Of a stretch of 64,000 nucleotides of DNA, positions 1 to 64,000 are shown in pieces. Under the pieces are notes generated by a model that worked only from the letters and a program-made list of their open reading frames with translations, was not told the origin of the DNA and made no database searches. Each line of letters opens with the position of its first letter. The stretch's first letter is position 1. Origin of the DNA: Utricularia gibba (lineage: Eukaryota > Streptophyta > Magnoliopsida > Lamiales > Lentibulariaceae); the NCBI GenBank assembly GCA_002189035.1, contig NEEC01000013.1, forward strand, positions 1,178,001 through 1,242,000. Direction: 5' to 3'. The translations under genes were made by a program, and so were the position numbers.

Positions 1-1823
1 ACAAGCATGTCATTAAGATCAATCATTCTCATTCCAAGCCAAGGCCGCACTACTCTCCTGCATCAGTAGAGATCAACATGCCATGAAGCAAAACCAGAGT
101 GTGATTGACAGAAAGAAATGGCGAAGTGTGTTGTAAAAACCAGGTAGAAAAGACATCATACCCGTTCCTTTTGAACTGCTCAACGATTTTTAAAGCCGAG
201 TCAATTGGAAGAGCAAAACTTAAACCATCAGCACCTGAGACTTTCATTACACTAATGCCTACAACTTCTCCATCGATGTTGACAAGAGGTCCACCAGAAT
301 TACCCTACAAAGATAAATCCTTTTAATAACAAAGAAGTGCTAATACTGTAAGTACTGACCCGACAGTCAAGCCAAAAAAACAAAAAATTACATGATTTAT
401 TGCACAATCCGTCTGTATATACTCCCTTTCTACACCTTCCAACCCCAGATCAGTACTTTTACGTCCAACAAAGCTGGATGCAACAGAGGAAGAACAAAAA
501 ATTCAAATCAGGAAAAACGTTATTTGTGACTACATTGAAGAGTAAAACTCTATATCGCTTGTTGCACGAATATGAAAGGTTAATGAAGTAAAACTGCCTT
601 ATGATGCCTGCAGTAATGGTATTTTGAAGAGTATGAGGACACCCCATTGCAACGACCCAGTCTCCAGGGCAGAGCTTATTTGAAGATCCAAGCTTCGCAA
701 ATGGAAATGGAGTCTTGGATTTAATCTTCACCACTGCTACATCATAATGTAAATCAGCACTCACAACTACGCCTTCAAATGACCGACCATCATGTAAGGT
801 TACTTCAACCTGCCATGATCTGTATGTACTTAATAACAACATTCACTACGTTTGTTTTTCAGAGACTGGGGAGGATGGTAAGATATAGCGCTAGCACAGG
901 GGCTACCTCAGATGATAGTTTTAAACCTTGGGGATCAGCCACAACATGTGCACAAGTCAAAATAGTGCCACCTTCATCAATTATTGTTCCAGAACCGATG
1001 CCTTTACCCACATCCCTCCCAAAAAAACCTACATCAGATAAAACACCAAAACAATTAAAGTCCATCGGCATTACCTTCCATTATCAATAAAGGGCAAGGG
1101 CAGAAAGGATACTTTTCGAAATAGATATATTCACAACAGCAGGTCCAACTTTTTTTGCCACGTTAGAAAAGGTGTCACGGCCGAGACAGTTGCAACAATG
1201 GTTGGGATAACCACCAGGATCAATTACAGCTCCTTTTGGTATTGCAGTATCGGGGGCATTGCTCATCGTAGAAAGAAATTGAGGAAAAACACCTACAATT
1301 AAATGAAAGCTCAATCCAGAAGAAAAAACGGGGTGGCAAAAAAGCTACGCGATTACCAAAACCATGTTGTGATTGGCTGCGATGTAAAAACGGGAAAACA
1401 TTCCGCTCGTATATCGAACTCCATGGAAGGATTAAAGAATCCCGTATGGGATGAGGCACCGAAACCGCTCCCGATACGTCTACATTCAGCAATAAAAAAA
1501 ACACATATTTGAACTAAACCCAGAACCAGTTGCTCATTTCATTCCATGAGAACATTCTACATAAAAATAAAAAAAAATTGTCCTTGAATCACAAAGGAAT
1601 TCATAGAAATGCATACTATAATCTGAAGATACGACGTGCCACGCGAATCCCGAGCCTGCTGCAGCTAAAACCGCTCCAGGAATTAGAAATATTTTACTTG
1701 AAAATTTTTTCTGCACATGCAACAAGACAAATCATGAAATCATAAAGCAAAAGCGCATAACTCCAGAATTCAGATCACGTCTAAACGGAATCCGTTGAAT
1801 CGCTGTTCTACCAAATGATGCAT
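1..1823 (-). CDS. HtrA/DegP-type serine protease, DEG14-like (3' end beyond window)
   Basis: ATP-independent trypsin-like serine protease of the HtrA family, closest to plant 'putative protease Do-like 14'. Nine exons are visible: about 1823-1779, 1710-1617, 1479-1357, 1292-1113, 1028-907, 809-598, 473-392, 304-162 and 57 to the left edge. All three catalytic residues can be seen: His in TCAHVV, Asp in [10 protein letters not shown] and Ser in GNSGGPLV. After the protease core the last visible exon reads [13 protein letters not shown], where a PDZ domain would begin. The N-terminus has a hydrophobic stretch ([17 protein letters not shown]) that could anchor or target it to an organelle. The first exon is the least certain part: ATG at 1823 joins exon 2 in phase, but it encodes only 15 residues. 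The intron at 597-474 appears to use a GC donor. About 350 residues are visible; the rest lies off the edge. Confidence 0.88.
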
Positions 1824-2077
1824 TGCGTAGCTCAACGTTGAATAGCAAACAAGGCACGCTTTGCGGTTTTTCCCCAATTTCCATACACGAAGAAGGCCGG
1901 CCCGTATTTCGCTAGGCCCAAATAAAAAGCAAAATGCGGCCCATTATAAAATTAATTGTTTTTTACAACTTATTTATTTATTTGTTTTGATGCCGTGTGC
2001 CTCTTTAGAGGCAGTCTTTCTGCAGTCGGCTCCTGTGTTCGGGAGAGAGGTATCTACAATTTCTGGAGCGAGATCGA

Positions 2078-2422
2078 ATGGCCGCCGTCTGGAATTTTCT
2101 GCCGGCGCTCCTCTTAATCGCATCCCTAGCGGTGGTGGCGCGTGGTGGCCAGGAGTTTGCGACGATGATGCCGGCGGTCTCTTCCGTGTGCGATGGGACC
2201 GTGGGGGAGTGCTTGCCCGCCGATAGCTTCGAATTCGGACTTGAATCGGAATCGAGTCGGCGAATCTTGCAAGCGACTGGGCGATACATCAGCTACGGAG
2301 CGTTAGCGAGGAACAACGTTCCTTGCTCGCGTCGCGGCGCGTCGTACTACAATTGCCGCGTCGGCGCGGAGGCAAATCCCTACCGCCGCGGATGCAGCGC
2401 GATCACGCTTTGCCGGAGCTGA
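2078..2422 (+). CDS. RALF peptide hormone precursor (RALF1/33-like)
   Basis: Single-exon preproprotein of 114 residues for a rapid alkalinization factor, a secreted peptide that binds FERONIA-type receptor kinases and raises apoplastic pH. A signal peptide covers about residues 1-24 (hydrophobic LLLIASLAVVA). An acidic propeptide follows and ends at RRIL, the usual subtilase (S1P) cleavage site. The mature part carries YISYGAL and four cysteines in the usual order (VPC, YYNC, RGC, TLC), with the NPYRRGCSAIT block typical of the RALF1/22/23/33 group. Length and layout are normal for the family. It starts about 250 bp from the divergent protease gene, so the two may share a promoter region. Family assignment is secure; the exact orthologue is not. 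Confidence 0.95.
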   Translation: MAAVWNFLPALLLIASLAVVARGGQEFATMMPAVSSVCDGTVGECLPADSFEFGLESESSRRILQATGRYISYGALARNNVPCSRRGASYYNCRVGAEANPYRRGCSAITLCRS

Positions 2423-4250
2423 TTGGGTAGGTAATTGTGCATCCTCTATTATTTACCGCGGAATTCTCACCGTGTCTGTCAATTCAATTGGTTGTGCCTG
2501 CGTTTCAACATACATGATGTAATTCATTCAATCATAAGCATACTTGTACCATTGCCTTCCGCCAGTGCGCGTTCTGTCTGTTCTGCTATCCTTGTACTTG
2601 TAGCTCATTCCTGATTCAGTAGATCCGGGCGTTGAATGATCTGAATTTGAACAGAGCATGTAATTTTCATTTACCTCGTCTTTTTCACGAGAAGCCCGTC
2701 TGAAGTGGGGAAGACGGATGGCCATGTGCCACCTACCTACAGCTGGAGTGGTGAGGTGTCCATTTTAAGATTTAATTAATCTTCATTAGCCTTGTGTCCA
2801 TCTGCTGGCCCGCAGGCCTAAACCCTTGCTACCACTCCTCCACCCGTCCCTCTCCACAATCTTCTGAAGATTGGATTCCTCTCCTTCCTTTCCATGAAGA
2901 GGGAGTACCAAGTTACCAAAAAGTCGCTTTTGCTTTGGTTATGTTGCTTTTTAGTTGTATCCAGGGCCAGGGAGACACACCACTACCCTCAATGTGGAGC
3001 GTCTCCTCCGCCAGCACTGCATTAAGAAGGCGACGTGTCCGGGCTGGAGTGGTCCATCTCTAAGCCTTGATCCCTCGGACTCGCAACGAATAAAGAAGGC
3101 ATGGATGGAAAAGGAGACAACGGAGTGGACACAGGAAAGGAAAAGCGGATATGTAGATGGGTCATGGGACCGTCGCGTATAGATGCACATCATGCTACTA
3201 ATTACCTAACGACTTCTCCAGTCCACTCCTTGGGTAGTTTTCACAGCCTAGTACGTGGAGTACCTTTGTAATGAGATCTCGGAGGCGTCGGTCTGCGCGG
3301 CCACCAAACTCAAGATTTCGAGCTCCGGTGGATCCTCAGATTTTCCATGTCCGAGCCCATTTGCAAACCTTGGTACATTCTCCTGTTGATTGTAATATTC
3401 ATATCATTTTTGGAACTGGCTCTAAACTTGAATAATCTGTCATTAGTATTTGGTTGCTCACGTGGGGTGAAACTTGGAGTAGTGGTTGAAAACAGCAACT
3501 CTGTTTACTTCTGGGTCCGGTCCGTCGGAATCACTGGTAAATGTGAGCCAACTACCACCACGTGTCGGCACCAGTGTGGGGGTGTAAACTACAATAAAAT
3601 TCCGGATCAGGAAGCAGTGAATAACGTGTTGGGCAATCAATCATGCAATACTCACACACACACAAAAGAAAAAGGGAGTTAATTAAATAATCCATGAATC
3701 AGAATGGGATTGGGTCGGAGGTGAGGTAGTCCACAAGATGGCAAGGCCGGGCTTGAATGATTCCCACCTACGTCACCCCCATCATATCACCCACTCCCAC
3801 AAGCAATTCCAGTCAGGCTGGCTTCTTGGTTGACTCTTGCCTTAAATTCCCCGACACACACACATGCACAGCGCCATTTCCCATACAAATCGCGCTCCGC
3901 ACCCGCGCACATACTTCCATCTCCACATCCCTTTCTTTCCCTTTGTGATTACGGATGGCAGAATTAGGGGGTTACCTCGTCGTGCTGTGTTTTTGGGTTG
4001 AGGGGGTTCATCCACTTGATCCATCCCCCACCACCTTGTCACAGAATGGGGGTGGAGGAGCAGGAGCAGCCTGGTGCGGGTTGTAGGAAGGCGGGTGATG
4101 TAAGTAAAAGATTCATCTGCTGCGGGAGTGTCACATCAGGCATTCATGTAAAAGTGTGAGAGAGCAAGCAAGCTTGAAATAAAAAGAGGGGGAGGGGACG
4201 GGACGGGACGTGGATTGATTTCATGATATTTATTGCTACCAATGTGCATG
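2423..4250. other. Intergenic: RALF 3' flank and MIR164 upstream region
   Basis: No coding region that I can support. Short open frames here have no recognisable domain or splice structure. The stretch 3650-4200 is rich in CA and purine tracts and probably holds the MIR164 promoter. Confidence 0.6.
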
Positions 4251-4256
4251 CACCAT

Positions 4257-4265
4257 TATATATAA
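4257..4265 (+). promoter_or_regulatory. Candidate TATA box of MIR164
   Basis: A TATATATAA motif lies about 145 bp upstream of the MIR164 hairpin on the same strand. That spacing suits a Pol II start near 4290. Assigned by position only. Confidence 0.4.
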
Positions 4266-4402
4266 TTCATACCTTTTTCTTCTTCTTCACTCTGGTAGAG
4301 AGGTTTCCATCCATAAATACTGCAACACCCCGCGTGCTTCGTCTCCCCATCTTCCATCTCCCTGCTGCGGCTTGTTCTTCTTCCTTGAATAGGGAGCGAG
4401 AG

Positions 4403-4502
4403 AGGAAGTCTGGTTGGAGAAGCAGGGCACGTGCAAGTTCTCCGCCGTCTCATCCTCCGGGTGGCGGTTTGCACGTGCTCCACTTCTCCGACATGGCTTC
4501 CT
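4403..4502 (+). ncRNA. MIR164: MIR164 precursor hairpin
   Basis: The 21 bases at 4415-4435 match, from memory, canonical plant miR164 (begins TGGAGAAGCAGG and ends GGCACGTGCA). After a loop of about 36 bases, 4472-4492 gives the complementary star arm (CACGTGCTCC...CTTCTCCGAC). Pairing continues outward: GAAG near 4405 faces CTTC near 4497, forming a plant-type stem-loop of about 100 bases. miR164 guides ARGONAUTE1 to cleave mRNAs of NAC factors of the CUC1/CUC2, NAC1 and ORE1 group, which controls organ boundaries, lateral roots and leaf ageing. The transcript runs on the plus strand. Open frames crossing this stretch are accidental. I cannot tell which family member (a, b or c) it is. Confidence 0.95.
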
Positions 4503-5932
4503 ACCCTTCACCCACATGCATTCCTCTGCTTTAACTACATCCACTCCATCAGTAAGTGCTGCAATCCTCCCAACTCCCAGCTCATCATGATCTTGTTGTT
4601 GTACTATGAATCCGCATTCATTTGGATGGCTTCCCATCCAGTTCACGCCCTCCTGATCATTCGCGTGTCAAACAAGAAAGCGATATCACGCACCAGCCTG
4701 CGCTGGGGAAATTTCCAAGGCCTTTTGGTTCTTCTAGGAGCAGGTGGGCCCGCCACAGTGGAGGGAGGACTCGCGTGGATTGCGGGGGAACGCCTTTCGA
4801 AAAATTTGTGTGGGCCCCATGTCGTCAGAGTCACAGTAACTGTAGATCAGAATAATGGGCCTAAAGGAATTTGGGCCAAATATGTAGCCTGGAATCCCGA
4901 CCCAATAATACGTTTTGTTGACTCGAGCGACCGTACGCTTAAATCGAGTAAGGCGACAATTGAACTGGTGATGGTGTCAGACTCATCCTTTTACTTCCCC
5001 CTTCATGCCGGAAGGAGTGAATTTGGTGGTTGATGTGATTAGCTTCTTTCGCAAAATAGTTCGCGTTGGGGCAGCTATTCCGCCACTGTTCTTTCAAGTC
5101 AGAGCTCCTAAGCCATAGACTCTAACAACCGGGAACTGAAAAATCCTGACGGAATAAATGAGATGAGGAAATCAGTGTCTGGAGTTTCATGCTAACCGTA
5201 GCCTTGTCGATTGATTGTAAAACAAAAAGAAGAAACTCTTTCTTTGGATTTAAATGAATCCAGATCCAATCGGAGAAAACTGAAAGCGAATGTTATCCAG
5301 TAACATTGAAGCGCAAATCCACAGATCGGATAGGGCTTAAGCAGAAAGGATATATGAAAATTGCTCTTCGCACAGATAAAATCCCCAGAATCATTCGTAA
5401 ACAGGATACCAGAGAAGAACTATGTGCGACTGTGGTCTGCAATCACTCACGAGACAAAACAACACGCAAACGAATTGACAAAAAAAAACAAGGAGAACCA
5501 GAGCCAGTAACCACCCGCCGCGGACGCGACTGCAATGTGACGCTGTGCTTCGACAACGATAACAAAACCCTAGCGAAGGATCTGTTCTATATATATATAA
5601 ATATATATAGTGGGCCGAAGAGCCCATCAATTATTTAAAACTGGTTTGAATTTACTTGAGTGATTGCAGACCAAAATATTAAAACATCATAATTAATAAA
5701 ATAATAATTATGTAAATTTAATATTTACAAATTTCAAAATTTTTCATTTTAATTTTTTTATAAAAATGATTAAATCGAACAATATTTGGACCAAAATGAC
5801 TGTAGATAAAGTTCATTTTCCAGTGTTCAAAACGCACCGCAATGCATTTCACAAGACAAAATATTGAGACCAAATTTAATAGACGCTCAGGAACTTCTCA
5901 AGATCCGTTTCAAGGCAGATGGAATCTGAGAC
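4503..5932. other. Intergenic: MIR164 3' flank
   Basis: Contains the rest of the MIR164 primary transcript and a short TA-repeat tract near 5588-5610, followed by AT-rich DNA at 5640-5810. An open frame covering about 4431-5033 overlaps the miRNA hairpin, lacks an ATG at its 5' end and shows no domain. I see no gene. Confidence 0.55.
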
Positions 5933-7270
5933 TCAGTCGTAACTGGCGTTCAAGAACTTCAAAAGTTCGTTTCGTTTGTTTTCAGCCATTTTGTCCTCCT
6001 TTGTTTTCTCCATCTTCAGCAATATCTAATCAATGGGAAGACAAGAGTTTGTTTCAGAAAATCCGTGACAGGGTATTATGAAAAGGTTAACATGGATAAG
6101 GATCAATATGCAGAATTGGGGTGGTGCACCTTTTTCCCAGAGATAGCACTGCGAGGTGCTCCATCATCTTTGTCCTTCCCCAAGAACTGGATGCAGTGAG
6201 TGTGCAAAACAATATTAGCAAGTGATACCACTATTAGGAACTTGAAAACAGATGGAATCATGATGATCATGTCAACTCCACATTTAAATGAGGGTAAAGA
6301 CCTTAGAGAGTTGCACAGGCCCACCACCTTCCTCCTGCAGCTTCTATATATGCCTCACATTGGAATAAAAAGAAGGCACAAACATGCGGACAAGCCAATC
6401 AGGAGCACCAGATTCAGGCCAACAAGCCAGCTCCAATTTCGAAGAGCCATGTGAAGAAGGCAGAAAGAAAAGATAAGAATTGAATAATGAGGAGTAGAAA
6501 GACTGAAAAAACCCAACAGCGGCCAAGCCAGCATTTCTTAAAAGAATACATGTTTAGAAGGTGAAATAATGATTACCCCTTTAGACTTCTCTTTATGGTG
6601 TCGATGACTATGACTTTTTCGTTTTAATTTATCCTTGTCCTGTTAAGAAAAAACCAAGATAAATCATATTACATGATGCATGAAGCAGGAAAATTATAAA
6701 GTAATGACTGAACCAAAAGATTTCAACCAAGAAAACTCCTTTATATGGTTACCTTCTTCGATCTATCACTACGCTTATGCTTCTTTGAATGATGGGATAC
6801 TTGATGGTCGCTTTCCGAAGAACTGGATTAAATAACACATGCGGACATACAATCAGAGTGCATTAAAACGAGGTATCTCGTATACCCCTTAGAGAATTGC
6901 ATCAATTGCATCCATGCCCAAGGTCGATATAACAACACCTAGGTACTCTAGAACTCCAAAGCAATGGAAAGTAAAGGGGGTACGCTAACGTCATCACCAG
7001 AAAGGAAAGATCAAGTGGCATTCATACTTCTAATCACCAATTCGCGCCACCTACAACTCAAAAATTTAGCATCCGTTATTGTATGAGTTACCTGTGGCCC
7101 CCGGAGGAGGAATCTTCAGAGGAGGACGATGAATGGCGCCTGTGTCGACGTTTCTTTTCGGAGCGACTCCTTTTGCTGACTTTAAGAACGTCCTTCTCGT
7201 TTCTCGATCTTCCTCGCCGCCTTCTGGGGCGAGATCCATCAGAGGAAGAAGAAGACGAATCAGACACCAT
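5933..7270 (-). CDS. Small Ser/Lys/Arg-rich protein with conserved plant C-terminus
   Basis: Five exons join cleanly in frame: 7270-7092, 6822-6753, 6639-6577, 6186-6130 and 6025-5933, giving 153 residues. The N-terminal two-thirds is low complexity: a serine run (SDSSSSSSDGS), RRRR and KKRRHRR clusters, and HSHRHHKEK. This looks like a nuclear protein related in style to splicing-associated SR proteins. The C-terminus is different: FLGKDKDDGAPRSAISGKK followed by EKTKEDKMAENKRNELL and the end KFLNASYD. I remember this tail as conserved in unnamed plant proteins, but I cannot attach a function. All five junctions have GT-AG sites and matching phases, which supports the gene model strongly. 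Role unknown; nuclear or RNA-related work is inference from composition alone. Confidence 0.8.
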
Positions 7271-7494
7271 CCGAAAATCCTAGCTCGCAGTCGGCGACAA
7301 AATTTCAACGAGGAATTGGGAAGAAAACTGGTCACTAGACTCCCGAAAACCTAAAATTTAGGAATTCACGAAGGTACGACGTCGTACGATGTGCAAAAAC
7401 CAAATTCCATCAAATGCGAATCAACCAACTATAACATTTGATCATCCTTTTACTTGTACTTGTAAATAATTGAAAAATTAGACAATTAGGTAGT

Positions 7495-7711
7495 GTTTTA
7501 TTCATAGGAATACCATAAATTAATTTTTTAATTAATATTTAATTATTGAGATTAAAAATATAATTAAATAGTTTTAAATAAACCCATGTACATAGAATTA
7601 AAAAAATTTATATGTCCCCAATAACAATTTAAATTTATTAATTAAAAACTTCATGATTTATAATTTTAATTTTAAATCCATGGAATTCCATTCATCAATC
7701 ATTATCTTAAA
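7495..7711. other. AT-rich spacer next to the MITE
   Basis: Nearly pure A/T DNA beginning near ATTCATAGGAATACCAT and ending near ATGGAATTCCATTCATC. The two ends are weakly complementary and could be a second small inverted-repeat element. The evidence is thin. Confidence 0.25.
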
Positions 7712-8076
7712 GTGCGTTTGGTAAGGAGTGATAATTAAATAATATATTGTTATCCGGTGTTTGATTACGAATAAAAAATTAGTTATCTCATACTTTATGA
7801 ATTTCTTATCACACAAAAATAAGATAAAATAATTCGGGGTTATTGGGTGTGATAATTTAATCCCCCACAATACCAAAAATGAACTTTGTTTTTTTTAATA
7901 GAAAACTCAATTCAGAAAAATAAGTACATTTTCATCATTTTAACTATACAACCAACTATCATATCCCAATTATTACAATACAAACAAACACATCAAAATA
8001 CAATTCCATCTAATCATATTCAACTATCCTACTTAATTTTATCTTGGAATAATTTATCCCACGAACCAAACGCACC
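7712..8076. mobile_element. MITE-like element with GTGCGTTTGGT terminal inverted repeats
   Basis: The left end reads GTGCGTTTGGTAAGG and the right end, reverse-complemented, reads GTGCGTTTGGTTCG. That is an 11-base perfect terminal repeat followed by weaker similarity that includes GATAA/GGATAA. The 365-bp interior is AT-rich, non-coding and carries several TTATCCC/GGGATAA-like words. This size and layout fit a non-autonomous DNA transposon. I see no clear target-site duplication, so the superfamily is left open. Confidence 0.65.
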
Positions 8077-8242
8077 TAGCCTATAAATAGCGCATTCTTG
8101 ACTTGGAACAACCACTATGTATGAAAAATACAATCTTTGTTTTATTTAGCTTTCTTGTTCAATAATATTTATTATTTATTAAATTTGAAGGAAAATAACT
8201 TACTGTTTTATTATTATTATTTCATTGTTTTTTTTTTCTGGC

Positions 8243-9591
8243 TCACGCAACAAAATTTGGCAAGCCTTTGAAGAATAACCTCTTGAACTGGAGCATGCAA
8301 TCGTCTTGCAGACATATCGCGACCGCCACTCCGTCGTCATCGGCCGGCATCAACAACGTGTCACCGTCACAGTCGTACGTTCCCGGACCCATGAAGATCT
8401 CTCTCCCCCATCCGAAATCCACCCCGAAGATGGGGAGCGTCAGCCAACTCACGACAGCGATGTTGGGATTCCCATAGAACGGACCCTCGCCGGATCTCAA
8501 AGCATGGATATCTTGCAACGGGGAGAAATCATCGTACCTTTTCAGGAAATCGATGTAGGAATTCACGTACTCCGCCGTCACAGACTCAATGGCTTCGCGA
8601 ATCTTGCTAGCCGCGAAGCTCAACGGTTTCATAGTGAGCTCGCCGGACAGGCACTCAGCGATCACGTCCATGGTGGCGTTCCCAAAGTACGTTCTTGGTA
8701 ACTGGGGTTCAAGCGCCTTCGAACGTCGACGCAGATCGCGAACCCCGTCGGCTGGCTGTGGATGTGGCGGCGTGCGCTGCTAGTGCACCGCCATATATGT
8801 GCGGCAATGGCTTCGTATCGGGAAAAGGGCTTACGGGTTGAAAGGGTAGTTTTGTTCGCTGCAGCTTTTAGGGCTTCTACTTGAGATTTTGATAACTTTA
8901 GCTTCACGGCGGTTGTTTTCTTATTTCTCTGGTTTTCCGTGTTTACTTCACCGATCATGAGCGGAGGAGGCTTGTATTGGACTTGCTTAGTGCCCAGCTC
9001 GGCATGCGGCTGCTCGCCTGCCCGGAGAAGACTCCGGTCGAAAACAGCCAACTCTCCGATCAGCTCCCCTCTCGCCAACCGCGCCCATTCGGAGATAAAG
9101 TGCGCAGCGCTTCGTCCGTCCGCCACCGCATGAGAAACGGCGACACCTAAGCAAAGCCCACCACACCGGAAGAGAGTGAGCTGGACAAGAACTAGCGGTA
9201 TCTCTTCCACGGGGACCGAATAATCCACATGAGGAATGAGATGATGGAACCTTCTAGACGGACTGAAATCTCCCAGGACACACATTTCTTCGTCGCAATC
9301 GGCTACGGAGAAGACAACGCCATCCCCATTACAGTCTAGTTCAAGTCTCCCCCCTTTAAGGCTTCGAAGCCGGCCGGCCAGAGGGTGGAAATAAACCAGC
9401 GCCTTGCTCAAAGAAGCAGTTAAAGTTTCAATAATGCCGGAGGACCGCCACCTTCGGTCCGGCCGGTAGAAGTAAACCGTCGGAATATGGCATAAGACCC
9501 CGACCTGATCGAACTCCGCCAACGGGGTCACTCCGGCCGGCGTAGTCTCAAATGGCGAGACAATGCATGACTTCTTTACCATAACCTTCAT
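8243..9591 (-). CDS. BAHD acyltransferase (HCT/SHT-like), one-base frameshift
   Basis: Cytosolic enzyme that transfers an acyl group from acyl-CoA to an alcohol or amine, as in hydroxycinnamoyl transferases acting on shikimate or spermidine. The single exon starts at ATG 9591 (MKVMVKKSCIVSP). The frame is open further upstream but without an ATG. Both signature motifs are present: HAVAD (the HxxxD catalytic motif) in the middle and DFGWG near the C-terminus. The frame breaks at 8704-8707, where the coding strand has CCCC after AA. Upstream reads VDVRRRLNP and, one base shifted, downstream reads TYFGNATMDVI, the usual BAHD block. One extra C would give an unbroken protein of 449 residues, the normal family size. 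Substrate cannot be read from the sequence. Either a sequencing indel or a young pseudogene. Confidence 0.88.
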
Positions 9592-11223
9592 GTCGTTTGA
9601 CCTGGGATTCACGTACGCCCTAATGGATGCTTTATATAGAGGGAGTGCTGAAGCATGAAGCTCCACGTAGCTTTCAGGTTGGACGTCCTCGACAGTGGGA
9701 AGCAAGCTCCGGGCCAAGGTTGGGACACGCGGCGGGCTCTTGGTGGTGGTAACTGCTAAGCTCCTTCATATCCCTTGAAGTGTAAGCATTTCAGAGAATG
9801 AAATGTGTCTGCCATCATCTCCTCAGACACCGAGAAAGGAAACAGAGGCCTGGGAGGGAAATGAGGCCAGATGCAACCCTGCATTTCAAGGGTTGATGTG
9901 AAGTCATTTCCATAGTTGTTGGAGATGACCGGAAACCGACATCAACAACAACAACAACAGGCATGACAAGGGGCGAACACGAGACTCACGATAAGGAAGG
10001 AACACTGCTGCCTCAAAATCACCCATGAACACAACACTGAAGAAAGTAGGTTTGCATGTGAAACCCCAGAACATTTTCATTCATGGATTTTACTTTGCTT
10101 TTTCAACGTAATAACTTTCTTCAAAGCTGGTGGCGGGGGTGGGGCTACAGCCCCCCTCGGCATTGATGATGAATTCCACGTATCACGAATTCAAAATAGT
10201 CACCAATTTGTGTTTATCATATACAGTCACACAACAGTTTGTTTCATTGATGTGTTTTAGATATTAATGGATTTAAATTATTTAAATTTAATTAAATCCA
10301 AATATGTGACTATAAAAATATCTATACATCTCTTTGATATATATATATATATATTCATATATAATGATTATATATATATAATAATTATTATATCCATATA
10401 TAAGATATAATTATATTCATATATTAAATAATATAATTTTATTAAACTTATCATAAAACAACCTTATACCCTTATATCAAACAAGTACATAGTATTGTTC
10501 GTTGTCGGGGTTCGGTCATGTAACATGTAATAATTGAAACCCGACCAAGCTCAAAATACAAATGTTTGGAATCGGATCAGAATCTTTGATTCCTAATCAA
10601 GTCGATTATTAAACAGTTTCGGTATAGTTCGATAACTTCGTTTCTTACCCGATAATTAATATTATATCAATAAACTTTACATAAAAAATTATTTTTATAT
10701 TCTTTTACCTACATCTAAAGAAAATAAAAGAAATAGATTTGGAAATCTAAAATAATAGTTTGAAAAACCCACTTAAAAAAATTGTTGAATTAAGTTAAAA
10801 ATATGATAATTGATATTATATTAATATAATGTTAGAAGTCAATGCCATATTTTTTCGCTTCATGATTTTTAAGTTTCCAAATCGAACCATGAAACCATAT
10901 TTGGTTCAGTTTCTACCCTAAACCATGAACATTCATACAACCATTTGGTTTGGACAAGAGCTGTCCGTACATAGACTAACACCCCATTGTTATGGCAATG
11001 CTGATTGATGAAAATCATAGACAAAAAGGCCTGTTTGAGGGCAACTTTTTTTTTTTTTTTTTTTTGCTTTATTCTTGAGCTCCATGACAAGAATGAGATC
11101 CATCTGAAGGAAAAGCCTTGCAAAATACACAGAAGCTACTTACTCCTCGCTACAGGTAACCATCTATGCTTACGTACGTACATACATACTCCTTGTTAGG
11201 GGCATTGGGTGATCTTCGCCCCA
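9592..11223. other. Intergenic, AT-rich
   Basis: Upstream region of the BAHD gene and 3' flank of the ARF gene. It holds TA-rich tracts near 10340-10440 and a T run near 11046-11066. No gene seen. Confidence 0.6.
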
Positions 11224-14200
11224 TCAACTTATGCAGTTGTCGGAGCTGCTGCAGGCCTGGTTTGGAATGGCGGTGGCACCGAAATCACCCTCCAGGCTCA
11301 TCTGCTGGACTTCCTGAGGAGATAGGATCTTGATGCAACGAACACAGTTCACGAATTCCCTGAACCACGCGTAAAATGGTGATGGTGTCAGAACAGAAGT
11401 TTCGAAGGAGAAAACAAGGGAACTGTTGTAAATGTAATATGGGGAGGAAGACATACTCCCAAGGATCATCGCCCACGAGCAAGACATCGTTCTCATGATC
11501 GACGTAAACCAGCTTCCACCCCACTCGCTGCCCGTCCTCTAGTTGCCCCTCTATGCCAAATCTGCGCGCTAAATCTTGTTTGAGTTCGTCATACCCTGCG
11601 TAACGGGTGATGTCGATTGATCTTCCAACTGCTCCTCGTTTGTAGACCTGTTGTGAGATGGGGGGAGGTTAGGCCAGGTCAGGATGCTAGTTTCTGATAT
11701 TGGAAAAGAAGAAGAGATAATAAGCTACCTTGGTGTACGTCCGCATTCTGGCACCCTGTTGTGGAACCCAAGCACCTCTAGGCATTAAGGTAGCATCATT
11801 CATTGAGGCCTCCATGGAGCTGAACGTGGTAACTCCAAATGACTGAGAGACCATCGATGATGTGAAATCAGGTTGGGGTTCCTTGGAGGCATCATAGCCC
11901 AGCAGCATGCTTCCACCAGCTGAGAACTCCTTAGATCCCATTGTGTTTCGACACATCGAATGATCGGGTAGTATTGGCAGCTCCATGTGATTCTCAACAT
12001 GAGATCCCAAGAGAACGTTGTCTCTTGGATCACCATGCATTTCCATTTCTTGGCTTGCATTTTGGAACATCATGGACTGGGAATTGAAAGACATGGAGTG
12101 GTTATTCTGAGGTACCTGACCGTCATTTTGAGAAAGAACGGAAGTTGCTGAGGATGAACTATCCAAATACTCTGTTTGCCCGCCACCAGGATTAGGATAC
12201 ATCTGTGAAGCAAAGGGGCCTTGGTTCCCATTTTTGGGTGTACTCAGGGGTGGCTTCTCCTCGGATTTAGTTGGGATCTGCTTGACTAGATGCCCGTTCG
12301 GGAACACATGCTCTTGTCCACTAGAGTTGAAAACCATGACAGAAGACGCTGCATTTGCGCAGTTGTTGGTGGATGGCGAATTTGAACATGAAGGGACATC
12401 CTCAGTGCCTGCAGAAGGACCCCTGGCAGGAGCTCCTGCTGAAATCCGATTGTTGATAGGGTTCAAGCAGCTTTCCAGACGTCCATTTGATTCAGAGAAC
12501 ATTCCTGATTGCTGCGAGTGATGAGACTTGGCCTGCTGCGGCAGTGTGTCAAATGCATTACCATATTGACTAGTAGTACTCCGGGGTGTTTGCTGCATGC
12601 TGCTTGTAGCTTGAGGGGCATCCATTGTCGCGGAAACAGACTGGCCAAAGTCCCGAGGGACGTCTCTGAGCTTAGACTGATCAACCAACTGCGACAACGA
12701 AGGCTGAGCCATCGCAGACTGCTGAACTAAAAGTGAATTCTGCTGCTGCTGAAGCTTCTGCAGAAGCTGAATCTGAATTTGGTTATCAGGCATAAGAAGC
12801 TGATGGCTCAGCATATCAGACGGTGGGGGTGGCAGCAAGCTTTGGCTAGGAATATGCTGCTGCAGATGAGCCATATTTTCAGACAAATTTCGCTGTAACT
12901 GCTGACTCACAAGAGACTGTTGTTGCTGGGGTAGAGAAGCTTGAGGATGCACAAGTCCTTGTGACTGCATAAACTGCGCCGGAACTTGGCTAGCCGGAAA
13001 CTTTGTTGCCAAACCTTGAGCAACTAAATTTTGCCTAGGATGCAGATTAGCATCACTCAGCTGCTCCTGCGGAGACATCAAGGAACCAACGGCATTTAAA
13101 GATGATGATGGCAGACTTTGTAGCTGGTCATCAACTGGTTGGATTGGCCTCATTGAATTGCTTTGAAAGTTGTTCTGCTGCGGCAAGCCCAACTGACGGG
13201 AAACATCACTGCCTGAAAGGTTTTGCAGAATGGAATTGGGCAAGGAGGTTGGAATGCTTGGTTGCAGTGTGTTGGCCAGTGAAGAATTCTGCTGGATGTT
13301 CATCCATTGAGCTAGGCTCAGACCAGGCAGAGCTTGGGGACATTTAAAACTGAGATCGTCCCCTCCCCAAGACGTCGCCCTCCTGAACAGAACATCTGAA
13401 TCAGAGGAATCATCATCTGCAAGAAAAAAAGACAAGAGTTTTGTAAAGGACTCGAAGTTCTTGATCCATTTTGTTCCCACAACTAGAATTCCAGAAAGTC
13501 TAGATTACTACACTCGGACAGCCGGCGGCAGCATCTCTGCCCCATGCACTAAGCATGGACCAGAACACAAATTCCACCTTTACAAAAAAGCATGGAACGA
13601 CAAGAAGGAGAATTATTCTGTCGTGTAGGCTACTGTACACCTTTCAGGAGAATCAATATTCTGAGATATTATAAGTGATAGCATCACGTGGCAAGAAGAT
13701 TTGAATAAATAATTTGATTCCTAGCAATGGGGACAAGCAAGCTCCTTTCTGTATTAGTACCTGACATTCCTGGTTGTCTTGGGCGCTTAGAACGGAAAAA
13801 AGGTGGGGTTGGCCAGATGAAAAATGGTGCAGTTACAGGTTCAATCTCCCAAATAGAGACACGAGTGCGCTTTTCTCCAGCAGTTGACTCATCCCAGCCA
13901 ACCTAGGAAATGAATGTGCACTTTAAATTAAGCCAAAGAACCAAGATCTCTTTTTTTCTTTTTTTGTGAGCTTGTTGATCATCGCTACCTGCAAGTTACG
14001 CCATTGGGAGTTCTTCCATCGGACAGGATCCAAGTCACTAATCCCAGTTATAGTGCCCATGTATCTGTTACCCGATGGGATTTTTTAGTTTTGACACGAA
14101 ATACCCTTCAAATGAAGAGCATAGAAAGCATCATCCTCACCTTCTTGTTCCGGATTCTTCGGTTTCAAACATCATCCGGAAGCGCATCCCAAGTGAAATT

Positions 14201-16573
14201 TGGTTGCAGACAGCCTTGTAGTACTTTGCTAAGGGAATTACAAACTCTGATGGACTAGCCCTGCATCCGAAACCAGAATCAGAAAGAACAAGAACATCAC
14301 ACAAGCCATACTTGATGAAAAAAAAATCATTATACGTACACAACCTTGGATTGTAGAAAACTGTGAAGGGGCTGTTGTTTGAAGCGGCATGAGCTGCTGC
14401 CGCAAGAATCCCAATGTGCATGCTATCACTTGACAGAACCGAGGATGAAAGGTTATTTGGTTGTCTGTTGGCACGTCTGATGCCCAAGAGAAGCTGCTGC
14501 TTTTCATCTCTGATGAAGAAAACAGAATCACCGGCTAGCAGCCTCTTTCCACTGACAAAGAGACTCCATCCAGTCGTTAGCAAGTGCCGCTTTGGCTGCC
14601 CTGAAAACAAGAGACCACATTTTCAGCATAAGATTCAACATAACATAAAATAAAAAAAAAGTTGGAACTCACCCCGGTAAATGTGGCGGAATGCCCATAC
14701 GTTGTCATGCAAGTCTCGAGCAACTAGCTCTTGTGCAGGAGGTTGCATTGTGAAGTCCTAGATTAAATTTAACAAGTTTGCTGCTGTATAAAGATGTTTC
14801 AAAGATGATGAAAACAAGGAGAAAGGATTGTTGAAAGTACCAGAGGGGGGAAGATCTTCTCAGCAGCACGGCGGGGAACAGAAAAACCTCCATGGGTGCT
14901 GGTATCACTTGCTGTTAAGGTTTTGCAGAAAAACTCCATCTGCGGTTTATTTGATCTCATGGAGAGATCTGATCTCAACAGAGCGTCCTTATCAAACTGC
15001 ATTAGGAATGCGCATAATCCAAATCAACCACATAAACATGAAGCACAATAAACAGAGTTCTCTCCCGCATTGTAACATCCATGATGAAAAATTTTCAATC
15101 CAACAGGAAAAAGAGTAAGAAGCTCACCGAGGGCAACGGTTGCAAGGTCATCTGGGCGTATACCTCATCCGTATCAGGATCAGACTAAACAATCACCAAG
15201 CAGATAACAGCACAAGTTAATAAAGAAGATGAACGAGAGTTCATTGACCCAAGCAGCAGTCATGGAAGCATACATGCAGTGTAATAGTGTGAAGAACGCA
15301 TAGCAGCTTTGATGGAAGATTCGGATAATTCGGTATTCCTCCATCCATATCCTTCTCCATCGATGCTGCAACCTAAAAAAGAACACCAGCAATACAAAAG
15401 CATTCACGGTATCAGCAGCGAGCAACCTTGGTTCAAATAACATGGCATCATGGCTCTTCAACACAGAATGTGGAAGCATTGAAAACTATGTGTCTCCGTA
15501 GATCCAAATAACACCAAACAATCAATCACGTCATACATCTTAAGTTCCAAGCTTGGAGCATGGGGGACGCTCCACAAACTCTTTTCTAAACATTCAATGC
15601 CAAATTGCAATCTTCAATGGGTTAAAAGTGTACAATTTGATCAACCATAATATCCACAATGGCAGAAGTGCAAGAAGTTGCCCCCCCCACCCCCAACCCG
15701 GTGCACTATGGCACGGCGGTGGCTGTTGTATTCTCAGCCTCACCCCTTTCATTTTTTTAAATCTGGACCAGTATCGCCGACGGCACACGTTAGCACGGCG
15801 GCGGTTGAGTTCCATGTCATAAACGGATAGCCCAAAATCATATAGAACCACCGGAGCATCGGCCATCCATGAGCTTAACCAGATTAAGGTTCGGAAAAAA
15901 ATCACCTATTTCACATTCACACATCAATTTCCATATCCCCACGCAATAAATTACGACGGGTGTACGCCACCAGCTCACGTTAGCGCGGATGGCTCCACCC
16001 CAGATATAAATTTAATTATCAAGGGATTCCGTGCATGTGATCGAATTTGCATCAAGTCAGCCACTGACGGAAAGGGATGGATGGCTTCCAACGCCCATAC
16101 GACGCTGTATCGGCGCATTTTAACAGCCCCCCACACTGTTTCTTCTTCTTTTTTCTTCCCGTTTGACAAAGACGATAGAAAAAACATACACGCAAAATAA
16201 TAGCATTAAACGGGCGGAATCATCACCTGTTCGCTGTGCCCTTGCGGAAAATAGACGACGTGGGTGCCCGCCGCCGGAAGATTTACCAGTGGGCCGGCGC
16301 AGGCATGCCAGAGTTCGCGGTTGATACTCTTCTTGGGGTCCCCTATCAATAGTTTTAAAAGGCATAAAAACCCAGAAACCATGGAAAGCTGAAAACTGGA
16401 AAAGAAGCATCAAGTCTACTCTCAGTGGAAATGGTATATGGAGAAATTTCCACGCAAAAAGGGGGATTTTAAGGACCTTCCACGGCGGAGGTGTTACTCG
16501 GTGGAGTAGGAGTGGGTGCAGCAGCAGCAGCAGCAGCGCTGCCGCCGCCGCCGCCATTGGTGGGCACCTTCAT
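11224..16573 (-). CDS. Auxin response factor, ARF7/ARF19 clade (activator)
   Basis: Transcription factor that binds auxin response elements and activates auxin genes when Aux/IAA repressors are removed. Thirteen exons: 16573-16477, 16342-16227, 15372-15274, 15184-15128, 14996-14841, 14757-14673, 14600-14345, 14260-14141, 14064-13989, 13902-13761, 13416-11729, 11647-11457 and 11359-11224, predicting 1072 residues. The phases agree at every junction. A poly-Gly/poly-Ala N-terminus precedes the B3 DNA-binding domain (about 140-240; [20 protein letters not shown]). The ARF domain follows ([20 protein letters not shown]). One long exon encodes a Gln-rich activation region (LLQKLQQQQ). The C-terminal PB1 domain has RSIDITRY and an acidic [17 protein letters not shown] motif. 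PGLSLAQWM after the ARF domain and total length close to 1086-1164 residues point to ARF7/19 rather than ARF5, 6 or 8. Confidence 0.95.
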
Positions 16574-19500
16574 TATATCTTGCGAACTTAAACTCCCAAC
16601 TTTGAAAACTAATGAAATCAGCACACCATATCTCAGCAAAAAGAAACCCAAATCGAATCGAACTAGCACCACCCAGAAGCTTCTCCAAGTCAAAAAAGCA
16701 AAAAAAATCAGGCTCCCTTCACTAGAGGACCGCGAGGGGAATCGGCAACGGCGAAGGGGATGTCATTTTTCTCTCCGGTGGGTGGAGAAGGAAAGAAAGA
16801 GACTGTGCTCGAAAAAGCAGCACAAAGATGCTGAAAAATGCAGAGACCAAACCGATGCAGCTTTAGTCTTGATTGCTCCCTTTTTCCGCCCTATAATTCT
16901 CAGAGCCAACCCCTCAAAAAGCAACACAAATTTCTCTCTCCCCCTCTACGAATCATGCGCGTATGGAATTCCATACATAAATTCTGCCAATTCCCTTCTC
17001 CTTCCCAGTTGTATCTTGTCAAAAAAAGGACCTTTTTCCAGAGCTCGTTACCCTCTTTTCATCACGAACCTCTTAAATCCTGCCTTCCGCAGTCCCTCCC
17101 CCTCTGCCTTCCTCGATCTTCCACAGCCCCCCCCTCCTCCTCCTCCTCCTCCAAAATTCAATAAATTAATATAATATAATAATTGTACCTGTAGCCACGC
17201 GAAAGGTTTACCAAAAAAATTCAGCATTTTCAAACCTCACCCTGCTTTTTTAAAAATAGGTTAACCCATTCTTCAATTCGTTTTAATTATATTTATTATA
17301 ATATACTATAAAAATCTAAAAATTTATAATATTCGAATTATATACATATATTTCGTATTGAAAATTCTATTTATGACGTGTGCAGCAGGGCAGGCGCGAC
17401 ACGACCTTTCAATTTCGGAAATTGGATTTATTATTATTATTTTTATTATCATTATTATAGCGTGATGATTGTTTCATCCAGTTGCCGCTTGTTTTTTTGT
17501 GGTCGGAATAAACATAAAAATCCAAGTACCACACCAAACGGTCCGGTCCAGTCATAAAACCTTATCCCATGCCCATACGCTTCCACATTTTCTCTTTTCA
17601 CACATTTCATTCTTTTCAAAACCACCTCTAGAGTTGAAAAGACTCGATTTTGCACTTGTGGGTTACCTTGAATATGGAGGGGTTTGTGGTAATTCTTAAT
17701 TAACCAAGTGGTGCCTTGAATCAGATGAAAAAGAGCTTATGGGGTTTGTTAATTTCATGATCACACTCCATTTTCAAGCCTCTAAGCTCATGTCAGAGGG
17801 GGGTTTTAAATTAAAGTTCAGCCGAGGTGGAGGAGGAGGTCTAAGAGGCCATTAAAGCATCATCACTGTTGTATATGCCATGTGTTACTATTTTTATGTA
17901 CGGGCGACACACATTCAACAGATCTAGTGCTAAGATCTATCAGAATAGGGGCTGTGTGTGTGCGTGTGTGTGTTTATAGTGAGTTGATAGTAGCATCAGT
18001 CAGCCCTAGGGTTGAAATCAGCAGCAGTAAGTGTTGTGTGTTAAATGGCCCTCCCTCATTTACCCTCTGGCCGTCTAGTTGTTACTGTTGCATCGCCCCC
18101 AAGTAACTCTCCCTTGTTCTTCAAAACTTCATTCTCCATTCTACGAGCCTTTCATTCGCTTCTCTTCCATGTAAGTTTGATTTTCCAATAATGTATCTTA
18201 ATTTTTTGCCTAATTTTTCTTCTGATGTTAAAATTCAGTACGGTAGATCGTATGAACACACATAAAACCTAATTGCATAAAAATTATAAATCACACATAA
18301 AAATACTAAATCTAATCAATTACTGTAATTTCAACTATTTTAGCATGCTGAAAAAATCATGGAATCTATCGGAGCTCGCCGAAGAATGATTTTACTAGAC
18401 GAAGTTAGAGTGCCAAGGGTTCATTCTATTTTTCTTTAAATTTTCTTGTATTTATAGAAAAGATTAATCTGACTTAATCCTGAATAATGTAGCTACTTTC
18501 CTAATCATACCATGGTCATGCAATCGGATAATTGACAACTATTCTGACATTATTATAATTCGGTTACTTTTCATACTGTCTAAAAATGTCGCTGCTGTCA
18601 AATTCAGTTTGTCGATCCACATAAATTTATCAGGACAACTTTTGATTCCTTTTTCCTTAATCGATTAACTCAGACTGATATAAGACTCCATCAAATTGTT
18701 TGTTCTAATTGCCAGTCCTTGGAAGCAAGAAAAAGGGGGCTTTGGAATGGTCAAATGAATACATAGGCGTCTCTTGTCCTGACGCGCCTTCTTACCAGGA
18801 AATTTCCCACACAATTCGACACGCGTGTTTGGAAGATGTTGGTATACCTTGTTGTATTGAGAAGAATCAGAAGCCAGTTTCATACGACTTTTACATGATG
18901 TGCTGGGGCGGGAGTGGTGGGAATCTTTGAAGAGTGTGTGTCACTTCAGAGAGATTCTGAGTTCACAGTCGCGAGATCATGTTCACACATATGAAATCGG
19001 GTTTTTCAACGCCTTCTCCCTTGCTTTATTCCCAAGTTTTTGGTGGTAGGAGGGTCCGATTCCCTCACGACTTTTGGTGCGCATCATCCGATCCCACGTG
19101 TTACCCCTAATTCGGGATAAGTGGATAAATAATTATAATAAGATGAGAATTCATATATGTGTGAAATTAGTTTTTAAAATGAGTTACTATTTGAAACTTA
19201 AAAAAATGAAAATTGACTTTTATAGGTAACTAACATATTTGAGTATATTTATTAATATTAATGTTTTATAAATAAGTATATTATATAACATTTATAAAAT
19301 ATGCCTACGCTATTATTTAATTTTACATAGATTTTTATTAAAATTATAATTTAAAATGATAAGAATTATGACTATCTATAAAATAATGAGAATAATTATA
19401 AATTTAATCTTAGAATCAATCATTTTTTCACACATCAGTTATCATCCCCATATATTAGTGATAGAATTTGAAGCGGTTATCAAAAATCAATTTTCTATAT

Positions 19501-21784
19501 TTTAAATACATGACTATTTTCCAAATAATAGGTTGACCTTGGGGATTGATAAGCAAGCAGTTGGTGGTTACGGGGGAGCAATATGGAACTAAAGGACACG
19601 CGTCAGCTTACGATAGGCGGACAAGTTTGCCGACGTTTTTCCACCCCATTCCCCCGGTTTTCCTTTAGACAAGAAACACAATGATTTAGTTAAGATAGGG
19701 TTGGTTACATACACCACGACAATCCTCCAAATCATGACATGCTACAAATTGGGTACGAGATTCGAAACTATCATGAAGACAACAAGATTCATTTTAGTAT
19801 TAATGTATTATTAGTAAATACATCTTGAGTTCTATTTTTTAGTTAAAATTGAGTGGTGAAGATTCATTTTTTCGGGCTCTTGGTCGTGACAAGTGGATAA
19901 TTTTTTGTTAATATTTTTATAATTATGAAAATATTTATTGTTTTTTGAAAGGAACCGAATAGCAATGAAGGAAGAAAACATTGTTATTTAAAAATGGAAT
20001 TATCTAATCTTTAATGGTGAGAGGCCCCAATGAAGGAAATGGGGACCACAGACCAAAATCGGGATCCATTACTATGGCTAGCGAAGGTGAATTGATGATA
20101 TTCCGTGGGGCCCGCGCCCCCCCCACCCCCACCCCGCGCTGTAAGTTATTGCAATCACCCCCCGCCCCGCCCCACCCCGCACCGGGGTATTTATTTATTG
20201 ATGGAGCCGGAGGGAGGACCACGCCATTGAATGTCCGCAACTTAATTTCCCGATGCACGCATCAATTTTCAAGGCATCCCTTTCACGCCTCTCTACCTCG
20301 CAAAAAATTAAAAAGAAAAAAATTGCATGTTGCTATGTGAGTGAATGGGTGATGTTGTTTCTATGGACAATTACAAAATTGGATATATTTTAGAATTTTA
20401 TATTCTTATGAATTAATTATTTTTTAAAACTTAATCAATGTTTTAAAATTTTTTTGAAATTTATTTTTATTTTTTTAAAAAAAACAATTTTATTCCAAAA
20501 CACTATCAATTGTAAAAATATTTATATTAAAAATAATTTTGAAATTATATTATAAAAATTACTTTTGAAAAAATAAGAAATAATCTACTTTTTATTTTAT
20601 TTTCTATTTTTATTAGTACATAATTCAAGAACAATTACAATTTATTTTTATATCTATCAATTATTTATATGTTTCAAAAATTATTTTCAAAAAATAGAAA
20701 TATATTCTAAAAATTTTCCAAAACAATGATTTAGAATCCAATACAAATGGATATTTAATATAAATATCAAAAGATACATTATCCTAAAGTTTTTAGAAGT
20801 AACTTTATTATCAAAACTGTAATAAGATACATAATCCCAACTTCTAATTTTTAGGAGATACTTCTTGGGAAATACTTACGTTACAAAAGATATATGAAAC
20901 ATAACCTATTATTGGATTTTCATCTTGGCTACAACATTTTATGCCATAAATTTAATGTTTTTTGTAATTATTATTATTTCTACTTTTTTATTTTCGTTTT
21001 TTAGAAAATTTTCAAAAAATGAGTTTATTATAAAGAAATTTGAATGCGCAATTAGCTAAGTAGGTGAGGCATTGAACGAATGTTAAAAAGTATGTCGGTT
21101 GCCTTGAAAAACCTACGGCCCCCAATACATAGGATACGAATAAATGAAGGGTTGTTTGGATTTTAGATTTATTAAAAGATAGATAAGAGACCCACCAATT
21201 ATTTAAATAGTAATTTCTATTTTTCAAACATTTACTCCATTTCTTTAATTACAAATTAATTTTCAGAGGCATTTAAATTGTATTAAAAGCTTGGAAAGGT
21301 AATCTTTATGAGTGGAGATATAAATTCATAATTATATTCCAATCATATCATCTCTCCTTTTAAATAAATTGAAATAAATAATGTTATCTAAACGTGTTAT
21401 TTATTATAAATATATAATATCCATTTTATTTTCTGATAAATTTTTTTAAAACATATATCATTTTTCATCAATAAAATAAGCTTTTGTAATTCAAACAAAA
21501 GTTGTTAAATAGTTATTTTCGAAAGAGAGGAAAACAATTTGGATTGTACCCTCCCAAGTACAAATAACGAAGCCTGTGGGACCTGCCGACTTCGTCGTGG
21601 CGCCACCCAATGGGTCCCACCCTTCGAAGAAAATAATTATATTAAATTTTTAAATAGCTTTTTCGACGTAAATAGCCTCCAAGGGTGGCGCCGCACACAC
21701 TGTTTTTCGAAACCTAAATAAAAATTTTTAGAATCATTGTTGTTTGCAAAACAAGATAAATCATCAATACGATATTATCCAAAA

Positions 21785-21785
21785 T

Positions 21786-21822
<37 letters not shown>

Positions 21823-21827
21823 TATAT
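21785..21827. repeat. (TA)n microsatellite
   Basis: About 20 uninterrupted TA units flanked by AT-rich sequence. Confidence 0.95.
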
Positions 21828-22864
21828 CGAGAGTAATGCGTAACTTAATTAACAAATACTTTATTTTTTTAAAAAAAAATGAACATATTTTGTCTTTTCA
21901 AAATAATATTATTGATTGAAAATCAATTTGCTGTGATCCCAACTCATCATCTACCAAGTTGGTTAAACAAATCATTATGGAGACCAAACGGTCTTCTTTG
22001 CACCACCGTTTATTTTCCAAATATCATTACATACATATACAAGATCTGTGTTTATCTTGTATGATATTGTATGATTTAGATGTTTAAACGCCATCATTTT
22101 AATTAATTTTTGAAAAAACATTTCGTATAAAATTAAAAGAATCACTATATTTAAGCATATATTCTATTTCATTTGGAAGATATATTATACAATATTGATT
22201 ATATATTTATTTATTAGTAGCGTGGAGAAGCGTGTCCCTTGGTGAAATTTCCAAATTAGAAAAAAGGCATGAGAAGAATTATGAGAACGTTGGAATATAT
22301 GCATTTTTTATTTGGAAATATTTGACCTAATTAATTTGTTATGCCATTGCCGTCATGGGGGATGGGGCCCACTGTTGAGACAGCTACTGAAGCGTTGCCG
22401 ACGTGGTCGGGGTATTTTTTATTCACACATTTTCAATAAAAAAATAGAAAATACCTCCATTTTTTTATAATACGCTTTAGTTTTAGTGCACCGGATTGAG
22501 TTGGCTCATTTTGGGGGAATTGGTGCATTAGATGAATTTAAATGATTTTAATATCAATTATGTATATATTTAAAATAGAAAATACCCAAATAAGAAGATT
22601 TATTTAGGGTTTGGTTTCAAAATTTATTACAAATTAAATTTTCTTTTGTACCCATTGACTAAACTTCCTTGTCTGAGCTTAGTGGGCCTGGGCTGAGTTC
22701 TATGTAAATGCATTCTTTCCAGCGGTAGCCCAGCCCATGTAAACCATGAAAGCCGCCGCTTCCAAAGCAGCTTTTGAGGAAGGGTAGTTCGGTCATTTAA
22801 TTCCGCTATGAGAAAATAAGAGAATGACTATGAGGATAGAGTATACATAAAGAAATTATAATTT

Positions 22865-23145
22865 TGTTTAATTTTCGTATATTTTAATTTTTTTTATAAA
22901 ATTAAAAATTCAAATTGTTTGTTAAATTTTATAAATTATTAAATTTCTGTTTCATTGATTAAATAAAAATTAATTAAAAAAGTATATTATATATTTTAAT
23001 ATATCTATAAATAATATTTATATTATCATATTAAATTATATACTAATTTAATATATTAAAATTATAATATATAATTTAATATTATCTTATAAAACAGCGT
23101 TATAATGTAAAATTTTAAAACTGATTATATTTTATATTCTACAAT
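22865..23145. repeat. AT-rich dispersed repeat, copy 1
   Basis: Shares ordered words with 36785-37086, including AAAATTAAAAATTCAAATT near the left end, ATAAATTATTAAATTTCT inside and ATTTTAAAACTGATT near the right end, with diverged sequence between. Probably a non-coding mobile-element relic. Confidence 0.55.
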
Positions 23146-23400
23146 ATGCTTTTAATGTGGCATTTTCTTCCGCGTGACTGACTAAACATAATTTACGCAC
23201 GTGTGTACGGGATTAATTAATGGAATACCATGATTTGTTGAAACTTGAATGATGCGATTTTCTATTTTTAGGGAAGGAAGGTTCTAGACGACGAACTTCT
23301 CAGCAAAACTCTCTCCTCACGAGTTGCAATCTTCTTTCCTCAACTTCTGGAACCATTTCTCCTTTTGCAATTTCTTGATATATTTGTTTGGAACTGAGGG

Positions 23401-24801
23401 ATGGAGGGAGGTGCAGCGTCGACGGTGTCTGATGAGAAGGTGCAGTCGTCTTCTTACACTTACTGGGTCCGTCAGGCGACGTCCGAAGCTGCGCCTTTAC
23501 CCCTGCCCAAAAAAATCGATCCCGCGGATGCTTGCGATCCCACCGCGACCCACTTGGGCTCCCCTTGGAATCGGGTAATTTATTGGGTTTTTTTTTTCTG
23601 GGTTGAGTTTCCTGAATATCAATCAAGTGGGGATCGTCTTGTTTTATTTTGAATGTCGGAAATGATAAAATGAGTCGTGGTTTTATGATGAAATATAGTT
23701 AGAAAGTCTTGTTTCTAGGTTGAAGCGATGTACGAGAATTTGAACTTTAGTAATGGGATCGTTTTTCTGTGCAATTGAAGCCTTTTGCGGATCATTTCAT
23801 TCTTGCAGGCTGGAACGTGGGAGGAAAAAAATCTGAATGCATGGTCGAGTAACAGGATTAAGGTTTGCACCCCTTCATTCAGCAGCATTTTATTGATATG
23901 GTGGCGTTTGCGTCTTCATCATGAAGTTATGCTTCCCAAATGCATCAATTCTGCAACTTTTTGACTTTTCTTCGTTGTATTTCAATACCAGATGCATTCT
24001 TGGATGCCTGCCAACTTTATCTTCTTTCCTCATTTGGTCTTGTTGCAGGAGTTGCTTGAGTCTGTAGGATCATTGGGATTTACTGGTGGAAGGGCTGAAG
24101 TTGCTGAAGTCACAAGATGCTCCGGAGATGTGAGCAACTGCTGCCTCCTCCTAATCCTTTACATTTCTATTTATACTGCTTTATGCTAGGTGTCGGGGAT
24201 TATAATGAAGATAAAACCTGTTGCTTCTTTCATCAAATCCGAAATTGATAACTAACTTGGAACCTTTTGCGATGCCATTGTTGTGATACTTCTTTCCATG
24301 CTTGCTAGGCCTTTTTAGTGACTGTTCGGAACAAAAAACGTGTTGGTTACACATATGAAGTAACCGTTAAAGTGAAAGGTAACATAATCTTCTGCAGTCA
24401 AGAGATCATGCCTCCTTGCACGGTTTCATGCTTATGTTGGGGTGTGTTAATGATCCCCAGGGGAGTGGGAAGTTGAAGGGGAGAAAAGGAAGTTGAATGG
24501 GCACATCAACCTGCTAGAATTTTCCTTTGGAGAGCTGAATGACTTGGAGGTAGTCCTTTACTTGTGTCTGTTCTCACCAAGCTGAAGTCCTAGTAATGAA
24601 ATGCGATTAGCTGCAAAAAGAGTATACACTGATCTTCTAAAAACCATTGCCAATGCCTTTCAGATTGAAGTCAAGCTCACAGAAGACAAGGATATAAGGG
24701 AAGAAGACAAGCAGCGGATAATTCGTGATCTCCGATTGTTTTTGCCGCCATTTAGAGAAAAATTGCTCCAGTTCGAGGATGAACTTAAATCTCGGCAATG
24801 A
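23401..24801 (+). CDS. AHA1 N-terminal-domain protein, putative Hsp90 co-chaperone (At5g58110-like)
   Basis: Six exons (23401-23574, 23809-23862, 24049-24129, 24309-24378, 24461-24549, 24664-24801) give 201 residues. The sequence from SPWNRAGTWEEKNLNAWS through GYTYEVTVKVKGEWEVEG to the NGHINLLEFS block is the N-terminal domain of activators of Hsp90 ATPase. That domain binds the Hsp90 middle segment and stimulates ATP turnover. The usual C-terminal AHSA1 domain is absent and the protein ends FEDELKSRQ, as in the short plant form At5g58110. The N-terminus contains VRQATSEAAPLPLPKKI, seen in this plant family. It converges with the ROS3-like gene on the other strand; from memory the same neighbours occur in Arabidopsis. 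Cytosolic location is inferred. All phases agree. Confidence 0.9.
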
Positions 24802-25137
24802 AGGATGTTTTCAGGAGTCTGCATCATTGCCTCCTGCAGCTGATGTTCATCTAAAGGGCTACAACTTGCTCTACTTGTGGGCGTTCTCAAATTCCTTGGA
24901 TAATTGTAACAGCTAATGTCACCTGGGATCACTGTGTACTTGCACTTCTGTTTCCTCAAGAGTCATTTGGCCACACTATTCAAAGAATTTTCATACTTTG
25001 TTTGTGTGTTTGATCTTGCAGAATAATCGGATCAGGAAACTCAAGAATAATCAATCAATGCTTCCAAACAGAGACAATTTGCGAATAGAGATTGAATCAT
25101 TCCTTACAGTAAACGACCCCAAAGTTCTTGTGTTTTC
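24802..25137. other. Convergent 3' flanks
   Basis: Short region between the AHA1-N gene and the ROS3-like gene. It must hold both 3' untranslated regions, and the two transcripts may overlap here. No other feature seen. Confidence 0.5.
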
Positions 25138-26912
25138 CTAGTTTTTGTCAGCTAAAACTTGTGAAATGCTGAACGAGGTGTTGCTTGAGCCAACCATTTC
25201 CAGCCATGAAGATTCTTGCTTCCACCATTTCCCTCTGGCGTAATTATCCTGGGATGCTGCAGATGGTTTCATGGCTTCAGGATCCAATTTTTTTTCTGGT
25301 TCTTCAACTTTGGGTTATCCTTCACCTCAGAGGAGCTAGCGGTAGGAAGAGTGTCAGATTTTGCAGTAACTTCACTTTCAGGATTTTTATTCATCAAAAA
25401 ATCTGAGACTCGGAATGTCATATTTGCACCCTTATCCACACGAGTTCTCCCTGGTGTCTCATTTGAGCTTCCCAAATTATGACTGTTCTTTCCTGCAGCA
25501 TTCTCATTTGGGGTATCTAATCTGTGACTGGAATTTGTCTTCCCATCACAAACCTGTTTCTTCTGTGAGGATACGAAGGTTGTAGGAATGTTTTCACTGC
25601 TTAGTGGCGTTTTAGGAAGGCGCTTCAGTTTTTTACATGCACGCGGATCAGAAGAGGAATTGTTAACTACCTCCTCACTGGTAACCGGATGCACCTGAAG
25701 ATTCATATCAGAGACAAATTACTATTTGCACTCATGAACATGAAATGAAAAAAAGGAGGGAGATTGCCAGCCAACAGACTGCCATTTTACCTGGTCAATA
25801 GCCATCTTTCTTGCTCTCCAATTGTCGAAAGGATCAACTCTCTTACTTGCCTGATCCACGATATTGATCACAAGGTTATCTTCACTCTCTCTATGGCTGC
25901 TACCGCTGTCAGCAGAAACGACCTCTTCATCATTTACTTGTTTTTGTGATTCGTCTTTACTGGAAAGTAGTGCTGAGGTGCTGTCCCTCCCTAAAAGCTT
26001 CCCCAGTACAGATTTCATCATGTTCATCTCATCTTCATTCATTCCATAATTCTCTGCCGCCACACACTCATCTGTATGATTACTTTTCCGCACTTCCAGA
26101 GATGGACAATGCTCCTCACAATCACAGAAGTGCACAGGAAGTGGAGGATATTCAAAGCGTTGGAAACTGTATTTGTGCTTGCCCGTTCCCTTGAAGGGTA
26201 CTGGTTTTATCTGCAGAACAATAGAGAGTTACTATCACCCATCACCACGCAGAGATGATTACTCAAAACGGATAGCATCAACTTTAAAGTCCAAGAAAGA
26301 GGCATACCTTCCTTAACTTGGGGAAAAATATCTTAAGCTGCACACCCTCAAATTCTTTGCTGTTTTTTGGTTTCTGCAAACTCTCATTCAAGTCAGCCAT
26401 ATTTTTATCCATATTCATCTGGAGCTCAGTATCTTCAGCCCATTCGCTTTTTAGCCGATCCATGTAATGTTCTTTTGCCTTCTCAAGTCGAAGCCTCCCA
26501 CCCTTCCACAAGCACCCATTATACTGCACCAACCGACCTTCACCTCCTCAGAATTCAAAAACGCTCAAGAAAAGAATGAAACAACTGAAAGAAGTAATGA
26601 CTCCGATATCCGAATACCACATTTTACTAGAATTGCCTAAACCAAATATCCAAACCCTTTACTTGCTCTATCGAAAGTTGTCGATTTCTGATAGATGTAA
26701 AACTCAATGGGAGAAAGCGAAGAAAATACCTTGTTGAAGAGCATGGTGAGGCCCTTTTCGGAAGCAGGATCAAAATCGAAATACGCAAAGCTTCGACCTT
26801 TAGAGCGAATAATTTGGACAGAATTCACAGCACCTAGCTGCGGGGTGCCAAATATCTTCTTGATCTCATCTTCCTGCACATTCGCTCCCAAGCCCCCTAC
26901 ATGAATCCTCAT
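25138..26912 (-). CDS. RRM protein, REPRESSOR OF SILENCING 3-like, one-base frameshift
   Basis: Likely RNA-binding protein related to Arabidopsis ROS3 (At5g58130), needed for active DNA demethylation together with ROS1. Four exons: 26912-26730, 26523-26308, 26210-25791 and 25694 onward. Residues 1-80 are an RRM (MRIHVGGLGANVQEDEIKK; RSFAYFDF; YNGCLWKGGRLRLEKAKEHY). A middle block reads KGTGKHKYSFQRFEYPPLP followed by HFCDCEEH, typical of this plant family. The conserved end SSWLEMVGSSNTSFSISQVL lies in another frame. As written, the frame stops at 25269, after an A8 run at about 25288-25295. One extra A would restore reading to a stop at 25138, about 458 residues. That is shorter than the roughly 750 I recall for ROS3. 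Whether it shares the ROS3 role is inference. Confidence 0.8.
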
Positions 26913-27804
26913 ACTTTCTCCTCCCAATTCTATGCTCTTGCAAAAATTCACCTTTTTCACGCAGTAAACGCCAAGCTCACCTTCCCTCCCCAATGCTTCT
27001 TCTTCATCCGCATCGAAGGGGAAGGGACATGAAAATGGGCCTTTTTTTGGGCCTCGTCAATATTTATAAATGGGCTAGAAAATAGATAACAGGCCACGGT
27101 TCAAAAATATGACGTAGAATGAACAATATTAACAATATGGACGTCACGGGATAGGCACATGTAAATTATGTGTTGTCATTATTTTGATTGATTAAAAAAA
27201 TATATGAAAATCTTCATTAAAAATTATAGAATATAATTTTTTTTCCAAAAAGCTACATGAATATCATGTATCTATCATTGTGTAGGTTTATATATATTAA
27301 TCAAATTAAAATAAATGATCTTAATTGAATCGAATGCAATTTAAATATAAATTGTTCGTTCGTTATAATAACTATACTGAAAATTAATAAAAAAATAACG
27401 AAAAAGTTTGATGCAAATTAGGTAAAATAATTCAAAAAAATTATGAAAAAAATAAAGAGATTGATGAAAAAACATGCACTAGATCCTTTTTCTTTGTCAG
27501 TTCTAACTGCAGTAACTCAGTCTCGTTCTATTTCTAGTTGTCCAGATCGAGACCAATTCGAACTGTGTGTGTGTTTTTTGTGTGTACTATGTTGAAGGGT
27601 TGCCATATAATTAAATTTCTCATTTTTATTTATCAGATATTCAAGAAAAAGGGTTTTCAAAACCTTAAATACGAATTTGGAAAGATGCCAAGTACGATAT
27701 GATGTCTTTTTTGTTTCCATAAATGTGTGCATGCATGCCGGCGTCACCGAATGATGCATGAAATTCCGGCAACCAGCGGGAAGGACGCTACGGGGATGCA
27801 GGGA
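26913..27804. other. Divergent promoter region
   Basis: AT-rich DNA between the ROS3-like gene (minus) and the GH17 gene (plus). Both promoters should lie here. A TG-rich tract occurs near 27562-27585. No gene seen. Confidence 0.5.
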
Positions 27805-29456
27805 ATGGCTTTCCGAATCTTACTTTTCTTCTCCTTGGTGTTTCTCGGCTGGGCGGAAGCCGCCGGGAACGCCACCGCGGGGCTGGCGGTGAACTGGGGA
27901 ACGCAGACGACGCATCTGTTGCCACCGGAGATAACGGTGAAGATGCTGACGGACAACGCTTTTGGGAGGGTGAAACTGTTCGAAGCCGATCCGGGAATAC
28001 TCGGAGCACTTGGTGGATCTGGGATCCGGGTTATGATCGGAATTCCCAATTTTATGCTGCGGAAAGTGGCGTCGACTCCCGATGCCGCCGCCGCCTGGGT
28101 CGCGGCGAACGTCACACGTTATTTGGCCAAGAAGGTTGACATAAGGTGGTCGTCTGAGATTTGGGATATAGTTTGATTCCAAAAATTCAAGTAGAAGATA
28201 AAAATCAAAAGAGATTTAGGAATGTGATTTCTTTTTTTTGGATTTTCAGATACATTGCCGTCGGAAATGAGCCGCTGCTGCAATCCTACAACGGCACCTT
28301 CGTGAATGTGACATTTCCGGCGCTGAGGAACATCCAAAATGCTCTCGACGATGCCGGTGTCGGTAGCCATATCAAAGCCACTGTGCCGCTAAACGGCGAC
28401 ATCTACTACTCCCACACTGGGAAACCCTCCGGCGGCATTTTTCTCCCGAGGATGATGAACACAATGACCACCATCCTCGACTTTCTCAACCGGACCAACG
28501 CCCCGCTTACGATGAACGTCTACCCCTTCTACAGCGTTATCGATAACCCCTTTTTCCCAGTGGATTACGCCTTCTTCGACGGCGTCGCTGAACCCTTGAT
28601 GGACGGCAACCTCACTTACACCAACACGCTGGAGGCTCAGATCGACACCCTGTATTCTGCCTTGAACACCTCTAGATTCCCATCCATTCCGATCATTATC
28701 GGAGAAGTTGGCTGGCCATCCGATGGCAATCGCGTTGCGAATATTTCATTCGCGCAGCGATTCAATCAGGGATTGATCAAGTTCATGAATGAAGGAAAAG
28801 GAACTCCAATGAAGGCCAAGCTCCCTGATATTTACATGTTCTCATTGATCGACGAGGATGGGAAAGGGATCGAGCCCGGAGACTTTGAGCGTCATTGGGG
28901 GCTGTTCAACATCGACGGCAGCCTGAAATACAATCTGAGCTTAGGCGGCGACCGAAACCTGACGCCGGCGAAAGGAGTTCTCTACTATCCGCGTCAGTGG
29001 TGTGTGATGGCAGCCGGAGCACACCCTGAAGAATCCAAGCTTAATGATAGCATGATATACGCCTGCGATAGAGCGGACTGCACCAAGCTCTCGAATGGCT
29101 CGTCGTGCGGTGGGATGGATCCGCACGCCGCCGCATCGTATGCATTTAATCAGTACTTCCAGACAGCAAATCAGACTGCTGGTTCGTGCAGCTTCGGGGA
29201 CATGGCATCGTTGACAGACACAGAACCAGAGTTCAACAATGGGGCTTGCAAGCTTGACGTCATGTTCGATCTAGAGGCCACTGTCAGCAGTTTGCGTGGA
29301 AATACAACCGGATCACATAATCATACCGATGTGAGCCCGTTGGGATCTCCAACAGAGTCAACTTCAGAAGCAGAATCGCCCCCGCATTCAGGGGCTAACC
29401 GGAAAATGATCAGATCATCACTTCTTTTAGCTCTGATGATTATCCTGGCCATCTGA
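27805..29456 (+). CDS. Glucan endo-1,3-beta-glucosidase, GH17 with X8 domain, GPI-anchored
   Basis: Cell-wall enzyme that hydrolyses beta-1,3-glucan (callose); members of this class work at plasmodesmata and in pollen. Two exons, 27805-28145 and 28250-29456, give 515 residues. The signal peptide is [20 protein letters not shown] chose ATG 27805 because it begins directly at the signal peptide; ATG 27796 is an alternative. The GH17 barrel shows AVNWGTQ at its start, Glu in AVGNEPLLQ and the second catalytic Glu in [14 protein letters not shown]-terminal X8/CBM43 domain contains [12 protein letters not shown] and a series of Cys ([24 protein letters not shown]). After a Ser/Pro-rich linker the end is hydrophobic ([13 protein letters not shown]), a GPI signal. 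The 3' flank contains an unusual hairpin. Intact and typical. Confidence 0.94.
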
Positions 29457-29485
29457 ACAAGGAGAGGGATCAGAACATTCTCCTT

Positions 29486-29552
29486 CTATGCTTCATTAAA
29501 GTAATCTGGCATACAGTATATATGTGCAGAGACACATATACATGAAGCATAG
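29486..29552. other. Nested inverted repeat in the GH17 3' flank
   Basis: CTATGCTTCAT at 29486-29496 is perfectly complementary to ATGAAGCATAG at 29542-29552. Inside, TATATGTG at 29519-29526 pairs with CACATATA at 29533-29540. The result is a bulged stem-loop probably lying in the 3' untranslated region. Confidence 0.6.
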
Positions 29553-29792
29553 CTTCAGATTGCCACCATTGTAGGGTTAGCTGAAGCTGAGAAGTTCTGG
29601 TCACAAACTATGAAGAGAGAGTTCCATCCCAACTTCAACTGCCCTACTGTCTTCTGTTTTGGGGCATTAAAAGTGAGAAAATAAATTAAAAAGGTTGATC
29701 GCCGTACTTCCATCTCCATTTCTCAACTGCCGTCGTTTCTCCTACCTTATCGGATTCATACCGCGATTTTCTTCACCGAGATCGAGAATTAG

Positions 29793-32160
29793 ATGCTGGA
29801 AACGGGGTCGTCATCGACTAATGGGCTCCATCTCGGTCGCCGGATCCACTCCACGGCCAAGCGATTGTTTGCCCATAAGATCCCTTGATCTCTTTCTGGG
29901 TATTCTTTTTCGTCACTTTGTTTCGCTGGCAGAGGGGCTCCGCAACGGAGCTCTCGATTTCTCGATGCCAGTTGCCGAACACAATAGAGTTCCCGAAGCT
30001 TCGGCCGACTGGGTTTAACTTGACGGAATTCGGGGGAGTCGGGGATGGGTTGACTCTTAATACGGCGGCGTTTGAAAATGCGATCAGGGCTATCTCGGAA
30101 CTTGGGGATCAGGGAGGTGGCCAGCTGAATGTTCCACCGGGAAATTGGCTCACTGCCCCGTTCAATCTCACCAGTCACATGACGCTATTTCTAGCCGAGG
30201 GGGCTGTCATTCTTGGGATTGACGTGAGTGTTTCCATTTTTGCTCAAACCATATTATTTTCTTTTATTTAAAGATCTCGATTTTCTCCATGAGTATTGCA
30301 CAAATTTACCTGGCAAGTGTTTGGTTTACAAGTTATAAGTGTTTGATAACTCCAGCCATTACAAGTTAAAAGTGTTGAAAGAAAGAGGGAATCTTTGTTA
30401 ACTTAGGCACTGTGATAAGCGCAAGACAAAACCTTTGCTAGACTGAATTATCCCCAAATGAAAGTTACCCTCTTCCCAATTTGCCATTTCAACTGACTTC
30501 GCATGCTGAATAGACTCATTGGAAATACGAGGATCTGGTCTGGACCTTGACTATGTATGTGGCACTTTGTGCAGTGCATTTTGAGCTTGAATTTTCATCT
30601 TGTTCTGTTATGGCCATAATTTCCTTTGGCATCTGGCTACTGATCCAAGCATGAATGTTTATTTGCAAATCTGGAATTCTTTCCATTGATAGCGTTATTG
30701 TAGCAGGGAGAATCGAATTCGACGTATTTCTTTGGAGTAATGTGACATAGAAACTGTTAATAGTTAAGCATGACATTACAATGATGCTTTAGTTCATGGC
30801 ATGTGGAATAGCAGAATCCATAGAGGCATCTATCTACTGGAGTTAATTAGGTGCACTGCATTTTACTCCTTTGTGGGCATTACCTGCAACTTCAGTTTAC
30901 ACCCTCAACGTTCTCTAGGATGAGAATTATTGGCATCTGATGCCTCCACTGCCCTCGTATGGATACGGGAGGGAGCATCCAGGACCACGTTATGGAAGTT
31001 TAATCCATGGGCAAAAGCTCAAAGATGTTGTGATCACAGGTGCTGTTTCTGGCTCGCTCTCTCGACAAAATGGCATGAATATGCTTTGATATGAGTTTAT
31101 CCTGCAGGGAACAATGGCACCATAAATGGCCAGGGACAAGCGTGGTGGAAAAAGTTTCGTCAGAAGCAACTTAACCATACCAGAGGGCCGCTTGTGCAGA
31201 TTATGTGGTCGAGCGATATCGTAGTATCGAATGTAACCCTGCGAGACTCCCCTTTCTGGACCCTTCATCCTTATGATTGCAGGAATGTGACGATAGCAAA
31301 TTTGACCATCCTTGCTCCTCTTCTTGATGCTCCAAATACTGATGGAATAGATCCTACCCTGACAGCTGCGGGACGCAGATAACTAATGAACTCTGGGTTC
31401 TCAGATTCATGCCAGGACATGGTGATTGAGAACTGCTACATCAGTGTGGGAGATGATGCTATAGCAATCAAGAGTGGTTGGGATCAGTTCGGCATCGCCT
31501 ACAACCGTCCTTCCACGAACATACTCATTCGGAATCTGGTTGTCCGATCAATGGTCAGGTGAGAAACGCCCAAGTTCTGATTTTTTTGTTCTGTATCATG
31601 ATCAGCTAACACCATGGCGTCGTGGCCTGAATGACAGCGCCGGTGTCTCCATCGGCAGTGAGATGTCCGGTGGGGTATCGAACATCACCGTTGAGAACCT
31701 TCACGTCTGGAGCTCGAGACGAGCCGTCCGAATCAAGACGGCGCCGGGGCGCGGCGGCTACATCAGAAACATAAGATACAGGAACCTCACATTCAGCGAC
31801 GTCCGTGCGGGAATTGTCATCAAGACGGACTACAACGAGCACCCTCCCGGATACGACCCCACGGCTCTTCCGATCATCGAGGATATAACGTATGAATCCG
31901 TGCACGGAGAAGGCGTGGAGGTGCCGGTACAGATCTACGGCAGCGCAGAGGTTCCGATTAGGAACGTCCTCTTCGGGGACTTGTCCGCGGGAATAACTTC
32001 CAATAACAAGCACAATTTTCAATGTGGGTTCCTGGAGGATCGCGACGTAGGCTCGGTGTTTCCTGCTCCTTGCGACAACCTCGATCCGTACGATGAACAG
32101 GGGCGGCTGCTACGGCGGCCCGCCGCCAGGAATGCATCCGATATAGACCACGATTTTTAG
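29793..32160 (+). CDS. Polygalacturonase-like GH28 glycosidase, frame broken near N-terminus
   Basis: Secreted or membrane-anchored pectin hydrolase. Exons about 29793-30223, 30919-31039, 31108 to about 31354, 31405-31558 and 31638-32160. From ATG 29793 the protein reads LHLGRRIHSTAKRLFAHK and then stops. One base shifted at 29882-29884 (CCC), it continues ISFWVFFFVTLF, a hydrophobic anchor, and FNLTEFGGVGDGLTLNTAAF. One extra C would join the two parts. GH28 motifs are NTDGID, VGDDAIAIKSGWDQFG, VSIGSEMSGG and RIKTAPGRGG. The usual His of GHG is replaced (AGVSIGS), as I recall for this plant subgroup. Exon 3 should end just after DGIDP, but no GT donor lies there and the gap to the next exon is only about 50 bases. 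The gene is therefore either misassembled at two points or decaying. Confidence 0.85.
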
Positions 32161-32920
32161 CATCGTGCACTTTTTTTGTTTATAAAAAATAAAAAGTAAT
32201 ATTCATTTTCAAAAGATATTTAATTTTATTAAGAAATAATACGAAAAAGAATATTATTTACAGAGAAGTCAACTTCTTCGCCCAGGCCACGCGGGTTCAA
32301 ATTATTCAAAGAGTACACGTCGTTGTTTTCGGAGCATTAGCAGCACGTGCCTAATTTGCGCGTAGAACCCGTTCTAGAAATTCAGTCCGTACCAATGAAA
32401 CAAAGATTCCAGCATCGAAAGTACACCTTACCTTGTCTTTATGCATTAATTTTCTTAAATCCGTAAAGCTATTATTTCAATAAATGAAGTTTAATTCACA
32501 TTTAAAAATTATTTTTTGAACCAATATTTATTTTTTAAAAATTATTAACTAGTTCCGTACATATGCTATATAATTACGTAATTAGGCACATTTTAGTGGG
32601 GGAAAAAGTAATTAATCATTCCTAAATTATCCCGACAAAGGAGACGACCGGTCTAAGATCCGAAGTTAATGTTATTTGTCAATGAGCTTCCATTGAACCG
32701 GCAAAGGTGATTCGGTCTCTGTGGGACCCGCTGCTGTTTTCTTTAAAAAAAATTCTCACAATTTCCTCGTGCTTTTTTCATTAGTATACTCAATGATCAC
32801 GGCCCAGGTACGCGTGGCCGCTATATAGAACTACCCCGCGTTATATCCCAGTCACAGAAGCGTTGTTTTTATTGTGTGTTTCTTCCGTGTGGTTTTTCTT
32901 GATTTTATGAAGAGGGAGTC
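32161..32920. other. Intergenic; JAZ upstream region
   Basis: AT-rich spacer with no gene. The last 150 bases should contain the JAZ promoter and leader, including CTATATAGAAC near 32820. Confidence 0.5.
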
Positions 32921-33824
32921 ATGGGTTCATCGGGAAAGACAGACTCCGGCGTCAGATCAACCTTCTCCAGAACCTGCAGCCTTCTCAGCCTGTACCTCAA
33001 GGAGAACGGCGGCTTCGGAGACCTCAGTCTCGGCCTGAATTCCTCGCCTGCCGTCGAAACCAAAGGTCAGTAACAAAAAGGTGTATATACATCTTGTTTT
33101 GTTGGATCTGGATGCATTTGACTGAATATTGAGTTGTGATGGAGCAGAAACGTTGGATTTATTACCTAAGATGGAGAGATCAGGGCAGAGTTCTCAGTCG
33201 GAGGACGGAGAAGTGACGATAAAGTCAACGGAGGCGGAGAAAGGGAATCAGATGATCATATTTTACCGAGGTGAGGTCAAAGTTTTTGACGATGTAGCGG
33301 CGGAGAAAGCAACCGAAATCTTGATGTTGGCCGGAAGGTTCAGCGCCGCCAACAACATGTATCCACCTGGCTTTCATTCTCCGGCGCCCGCTTTCGACTC
33401 CGCCACGAGTCTGCCGTGTCTCCGCCCCATTTACCCCCGCCACGATCCCCACAACCGCCTCTTCGCAGCTCCCGATTTCACCTCCGGTAAGCTCCTCCAC
33501 TCTACCCATCAAATCCTTATAAATTGAATTGAATATCGATGTCACATCTCAAGTTCGATTATCTGATGCTTAAATTTTCCCACTTGCAGATTTGCCATTT
33601 GCAAGGAAGCATTCTCTAGCTCAGTTTCTCGCCAAGAGAAAAGACAGGTACACCACAGTTCACCCTCTTTGTTTTTGTCACGTTTGGTAATAAATTTTAA
33701 CTTTCACTGTTGGTCCAGAATTTCAGCCAACGCGCCGTACTCAGCCAGCAAGCCGCCGCACCCAAAGAAGCAGCCCATGAACGAGGAGCCGTGGCTGGGA
33801 TTATCTCCTAATCATTCTCATTAG
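32921..33824 (+). CDS. JAZ (TIFY) repressor of jasmonate signalling
   Basis: Nuclear repressor that holds MYC-type factors silent until jasmonoyl-isoleucine recruits it to the COI1 ubiquitin ligase. Four exons, 32921-33065, 33148-33486, 33590-33647 and 33719-33824, give 215 residues with all phases matching. The N-terminus has [16 protein letters not shown], the cryptic MYC-binding region of JAZ1-type members, followed by GDLSLGLN with an LxLxL pattern. The TIFY/ZIM domain is [19 protein letters not shown], where the family has TIFYxG. The Jas motif spans the last intron: [19 protein letters not shown] followed by ISANAPY. The degron core LPIAR(R/K) is changed to LPFARK. The protein ends soon after the Jas motif. 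The intron splitting the Jas motif is characteristic of JAZ genes and allows splice forms that resist turnover. Orthologue number not assigned. Confidence 0.95.
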
Positions 33825-34622
33825 TCATGTAATCGCATTCATTATTAGGGTTAAACATGAACACCTCCAATCCAGATCCTTGTGCGTCTTCCAGTTATTG
33901 CATACTATTCACTATTTACTAAATAAAAATAAACTCCAATAATATACAGTTGTAATCGATCGGAATTGCGATTTCATTTCAAGATTCTTAATTTTCGTAT
34001 GGCTTTGAATTGATTCGCTATTGTTTGAATAAAAGAACCATCCATTTCAAATACTTAAATGAATTGTTGTGGGTGACTAAAAAAGTTGATATTTTTGGAG
34101 ATAATTACAAACACCCATATGAGTTGTTACGAGTATTTGAAAAAAAATTTAAAAAATATTGTGTTTCATAGATATCCATAACACCTTATGTGAATAGGTT
34201 GAAAAAATTCGATATTTTTAGAATGTTTTAAGACACCCACAATCATTATAAATAACTAAAAATAGAATATTTATTTTTAAAATAATTTTTAACACTTAAA
34301 ACTATGGTTGGAATTGAAACCATATGATTCAATTCCAATTTGATTCCAATTTTGAGCCAAAACTATACATTTTGGTTTTAGTTTCGATTTAGTATAAGGT
34401 TTATGATTCTGGTTTTGAATTGAAATTGAAATCCAATTTGATATAGAACCTTGATCTATGAACCATCAATCAATGAATAGCATGTATTAAAATTATCCAA
34501 GAATTTTAATTTATTCTCTTTTGCAAACCCCACCCCCAAAGAAACGCGAATTCTCTTTTCTAACCCGCGTCACGTGCCTGAGATGCGATGCCTTCCTCCA
34601 CAGGAAGAATGACCGACAGATA

Positions 34623-34645
34623 CAGACAGACAGACAGACAGACAG
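34623..34645. repeat. (CAGA)n microsatellite
   Basis: Five to six tandem CAGA units, preceded by an imperfect CAGATA unit. Confidence 0.9.
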
Positions 34646-35189
34646 TCAAGGATGCGGTTTGCGCGTTGATGGCGAGGGGGGGAAAAGTAATAATTGAAAA
34701 GTGCATGGGCTGAATGTGAAGACGTTGAATCCTTCCACCACGTCAATTCATTCGTGTGTCGAGGTGACTGTGGGATGAATGTTCACATTTGGGTGCCAGC
34801 GCCAGTCAGGGGCCAAAAAATAGTTTTTAAAAGTTTGACAAATCGATCCCCCGTTCAAATTCCCTTACTCATATTAAATTAATTAATATTCCTTAAGTTG
34901 CATGTGAAAATCATTTAGGTTGAATTTCGGTTTAGAAAATTGGAATGAGGGGCAGAGTGAGAAGCTTAGGTTATTAGAATAATTCTTATTTTTAAATTAA
35001 TTTGTTTAAAAATAGTAAAAAATAATAGAAACACGTCTTCTATTTATTAAATTACTTTTTAAAAAATATTTTTATTATATGAATTAAATAGAATATTCTA
35101 TTTTATTAAAATTAATCATTAAAAAGTAATTTTTAGACATAGAATTAACCAAACTCTTAGGAGCTCGTATATAGAATTTTCTAAGTGAT

Positions 35190-35455
35190 TGTGTTTAATT
35201 TTTAAAGATTATAATCTTTAATTGTTATGTAATAAAATAAGAAATTCAAATAATTTATGTTTAGTAATTAAATAAGATAAAAAATTGTTTAAAAAATATA
35301 TTATTTATTTTAATTTACTTTAAAAATATATTTATATTATAATATTAAATTACATTATAATGTAATATACTTAATTCTATAATATAATTTTATTTTATTC
35401 TATAAAATAATTTTAAAATATTCTATATAATGTGAAGCATTTTGAAATTACATAA
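35190..35455. repeat. AT-rich dispersed repeat, copy 3 (diverged)
   Basis: Resembles copy 2 in order: TTTAATTTTTAAAGATTATAA, AAGAAATTCAAAT, AATTAAATAAGATA, ATATTTATATTATAATATTA and TTCTATAAAATAATTTTA. It is more diverged than the other two copies. Confidence 0.4.
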
Positions 35456-35839
35456 TATGTCTCTAATTCAGTTATTGTAAATCTGATTTTTTGACGTTGA
35501 ATGCAATGGGCCGTGGGCCGAGTATAATGATACCCATCTTTTTAATAATGAATAAATTAATACCCACGAATTAATTTATTTTTCGTGTAAAAATTTTTGG
35601 ATAAGTTACAAGACATCCCCGTCTCTATCTTAAAAGGACAGTTTTGTCATTGGGGTTGTAGTCATCCAGGCCTTCATCCGCCAGCCTAGCTTACACATGA
35701 TTCGAATTTGGTAAATATTTTTTAAAAATAAGAAATTACAAGTTCGGAGCAATAAAAAAAAACATCATTTTTAATAAAATGATGGAAATTTTCAGACCTC
35801 ACAGATGCGTTGGAGGGAGTGTGTTAGATTTTTATCCTG

Positions 35840-36381
35840 CTACTCTGCAACTACTCCGACCGATGAATGAATTCTCGCCGGTGGCCGAGCAATGGGGGCG
35901 CGGCGATCCCACAGACAGACGACGCTGCCGTTGAGCGCCCTCAAATCTTGCGATTCGTACCATCCCATATCCACGAGCCTCATTGCCGCCGTTAGTTGCC
36001 ACCCCATTCCGTAATTTGAGCCATCTACTCTCCGACCCCGCCACCGCCGCCACAGTCGTCGTTCTCTGCTTCCTCCCAATCATCGTCTCCCTCTCTGAAA
36101 TCATCCACCACATAATACGAACTAAACTTCTTTTTCACACCCCCTTCGACGCAAACAGGCGAGGCGGCGACTGATTGAAGGGGCTGAGACGCAGGTGATG
36201 TCGCGGGCTCGAGTTCGGCAGATGAAACGTCATCGTTTTTACGAGGCGAGGCTAAGGCTTTGATCTTCCAGAAGCTAACGGCGGCGGTGATGACTGCAGC
36301 CCAGGTGAAGGCCGCCAACAATCCGGCGTCGTTGAAGTACTTGAAGGCTGGAGATTCAACCGGCGATTCCAGGGCGATCAT
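35840..36381 (-). CDS. Small conserved plant membrane protein, probable one-base frameshift
   Basis: Uncharacterised single-exon gene. ATG 36381 opens MIALESPVESPAFKYFND, then a hydrophobic helix (LLAAFTWAAVITAAVSFW). A Ser/Pro/Glu-rich middle and an acidic stretch (REGDDDWEEAENDDC) follow, then a glycine run and a stop at 36025. One base shifted, the following sequence reads MRLVDMGWYESQDLRALNGS and VVCLWDRR, which looks like a genuine C-terminal domain and resembles a motif I associate with small unnamed plant proteins. An extra G in the GGGG run at about 36039-36042 would join both parts into about 180 residues. If the stop is real, the protein has 118 residues. No function is known to me. 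Confidence 0.6.
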
Positions 36382-37234
36382 ACTGGCATTCACGTCTGCT
36401 CTGCGTTAGTCCCAGAGTGTGTGTGGCGTGGCGTGCAGGCGATATTTCAAAGAGAAACGTGGGGAATCTGGACCGTCAGATCGAACGGAATGTGCTAAGA
36501 TCCAATTTTGTGATTCCCCTTGTGGGTCCCACTACCTGCAAGGTAGCTATTATTTAAACACATGCCATTTGGATATCAAATTTAGAATGATATTCATATT
36601 CTTTTATAAAAAATAATATAATTACTGTCTACACTATAAAATTTTTATATAAAATTATTTTTATACTCCAAATATCGAAAAAGTATCTTCTATCATTTGC
36701 ATCCACTATATCAAACTTTTCCAATAATTTTTCTATTCCATATATATGGTATGTTCTGTTTTATAATTTTTTTGAAATGATATTATTTGATTTTTGAAGA
36801 TTCTAATCTTTCTCCAGTCTATAGTAAAATTAAAAATTCAAATTCTGTGATTAATTTCATAAATTATTAAATTTCTTAAATATTTATTTTAGAGATTAAA
36901 TAAGATATTAATTAGAAAAATTATACTTTCATTTTTATCTATTTTAAAAATGTATTTATATCATAATATTAAATTATATAATACCTTAATATATTATAAT
37001 ATAATTTAATGTTATTTCATAAAATAATTTTACAATCTCAAATTGATTCACATAATTTTAAAACTGATTCTATTCTATATAATTTGTAGCGTACATAATA
37101 AGAACATAGATGGTTTTCGCCATAATTGAAATTCGTCAGCAAGATTGCAAATATCGGAGTTGCGGCGGCGGATCACCAAACCCTAAAAATGCAACGTCGG
37201 AGGTCTTTCGAATCCATACGGCGGCGGATACCTA
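36382..37234. other. Intergenic, AT-rich
   Basis: No gene seen. Most of the stretch is the AT-rich dispersed repeat copy at 36785-37086. Confidence 0.6.
36785..37086. repeat. AT-rich dispersed repeat, copy 2
   Basis: Shares ordered blocks with 22865-23145 (AAAATTAAAAATTCAAATT, ATAAATTATTAAATTTCT, ATTTTAAAACTGATT) and with 35190-35455. Terminal repeats are not obvious, so the element class is unknown. Confidence 0.55.
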
Positions 37235-37955
37235 TCAAACAGAAACCATACTTGAGCAGAAGCCATGGATCACGCTCTCTCTATGCGGACACACAGACCT
37301 GGAATGGTGATACGAGCCGTTCTGATAGTAATAGGGATTCATCCCATGGTAGGAGTAGTAGTTCGGATTCACCATCGCATCGTCATCTCTCAGGTACCTG
37401 GTGCTGCTGTACGGATACCCTGCTCCTCCGTAGTAGTTACTGTTGCACAGATACGCGTTCTGGTAGTAATCGTCGTACCCGTAGGAGCTTCTCCGGTTGA
37501 TGTTTGGGTGGCGGAGCTTGACCCATTTCAGCTCGGCGTGGTACCCGGTCCGAGCCAGGGCCGCCATCAGCATATCCGGCGACACCATACCGTCCACCCT
37601 CACCAACCCCTCTTCTGAATTTATGTCCACGTTGTACATCCCTTGAACAAAATGGTGCGAAATGAATGCCGGAGTTTCGGATCTGTTCAATATTCACATC
37701 TGAGTACGAAGATGGGTACCGCAGATGGAGTTGAGAACCTCCAGGATGCGCATTTTGCAGGCCTGGCAGTGGATGTTCACCTTCAGGACACAACTCTGCG
37801 CTCAAAGCGTTTCGCCTTGTCAGAGAAACAAGCGAAGAAGAAGAAGAAGAAGAAGGGAAAGGGATGTGGGGTGATCTTACAGCGTCGGCGTAGCCCATGA
37901 GCGGTTTCTGCTGCAAGATGACTTTCCGGTGGCGCAAGAGTTCAGTGATCAGCAT
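37235..37955 (-). CDS. Heavy-metal-associated (HMA) domain protein with Tyr/Asn-rich tail
   Basis: Three exons: 37955 to about 37881, 37795 to about 37721, and 37641-37235, for about 185 residues. The HMA fold starts SCVLKVNIHCQACKMRILEV, with CxxC (CQAC) to bind copper or another soft metal. It continues NVDINSEEGLVRVDGMVSPD and LMAALARTGYHAELKWV, a complete ferredoxin-like metal-binding domain. The last 80 residues are strongly enriched in Tyr, Asn, Ser and Gly (YGYDDYYQNAYLCNSNYYGG; NPYYYQNGSYHH). The protein ends SSMVSV, so the CaaX prenylation box of HIPP proteins is missing. This suits the non-prenylated HPP group. The first in-frame ATG is used; an internal start at MGYADA is possible. 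It diverges from the SMU2 gene across about 550 bp. Confidence 0.85.
37834..37855. repeat. (GAA)n microsatellite inside an intron
   Basis: Seven GAA units in the first intron of the HMA gene; on the coding strand this is a TTC tract that may act as polypyrimidine sequence. Confidence 0.9.
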
Positions 37956-38278
37956 CAAGCAGCACAGAGACGACGGTATATGAAGGTAACCGAAATGATA
38001 AATAAGGAAAATATATATGGGGGAAAAATTCCTTATTTTTAATTAACATTAAAATTTTTTAACAAAATAAATTCATAAATGGCATATATTCCTTCAATAA
38101 GGCTGCCAAATGCGGAGATTCTTGTAGTGATGTATTTTGAATTATTCTGATTATGCTCCTTTTTCTATTTATGGAAAATAATTTTATATGTTAAAGAATA
38201 TTTGATGAATTAATGAGCAAAATAATGGATAATTAGTTGGAAATGGGTCGACCCGGTTCTGGAAGCTTTAGATACGAG

Positions 38279-38315
38279 GCCCAAGAAAGCCCATTTATAG
38301 TTTTGGACTGGGCCG
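38279..38315 (+). promoter_or_regulatory. Site II-type motifs upstream of SMU2
   Basis: GGCCCA at about 38278-38283, GCCCA near 38289 and TGGGCC at about 38309-38314 lie roughly 200 bp before the SMU2 start. Such TGGGCY elements bind TCP factors and are common in housekeeping and growth-linked plant promoters. Confidence 0.45.
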
Positions 38316-38502
38316 CTCCGGTTCTTACGACGATCTCTCATCGCTCTGCTTTTTCTTTTTGGGGTGCTTTTCAATCTTTTGCGCTTGGTTGTTTGTTTTC
38401 CCAGCTGATTTTGATTGGTTTTTTTTTGTGCGTGCGGAGGAGGAATTGGAAGCCTGTAAACCGGAAGCCCTTGGAAGTAGTCGCTGGATTGTCTGCTGAA
38501 GT

Positions 38503-41500
38503 ATGTCGTCCAATAAGCGTAACTACAAAGACAAGAATTCTCGACGCCATCCGTAAGTGTTCTTTCGCATTCTCTGGATCCTGTTTTGAGTACTGTTTTG
38601 CAATTAGATTTTTTTTTGAGGATGTTTTGATGGATTGATTGGGTGGGGGAGACCAAAAGGATACTTATTTGGAAAATTTTGTGTCAAATATTTAGTAAAG
38701 AGGAGAAACCGGAAGAGCCTGAGCAACCAAAGTACCGAGACAGGGCAAAAGAGCGAAGAGAAGATCAAAATCCTGATTATGAGATCACTGAGCTAACGTC
38801 GTTTCATGCTGTTGCACCACCAGGGACTGTTGACATTCTGTGAGAAGCTGTTTGGATTTTTTTTCTCTTTATTTTCTTGTTTATAGTTTTACTTGTGCTA
38901 AATCAGTGTGCGTTTGGTGCTTAATAGGTCTGCTGATGCACACAAGTTATCCATTGAAAATAGCAAGTATCTTGGAGGTAAGAGCAGTAAATTTTCCTGG
39001 CTTATACTGTGTTGATTGATGCTATGTTCTCGGCCCTATTACAAATAATATCCAAAGGGATGTGCCTTTTGTGATACGTTCTTGTGTTGTCGATCGATTT
39101 AATTAGTTGGATTAAAAAAATTTTAAAAAGGGTCCAACTTCACTTCATTGATTTTAGGCTGTGTTGCATAAATGGTGAGTTTTTTCAAGGAAGATCTATT
39201 TTTTTCTTTTAGGCCATGCCTTTGGACCTATAATAGAGCAATAGAATAGGGGACATTGCACAGCAATCTGTTTTTGGAACATGAACGCATCGATTATTTA
39301 ACATCTCTGATGGATATTGGATTTAACTTCAGGTGATTTTGAGCACACCCATCTCGTTAAGGGTTTGGATTATGCTTTGCTTCAAAAAGTCAGGAGTGAA
39401 GTCGCCAAAAAAACAGATGATGGAGGAAAGGCTGAAGATAAGCTCGAGTGGGTGATTCTTATTATGTTAATATTTATTGCAATCTGTGGCTTAGCACTGC
39501 GGAAATAACCTTCTAACAACTGGGATGTTGTACACATTTTCTTGGGCTGATCTGGTATGTAATCTAAGGGTTTCTTTCTTTTTTTTTTAATAGAACAACT
39601 AAGGATGATCAGCCAGTCACTTTTCGAACTGCTACCGCAAAGGTGTGTGACTTTGATTAGAAATCTTCAAGATGGGTGGGATTTTTTTCCTGAAACACCC
39701 ACCATACCGTTTTCTTTTTTTTTTTTTTTTTTGCAGTCCATTCATCAATGGATAGTGAAGCCTCAGACTTACAAGACCAATGAATTGTTCCTTCCTGGGC
39801 GAATGGCTTTTGTATTTAACATGGTGGGATCCCTCTCTCTTCCTCTATGTTTTCCATGTCTGTCTGTAATCTGATCCGTGTGGCATACCAGCTAAATGGT
39901 TTTGTTTCATGAATCGCTTAATATTGCACCTTAAGTATTTATATAATTGTTCTGAGAGATAAGCATTTAACCCATCAAGCTTGGTGTGTACCACTTATTT
40001 CTGTTGGAGTTCACGTGGATGCCATATTGACTTTTTAATTAAAATGATCCAGGAGAATATTTTCACCCAGGATATTCCAACCACAGTTTATAGGAGTAAA
40101 GCTGATTGCCCTGTTCCTGAGGTCGGACTATCTTCGTCCATTCTGCATTGCTATTCTGTTCTCTAGATCTTTTGCGCCTTAAACTTTCTTGCTTTTCAGG
40201 AAATGGTGAAAGCCAGCATTGATGGTTCTGTTTTGGATCGAATTGCTAAAATTATGTCATATCTTCGCCTTGGGTCATCTGGAAAAGTTCTGAAAAAAAA
40301 GAAGAAAGACAAAGATAACAAAGGTGATACCTTGCAACGTTTTTTTTTTTTTTTTGGCTGATGATCGTATACGTTTTCTGAGTTTTTTGTGATGAAATCA
40401 TTTTCCATTCACCATGTTAGATGAGGCATGCGCTTACTTGCGCTTCTGTTTATTTTCTCCTGTCAAATTCAACATATTTCCCGTGCTTGAAAATACAGTA
40501 GGAAAGATAATGAATGGGCACGAAGTGAATGAAAGGACTTTGAGAGCAGACGATTCAAAAAATCATACTGCAAGGGAAATCCTTCCTCCACCTCCTCCAC
40601 TTCCTAAGAAGCACATTCCTGATCCAAAAGAGAAGGTTCAATCAAAACCTCGAAACAATGAGGATGATATTTTTGTAGGCGATGGTGTGGATTATTCCAT
40701 TCCGAATAAAGATATGAGCCAGAGCCCCATCTCTGAGGATATGGAAGAATCCCCCGGAACAAGGAGAAACCTTCTTACTTTGAGGATCCTGTATATGGCC
40801 CGGTACCTCCAGCTGAGCACGCTGATGTTTGGCAGCAAACAGTGAGTACTTTGGTTCAAGCCATCATTTTTTCTTGCAAATTTAGTACTCTTTATTCATG
40901 CATGTTCCTTTCATCTTGTCTGTAGAGTGGATATGATGCACTGCAAGCGCAAGCATTGGCCAGCAGCTACCAGGGGGAGTGGCAGGAGTACCAGTATGGC
41001 ACTGAACAACTAGGTTACCAAGACCAATACCTGCAGCAGGAGATCCAGTCCTACGATATGCAATCCATACAGCAGGACCCACGTTTAATGACTCAGGAGG
41101 ACAAGGACAGAGGCCTGGGATCTGTATTCAAGCGAGATGACCAGCGGCTCCAACAGCTGAGGGAGAAGGATTCGCGGGAGAAAGATCCCAATTTTATATC
41201 TGAGAGTTACTCCGAATGCTATCCTGGTTACCAGGAATACAACCGTGAGGTTGTTGACAGTGACGACGAGGCTGATTTAACCAAAATGGACATGGGAGGC
41301 CGTGTAAGTACTCCCCCTCCATTTCTCAAAAGGATTACATACATCAGTTGTACAAAAGCTGCAGGAATCACTGATATGCTTCCATGCAGGCGAAGGGGCG
41401 GCTTCACCGTTGGGACTTCGAGACCGAGGAGGAATGGGCCAACTACAATGAGCAGAAGGAAGCAATGCCGAAAGCAGCCTTCCAGTTCGGTGTCAAGATG

Positions 41501-41668
41501 CAAGACGGGCGGAAGACACGGAAGCAGAACAGAGATCAGAAACTCACAAATGACCTCCACAAGATCAACCAAATCCTGGCGAGAAAGAAGGCCGAGAAGG
41601 GTGAGAAGAATGATGAGGGTCGGCCTTTTGATGCAGAAGTACACCCCGCAAAGAAGCTCCGAATCTGA
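38503..41668 (+). CDS. SMU2/RED spliceosomal protein, one-base frameshift
   Basis: Nuclear splicing factor homologous to animal RED (IK) and C. elegans SMU-2; with SMU1 it influences splice-site choice in the B complex. Eleven exons (38503-38552, 38696-38839, 38928-38977, 39333-39447, 39594-39642, 39737-39823, 40053-40121, 40200-40323, 40499-40841, 40926-41303, 41390-41668). The RED N-terminal block has KYRDRAKERREDQNPDYE, HTHLVKGLDYALLQKVRSE and QDIPTTVYRSKADCPVPE. The C-terminus has KGRLHRWDFETEEEWANYNE and ends PAKKLRI. In exon 9 the frame is lost at the CCCCC run 40751-40755: DMEESP is followed one base later by NKEKPSYFEDPVYGPVPPAE. One more C gives about 562 residues, normal for the family. 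The reading frame beyond the break is fully conserved-looking, so a sequencing indel is likely. Confidence 0.9.
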
Positions 41669-42005
41669 TCTTGTATTGCATGAACCTCTGATCATATTAC
41701 AGCAACCTCGTGTTAGATTTGTAAGGGATTCAAATTTGTAAGAATGCAGTAACTCTACCGTGGCCTCATTATGTTCACTATAAAACCAGTTGAGCTTCTT
41801 CACGCTAGAGTCGAAACTTGTCTCTCAAGGCTGGAGGTATGATCTCCTTAGACATTGACGAATGTCTTTCTTTTCTGTTGCTAATTGTCTTCCAAAGCTT
41901 GAATTTCACGTCGTAACTGAGTAAATTTGTGCTACGCTCTTGGCATGCCTTGCAAATGCTCGACGATATGCCTAATAGAATTCTTGTTCGATTCAATCCT
42001 CAGGG
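41669..42005. other. Intergenic: SMU2 3' flank and mtHD upstream
   Basis: About 340 bp between two plus-strand genes. No separate feature seen. Confidence 0.5.
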
Positions 42006-42470
42006 ATGAGTGCGCTACGGAATTTCGTCAGATCTCTTTCTGGGTCATCGGGAAATATACTCAAGACTGGGGACGTTCTGAAGCAAGCCAGAATTTTTAC
42101 GTCGTCCGACATCGGAGAATTCTCGAAATCGACGCTTGATTTCAATCCACTGCATTTCGATTCGGAATGTGCAAAAGGTGCTGGTTTTGCGGATACTCCG
42201 GTGCCTGGATTACTCGTCGCTTCCTTGTTTCCGAGGATAATTGCGTCCCATTTCCCCGGAGCGGTTTATGCAAAACAGATTCTGGAATTCAAGTCTCCAG
42301 TCTTCATCGGAGAATGCATCACAGGAGTAGTGCGAACGAGCAGCATAAGGCAAGTGAGGAACAAGTTCTTCGTCAAATTCGACACCAGTTGCCTGAAAGA
42401 TGATGGTGCTGTCGTGATATCCGGTGAAGCCGCAGCAGTGTTGCCGCATCTGATCGTGGCCCAAGCCTAA
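42006..42470 (+). CDS. Mitochondrial (R)-3-hydroxyacyl-thioester dehydratase (mtHD, MaoC-like)
   Basis: Enzyme of mitochondrial type II fatty acid synthesis. It removes water from 3-hydroxyacyl-ACP to give trans-2-enoyl-ACP, the step before enoyl reduction on the way to lipoic acid precursors. The gene is a single exon of 154 residues with a hot-dog fold. The catalytic Asp45 and His50 sit in the hydratase motif DFNPLHFD. PVPGLLVASLFPRIIASHFP and YAKQILEFKSPVFIGECIT follow as usual in MaoC-like hydratases. The basic, serine-rich N-terminus (ALRNFVRSLSGSSGN) looks like a short mitochondrial targeting peptide. The size agrees with plant proteins such as At5g60335. It lies in tandem between SMU2 and VAC14, about 315 bp before the latter. 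Confidence 0.9.
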   Translation: MSALRNFVRSLSGSSGNILKTGDVLKQARIFTSSDIGEFSKSTLDFNPLHFDSECAKGAGFADTPVPGLLVASLFPRIIASHFPGAVYAKQILEFKSPVFIGECITGVVRTSSIRQVRNKFFVKFDTSCLKDDGAVVISGEAAAVLPHLIVAQA

Positions 42471-42784
42471 GACCCGGCCCGGTCCACGCGACTCGAGCTG
42501 GAGGTGGCGGCGGCTGGCGCGCCATTTCACCCGTTCATGTACCATCTTTAGGAAGTCGGATTAATCAGCAAAAATAATTAAATTAGTAATAATAATAAAA
42601 TAAAAGAAGAACAACAGTGTATGGGAAGCGAGCACTATAAATGTCTAAAGATTTCAATGATGTTCTTCCGCTTCTGCATTAGATCTGCACTTTCCAGCGA
42701 CGAGTTCGGTTTATGAGCCGGGGAAGTTTTTGTTCTACTCTGTAAGTACGGCTGAACAGAGGAGGTGTAGTCGCTTCCTTTTCG

Positions 42785-45700
42785 ATGGGGGACGCAGTGA
42801 TTCCGGCAGCGGTTCTCCGTAATTTGGCAGATAAACTCTACGAGAAGCGCAAGAATGCTGCCTTGGAGGTTCTTGAATCATTTTCTTTACGCATTTTTTC
42901 TTGTGCGGGAGTTTTGATTGTTAGTATTAGTATTTGATGTTTTGGTTTCTTGTGTTTTTACGAATTCAGGTGGAAGGAATAGTTAAGCAATTAGTGCAGG
43001 CAAAAGATTATGATAAAATCGACGCAGTGATAAGCCTGTTAACTAATGAATATACGTTCTCGTCCCAGGCGAATCATCGGAAAGTATGCTCTTCTGTTTT
43101 ATGTTTCTTGATAATGAGTGAATCTCCTCACATTTGTTGATGTTTGATGTATTGTATCATATTATGTAAGTTACTTTCCTATTTGTTTCTTGATTTAGGG
43201 AGGGCTAATTGGGTTGGCAGCAGTGACAGTTGGTTTGATGTCGGAGGCAGGACGTCATCTCGAAGTAAGAGAGATATTTTGATAGTTTTTTCAAGTCACA
43301 GCCTATTTTAATTTCACTAATATTGTTCGTGCTTGTCCTGATTTTTCCACCACTATCGTTTGTATATCAGAGTTTCCTTTTCCATTACATGCCTTGGATT
43401 CTTTATTGTTAAAACTGCTGCAGTTCCATTTCACGTGACAGAGTTATCGTACATAATTTTCCTTTTGGATTTCAGCAAATTGTCCCACCTGTGCTGAATT
43501 TATTTGCTGATCAAGATAGCCGAGTTCGCTATTATGCCTGTGAGGCACTTTATAACATTGCAAAGGTCAATAATAGATGGTTATGGCTTGCTTCCGTTAT
43601 GCTCTGGCTTTAATTTTTGATACCTTTGCAGGTTGTGAGAGGCGATTTCATAATTTTCTTCAACCAAATATTTGATGCACTCTGCAAACTTTCAGCAGAT
43701 TCGGATGCTAATGTACAAAGTGCTGCTCATCTTCTGGACAGGCTTGTGAAGGTATTTGTTAATCTTTATGTTTATAACAGCTGCAGGTTATCAGTAGTAT
43801 CACTGACTAACATTTTTTCACATGTTTTGATTGGTGTCCAGGATATTGTGACAGAGAGTGATCAGTTTAGGTTGACTTCATCTCTTTCATTCCTCATAAT
43901 GACCTCTATTTCAATAGATTTCGTGTTAGTTTTTACTCGCCCATGTTAGATTAATTTCTTTTGCCTTTCAACCTGCCACAGCATTGAAGAATTTATACCT
44001 TTATTGAGGGAACGGATGAATGTGCTAAATCCCTATGTCCGTCAATTCTTGGTTGGCTGGATCACAGTTCTAGATAGTGTCCCTGATATTGATATGCTGG
44101 GGTTTCTTCCTGATTTTCTTGATGGTGGGCCTCTTCATCTAGGATTTCATTTTGTGTAGTAATGATGGTGCGCCTCTGGTTTACCTGGTTTCATGCATTG
44201 TGGTGAAATGCAGGATTGTTTAACATGTTAAGTGATTCGAGCAATGAGATTAGGCAGCAAGCTGATTCTGCTCTTTTTGAATTCCTTGAAGAGATCAAGA
44301 ATTCGCCAGTAAGTTTCATGTTTTTATTGACCATTTCCTTGAAGGGTATTATCTTCTGGGAAATATACTTGTTGGACATTAGGTTATTCTGTCAATCAGC
44401 CCCTAAACTCAGGAAAACCTTCGTCAAGGTCTATGTTAAGAGGAAAACTAATACTTTTCCGCGAATTGTATCATAAAATGTATCACGGTAGGTGTGAGAA
44501 GCATCACATATTGCATGTACCAGACATCAAAAACATTTTCTTATTTAGGTGATTTTATAACTTTAGTGAATTTTTTTTTAAGTCTGTAGATTATGGACGC
44601 ATGGCTGAGATATTGGTACAAAGGGCAGCTTCAACCAATGAATTTACTAGATTGACCGCCATCAACTGGGTGAGTGTATTTTCAGCTGCTCTTCCTGGAC
44701 TCTCTTATTGTGTTTGGATCCTTGCATTGATATTTTATGCCTTTGTTTTAGATAAATGAGTTTGTAAAACTCGGCGGTGACCAACTGGTTCATCATTATC
44801 CTGACATTCTAAGTGCAATTTTACCTTGCGTCTCAGATAAGGATGAGAAAATAAGAGCTGTAAGCTCCTCAGTCTTGATGGTTTATTTCTTTGTAATACT
44901 CTTCTATGAAGATCATTGTCTCGTCTGCCAAGAGTTCCATCTATCTATAGTCAATCTCTCACTTTTGGAAAGATGCTTAGCCATGCTACTATTGATTCTT
45001 AATCCTCCAAGGAGGATCACCTGCAGTAATGCTAGTTTCTCCTTCGCAGTTTTTTTAAGAATTGATGCACCTGAGAGCTTTCTGTTTAGGTTGCTCGTGA
45101 TACGAATGAGGAACTTCTGGGAATTCAAACTATACCATCAGAAGAATTCAATGTAGGATCCATTCTCTCCGTGGCCAGGAGGTAAGCTGTCTCAAGAAAG
45201 TGATATTTATGCATGCCTCTCATTCATAAGCTTAATTGTCATCAAAACTTGAGAGGCTCAGTACAATTGGCAGCTTAATTTTCATCAAAGTCCTGTTTGA
45301 CATCATGTCCCACACAATAAATTGATGTTGCATAACACGATGCATTTTTTATTTATCAGGCATTTATCTAGTGAGTGGGAGGCTACACGTATTGAAGCAT
45401 TGCACTGGATGTTAACACTCTTAATGAGGTATCGTGAAGAGGTAATCACAATGCATTAAATTTTACATGTGATTATATCTTAGTGGCGGCAACCGTTATA
45501 TGTTAACGAGGTATTGTGCTTAGTTGTCCTTGCTTGCATTTTTGTTGAGAGAATTTGAATTTTCATTGTATTGTACTCCTGAAGTTGCTTTCTATCAAAA
45601 CATCTCTTTGGTCATATCTCGTGGCTATAATCAAATATCATACCATCGTAATTGTGCAGGTGCTCTCTTTTTTGAGTGATATTTTTGATACTCTTCTCAA

Positions 45701-47540
45701 GGCCCTTTCAGATCCCTCTGAACAGGTACATTATTATATGCCTAAGTTATTTCTCTGAAATGTTGAATCGCTCATGTGCATCTACATACTTTCAGCTTTT
45801 TATGAATAGCTTATTCTAGTGTCGAATACAGGGAAATTATTGTTCTTTTGATTTCCTTGCAGGTCGTTCTTTTGGCGCTTGAGGTGCATGCAAGCATAGC
45901 AAAAGACGATGTTCACTTTCCCAACCTTATCCTTCATTTGATTCAGATTTTTCGGGCAGACAACTCCCTGCTGGAAAAGTGAGATTATCTTAGCCTGCTT
46001 ATTTTTATATGTTTTGTTATGGACTCAGTCAATCTTATATTTGTAGGCGGGGCGCTTTGATCATTTGTAAATTGTGTGTACATCTAGATGCGGAAACTCT
46101 TTACAGGAAGCTGTCTGCTAGTCTCGTGGAAGAGCCTGACTTGGAATTTGCATCAACTATGGTCCAGGTAGTTTGTTTGTCAGTATGCTACAATTGTGAT
46201 TTACCATGAATATTTCAATCACTTCAATTCTGCATCTCTGTGTTGAGTTTTATTCTGTTTTTCATCACTTCTGATTTGTTTTTTTTTTTCTAGGCGTTGA
46301 ATCTGATCCTACTCTCATCGTCTGAGTTAGCTGGCCTGCGTGACCTACTGAAGGAATCACTTTTTAATAAAGCCGGGAAAGATTTGTTCATTGTTTTGTA
46401 TGCCTCTTGGTGTCACTCCCCAATGGCTGTTATAAGCCTGTGCTTGCTAGCTCAGGTGACGGCTCTATGCTGAGTGTAACTGTATAACTTCTTTTGTCGT
46501 TAAATCCTCTGCTCTGCCTTGATTACTGGTAGTATATTACATGGCATCTCATCCGAATGCTCAATTCCACAGATTTACCAGCACGCTAGCTCAGTAATTC
46601 ACTCTTTAGTTCAGGAAGACATGAATGTAATGTTTCTAATCCAATTGGATAAGTTGATCTACCTTTTAGAGACGCCTACTTTTGCCTATCTTAGATTACA
46701 GGTAATTTGATATGGCAATGATTGCTCATGCTAATTCTCGTGTATTTATTTTGTTGTTTGTTGCCGTTCTTTTCTTGTGTTTAAAATAGTATGCGGTCTT
46801 TGGTAGTGAAAAATAATCTCCAGGTGTCACTCAAGATGTTTTTTTTTTTTCTATGCAGCTTCTAGAACCAGGGAAATACGTATGGTTGTTGAAAGCACTT
46901 TATGGTCTTGTCATGTTACTGCCACAGGTGCTCACATGCTGCATGGGTTTTCATATACTGTAATGTTAGGATTCTGCTTGTTAATCAATAGGGTGATATT
47001 AATGTTGATGCAGCAAAGTGCTGCATTCAAGTCTCTGAGAACTCGATTGAAAGCCGTGCCTCCATACTCGTTTAGTGGTGAAATTTCCAAGAGATCTTCT
47101 TCAAGAAATGACACTCCTGGGGAAAGCTGTCTTGGCGGGGATGGTGTCAATGAGAATCAGTCGAATTGGCGTGGAGAAATTAACTTCACTTTGTGGTTGC
47201 GGCAGTTTCAGAAAGTTCAAGAGCGTCACAGAGCTCACCGGAAGTCCTCCCCGCTCTCTCTGGCTAGCTCTTCATCTTCCAAGGTCTGTATTTTGTTTTT
47301 TTATATAGCGCTCTGTCCTTTAACCACTCGTGAAATAACAGTAACCTCAGCGAGGGGACGAGTTCTCATAGATACCAACGTTAGAACCCCATTTTTTCTT
47401 GGTTACATTGTGTTGTCTACTTTCAGGGCATACACAAAAGCGAAGAGAAAAGACAGCAACACCTTTCACCTTCTGTTCCAGAAGTAAGCAGTCCAGCTTC
47501 AAGAGCTTCTTTTACGGGCACCGGGCAGCTAAGAATCTAA
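42785..47540 (+). CDS. VAC14: VAC14 homologue, scaffold of the PIKfyve/FAB1 complex
   Basis: HEAT-repeat scaffold that assembles FAB1 (PtdIns3P 5-kinase) and the FIG4/SAC phosphatase on endosome and vacuole membranes to make and turn over PtdIns(3,5)P2. Twenty exons from 42785 ([20 protein letters not shown]) to 47540 join in frame to 718 residues. The N-terminal VAC14 region contains [17 protein letters not shown] and [24 protein letters not shown] repeats fill the middle ([29 protein letters not shown]). The C-terminal VAC14_Fig4-binding part includes [38 protein letters not shown] and [19 protein letters not shown]. The last 60 residues are Ser-rich. At 46533 an apparent exon runs into a stop; the correct acceptor is at 46572, which restores the family sequence. 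Length is normal and the gene is intact. Confidence 0.93.
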
Positions 47541-47903
47541 ACCCTCTGCTGTTTCTACATACATAATACCCTTCTCAGTGCTGAATCCATGGGAGTCGGA
47601 GCGGGTTCTTTGAAATGTACATCCTTGTAGCTTCTTTGATTCAATGCTTAGCAGTTCTTTCTCTGAAAAATTTGCTCTGGTGGTTTGTTGGTTTTGTTGA
47701 AAACCACCTTGAGCAAAATAGTTCACCAAATTGCAAGATATGTTCATTGCTTCCTGAGTATTTCTGTCAGGATACTCATTTTTGATCCACTTTGTCAAAT
47801 GCCTACTGTTGTCTGCAATTGTTCATGATACACATTGTATTCTAATTCTAACTGCATTACGGGCTATGAGAAACATCCCCATCATCATCTTCTGAAGAGT
47901 AGC

Positions 47904-49729
47904 TCAGAGTGCATAGATCCTCTTATCATCTGAGTTGTAGTCTTCTATGTCTGTGTATTGCCCTGAGTAGTTCCATGAGAAGGACTTACTACCGCTTGCT
48001 CTCTGGATTCGTCTCTCGTCTCTAAAGAACCCAAAATGTTGCCTGAAGACGAAATAGCACAGGCCAACAAGAGTTCCGATGATGATCGGACCACCCACAG
48101 CCGTTATGGTGATCGCCGCCCACAAGCTTTTCCGGCCAACAACAACGAAGGAGATGGAGAGAAAGGCTCCGCATGTGCTGATACAAGCAGCCCACATCAT
48201 CTTGTTCACCACAGAGACGACTTGTTTCTGCGCTGTCGTGTCCCAGGCAACTAGCGTGATCTGAACAACAACAACAGACAGAGATATGAACAGAGCCAAG
48301 GTGTTGAGGACGCAGAATATGTGGAAGGCAACTGCGTCTGCTACAACGGCTTCCCCTGCTCCTGCACCGGAGGTCACATACTGTCCAGGCAAGTTGAACA
48401 GCGCAACGAAAGCTATGGATGCCACCAGAACGGCTACCACAGTCACAGAGTTTATGGTGTTCTGGACAGCTTCTCTGTGAATCTTCTTGAGTTCCTTGGC
48501 GATTCTGGAAACCCGCCGTTGTGTTTCATCGTTCTGCTGCAGCTGGGACCGCACCTCATTCTTGATGTCGCTGACGGTCCTCTTGAGCTCCATGGCTTCA
48601 TCCACTCGGCCCACGTCTCTGGCATGCTTGGCACCAGCCTCTGTCAGAACTTCCTTGATAACCAGAGCAGAATCTCCGTACTGCAGAGTGTCTGCTATGT
48701 CCATTGCAGTCTCGTGCTGGTTGTTCAGGGCGTTGGCGTTGAAGGGTTTGTATGCAAGAAGGAGGCTCACTATCTGAAACAGAAGCAGCTCACATTCTTA
48801 CTGAATCCTCATACCAAAAGTTTGGATCTATCATCACAACTCAGTACCTGCGGGCGGCCTTTCCTGGTAGCTATGTGGAGAGCAGTATTCCCCTTCTTGT
48901 CACATTCGTTCAACACTGAAAAGTCAGCTTCCAGCAGTTCTTCAACAACCGCTATATCTTGACCTTTTGCAGCCATGTGAAGAGCTGTTTGGCCCTTCTT
49001 GTCCTTGATGGAAACTATCCCCGGATCCCTTCTGATAAGTTCTCTTGCCACACTCAACATGCCGTACCTCGCTGTTGTATGCAGCGCTGTTTTCCCGTTC
49101 TTCCGCACAATCCGAGCCGTGCTTGGATCGACATCCAGGATGGCGGTGACTACATCCAGGTGACTCTGCGCAGCAGCTGAATACAGAGGGCTGGTATTTG
49201 TAGAGTTGCAAACTCTGCAAAGCTCAGGCCACCGTCTCAGAAGCTCCTTCACAATGCCTGCAGTGAGAGATCAAGATAATCAGTCATCTTCTTCACGACT
49301 AGCTATCCATCTGTCTTCTTGTTTACTAGCAATCGGAGCTGCTTGATGACTTTCTATTTAGAGACAAGATCCTAGTCTACTACTACTGTGCAGATGAATC
49401 TTTAACAGAATTGGAAGGAGAAACGCACGGAGGTGTCCTCTGGAAGCAGCAACATGCAGAGCATCCATCTCTGATTTCGCCCTAATCTTCAGAATCTCCA
49501 GGTCACAGAAATTGATCAAGTACATGAAAGCATCAAAGGAATCATTCTCGGAGACTATGTAAAGAGCTGTTTCCTTGTCATCGTTCTGAAGACGCATCAA
49601 GGAAGATGGATCGGAGCCCTTGTTCTCCTCCATCAGATTCTTGATCATCTCCACATCACCAGACCGTACGCTTGAGAAAAACGATTGACGAGTAATGAAA
49701 CTCAAGGACCTCGTTGTCTCCATCATCAT
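47904..49729 (-). CDS. Ankyrin-repeat membrane protein with PGG domain (ITN1/ACD6 family)
   Basis: Plasma-membrane protein of a plant family that acts in salt, ABA and defence signalling (ITN1, ACD6). Three exons, 49729-49429, 49257-48848 and 48773-47904, give 526 residues. ATG 49729 starts MMMETTRSLSFITRQ. The residues before it in the open frame lack an ATG. Ankyrin repeats fill about residues 20-270 (KETALYIVSEN; MDALHVAASRGHL; TSPLYSAAAQSHLDVV; GKTALHTTARYGML; GQTALHMAAKGQD; GNTALHIATRKGR; HETAMDIAD). The PGG domain follows, starting with KELKKIHREAVQNTINSVTV, then FVALFNLPGQYV. Four hydrophobic helices end near LVGLCYFVFRQHFGF. The C-terminal tail is polar. Typical ITN1-like architecture with no defects. 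Exact role is unknown. Confidence 0.93.
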
Positions 49730-50219
49730 CTTCTTCTTCTTCTTCACTCAGAAAGAAGATAAAAATTCAATCTTTGCTTCTGGGTTCACTGAAAAAAGGG
49801 TTTTTGGATGAGGGGAAGTGGAAGGAAAAAGGCCGAAAGCAAAACCCAGAAAGAAGAAAAGCGACTGGGAACCATCAGAGAAAAAAAGCAGCTTGGTTTG
49901 TGTGTGTGTGAAGATGATAGAGTTGTGGTGTTCTGTCAGAGTAGCGCTGAATTTTGTGTTGGATAGATGCGACTGAAAATAGTAAAATATTTGGTTGTTG
50001 TTGCGCATTAAATGCCAGTCCTCTCCACGTTTTAAATTATTATATTGTGCATGATGAACTAATAATTACTTTTCACCTTTTGTGATAGGGAAAGGGTATG
50101 AATCTGCAATTTATGGAAAGGAGATCTCAGAAAAAGTTCAGTGTTTTACATGGCACTTAAAACAACAAGCTCATGATGGTGACAGCAATGGGTGGAAAGT
50201 GGCAATCTCTCAGCTTCAG
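49730..50219. other. Intergenic: promoter of the ankyrin/PGG gene
   Basis: The upstream DNA has a purine-rich tract on the plus strand near 49735-49870, meaning a CT-rich leader on the coding strand. No gene seen. Confidence 0.5.
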
Positions 50220-51515
50220 TCAGTGATGAACGAGTATGGAGATGACAGACTCTTGGTTTGGGAACAGAGGAATGAGTGTGGACCTCTCGGCAAGCTCGAA
50301 GTCTTCGAACTGGAAGGCTGGGGCACAAGTGCATCCAACAAGGGAAAAGTGTTGTTCGGGATCACTCGACTCCCTTCTTGTAACCACACCTTCCTGTGAA
50401 ATCTCGATATCCTTACTTGGGAATGCACCAAACCAAACATATGGTGGCACTGTGTGCTGCATCACTTGATTTCCAAGAATGTCTGAGCCCAGGCATGTCG
50501 TTTTGACACTTCCATCGATCTCGTTCAGCTCTATCACCTGTGGTGTGGAAAGATGAAGCGGTGAATCGCTTCCAAACACATTACATCTGTGAGTCAAATG
50601 CGATTAGAGGAGGATGAGATACCGTCAAGGGCTCTCCTGCATAGAAATGCCAGACCTCTGCGCATGGGATGCGATGAAGATGAGAAACACTTCCTGAAGG
50701 CAGCAAGAAGTATATGCTCGTGCTCACTGGTCTGTCGGCCTTATCTGCATTGGATTCCAGAGCAGTCAAATTATATAAACTAATTCCAGTTAACAGAGAG
50801 GACTGCAGATGAACGGAGCATTAACAATGATTCCCATAGTTCTTGTGAACCATCTTCTCTTTAACTGTGGAGTATAACTAGAGGAATGTGGAATTACAGG
50901 ATCATCTTATTGTTACTTTGCGCACACACTGTGTTCACGACATAATTACAGTATCCTTCACTTCTATATAGACATAGTTTTACTACATCCAGTGTATTGA
51001 AAGAGTTCACTTAGTAAACAAGACCCACATTCCACAAAATGAAATCAAATTTAATGCATTAAACTACTTGGGATACTAACTCCATAATAGGGCCCCAAGA
51101 GTAAATCTATTAAGAATACCAGGTGGGAAACTTCAAGATCCTATCTTTTTTCAGATCTAAGTGATCACTAAGGTATTGTCCAGGAATTTAAAAAATGGGT
51201 ATAGTAAAGCTTCAACAATTCAGCAATTAACACAGACAACGGAGCAAAATGATCCAGCAACAAGCAATTGCAACATGAAAAGATGGCATTTTAGGGATAT
51301 AGAAGAATGAGAAGTTTCAGAAGCCATCAAGATCCACAATCAAAGCTTGAAGTTAAAGTTCACCGGAACAGGATCTTACATTGAGGGGGGAGATGGGAAG
51401 TGGAGAGGATAACAGAGTTGTCTCTGAATGTTTCAGAGAAAAATCCACCTTCTGGATGGGCTTTCAGATTCAACTTATCAATAATTTCTGATGCAGTCGC
51501 CGCTCTTGATGCCAT
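50220..51515 (-). CDS. Cupin_5 (DUF985) domain protein
   Basis: Small beta-barrel protein related to yeast YML079W; biochemical role unknown. Three exons, 51515-51380, 50744-50623 and 50537-50220, give 191 residues in frame. Exon 1 encodes EIIDKLNLKAHPEGGFFSET and NSVILSTSHLPPQ. Exon 2 gives DRPVSTSIYFLLPSGSVSHL and HRIPCAEVWHFYAGEPLT, carrying the His and Glu residues typical of cupin metal or sugar sites. Exon 3 gives VPPYVWFGAFP and PAFQFEDFELAERSTL, another DUF985 hallmark. Length is close to bacterial and plant family members. It runs in the same direction as the ankyrin/PGG gene, but nothing suggests shared function. Confidence 0.9.
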
Positions 51516-51962
51516 TTTCTTCGATTCCCAAATCCCCAAGATAACGAACCACTTCGGATGTAAAATGTGCAGGGCAAATGAAAATTCCTAAAAACTGTAA
51601 CCGAAGCACGTGTACGTTTTAATAAGACGTGTCCCTTCGCCAAAGAGCGATGTCCAAACCGATGCAATGGATCAGTTTCTTTCTTCAAACTTCTGTTGCT
51701 CATGGCCACTGGAACTGCATCACATTTTTCCGGTTTGTTGATTGATTACATGATCTTCTTCGTTTTCCAACGTTTCTTTCTACAGTTAGCTGTGAAGACT
51801 GTTTGCTTGAATTTTATTTGGAGGCAGGGTGACGGGGGTAGTTGCATCAGAAGAGCCCCGTGAAATAGAAGTGGAGACGAATGAAAAAGAACTTAGATGA
51901 GGAAAAAGATGATGGAGAAATATTGGTCAACAAGGTTGGATTGGGAACTTCCAATCTGAAGA
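51516..51962. other. Divergent promoter between cupin_5 and LAZ1-like genes
   Basis: About 450 bp. Contains an ATG-starting short frame near 51882 (MKNLDEEKDDGEILV) that could be an upstream ORF or leader of the LAZ1-like mRNA. No other feature seen. Confidence 0.4.
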
Positions 51963-53900
51963 ATGCTCTGGAATATATTTCATTTCGCAATCTTTCAGAT
52001 AGTTCTTATTATTTCTGACTTGTGCTGCTCACATTTTGGCAGCAACTCATCAAAAGAAGACATGGCATTCCCCTTGTTGATCTATCAAAACATCTATGGT
52101 GAAGTTCACGTGCCAGGAACTATCATTGCAGGGTCTCTTGTTGCTGTAGCAGTGGCTCTATCGCTCTTCCTGACTTGCCAACATCTTAGATGCTACACTA
52201 AACCTTCGGTCAGTCATTGAAATTTGTAGCTTCTTTGTTTAAATCATAGAGTTTTCCTGAAATGTGCAAGCTGGAATACGCCTCAGCTCAATATATTCAG
52301 CCTTTCATATGCCTTTGTTTTTCTGCTTTTCATTAACCAGGAGCAGAAATGGATTGTGGCGGTTATATTTATGGTTCCAGTTTATGCAATCGAATCAGTT
52401 AAGTATAATTTGTTGATCATACTGATTAACTGTTTAGTCCAGAAGATTATCTGGTAATGGAGATTTCATTCAAAAGTTTGTTTTCCTATTCTTCACCAGA
52501 TATTGTCATTGTTGAAACCAGACTTATCTCTTGCTTGTGATATATTGAGAAACTGCTATGAAGCATTTGCCTTGTATTCCTTCGGGAGCTACCTGATTGC
52601 ATGCCTTGGTAAGATTTTCTTATTCTTAACATTGCCTTCTGTTGAGTTTATATGGATTCAGTGAAACTGCTACTTGTTTAGGGGGTGAAGCAGAGGTTGA
52701 AGAGCTGCTTGAAGATCAAGGGAAGGATCAGATTACCAAGCCACTGCTAGAGGGCAAGATACCTCCAGAAGAGAAAACATTCCACAACTTCATATTCAAA
52801 CCATGTAGGCTTGGAAAAGACTTGTTCCCCATAATAAGATTTGGCCTAGTTCAATACGTAATACCCCTTTCTTGGTCTGTGCTTTTTCACATCCTTTGTC
52901 TCATATCATGACAATAAATGTTTGCATTTCTTCACAGATGATCCTAAAGACATTATGTGCATTCTTAGCTTTCATCCTCGAGATCTCCGGTGTTTATGGC
53001 GACGGACAGTTCAAGTGGTACTATGGGTATGAACAATATACTCTCCTCAACATGTGAAGGAATTCCCATGGATCCTTTTACAGTCTCAGCATCATTGCAG
53101 GTACCCCTACATTACCATAGTTCTGAACTTCAGCCAGATGTGGGCATTGTATTGCCTGGTTCAGTTTTACAATGTGATGCATCGGAGACTCGAACCAATC
53201 AAACCTCTTGCGAAGTTCATCAGCTTCAAGGCCATTGTATTTGCAACATGGTGGCAGGGAGTAGGCATTGCTCTACTGTCCCAGTTTAAAGTCCTCCCAA
53301 ATGAAGAAAGACTGCAGACTGGACTGCAGGACTTCCTCATCTGCATCGAGGTGAGAATCAGACCATCTTTGTGCCCTCTGCTAATGATCAGATCTTTTCT
53401 GAAACCTTGGAAGCTCATGGTTTCGGTGTGAGCAGATGGCGATCGCAGCAGTTGCTCACATTTACGTCTTTTCGGTGGAGAGGTACCATTTCTTGCCAGC
53501 ATCCAACATCGGCAAGATCATCACTGAAGAGACAACGGCTGTGGTTGAAGAGGAAGGCGAGCAGCCCACCGTCGTTGATAAGAAGGAAGCAACGATCGAA
53601 GCACCCGGGACGAGTGTGAAAGAAAGCGTGGAGGATATCGTAGTCAGAGGAGGCCAAAAGGTAATGACTTTCACATACATGATGGCTCAGGTGTCCGTTT
53701 TCCGATTGATCAAGAGGTTGGGTTCTCTGGCTCAGGTGGTTCAGGACGTGGTGTTGACGATAAACCAGGCGATAGAGCCTGTGCAGGAGGGGGTGACCAA
53801 GATTCAGGAGAAGATTCATAAGATAACAGTCGCCGGAGATGATCAAGAGGAGCCGGAGGTGACGCTGGAGGCGCATCAACGCAAGACCATATCACCGTAG
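51963..53900 (+). CDS. LAZ1 homologue, DUF300 seven-helix membrane protein
   Basis: Tonoplast or endomembrane protein of the OST-alpha/TMEM184 superfamily. Arabidopsis LAZ1 affects hypersensitive cell death and brassinosteroid-linked vacuole integrity. Seven exons (51963-52208, 52341-52397, 52500-52608, 52682-52857, 52938-53026, 53101-53350, 53436-53900) give 463 residues. The N-terminal hydrophobic stretch (FAIFQIVLIISDLCC) is followed by PGTIIAGSLVAVAVALSLFL. Family blocks are WIVAVIFMVPVYAIESILSL, DILRNCYEAFALYSFGSYL, FLAFILEISGVYGDGQFKW, IVLNFSQMWALYCLVQFYNV and AIVFATWWQGVGIALLSQF. The hydrophilic C-terminal third is acidic and lacks a recognised domain. The start at 51963 is preferred because it supplies the first helix; ATG 52062 (MAFPLL) is an alternative. 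Intact. Confidence 0.9.
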
Positions 53901-54237
53901 AAGATGAAACAGGATGAGATTTTGAATGCGTTTAATTGTTTTTTTAATAAAATGTTTAATTAGGATCAACTAAACCCTAATCGGATTGAAAAAAAAAATG
54001 TCAATAAAACCAGGGATTAAAAAACAAAATAATAATAAATCAGGGATTAAAATGTGATTAGTGGAAGTTTTTTCATTTGTTCCGCTGGTTGGGAATTTTT
54101 TATGCTGCTCTCTAGTGAAGAGCCCTGGTAAAAGTAGGCTTATTCGTCTTCCCCGGCGTCCAACACTTTGCCGGCGCCGACGTCTGGAATTTGTTGGAAT
54201 TCTCGATGGGGATTGCGTCTCTCTCCTGGAGTAATCG
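53901..54237. other. Intergenic between LAZ1-like and PPR genes
   Basis: About 340 bp holding the LAZ1-like 3' flank and the PPR promoter. No separate feature. Confidence 0.5.
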
Positions 54238-56982
54238 ATGAACTCAGGTGAAGGTTCCTATGTCGACAGAATTATGTTTGCACTTAGATATGCCAAGCAG
54301 GTCCGAGCCTTACACTCCACATTTTACGGCGGAGCTTCCTATGGCTGTAATTCTGTTGCTTCTCTATGCACGTGTGCCTCAGCATCGCAGTTTTCATCGT
54401 TCAACTCCGTTTACCCTTTCTTCTCTTCTTCGTCATCGGAAGCCGTCGATGGTTCGCAAGGATTTCAATCGGAGGCGGCGCGGGATGCTATAATCAACTG
54501 CTTCAAGAGATGGTTTATGTCGAGAAAGAATCCCCTTTTCGAGCGAATTTTCGATATTCTGCGTACTCAGGAGGACGCTGCTGCGAATTTAGCGCTTTCG
54601 CAGATGGATTTTGAGCTCAATGAGACTTTGGTACTTGATGTGCTGAATTACGACAAAAATGATATACTTTCTTGCTTGAAGTTCTTCGACTGGGCGGGCC
54701 GACGGCCAGGTTTTCACCACACTAGAGCAACATTCCATGCCATTTTTGGCATAATATCTAAAGCCAAGACGAATTTGATGATGGAATTCTTGCAAAATTA
54801 TGAAAACCGGAGATATCTACATAAGGTTAGATATCATAATATACTAGTCATGGGTTATGCAGTGGCTGGAAAAACCGAGATTGCACTGCAGCTTCTTGGT
54901 CAAATGCGGTATAGAGGTATGGACTTGGATCAGGTTTCATACCAGGTTCTTATGAATTCACTTGTTGAGCAGGGTTCATATGGTGTGGTGGATACCTTGG
55001 CTAAGCATGTCAAAGATCGAGGATTTCAGAATGAGATGACACATGCCATCATGGTAAAGAATTTCTGTAAGCAAAAGGATTTTGTAAGGGGTGAAAAGTA
55101 TTTGCGATCTCTTGTTAGGGAAGGTGATTTTCGAATTAGTGGCGCTGTTGGAACCCTTGTAGATGCCTTGTGTAAGGATAATCAATTCCAAAGAGCTGCA
55201 GGATTACTTCAGGAGTTCCGAAACATTGTTTCCACATCAATGCCCCGAGCCTATGGTGTGTTAATAGGAAATCTTGTCAAGGTTGGAGAATTGGATAGTG
55301 CATTAGATTTTCTTTATGATAAGCGAGCAGTAGATGGGTATGTTCCAGATATCATTCGGTATAACATGCTGGTATACAGGCTTTTGAGGGAGAATAGAAC
55401 GGCTGAGGTTTATGATTTGTTGGTGGATATGGAAGAAAGTCATGTGTTGCCAGATAATACTACCATGAATGCAATCCTTTGCTTTTTATGCAAGGTCGGA
55501 ATGATGGACATCGCCCTGCACTTGTATGAATCAGGGGCAGATTATGGTCTTTCTGTTAATTTTATGGCTTATAATTACCTTATAAATGCACTAGCTAGGG
55601 ATGTCAAGGTTGACGTAGCATGTCAAGTGCTGAGAAATTCCATAGAACATGGTTTCCTACCCGGGGATGAGACCCTGTCCATGATCTTCGATGCCCTAAA
55701 CAGAGAAGGAAAACTTGACGAGATGATAGAAATGGTTCGGCTAACAGAAGGTCAACAGAAAAATATTAGGATCAGTAACTCGAGTTATGACAAGTTCATA
55801 TCAGCTCTTTGTATGAACAGCAGAGTGCTTGAAGGGTATTTCATGCATGTACTGCTCAACAGACCAAATAAAAAACCTCAGAGGAGGACATACATGGACC
55901 TGATAAGTGGTTTAAGCCAGTCAAGTAGAGGAGATATTGCTGCCGAACTCTTCATTGAAATGCAAAGAAAGGGTTACAGACCAACCCAAAACTTGGTAAG
56001 AAAGGTGATAAGTGGCATTTGTGAAACTAGTAACGCAGAGGATCGGTTTTTCAAGTTATTCGAGATGCAGCTTGGTCAATGTCGATCATCCTTTACATAT
56101 GATGCCTTCATTGATGGAGCTGGTCATGCAGGAAAACATGACCTGGCTCGTCAGGTATATCAAAGGATGATTAGCAGTGGTATTGAACCAAATTTGAGAA
56201 CCAACATGCTTCTTCTGCGGAGTTACATAAAATGTGGAAAGATTCAGCATGCCACAGATTTTTTCATTGCTTTGTTACAGAAGTGGCCTAAAAAAAGTTT
56301 ATGGGTCACCATGATTGTTGGTCTATCCAAAGCCAAAAAACTGGGGAGAGCTTTACGGATGCTCGACTATATGATGTCAAATAATATGATTCCAAGTGTA
56401 GAATGCTTTGAGCAAGTCATAATGGGATTGTGTAGTCGTGGTCTCTATGGGTTAGCTATACGTCTGCTCAATGACATGACAAAACATGGCCGTCCAATCT
56501 CTTCCTTTGTTGGGAACACATTTCTGTGTCATGCTCTAAGAACTAAGAGCGTGCACTTTATATTGGCGGATTTAGACAAGAAGAGAATGCTGACTCCTGC
56601 CTGCTCCAAGTTGGGCGATGCAGTAGGTGCGTTATGTGGTGCTATTGAGGAAGACTTTGTGGAACAGTTATTGAGTCTGCTTGGGGAAATCTATAACATA
56701 GATATCTACACTAACAACATTCTGTTGAGGAGAATAGGAATGAGCGGAATTGATCGAGCAGTTGAGTATTTTCATAGGTTGCAAGACGATGGCTACAAGC
56801 CAAACAGATGGACGTACGATATAATCGTCCATGGATTGAGTAAAGAGGGACGGTACGAGGAAGCAACAGTCTGGCGGGAGAAGATGCACAGCAAAGGTTT
56901 TGAACTCACTGAAGGGACCTTTCTGAAATACCAGGCAAGCCACTCTCTTTCCGAATCTGTGGTGCAGAATGAAGGATTGTGA
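54238..56982 (+). CDS. P-class pentatricopeptide repeat protein, probably mitochondrial
   Basis: Sequence-specific RNA-binding protein expected to act on organelle transcripts (stabilisation, processing or intron splicing). A single intronless exon encodes 914 residues, typical of PPR genes. The first 80 residues are rich in Ala, Ser and Arg and poor in acidic residues, consistent with a targeting peptide. From about residue 190 tandem 35-residue repeats can be followed: YHNILVMGYAVAGKTEIALQ, YQVLMNSLVEQGSYGVVDTL, YGVLIGNLVKVGELDSALDF, YNMLVYRLLRENRTAEVYDL and near the end YDIIVHGLSKEGRYEEATVW. No E, DYW or SMR domain is visible, so editing activity is not expected. I think it is close to Arabidopsis At1g71210, but from memory only. 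Target RNA cannot be predicted here. Confidence 0.93.
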   Translation: MNSGEGSYVDRIMFALRYAKQVRALHSTFYGGASYGCNSVASLCTCASASQFSSFNSVYPFFSSSSSEAVDGSQGFQSEAARDAIINCFKRWFMSRKNPLFERIFDILRTQEDAAANLALSQMDFELNETLVLDVLNYDKNDILSCLKFFDWAGRRPGFHHTRATFHAIFGIISKAKTNLMMEFLQNYENRRYLHKVRYHNILVMGYAVAGKTEIALQLLGQMRYRGMDLDQVSYQVLMNSLVEQGSYGVVDTLAKHVKDRGFQNEMTHAIMVKNFCKQKDFVRGEKYLRSLVREGDFRISGAVGTLVDALCKDNQFQRAAGLLQEFRNIVSTSMPRAYGVLIGNLVKVGELDSALDFLYDKRAVDGYVPDIIRYNMLVYRLLRENRTAEVYDLLVDMEESHVLPDNTTMNAILCFLCKVGMMDIALHLYESGADYGLSVNFMAYNYLINALARDVKVDVACQVLRNSIEHGFLPGDETLSMIFDALNREGKLDEMIEMVRLTEGQQKNIRISNSSYDKFISALCMNSRVLEGYFMHVLLNRPNKKPQRRTYMDLISGLSQSSRGDIAAELFIEMQRKGYRPTQNLVRKVISGICETSNAEDRFFKLFEMQLGQCRSSFTYDAFIDGAGHAGKHDLARQVYQRMISSGIEPNLRTNMLLLRSYIKCGKIQHATDFFIALLQKWPKKSLWVTMIVGLSKAKKLGRALRMLDYMMSNNMIPSVECFEQVIMGLCSRGLYGLAIRLLNDMTKHGRPISSFVGNTFLCHALRTKSVHFILADLDKKRMLTPACSKLGDAVGALCGAIEEDFVEQLLSLLGEIYNIDIYTNNILLRRIGMSGIDRAVEYFHRLQDDGYKPNRWTYDIIVHGLSKEGRYEEATVWREKMHSKGFELTEGTFLKYQASHSLSESVVQNEGL

Positions 56983-57498
56983 GGAACCTGATTATTTATA
57001 TTCTTACGTGGATCAAGTCTTTTTTTATGAATGTGTACTCTTTCTTTGGCTAAATGGAAAGAAAGTGATCATTGTTTCATGTAACTTCTCTGTGTTCTAG
57101 TTTCTTCATACTGCACTTTGCTTACTAATAACCTGTTCTGATGCATACTCATGGACCTTCTGTTTGCCATCAAAACTGGATCTCTTTGAGAATATACTGT
57201 ACAGATACTGTACTTGAGAGTTCTAAGCAAAACTTCACATGTTAAAGTTTCTGAAGATTGGATTATAGATTTCTCATGAGAATTTGCATTTTTGTCATAA
57301 AATCATGATATAAGGAGCTCTATCCACCCATTTACAATACATGAATGACAGCTAAAAAAAACACGAAGCAACATAGTGAAGATAGAAGTTCGTAAGCATC
57401 CGTTTTAGAGAATACAAGATTGTTTTTGCCTTCATATTCTTTGGATACTGTGCACATCTGGTGAACTTCTTGTCAACCGAGATGAATGACTGATATAT
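56983..57498. other. Convergent 3' flanks of PPR and TBL genes
   Basis: About 515 bp between convergent genes, AT-rich, no other feature seen. Confidence 0.5.
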
Positions 57499-59480
57499 CT
57501 AGAGCTGCGCAAACAAAATTTCATTCCATGTATCAGGAACACCAGGTAAGCACCAGTGCAAGCAATCCTGGACACCAGGAGAGGCTTTGATGCTGTAGCG
57601 GGATATATGGCCCTCATCTCGCAGTTCTGATAGACCGGTGATGTCAAGAAGCTTAATTCTTGTTCCCCTCACTGCAGCTGATGCAACAGGATCACTAGAT
57701 TCATCTTTCACAATTTCCTTTCCGCCAGAGAGAGGGGTTGTGTTGTCACAAGTACCTCCGGTATTCCACTCCCCGTTGAAAAAATGTCGGGGTGAGATAG
57801 ACCTAAGGAACACTTTCAGATCAGGGTATAAGGGGAGCTGTGAATCCATCCATCTGACAATACTGTGAATGGTGAAGTTCTTGGCACCCCCATGTCTGCA
57901 ATCCTCCTGTTAGTGTTTGGGACACCGCCAACATGCATGATCCATTTGTTGGCATTGAGTTTTCCCCTGTTCCAGTGATGCCCTGTATTCAGGACCACAA
58001 CATCGAATTTGTGAAGAAATTGCTGCAGAAATGCTGGGGGCCGATCAAGATGCATTGCAAATGCAGTGGTCGGGCTTGATGCATTAATAGGCTCCAAATC
58101 GCAGAGACTTGCAGACCAACGGTAAAGAATTGTTGTGTTAGTTCTGGTAAATCGATAAGCCCATCCATCAGGTCTTGTTGCAAAGTGAGCTCTTACGAGT
58201 CCATAATCAGACCCAACGTCCACAATTTCAAGTTTGTCTTCCCCACCAGTCACCATGCACATGAGAGACTGAAACTGCTGTCGACCCAGTGAATCCCCAA
58301 CAATAGCCAAAGTCTTGTCACGCATTCTACAGCCCATTCAAGGTGCACATGTAACTAATGTGAGTAAGGGAGGAGACGCTGAATGCATTAGGTAATTTTG
58401 TGTTCAAGCAAGAAATAATATGATGTACCTCTCCAGGAACTTGGAACCTGAAAAGTTTTCCATTTCACAATCTTTGGGTTGCCACCGAAGTTTCTCATAT
58501 TCAAAATCTGTGCGTTGGGTCAGACGACAAGCCCACATAGTTGACAACCATCGCTTACATCCAAAGCCAGAGTACAGTGGGCGGCTATCATCATATATCC
58601 ATTTACCCCTGGCATAATTACAATCTGAAACCAGATAGATTAGGCACTAGAGATGGTTATTGATTCTGAAAATGCCTTGCAACTAAATCAATAACAACTA
58701 AGTTCTAAGGAGGGCAACAGTAATAGGGAAAGCACAAATCTATGTTTCTACTTTTAGCAGCATAACAATATAAGCTAGTGTTGAGAAGCAATAACTGACT
58801 CTTGATGAATTGGATTACATTATTGCAGAAAATATACCTTTATATCTTATGTAAGTAGATATGCTTCTTGCTCCCTCACTTATATCTAATGACTTGGCAA
58901 AATTCTTCTTTTCAGATTCTGCCTGTTTCAATTTAGTTTCTCCACTGGGGAATTCAGCTACTTTTGTTCTAAGAGAACCAGGACCATCTGAATCAACCCA
59001 AGATGCAACAAAAAATTTATACATAGAGATCTTGTAGATAATAAGAGGTACATAAGGATCAGCAGATAAATTCCATAAAGAATGTAACCTTTGTTTCCTT
59101 CTGAAGATGATAAATTCTGTGCTTCCTCTCTTGTAAGATGAGCTTCTACTTTTATAAAATTATTTGAAAAATGCACCAGTGGTTCAGATTCCTTTCTTTC
59201 TTCAGAGAAGCTACCAGCTACTCAGAGATTGAAGAATAATCAAATTGTCAGCCCCTCATAGTTAACCAAGACAAAGAGCGACTTTCAATCTTATTCTCGC
59301 AAGGATAGGATTATGTAGAGGCAAACCTGAGTCTCCTTGGATGACGAAACTCTGATTTGGGATGAAAGATGTCAGGATCGTGGTCTTTGTCCATGCGAAA
59401 GCAAGCACACTGGCACATACTAACCAGATGAGGATTAGGGAGAGTTGAGAACCCTTAAGCGCTTGACTGCCTGATTTCAT
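57499..59480 (-). CDS. TRICHOME BIREFRINGENCE-LIKE wall-polymer O-acetyltransferase, one-base frameshift
   Basis: Golgi type II membrane protein of the PMR5/TBL family, which adds acetyl groups to cell-wall polysaccharides. Five exons: 59480-59327, 59217-59089, 58987-58838, 58624-58429 and 58326-57499. The N-terminal anchor is [19 protein letters not shown] variable Ser/Glu-rich stem is followed by the TBL domain ([38 protein letters not shown]). The GDS motif is [18 protein letters not shown]. The DxxH motif near the end is [16 protein letters not shown]. The frame breaks at the GGGGG run (57887-57891 on the plus strand): RRIADMG continues one base later as [20 protein letters not shown]. 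One more G gives about 485 residues. Best matches from memory are the TBL14-16 group; polymer specificity is unknown. Confidence 0.88.
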
Positions 59481-61270
59481 TCTCAACAACTCCGCTATCA
59501 AAGACCGGAATCATCCAATTTCAAAACTTGCAGCAGTTCTGCAGACACAGACCATACCAAAACCAAATTATGGGGATCCTGTTTCATCAGATTGAAAGCT
59601 CTTCTAACTACAGAAAGAAGGCTTGGATTTACAAAGATATGTCAAAAAAATTATTATGCAACAAAAAAAGGAAGCACTCGAGCAATTCAGGATGCTACAT
59701 TTAAGATGAAAACAAGGATCGAAAAAAAAAACCATACATGCATACATTTCGCAGCAGACCCGCAATCTCAAATTCATTTCACCATTCTGCAGATTCTGTT
59801 CCGTAAATAGAAGACTTCTATTACGCAAGAAAGAAATCATACAAATGTAAAGGAAAAGATATTCGGTCCGCTCAATGAGAAAACGAATAGCTTCAGATGC
59901 ATGACACTTTCCAGCCCTTCTCGCGTCAACTCAGTCCATTCTAAACATAACATGCGACACGATCATATTCTAGGGAAAAGGCACAAAATTAGAAGCCAAA
60001 AGCGAAAGCAAGGCACACCGCGAACAACGAGAAATAGCAGGCGATCTCTACCACCGACTGCCAAACTCGGATCAGTGGAATGCAGATCCAAATTCACACA
60101 TCCAGTCTCCTATTGCACACGCCTGAGAACGAATTCACCACAGTGTCGCACGTGTTTCCCCGACAAAACAACTCATCTCCAACCAAACAAAGAACACGTA
60201 CCCACCCTCCGCATTCACATATCAGCCAAGACGGACAACGACGACGCCTGCACGACACTGCCGACGTTAACGGCGGGAGCCAAAGATCGCCGGGCCGGAG
60301 AGGAGAACCGGTGGATCCAACATACAAACTAGGCGGAAAAAAGTAGGCTCTTTTGTGCACAGATACTATTTAAAGCTGTCGCCTCGCCTCATTAAATGAA
60401 GAATCATATTATCAAAACCTCGTTATTTTTTGTAGCCAGCCTCCCACCCATGAAACTATTGTTTTAAATCCACCCGTTAACCGTCGGTCGGAACCGAGTT
60501 AACACATACCCGAAAAAAAAACGGGTCGGATGACTATAAAATTATCAAATCATTCTTATTATTTATTTTATTTAACTTTATTATTATTTTTATCATGATT
60601 ATTTCATGTGTTATTAATTTTAAGTTAAAATTAAATTTTATTATTATATTATATTCATTTTTAGTTTTTATTAAAAAAATCAATTTATACTTTATACAAC
60701 AATATTTAAAATATCTTTTTTTTAACAAATGAGTGAATTGGTTCACTAGGAACCATCACAAAAATGGTCCCGATTATACATTCGAGTTTAAAACCTAGTT
60801 ATGATAACCTCCCACTCCTTCTCATTTTGTTATTATTATTTTTTTATCATGATTTATAAAATATTTATTAATTTTTTAATTATATTATTAAGCTCAAATG
60901 AATTTTAATTAACATTTTCAAGTAGAATTAAATTTATTATTTATTAAAATAGGCGAATTAAGTAATATACAGAGGTTGAAAGGCTAGATGAGTAAGTAGC
61001 GGAGAACGAGGTTGTTGGGTTATTTTAATAGCTAAGAGCATTAATTAGGTCGTCAATAGGGGTTAGTCTATGCCATGCCAATGCTGTTTTAATTAATGGG
61101 CTACTAATCAGATCGCTAATCATTCTTAGAGCTGCTCTATGAGAAAACCGGACGCGCGGGCCGGGTCGGGGCGGTACGATGTTATTTGTAGATTTGGACC
61201 ACTTACTGACCTACGGATTTCCTAGGTTTTTTTTTTTTTTTTTTTTTGGGTTCAGGCGGAAGGCGGAGCT
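59481..61270. other. Divergent intergenic region between TBL and MTI
   Basis: Contains the TBL leader region (59490 to about 60350, moderately GC-rich near 60200-60310) and an AT-rich stretch at 60540-60990. A T tract at about 61226-61247 lies directly before the MTI start. No gene seen. Confidence 0.55.
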
Positions 61271-62993
61271 ATGGCGGCGGAGATTCAGCGGGAAAAATCT
61301 CTTCAGTCAATCCGCTACAACCGTGGCTCGCTGCAGTTGCTCGATCAGGTTCTTCAACTGCAACTTTCTTCTTTCGGGTATTTCTGAAGGTAAATTTATA
61401 TAATCAAAGAAGTACACCTGCGAGCAGAGGAAGCTTCCGCTCGAGACGATTTATCTGGAGATCAAGAATTCAGAAGACGGATGGTGAGGAATTCTGATCC
61501 GGAATCGTTTTTGCATGGATTCTGTTAGATTTTGTGATTTTCATGATGATTTGGTTAATTAGGGACGCCATTAAGGAGATGGTGGTTCGTGGGGCGCCAG
61601 CGATCGCCATTGCCGCTGCTCTATCTCTAGCGGTTGAGGTTTCTGGATTGCAAGGGTTTTCTGGGGATTCTAAGACTGCAGCTTCGTTTATTTATCAGAA
61701 ATTAGACTATCTCGTCACCAGGTTCTTACCCTTGTCGCTTGTCAGCAATCTTCTAGCTACTTCTCTTCTTCGTCTGCTAATGCTGAGAACACTCGTGCTG
61801 CGAAATCAGCCGTCCAACGGCTGTCAATCTTTCAGATGCTGCGAATAAACTTAAGGATATTGTTCGCAATGTCGAAGCAACTGCTTCTGATGCCCAATCT
61901 GTATTCATAGTGAGGAGCTTTCTAGTCTGTCAACAGTGAAAAAAATCCTACTTGGCAGCCCTAACTTGACGTCTGTAGGCTTATGTTGAAGCTGCTGAAT
62001 TCATGCTTGAAGATGATGTTGCTTCCAATGTAGCAATCGGAAATCATGGAGCCGAGTTCCTTCAGAAGCAACACCGTGATCACCGGGCAATGTCTCTTCT
62101 AACTCACTGCAACACTGGCAGGTATTCACTTCTCCTTCTCCAAAAGAAGATTTTGGGGTTTTACCTGAACATTTCTTATAGCTTAGCAACTGCTGGATAC
62201 GGAACTGCACTCGGCGTGATTCGCTCACTTCATGAGATGGGTGCTTTGGAAAGAGCTTACTGCACGGAAACACGGCCTTACAACCAAGTGAGTGCACCAG
62301 ATGATGGGTTGTCATTGTAGCTGAAGATGGTCCATCAAACTGATAATGGTGGTTCTCAGGGTTCAAGATTGACAGCTTTTGAGTTAGTGCATGACAAGAT
62401 ACCAGCTACCCTGATTGCCGATTCTGCTGCAGCAGCGTTGATGCAGGCCGGGCGGGTTAATGCGGTGGTCGTGGGAGCAGACCGCGTAGCAGCCAATGGT
62501 ACCACCTATTTGAACCTGTTGTGAAACCTCTCAACAAGCTTGCATACCATGTCTCCATCGCTTTGCAGGCGACACCGCCAACAAGATTGGGACTTACAGT
62601 CTGGCAATTGTAGCTGCTCACCATGGTATCCCGTTTTACGTAGCGGCTCCTTTCACCTCCATAGATCTTTCCCTTCCTTCTGGTCAAGAAATCGTCATAG
62701 AAGAAAGATCTGCAAAGGAGCTTCTAAATTCCCGTGGAGGACTTGGAGAGCAAGTCGCAGCTTCGGGGATTTCTGTTTGGAACCCCGCCTTCGATGTCAC
62801 CCCAGCCTCTTTGATCACCGGTATCATCACTGAAAGGGTACGAGCTTTAACCTCATGTCGTTATGCATCCACCAATGGTGATTCCATTACCTAGCACCCA
62901 GTTAACATTTCTTGGTTCCAGGGTGTTGTGACGAAGGATGGTTCAGAATCGCTAGACATCAAAAGCTTCGTTGCCAAGTCGAAGTCCAGTTGA
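61271..62993 (+). CDS. MTI1: Methylthioribose-1-phosphate isomerase
   Basis: Enzyme of the Yang (methionine salvage) cycle that isomerises 5-methylthioribose-1-phosphate to the ribulose form, recycling the methylthio group left after ethylene, nicotianamine and polyamine synthesis. Nine exons (61271-61348, 61428-61483, 61563-61721, 61810-61909, 61979-62121, 62182-62287, 62360-62498, 62569-62837, 62922-62993) give 373 residues, as in Arabidopsis. [20 protein letters not shown] starts the protein. [20 protein letters not shown] is the substrate-binding block. The catalytic Cys lies in [20 protein letters not shown] and the catalytic Asp in [20 protein letters not shown]. The end is SFVAKSKSS. 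The family is related to eIF2B subunits, but length and the catalytic Cys support the isomerase. Intact with all phases matching. Confidence 0.95.
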
Positions 62994-63355
62994 CACTGAA
63001 TTGTCAAGGCCGTTTGAGAGGCTGCTTCGGGTTTTGACTGTGTTCTGTAATAAGCTATCTGTAACTTTGCATTCAATCAATAAAGCTGTGGAGCACATGT
63101 CCGCAGGTGCTGCTGCTACATGCAACTTATCATCTTGTTCTCCAGTTTAAACCATGGCAGTTGGATAATTCTTTTGAAACCAGTAATAGTGAACAATTGG
63201 CTACTCAAAGTGCATGTTTCATGAAACGAAAACAACAAATACGCAGTTTCAGAAAGAAAACATGGAGACTTTTGTCAAATGATAACTAAAAGAACCCAGA
63301 TTCAGAAGCATGACACATCCCTCTCACGAAATTTGGGAAGCAGCTTGCTCTTGGA
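62994..63355. other. Convergent 3' flanks of MTI and RPS29
   Basis: Contains the MTI 3' untranslated region with an AATAAA-type signal near 63079 (CAATCAATAAAGC). Otherwise nothing seen. Confidence 0.5.
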
Positions 63356-63791
<436 letters not shown>

Positions 63792-63806
63792 TCGCGGAGG
63801 CAGCCG

Positions 63807-63908
63807 AAACCCTAGAGAAAATGCAGCAAGAGTAAAGAAGCACTAGCAATTCACAAATCAGGTGCAAAACGGCTCAAGTTACAAATCTCTAATTGGGCCG
63901 GGCCCATT
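63807..63908 (-). promoter_or_regulatory. Telo-box and site II elements of RPS29
   Basis: AAACCCTA at 63807-63814 is a telo-box just upstream of the start codon. TGGGCC at 63894-63899 and GGCCCA at 63901-63906 form a near-palindromic site II pair. Telo-box plus site II is the known signature of plant ribosomal protein promoters, bound by Trb/Pur-alpha-type and TCP factors. Confidence 0.75.
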
Positions 63909-64000
63909 AAAATATCTTCCCGGCGCCCATTTTGGACTGTAATGGCTTATAAAGCTAAAAATTTAATTATAAAAAAGAATATGTGATTAAATAAAAAAAT

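Follow-up and report, generated by a model that had tools for sequence, protein, structure and literature searches.

Do the frameshifts in six genes within one stretch of the Utricularia gibba genome reflect genes that have decayed in the plant, or bases that were lost when the genome was assembled? The stretch analyzed here, which we call the window, is 64,000 nucleotides long (C375:1178001-1242000) and belongs to an assembly of 100.09 Mb in 516 contigs. It is most likely the assembly made from PacBio reads with HGAP, at 88x and with an N50 of 3.4 Mb (PMC5793159). This reference is well known as a model of how genomes shrink and lose genes, and wherever a claim of gene loss is based on a single frameshift in it, that claim would need rechecking if such frameshifts are errors.

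The searched parts of the assembly contained no near-identical second copy of the window, only a diverged block on C480 and paralogs elsewhere. The C480 block is a collinear duplicate (window ~11200-63900 against G000:C480:255900-280000, ~70-81% identity), and its genes are among those referred to below as ohnologs. The window also carries dispersed repeats of ~250-350 bases (7723-8077, 10240-10486 and 36750-37090), each with many diverged copies genome-wide, which are likely short transposable elements.

Results

A preliminary description of this DNA had proposed that six genes are each short of one base at or next to a mononucleotide run, and that all six changes are losses. Both points held, as all six sites could be placed exactly and the net change at each of the runs given is -1, the downstream frame being the one reached after losing one base:

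8243-9765, minus strand: BAHD acyltransferase; C4 run at 8704-8707, frame change just ahead of the conserved YFGNA motif
~25140-26910, minus strand: ROS3-like RRM protein; A8 run at 25288-25295, final ~48 aa lost, open frame goes on
~29794-32160, plus strand: GH28 polygalacturonase; C3 run at 29882-29884, within the N-terminal signal/anchor part, placed by ohnolog alignment
~35850-36380, minus strand: small membrane protein; G4 run at 36036-36039 in a GGC/GGT-rich stretch, placed by the open frame only
exons ~38502-41669, plus strand: SMU2 (RED homolog); C5 run at 40751-40755, match to human protein Red, with RED_C downstream
~57502-59480, minus strand: TRICHOME BIREFRINGENCE-like (TBL) acyl-esterase; G5 run at 57887-57891, PF13839 in two halves, ohnolog on C451

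Some 21 genes were recognised in the window (our own count, from Pfam matches and ORF reading), with a coding total of ~20 kb in which the CDS limits are approximate. Six of ~21 is 29%, in agreement with the earlier estimate that about a quarter of the genes in the region would be split or truncated. The count of six losses out of six gives a two-sided p of 0.03, which is weak by itself; the single direction becomes a strong argument because of the genome-wide data on breaks described below.

The same description held that family-like protein is found on both sides of every break, and this was borne out by family or paralog support for BAHD, polygalacturonase, SMU2 and TBL. In the BAHD gene, Pfam positions 1-299 of PF02458 are matched before the break and 286-429 after it, in two frames, and the alignment with an intact paralog on C304 shows a single-base gap at the run. 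TBL behaves in the same way, with PF13839 positions 12-144 before and 149-283 after the break in two frames, and a single-base gap at the run in the nucleotide alignment with the intact ohnolog on C451. The SMU2 halves flanking the break both match human protein Red (E 3.6e-72) and the RED_C domain lies downstream (Pfam). Pairwise dN/dS values before and after the break, which against an ohnolog or paralog exclude only an old loss of constraint, were 0.09 and 0.14 for TBL and 0.20 and 0.17 for BAHD. Constraint thus persists past the break in both genes, as it does in the polygalacturonase exons described below, and low values on both sides argue against these being pseudogenes.

For the ROS3-like and small membrane proteins the claim did not extend beyond the open frame. 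Neither the 48 aa tail of the former nor the 61 aa tail of the latter had a Pfam match and neither protein has a paralog in the genome, so these two breaks are read from the open frame. A DNA search of the collinear C480 block found neither the ROS3-like gene nor a copy of SMU2. These negative results go against the six genes being duplicates in decay. Arabidopsis smu2 mutants are viable, and because of this the housekeeping function of SMU2 is a weak argument when taken alone.

The polygalacturonase is a more complex case. In the nucleotide alignment, its intact ohnolog on C480 has one extra base at the C3 run, and the gene has in addition a second anomaly:

31340-31406 (near 31350), plus strand: polygalacturonase intron without a 5' splice donor, seen by ohnolog comparison

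In the C480 ohnolog the intron has a normal GT donor, within the DPDSC motif; in the window copy GT is missing from the donor site, and the intron is shorter than that of the ohnolog and contains an in-frame stop. We considered the 31350 break as the site meant in the preliminary description and rejected it, since it is distinct from the C3 run at 29882-29884. Judged by the ohnolog, the lost donor near 31350 appears as a lesion separate from the break and not as a homopolymer error; it is probably a real one, and the gene may be truly damaged in the plant. Independent pseudogenes would, according to the preliminary description, be expected to show mixed lesions; among the six genes, a lesion of another kind was seen in this one. 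The exons after the break are nevertheless still constrained, with a pairwise dN/dS of 0.15-0.27 against the ohnolog.

The same fault recurs across the genome, within the chosen families that were sampled there. Among 44 GRAS loci, which were aligned in a frameshift-aware manner to a profile made from intact members of this mostly intronless family, one-base losses were seen in 12 genes or more, the majority of the sites being G/C runs, and most of these genes are otherwise clean. In five GRAS paralogs the breaks lie at runs of C or G and all fall within one short stretch near the RPGGPP motif, a pattern that independent decay would not give. HSP70 copies on C496 and C451 break at C3 and G3. 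When contiguous frame breaks were pooled over GRAS, HSP70, BAHD, UGT and TCP1 (chaperonin), the first three being convenience samples, the net change was -1 in 27 of 31 (p = 3e-5), mostly at G/C runs where the run was read, and one of the four exceptions (on C244) consists of two separate one-base losses. Most of the chaperonin and UGT data gave little information, as their matches are split by introns or low conservation. The faults hit genes irrespective of function, as the list of these five families illustrates, and the presence of one lesion type in GRAS regulators and HSP70 alike speaks against pseudogenes. In the ARF (auxin-response-factor) gene and the neighbouring collinear gene we saw no insertion-type break relative to the ohnologs, the gaps being read as intronic or non-coding.

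One HSP70-like gene is present both in the main contig C304 (L070) and in the redundant contig C241 (L069), identical over 1.6 kb, and in both its frame breaks at the same G5 run. The lesion may be true, or the two contigs may share a systematic error.

Several small contigs duplicate stretches of large ones (C316 and C506 against C412 and C451; L053-L062), mostly at 99.6% identity or more, and such pairs serve for measuring assembly error. Over 29 kb, C316 and C412 differ by 23 substitutions and 43 indels, 35 of which are of one base. Natural variation normally has the opposite composition, with substitutions outnumbering indels. Longer runs differ more often than short ones, and G/C runs far more often than A/T runs: at lengths of 2, 3, 4 and 5 bases the rate was 4.5, 7.7, 54 and 250 per 1000 G/C runs, compared with 0.8, 1.2, 2.9 and 8.5 per 1000 A/T runs. 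Assembled copies of the same DNA thus disagree at runs, in this pair and also between C506 and C451. As an example, a difference of one C in a C4 run gives one GRAS gene a length of 615 aa in C412 but of 412 aa in C316. Applied to the ~20 kb of CDS in the window, the C316/C412 rates predict 3.9-8.6 G/C losses; five were observed, plus the A8 site. These rates are to be read with the provisos that C316 may be poorer in quality than the main contigs, although nine bases of C316 are in turn missing from C412, and that part of the differences could be true allelic ones.

Discussion

Taken together, our results point to the six breaks as residual one-base deletion errors in a noisy long-read consensus, a reading to which, from sequence data, we give a probability of about 0.93. 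This is the explanation that the preliminary description had offered, and it has gained support from the genome-wide breaks, the duplicate contigs, the run rates and published precedents. The errors most likely stem from the PacBio HGAP/Quiver assembly of Utricularia gibba, a platform that we infer. The consensus would under-count short homopolymers, chiefly runs of 2-6 G or C bases, and the errors would be spread everywhere but come to light only within reading frames. In the plant the genes would then most likely be intact, with the polygalacturonase as a possible exception, and the reads would be expected to hold the longer runs. Three observations go against an artefact: one of the six runs is an A8, a kind of run in which true slippage often occurs; a further lesion of the polygalacturonase lies outside any run; and the HSP70-like break is identical in C304 and C241.

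The second of these leads to a variant of this explanation in which assembly errors account for five of the breaks and the polygalacturonase would be a genuine pseudogene, possibly with a run error as well. We consider its chances about even. The intron near 31350, with its in-frame stop and missing GT donor, and the intactness of the ohnolog speak for it, yet the constrained exons mean that any real decay would be recent, and a local assembly fault is possible at this intron too.

That all six are real and recent pseudogenes, i.e. duplicates decaying after whole-genome duplication in a small and shrinking genome through true one-base deletions, seems very unlikely to us. The collinear ohnolog blocks (C480, and C451 for TBL) do imply that some copies are dispensable, and the polygalacturonase has its second lesion, the lost splice donor. 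The lesions are nevertheless nearly all net -1 at runs, and the other five genes have no stops or longer indels alongside, which fits poorly with decay, as do the constraint, the genes for which no duplicate was found and the recurrence of the lesion in unrelated families noted above.

Still less probable is true run biology, either a lineage with raised G/C-run deletion (e.g. through impaired mismatch repair) or slippage that restores the frame during expression: one-direction losses at G/C runs genome-wide would agree with it, but slippage should affect long A/T runs most of all and produce insertions as well, while here G/C runs of 2-5 bases dominate, insertions are rare, T16-T21 runs survive in the window and a stretch assembled twice differs between its copies. 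It is just as hard to credit that the plant truly has shortened G/C runs throughout its genome by deletion-biased mutation and tolerates or corrects the frameshifts.

If residual consensus deletion is the right explanation, an uncorrected loss every ~4 kb of CDS would split or truncate about a quarter of the gene models, and counts of lost or pseudogenised genes would be inflated. We found no report of frameshift errors in this assembly in the open literature.

Comparable errors have been described after HGAP and Quiver in bacteria: 205 residual indels, almost every one of them in a homopolymer of G or C, in Streptomyces albus SM254 (PMC4832174), and 561 one-base homopolymer deletions in Enterococcus faecium ATCC 700221 (PMC4888979). 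Both assemblies resemble ours in that one-base indels or deletions in runs were left behind, and there they were found by comparison with Illumina data; they differ in that ours is a plant genome, judged from the assembled sequence. The rate also differs, at roughly one per 4 kb of CDS here, as inferred from coding frames, against roughly one per 5-35 kb in the two bacterial genomes. With regard to pseudogenes that arise from run-associated one-base frameshifts, any single gene would look identical to those described here. Real pseudogenes, however, collect stops and indels of mixed kinds and are no longer constrained, and the splice donor of the polygalacturonase is the only lesion of that kind among the six genes. 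With the polygalacturonase as a possible exception, the breaks fit a known kind of assembly artefact and not real gene loss.
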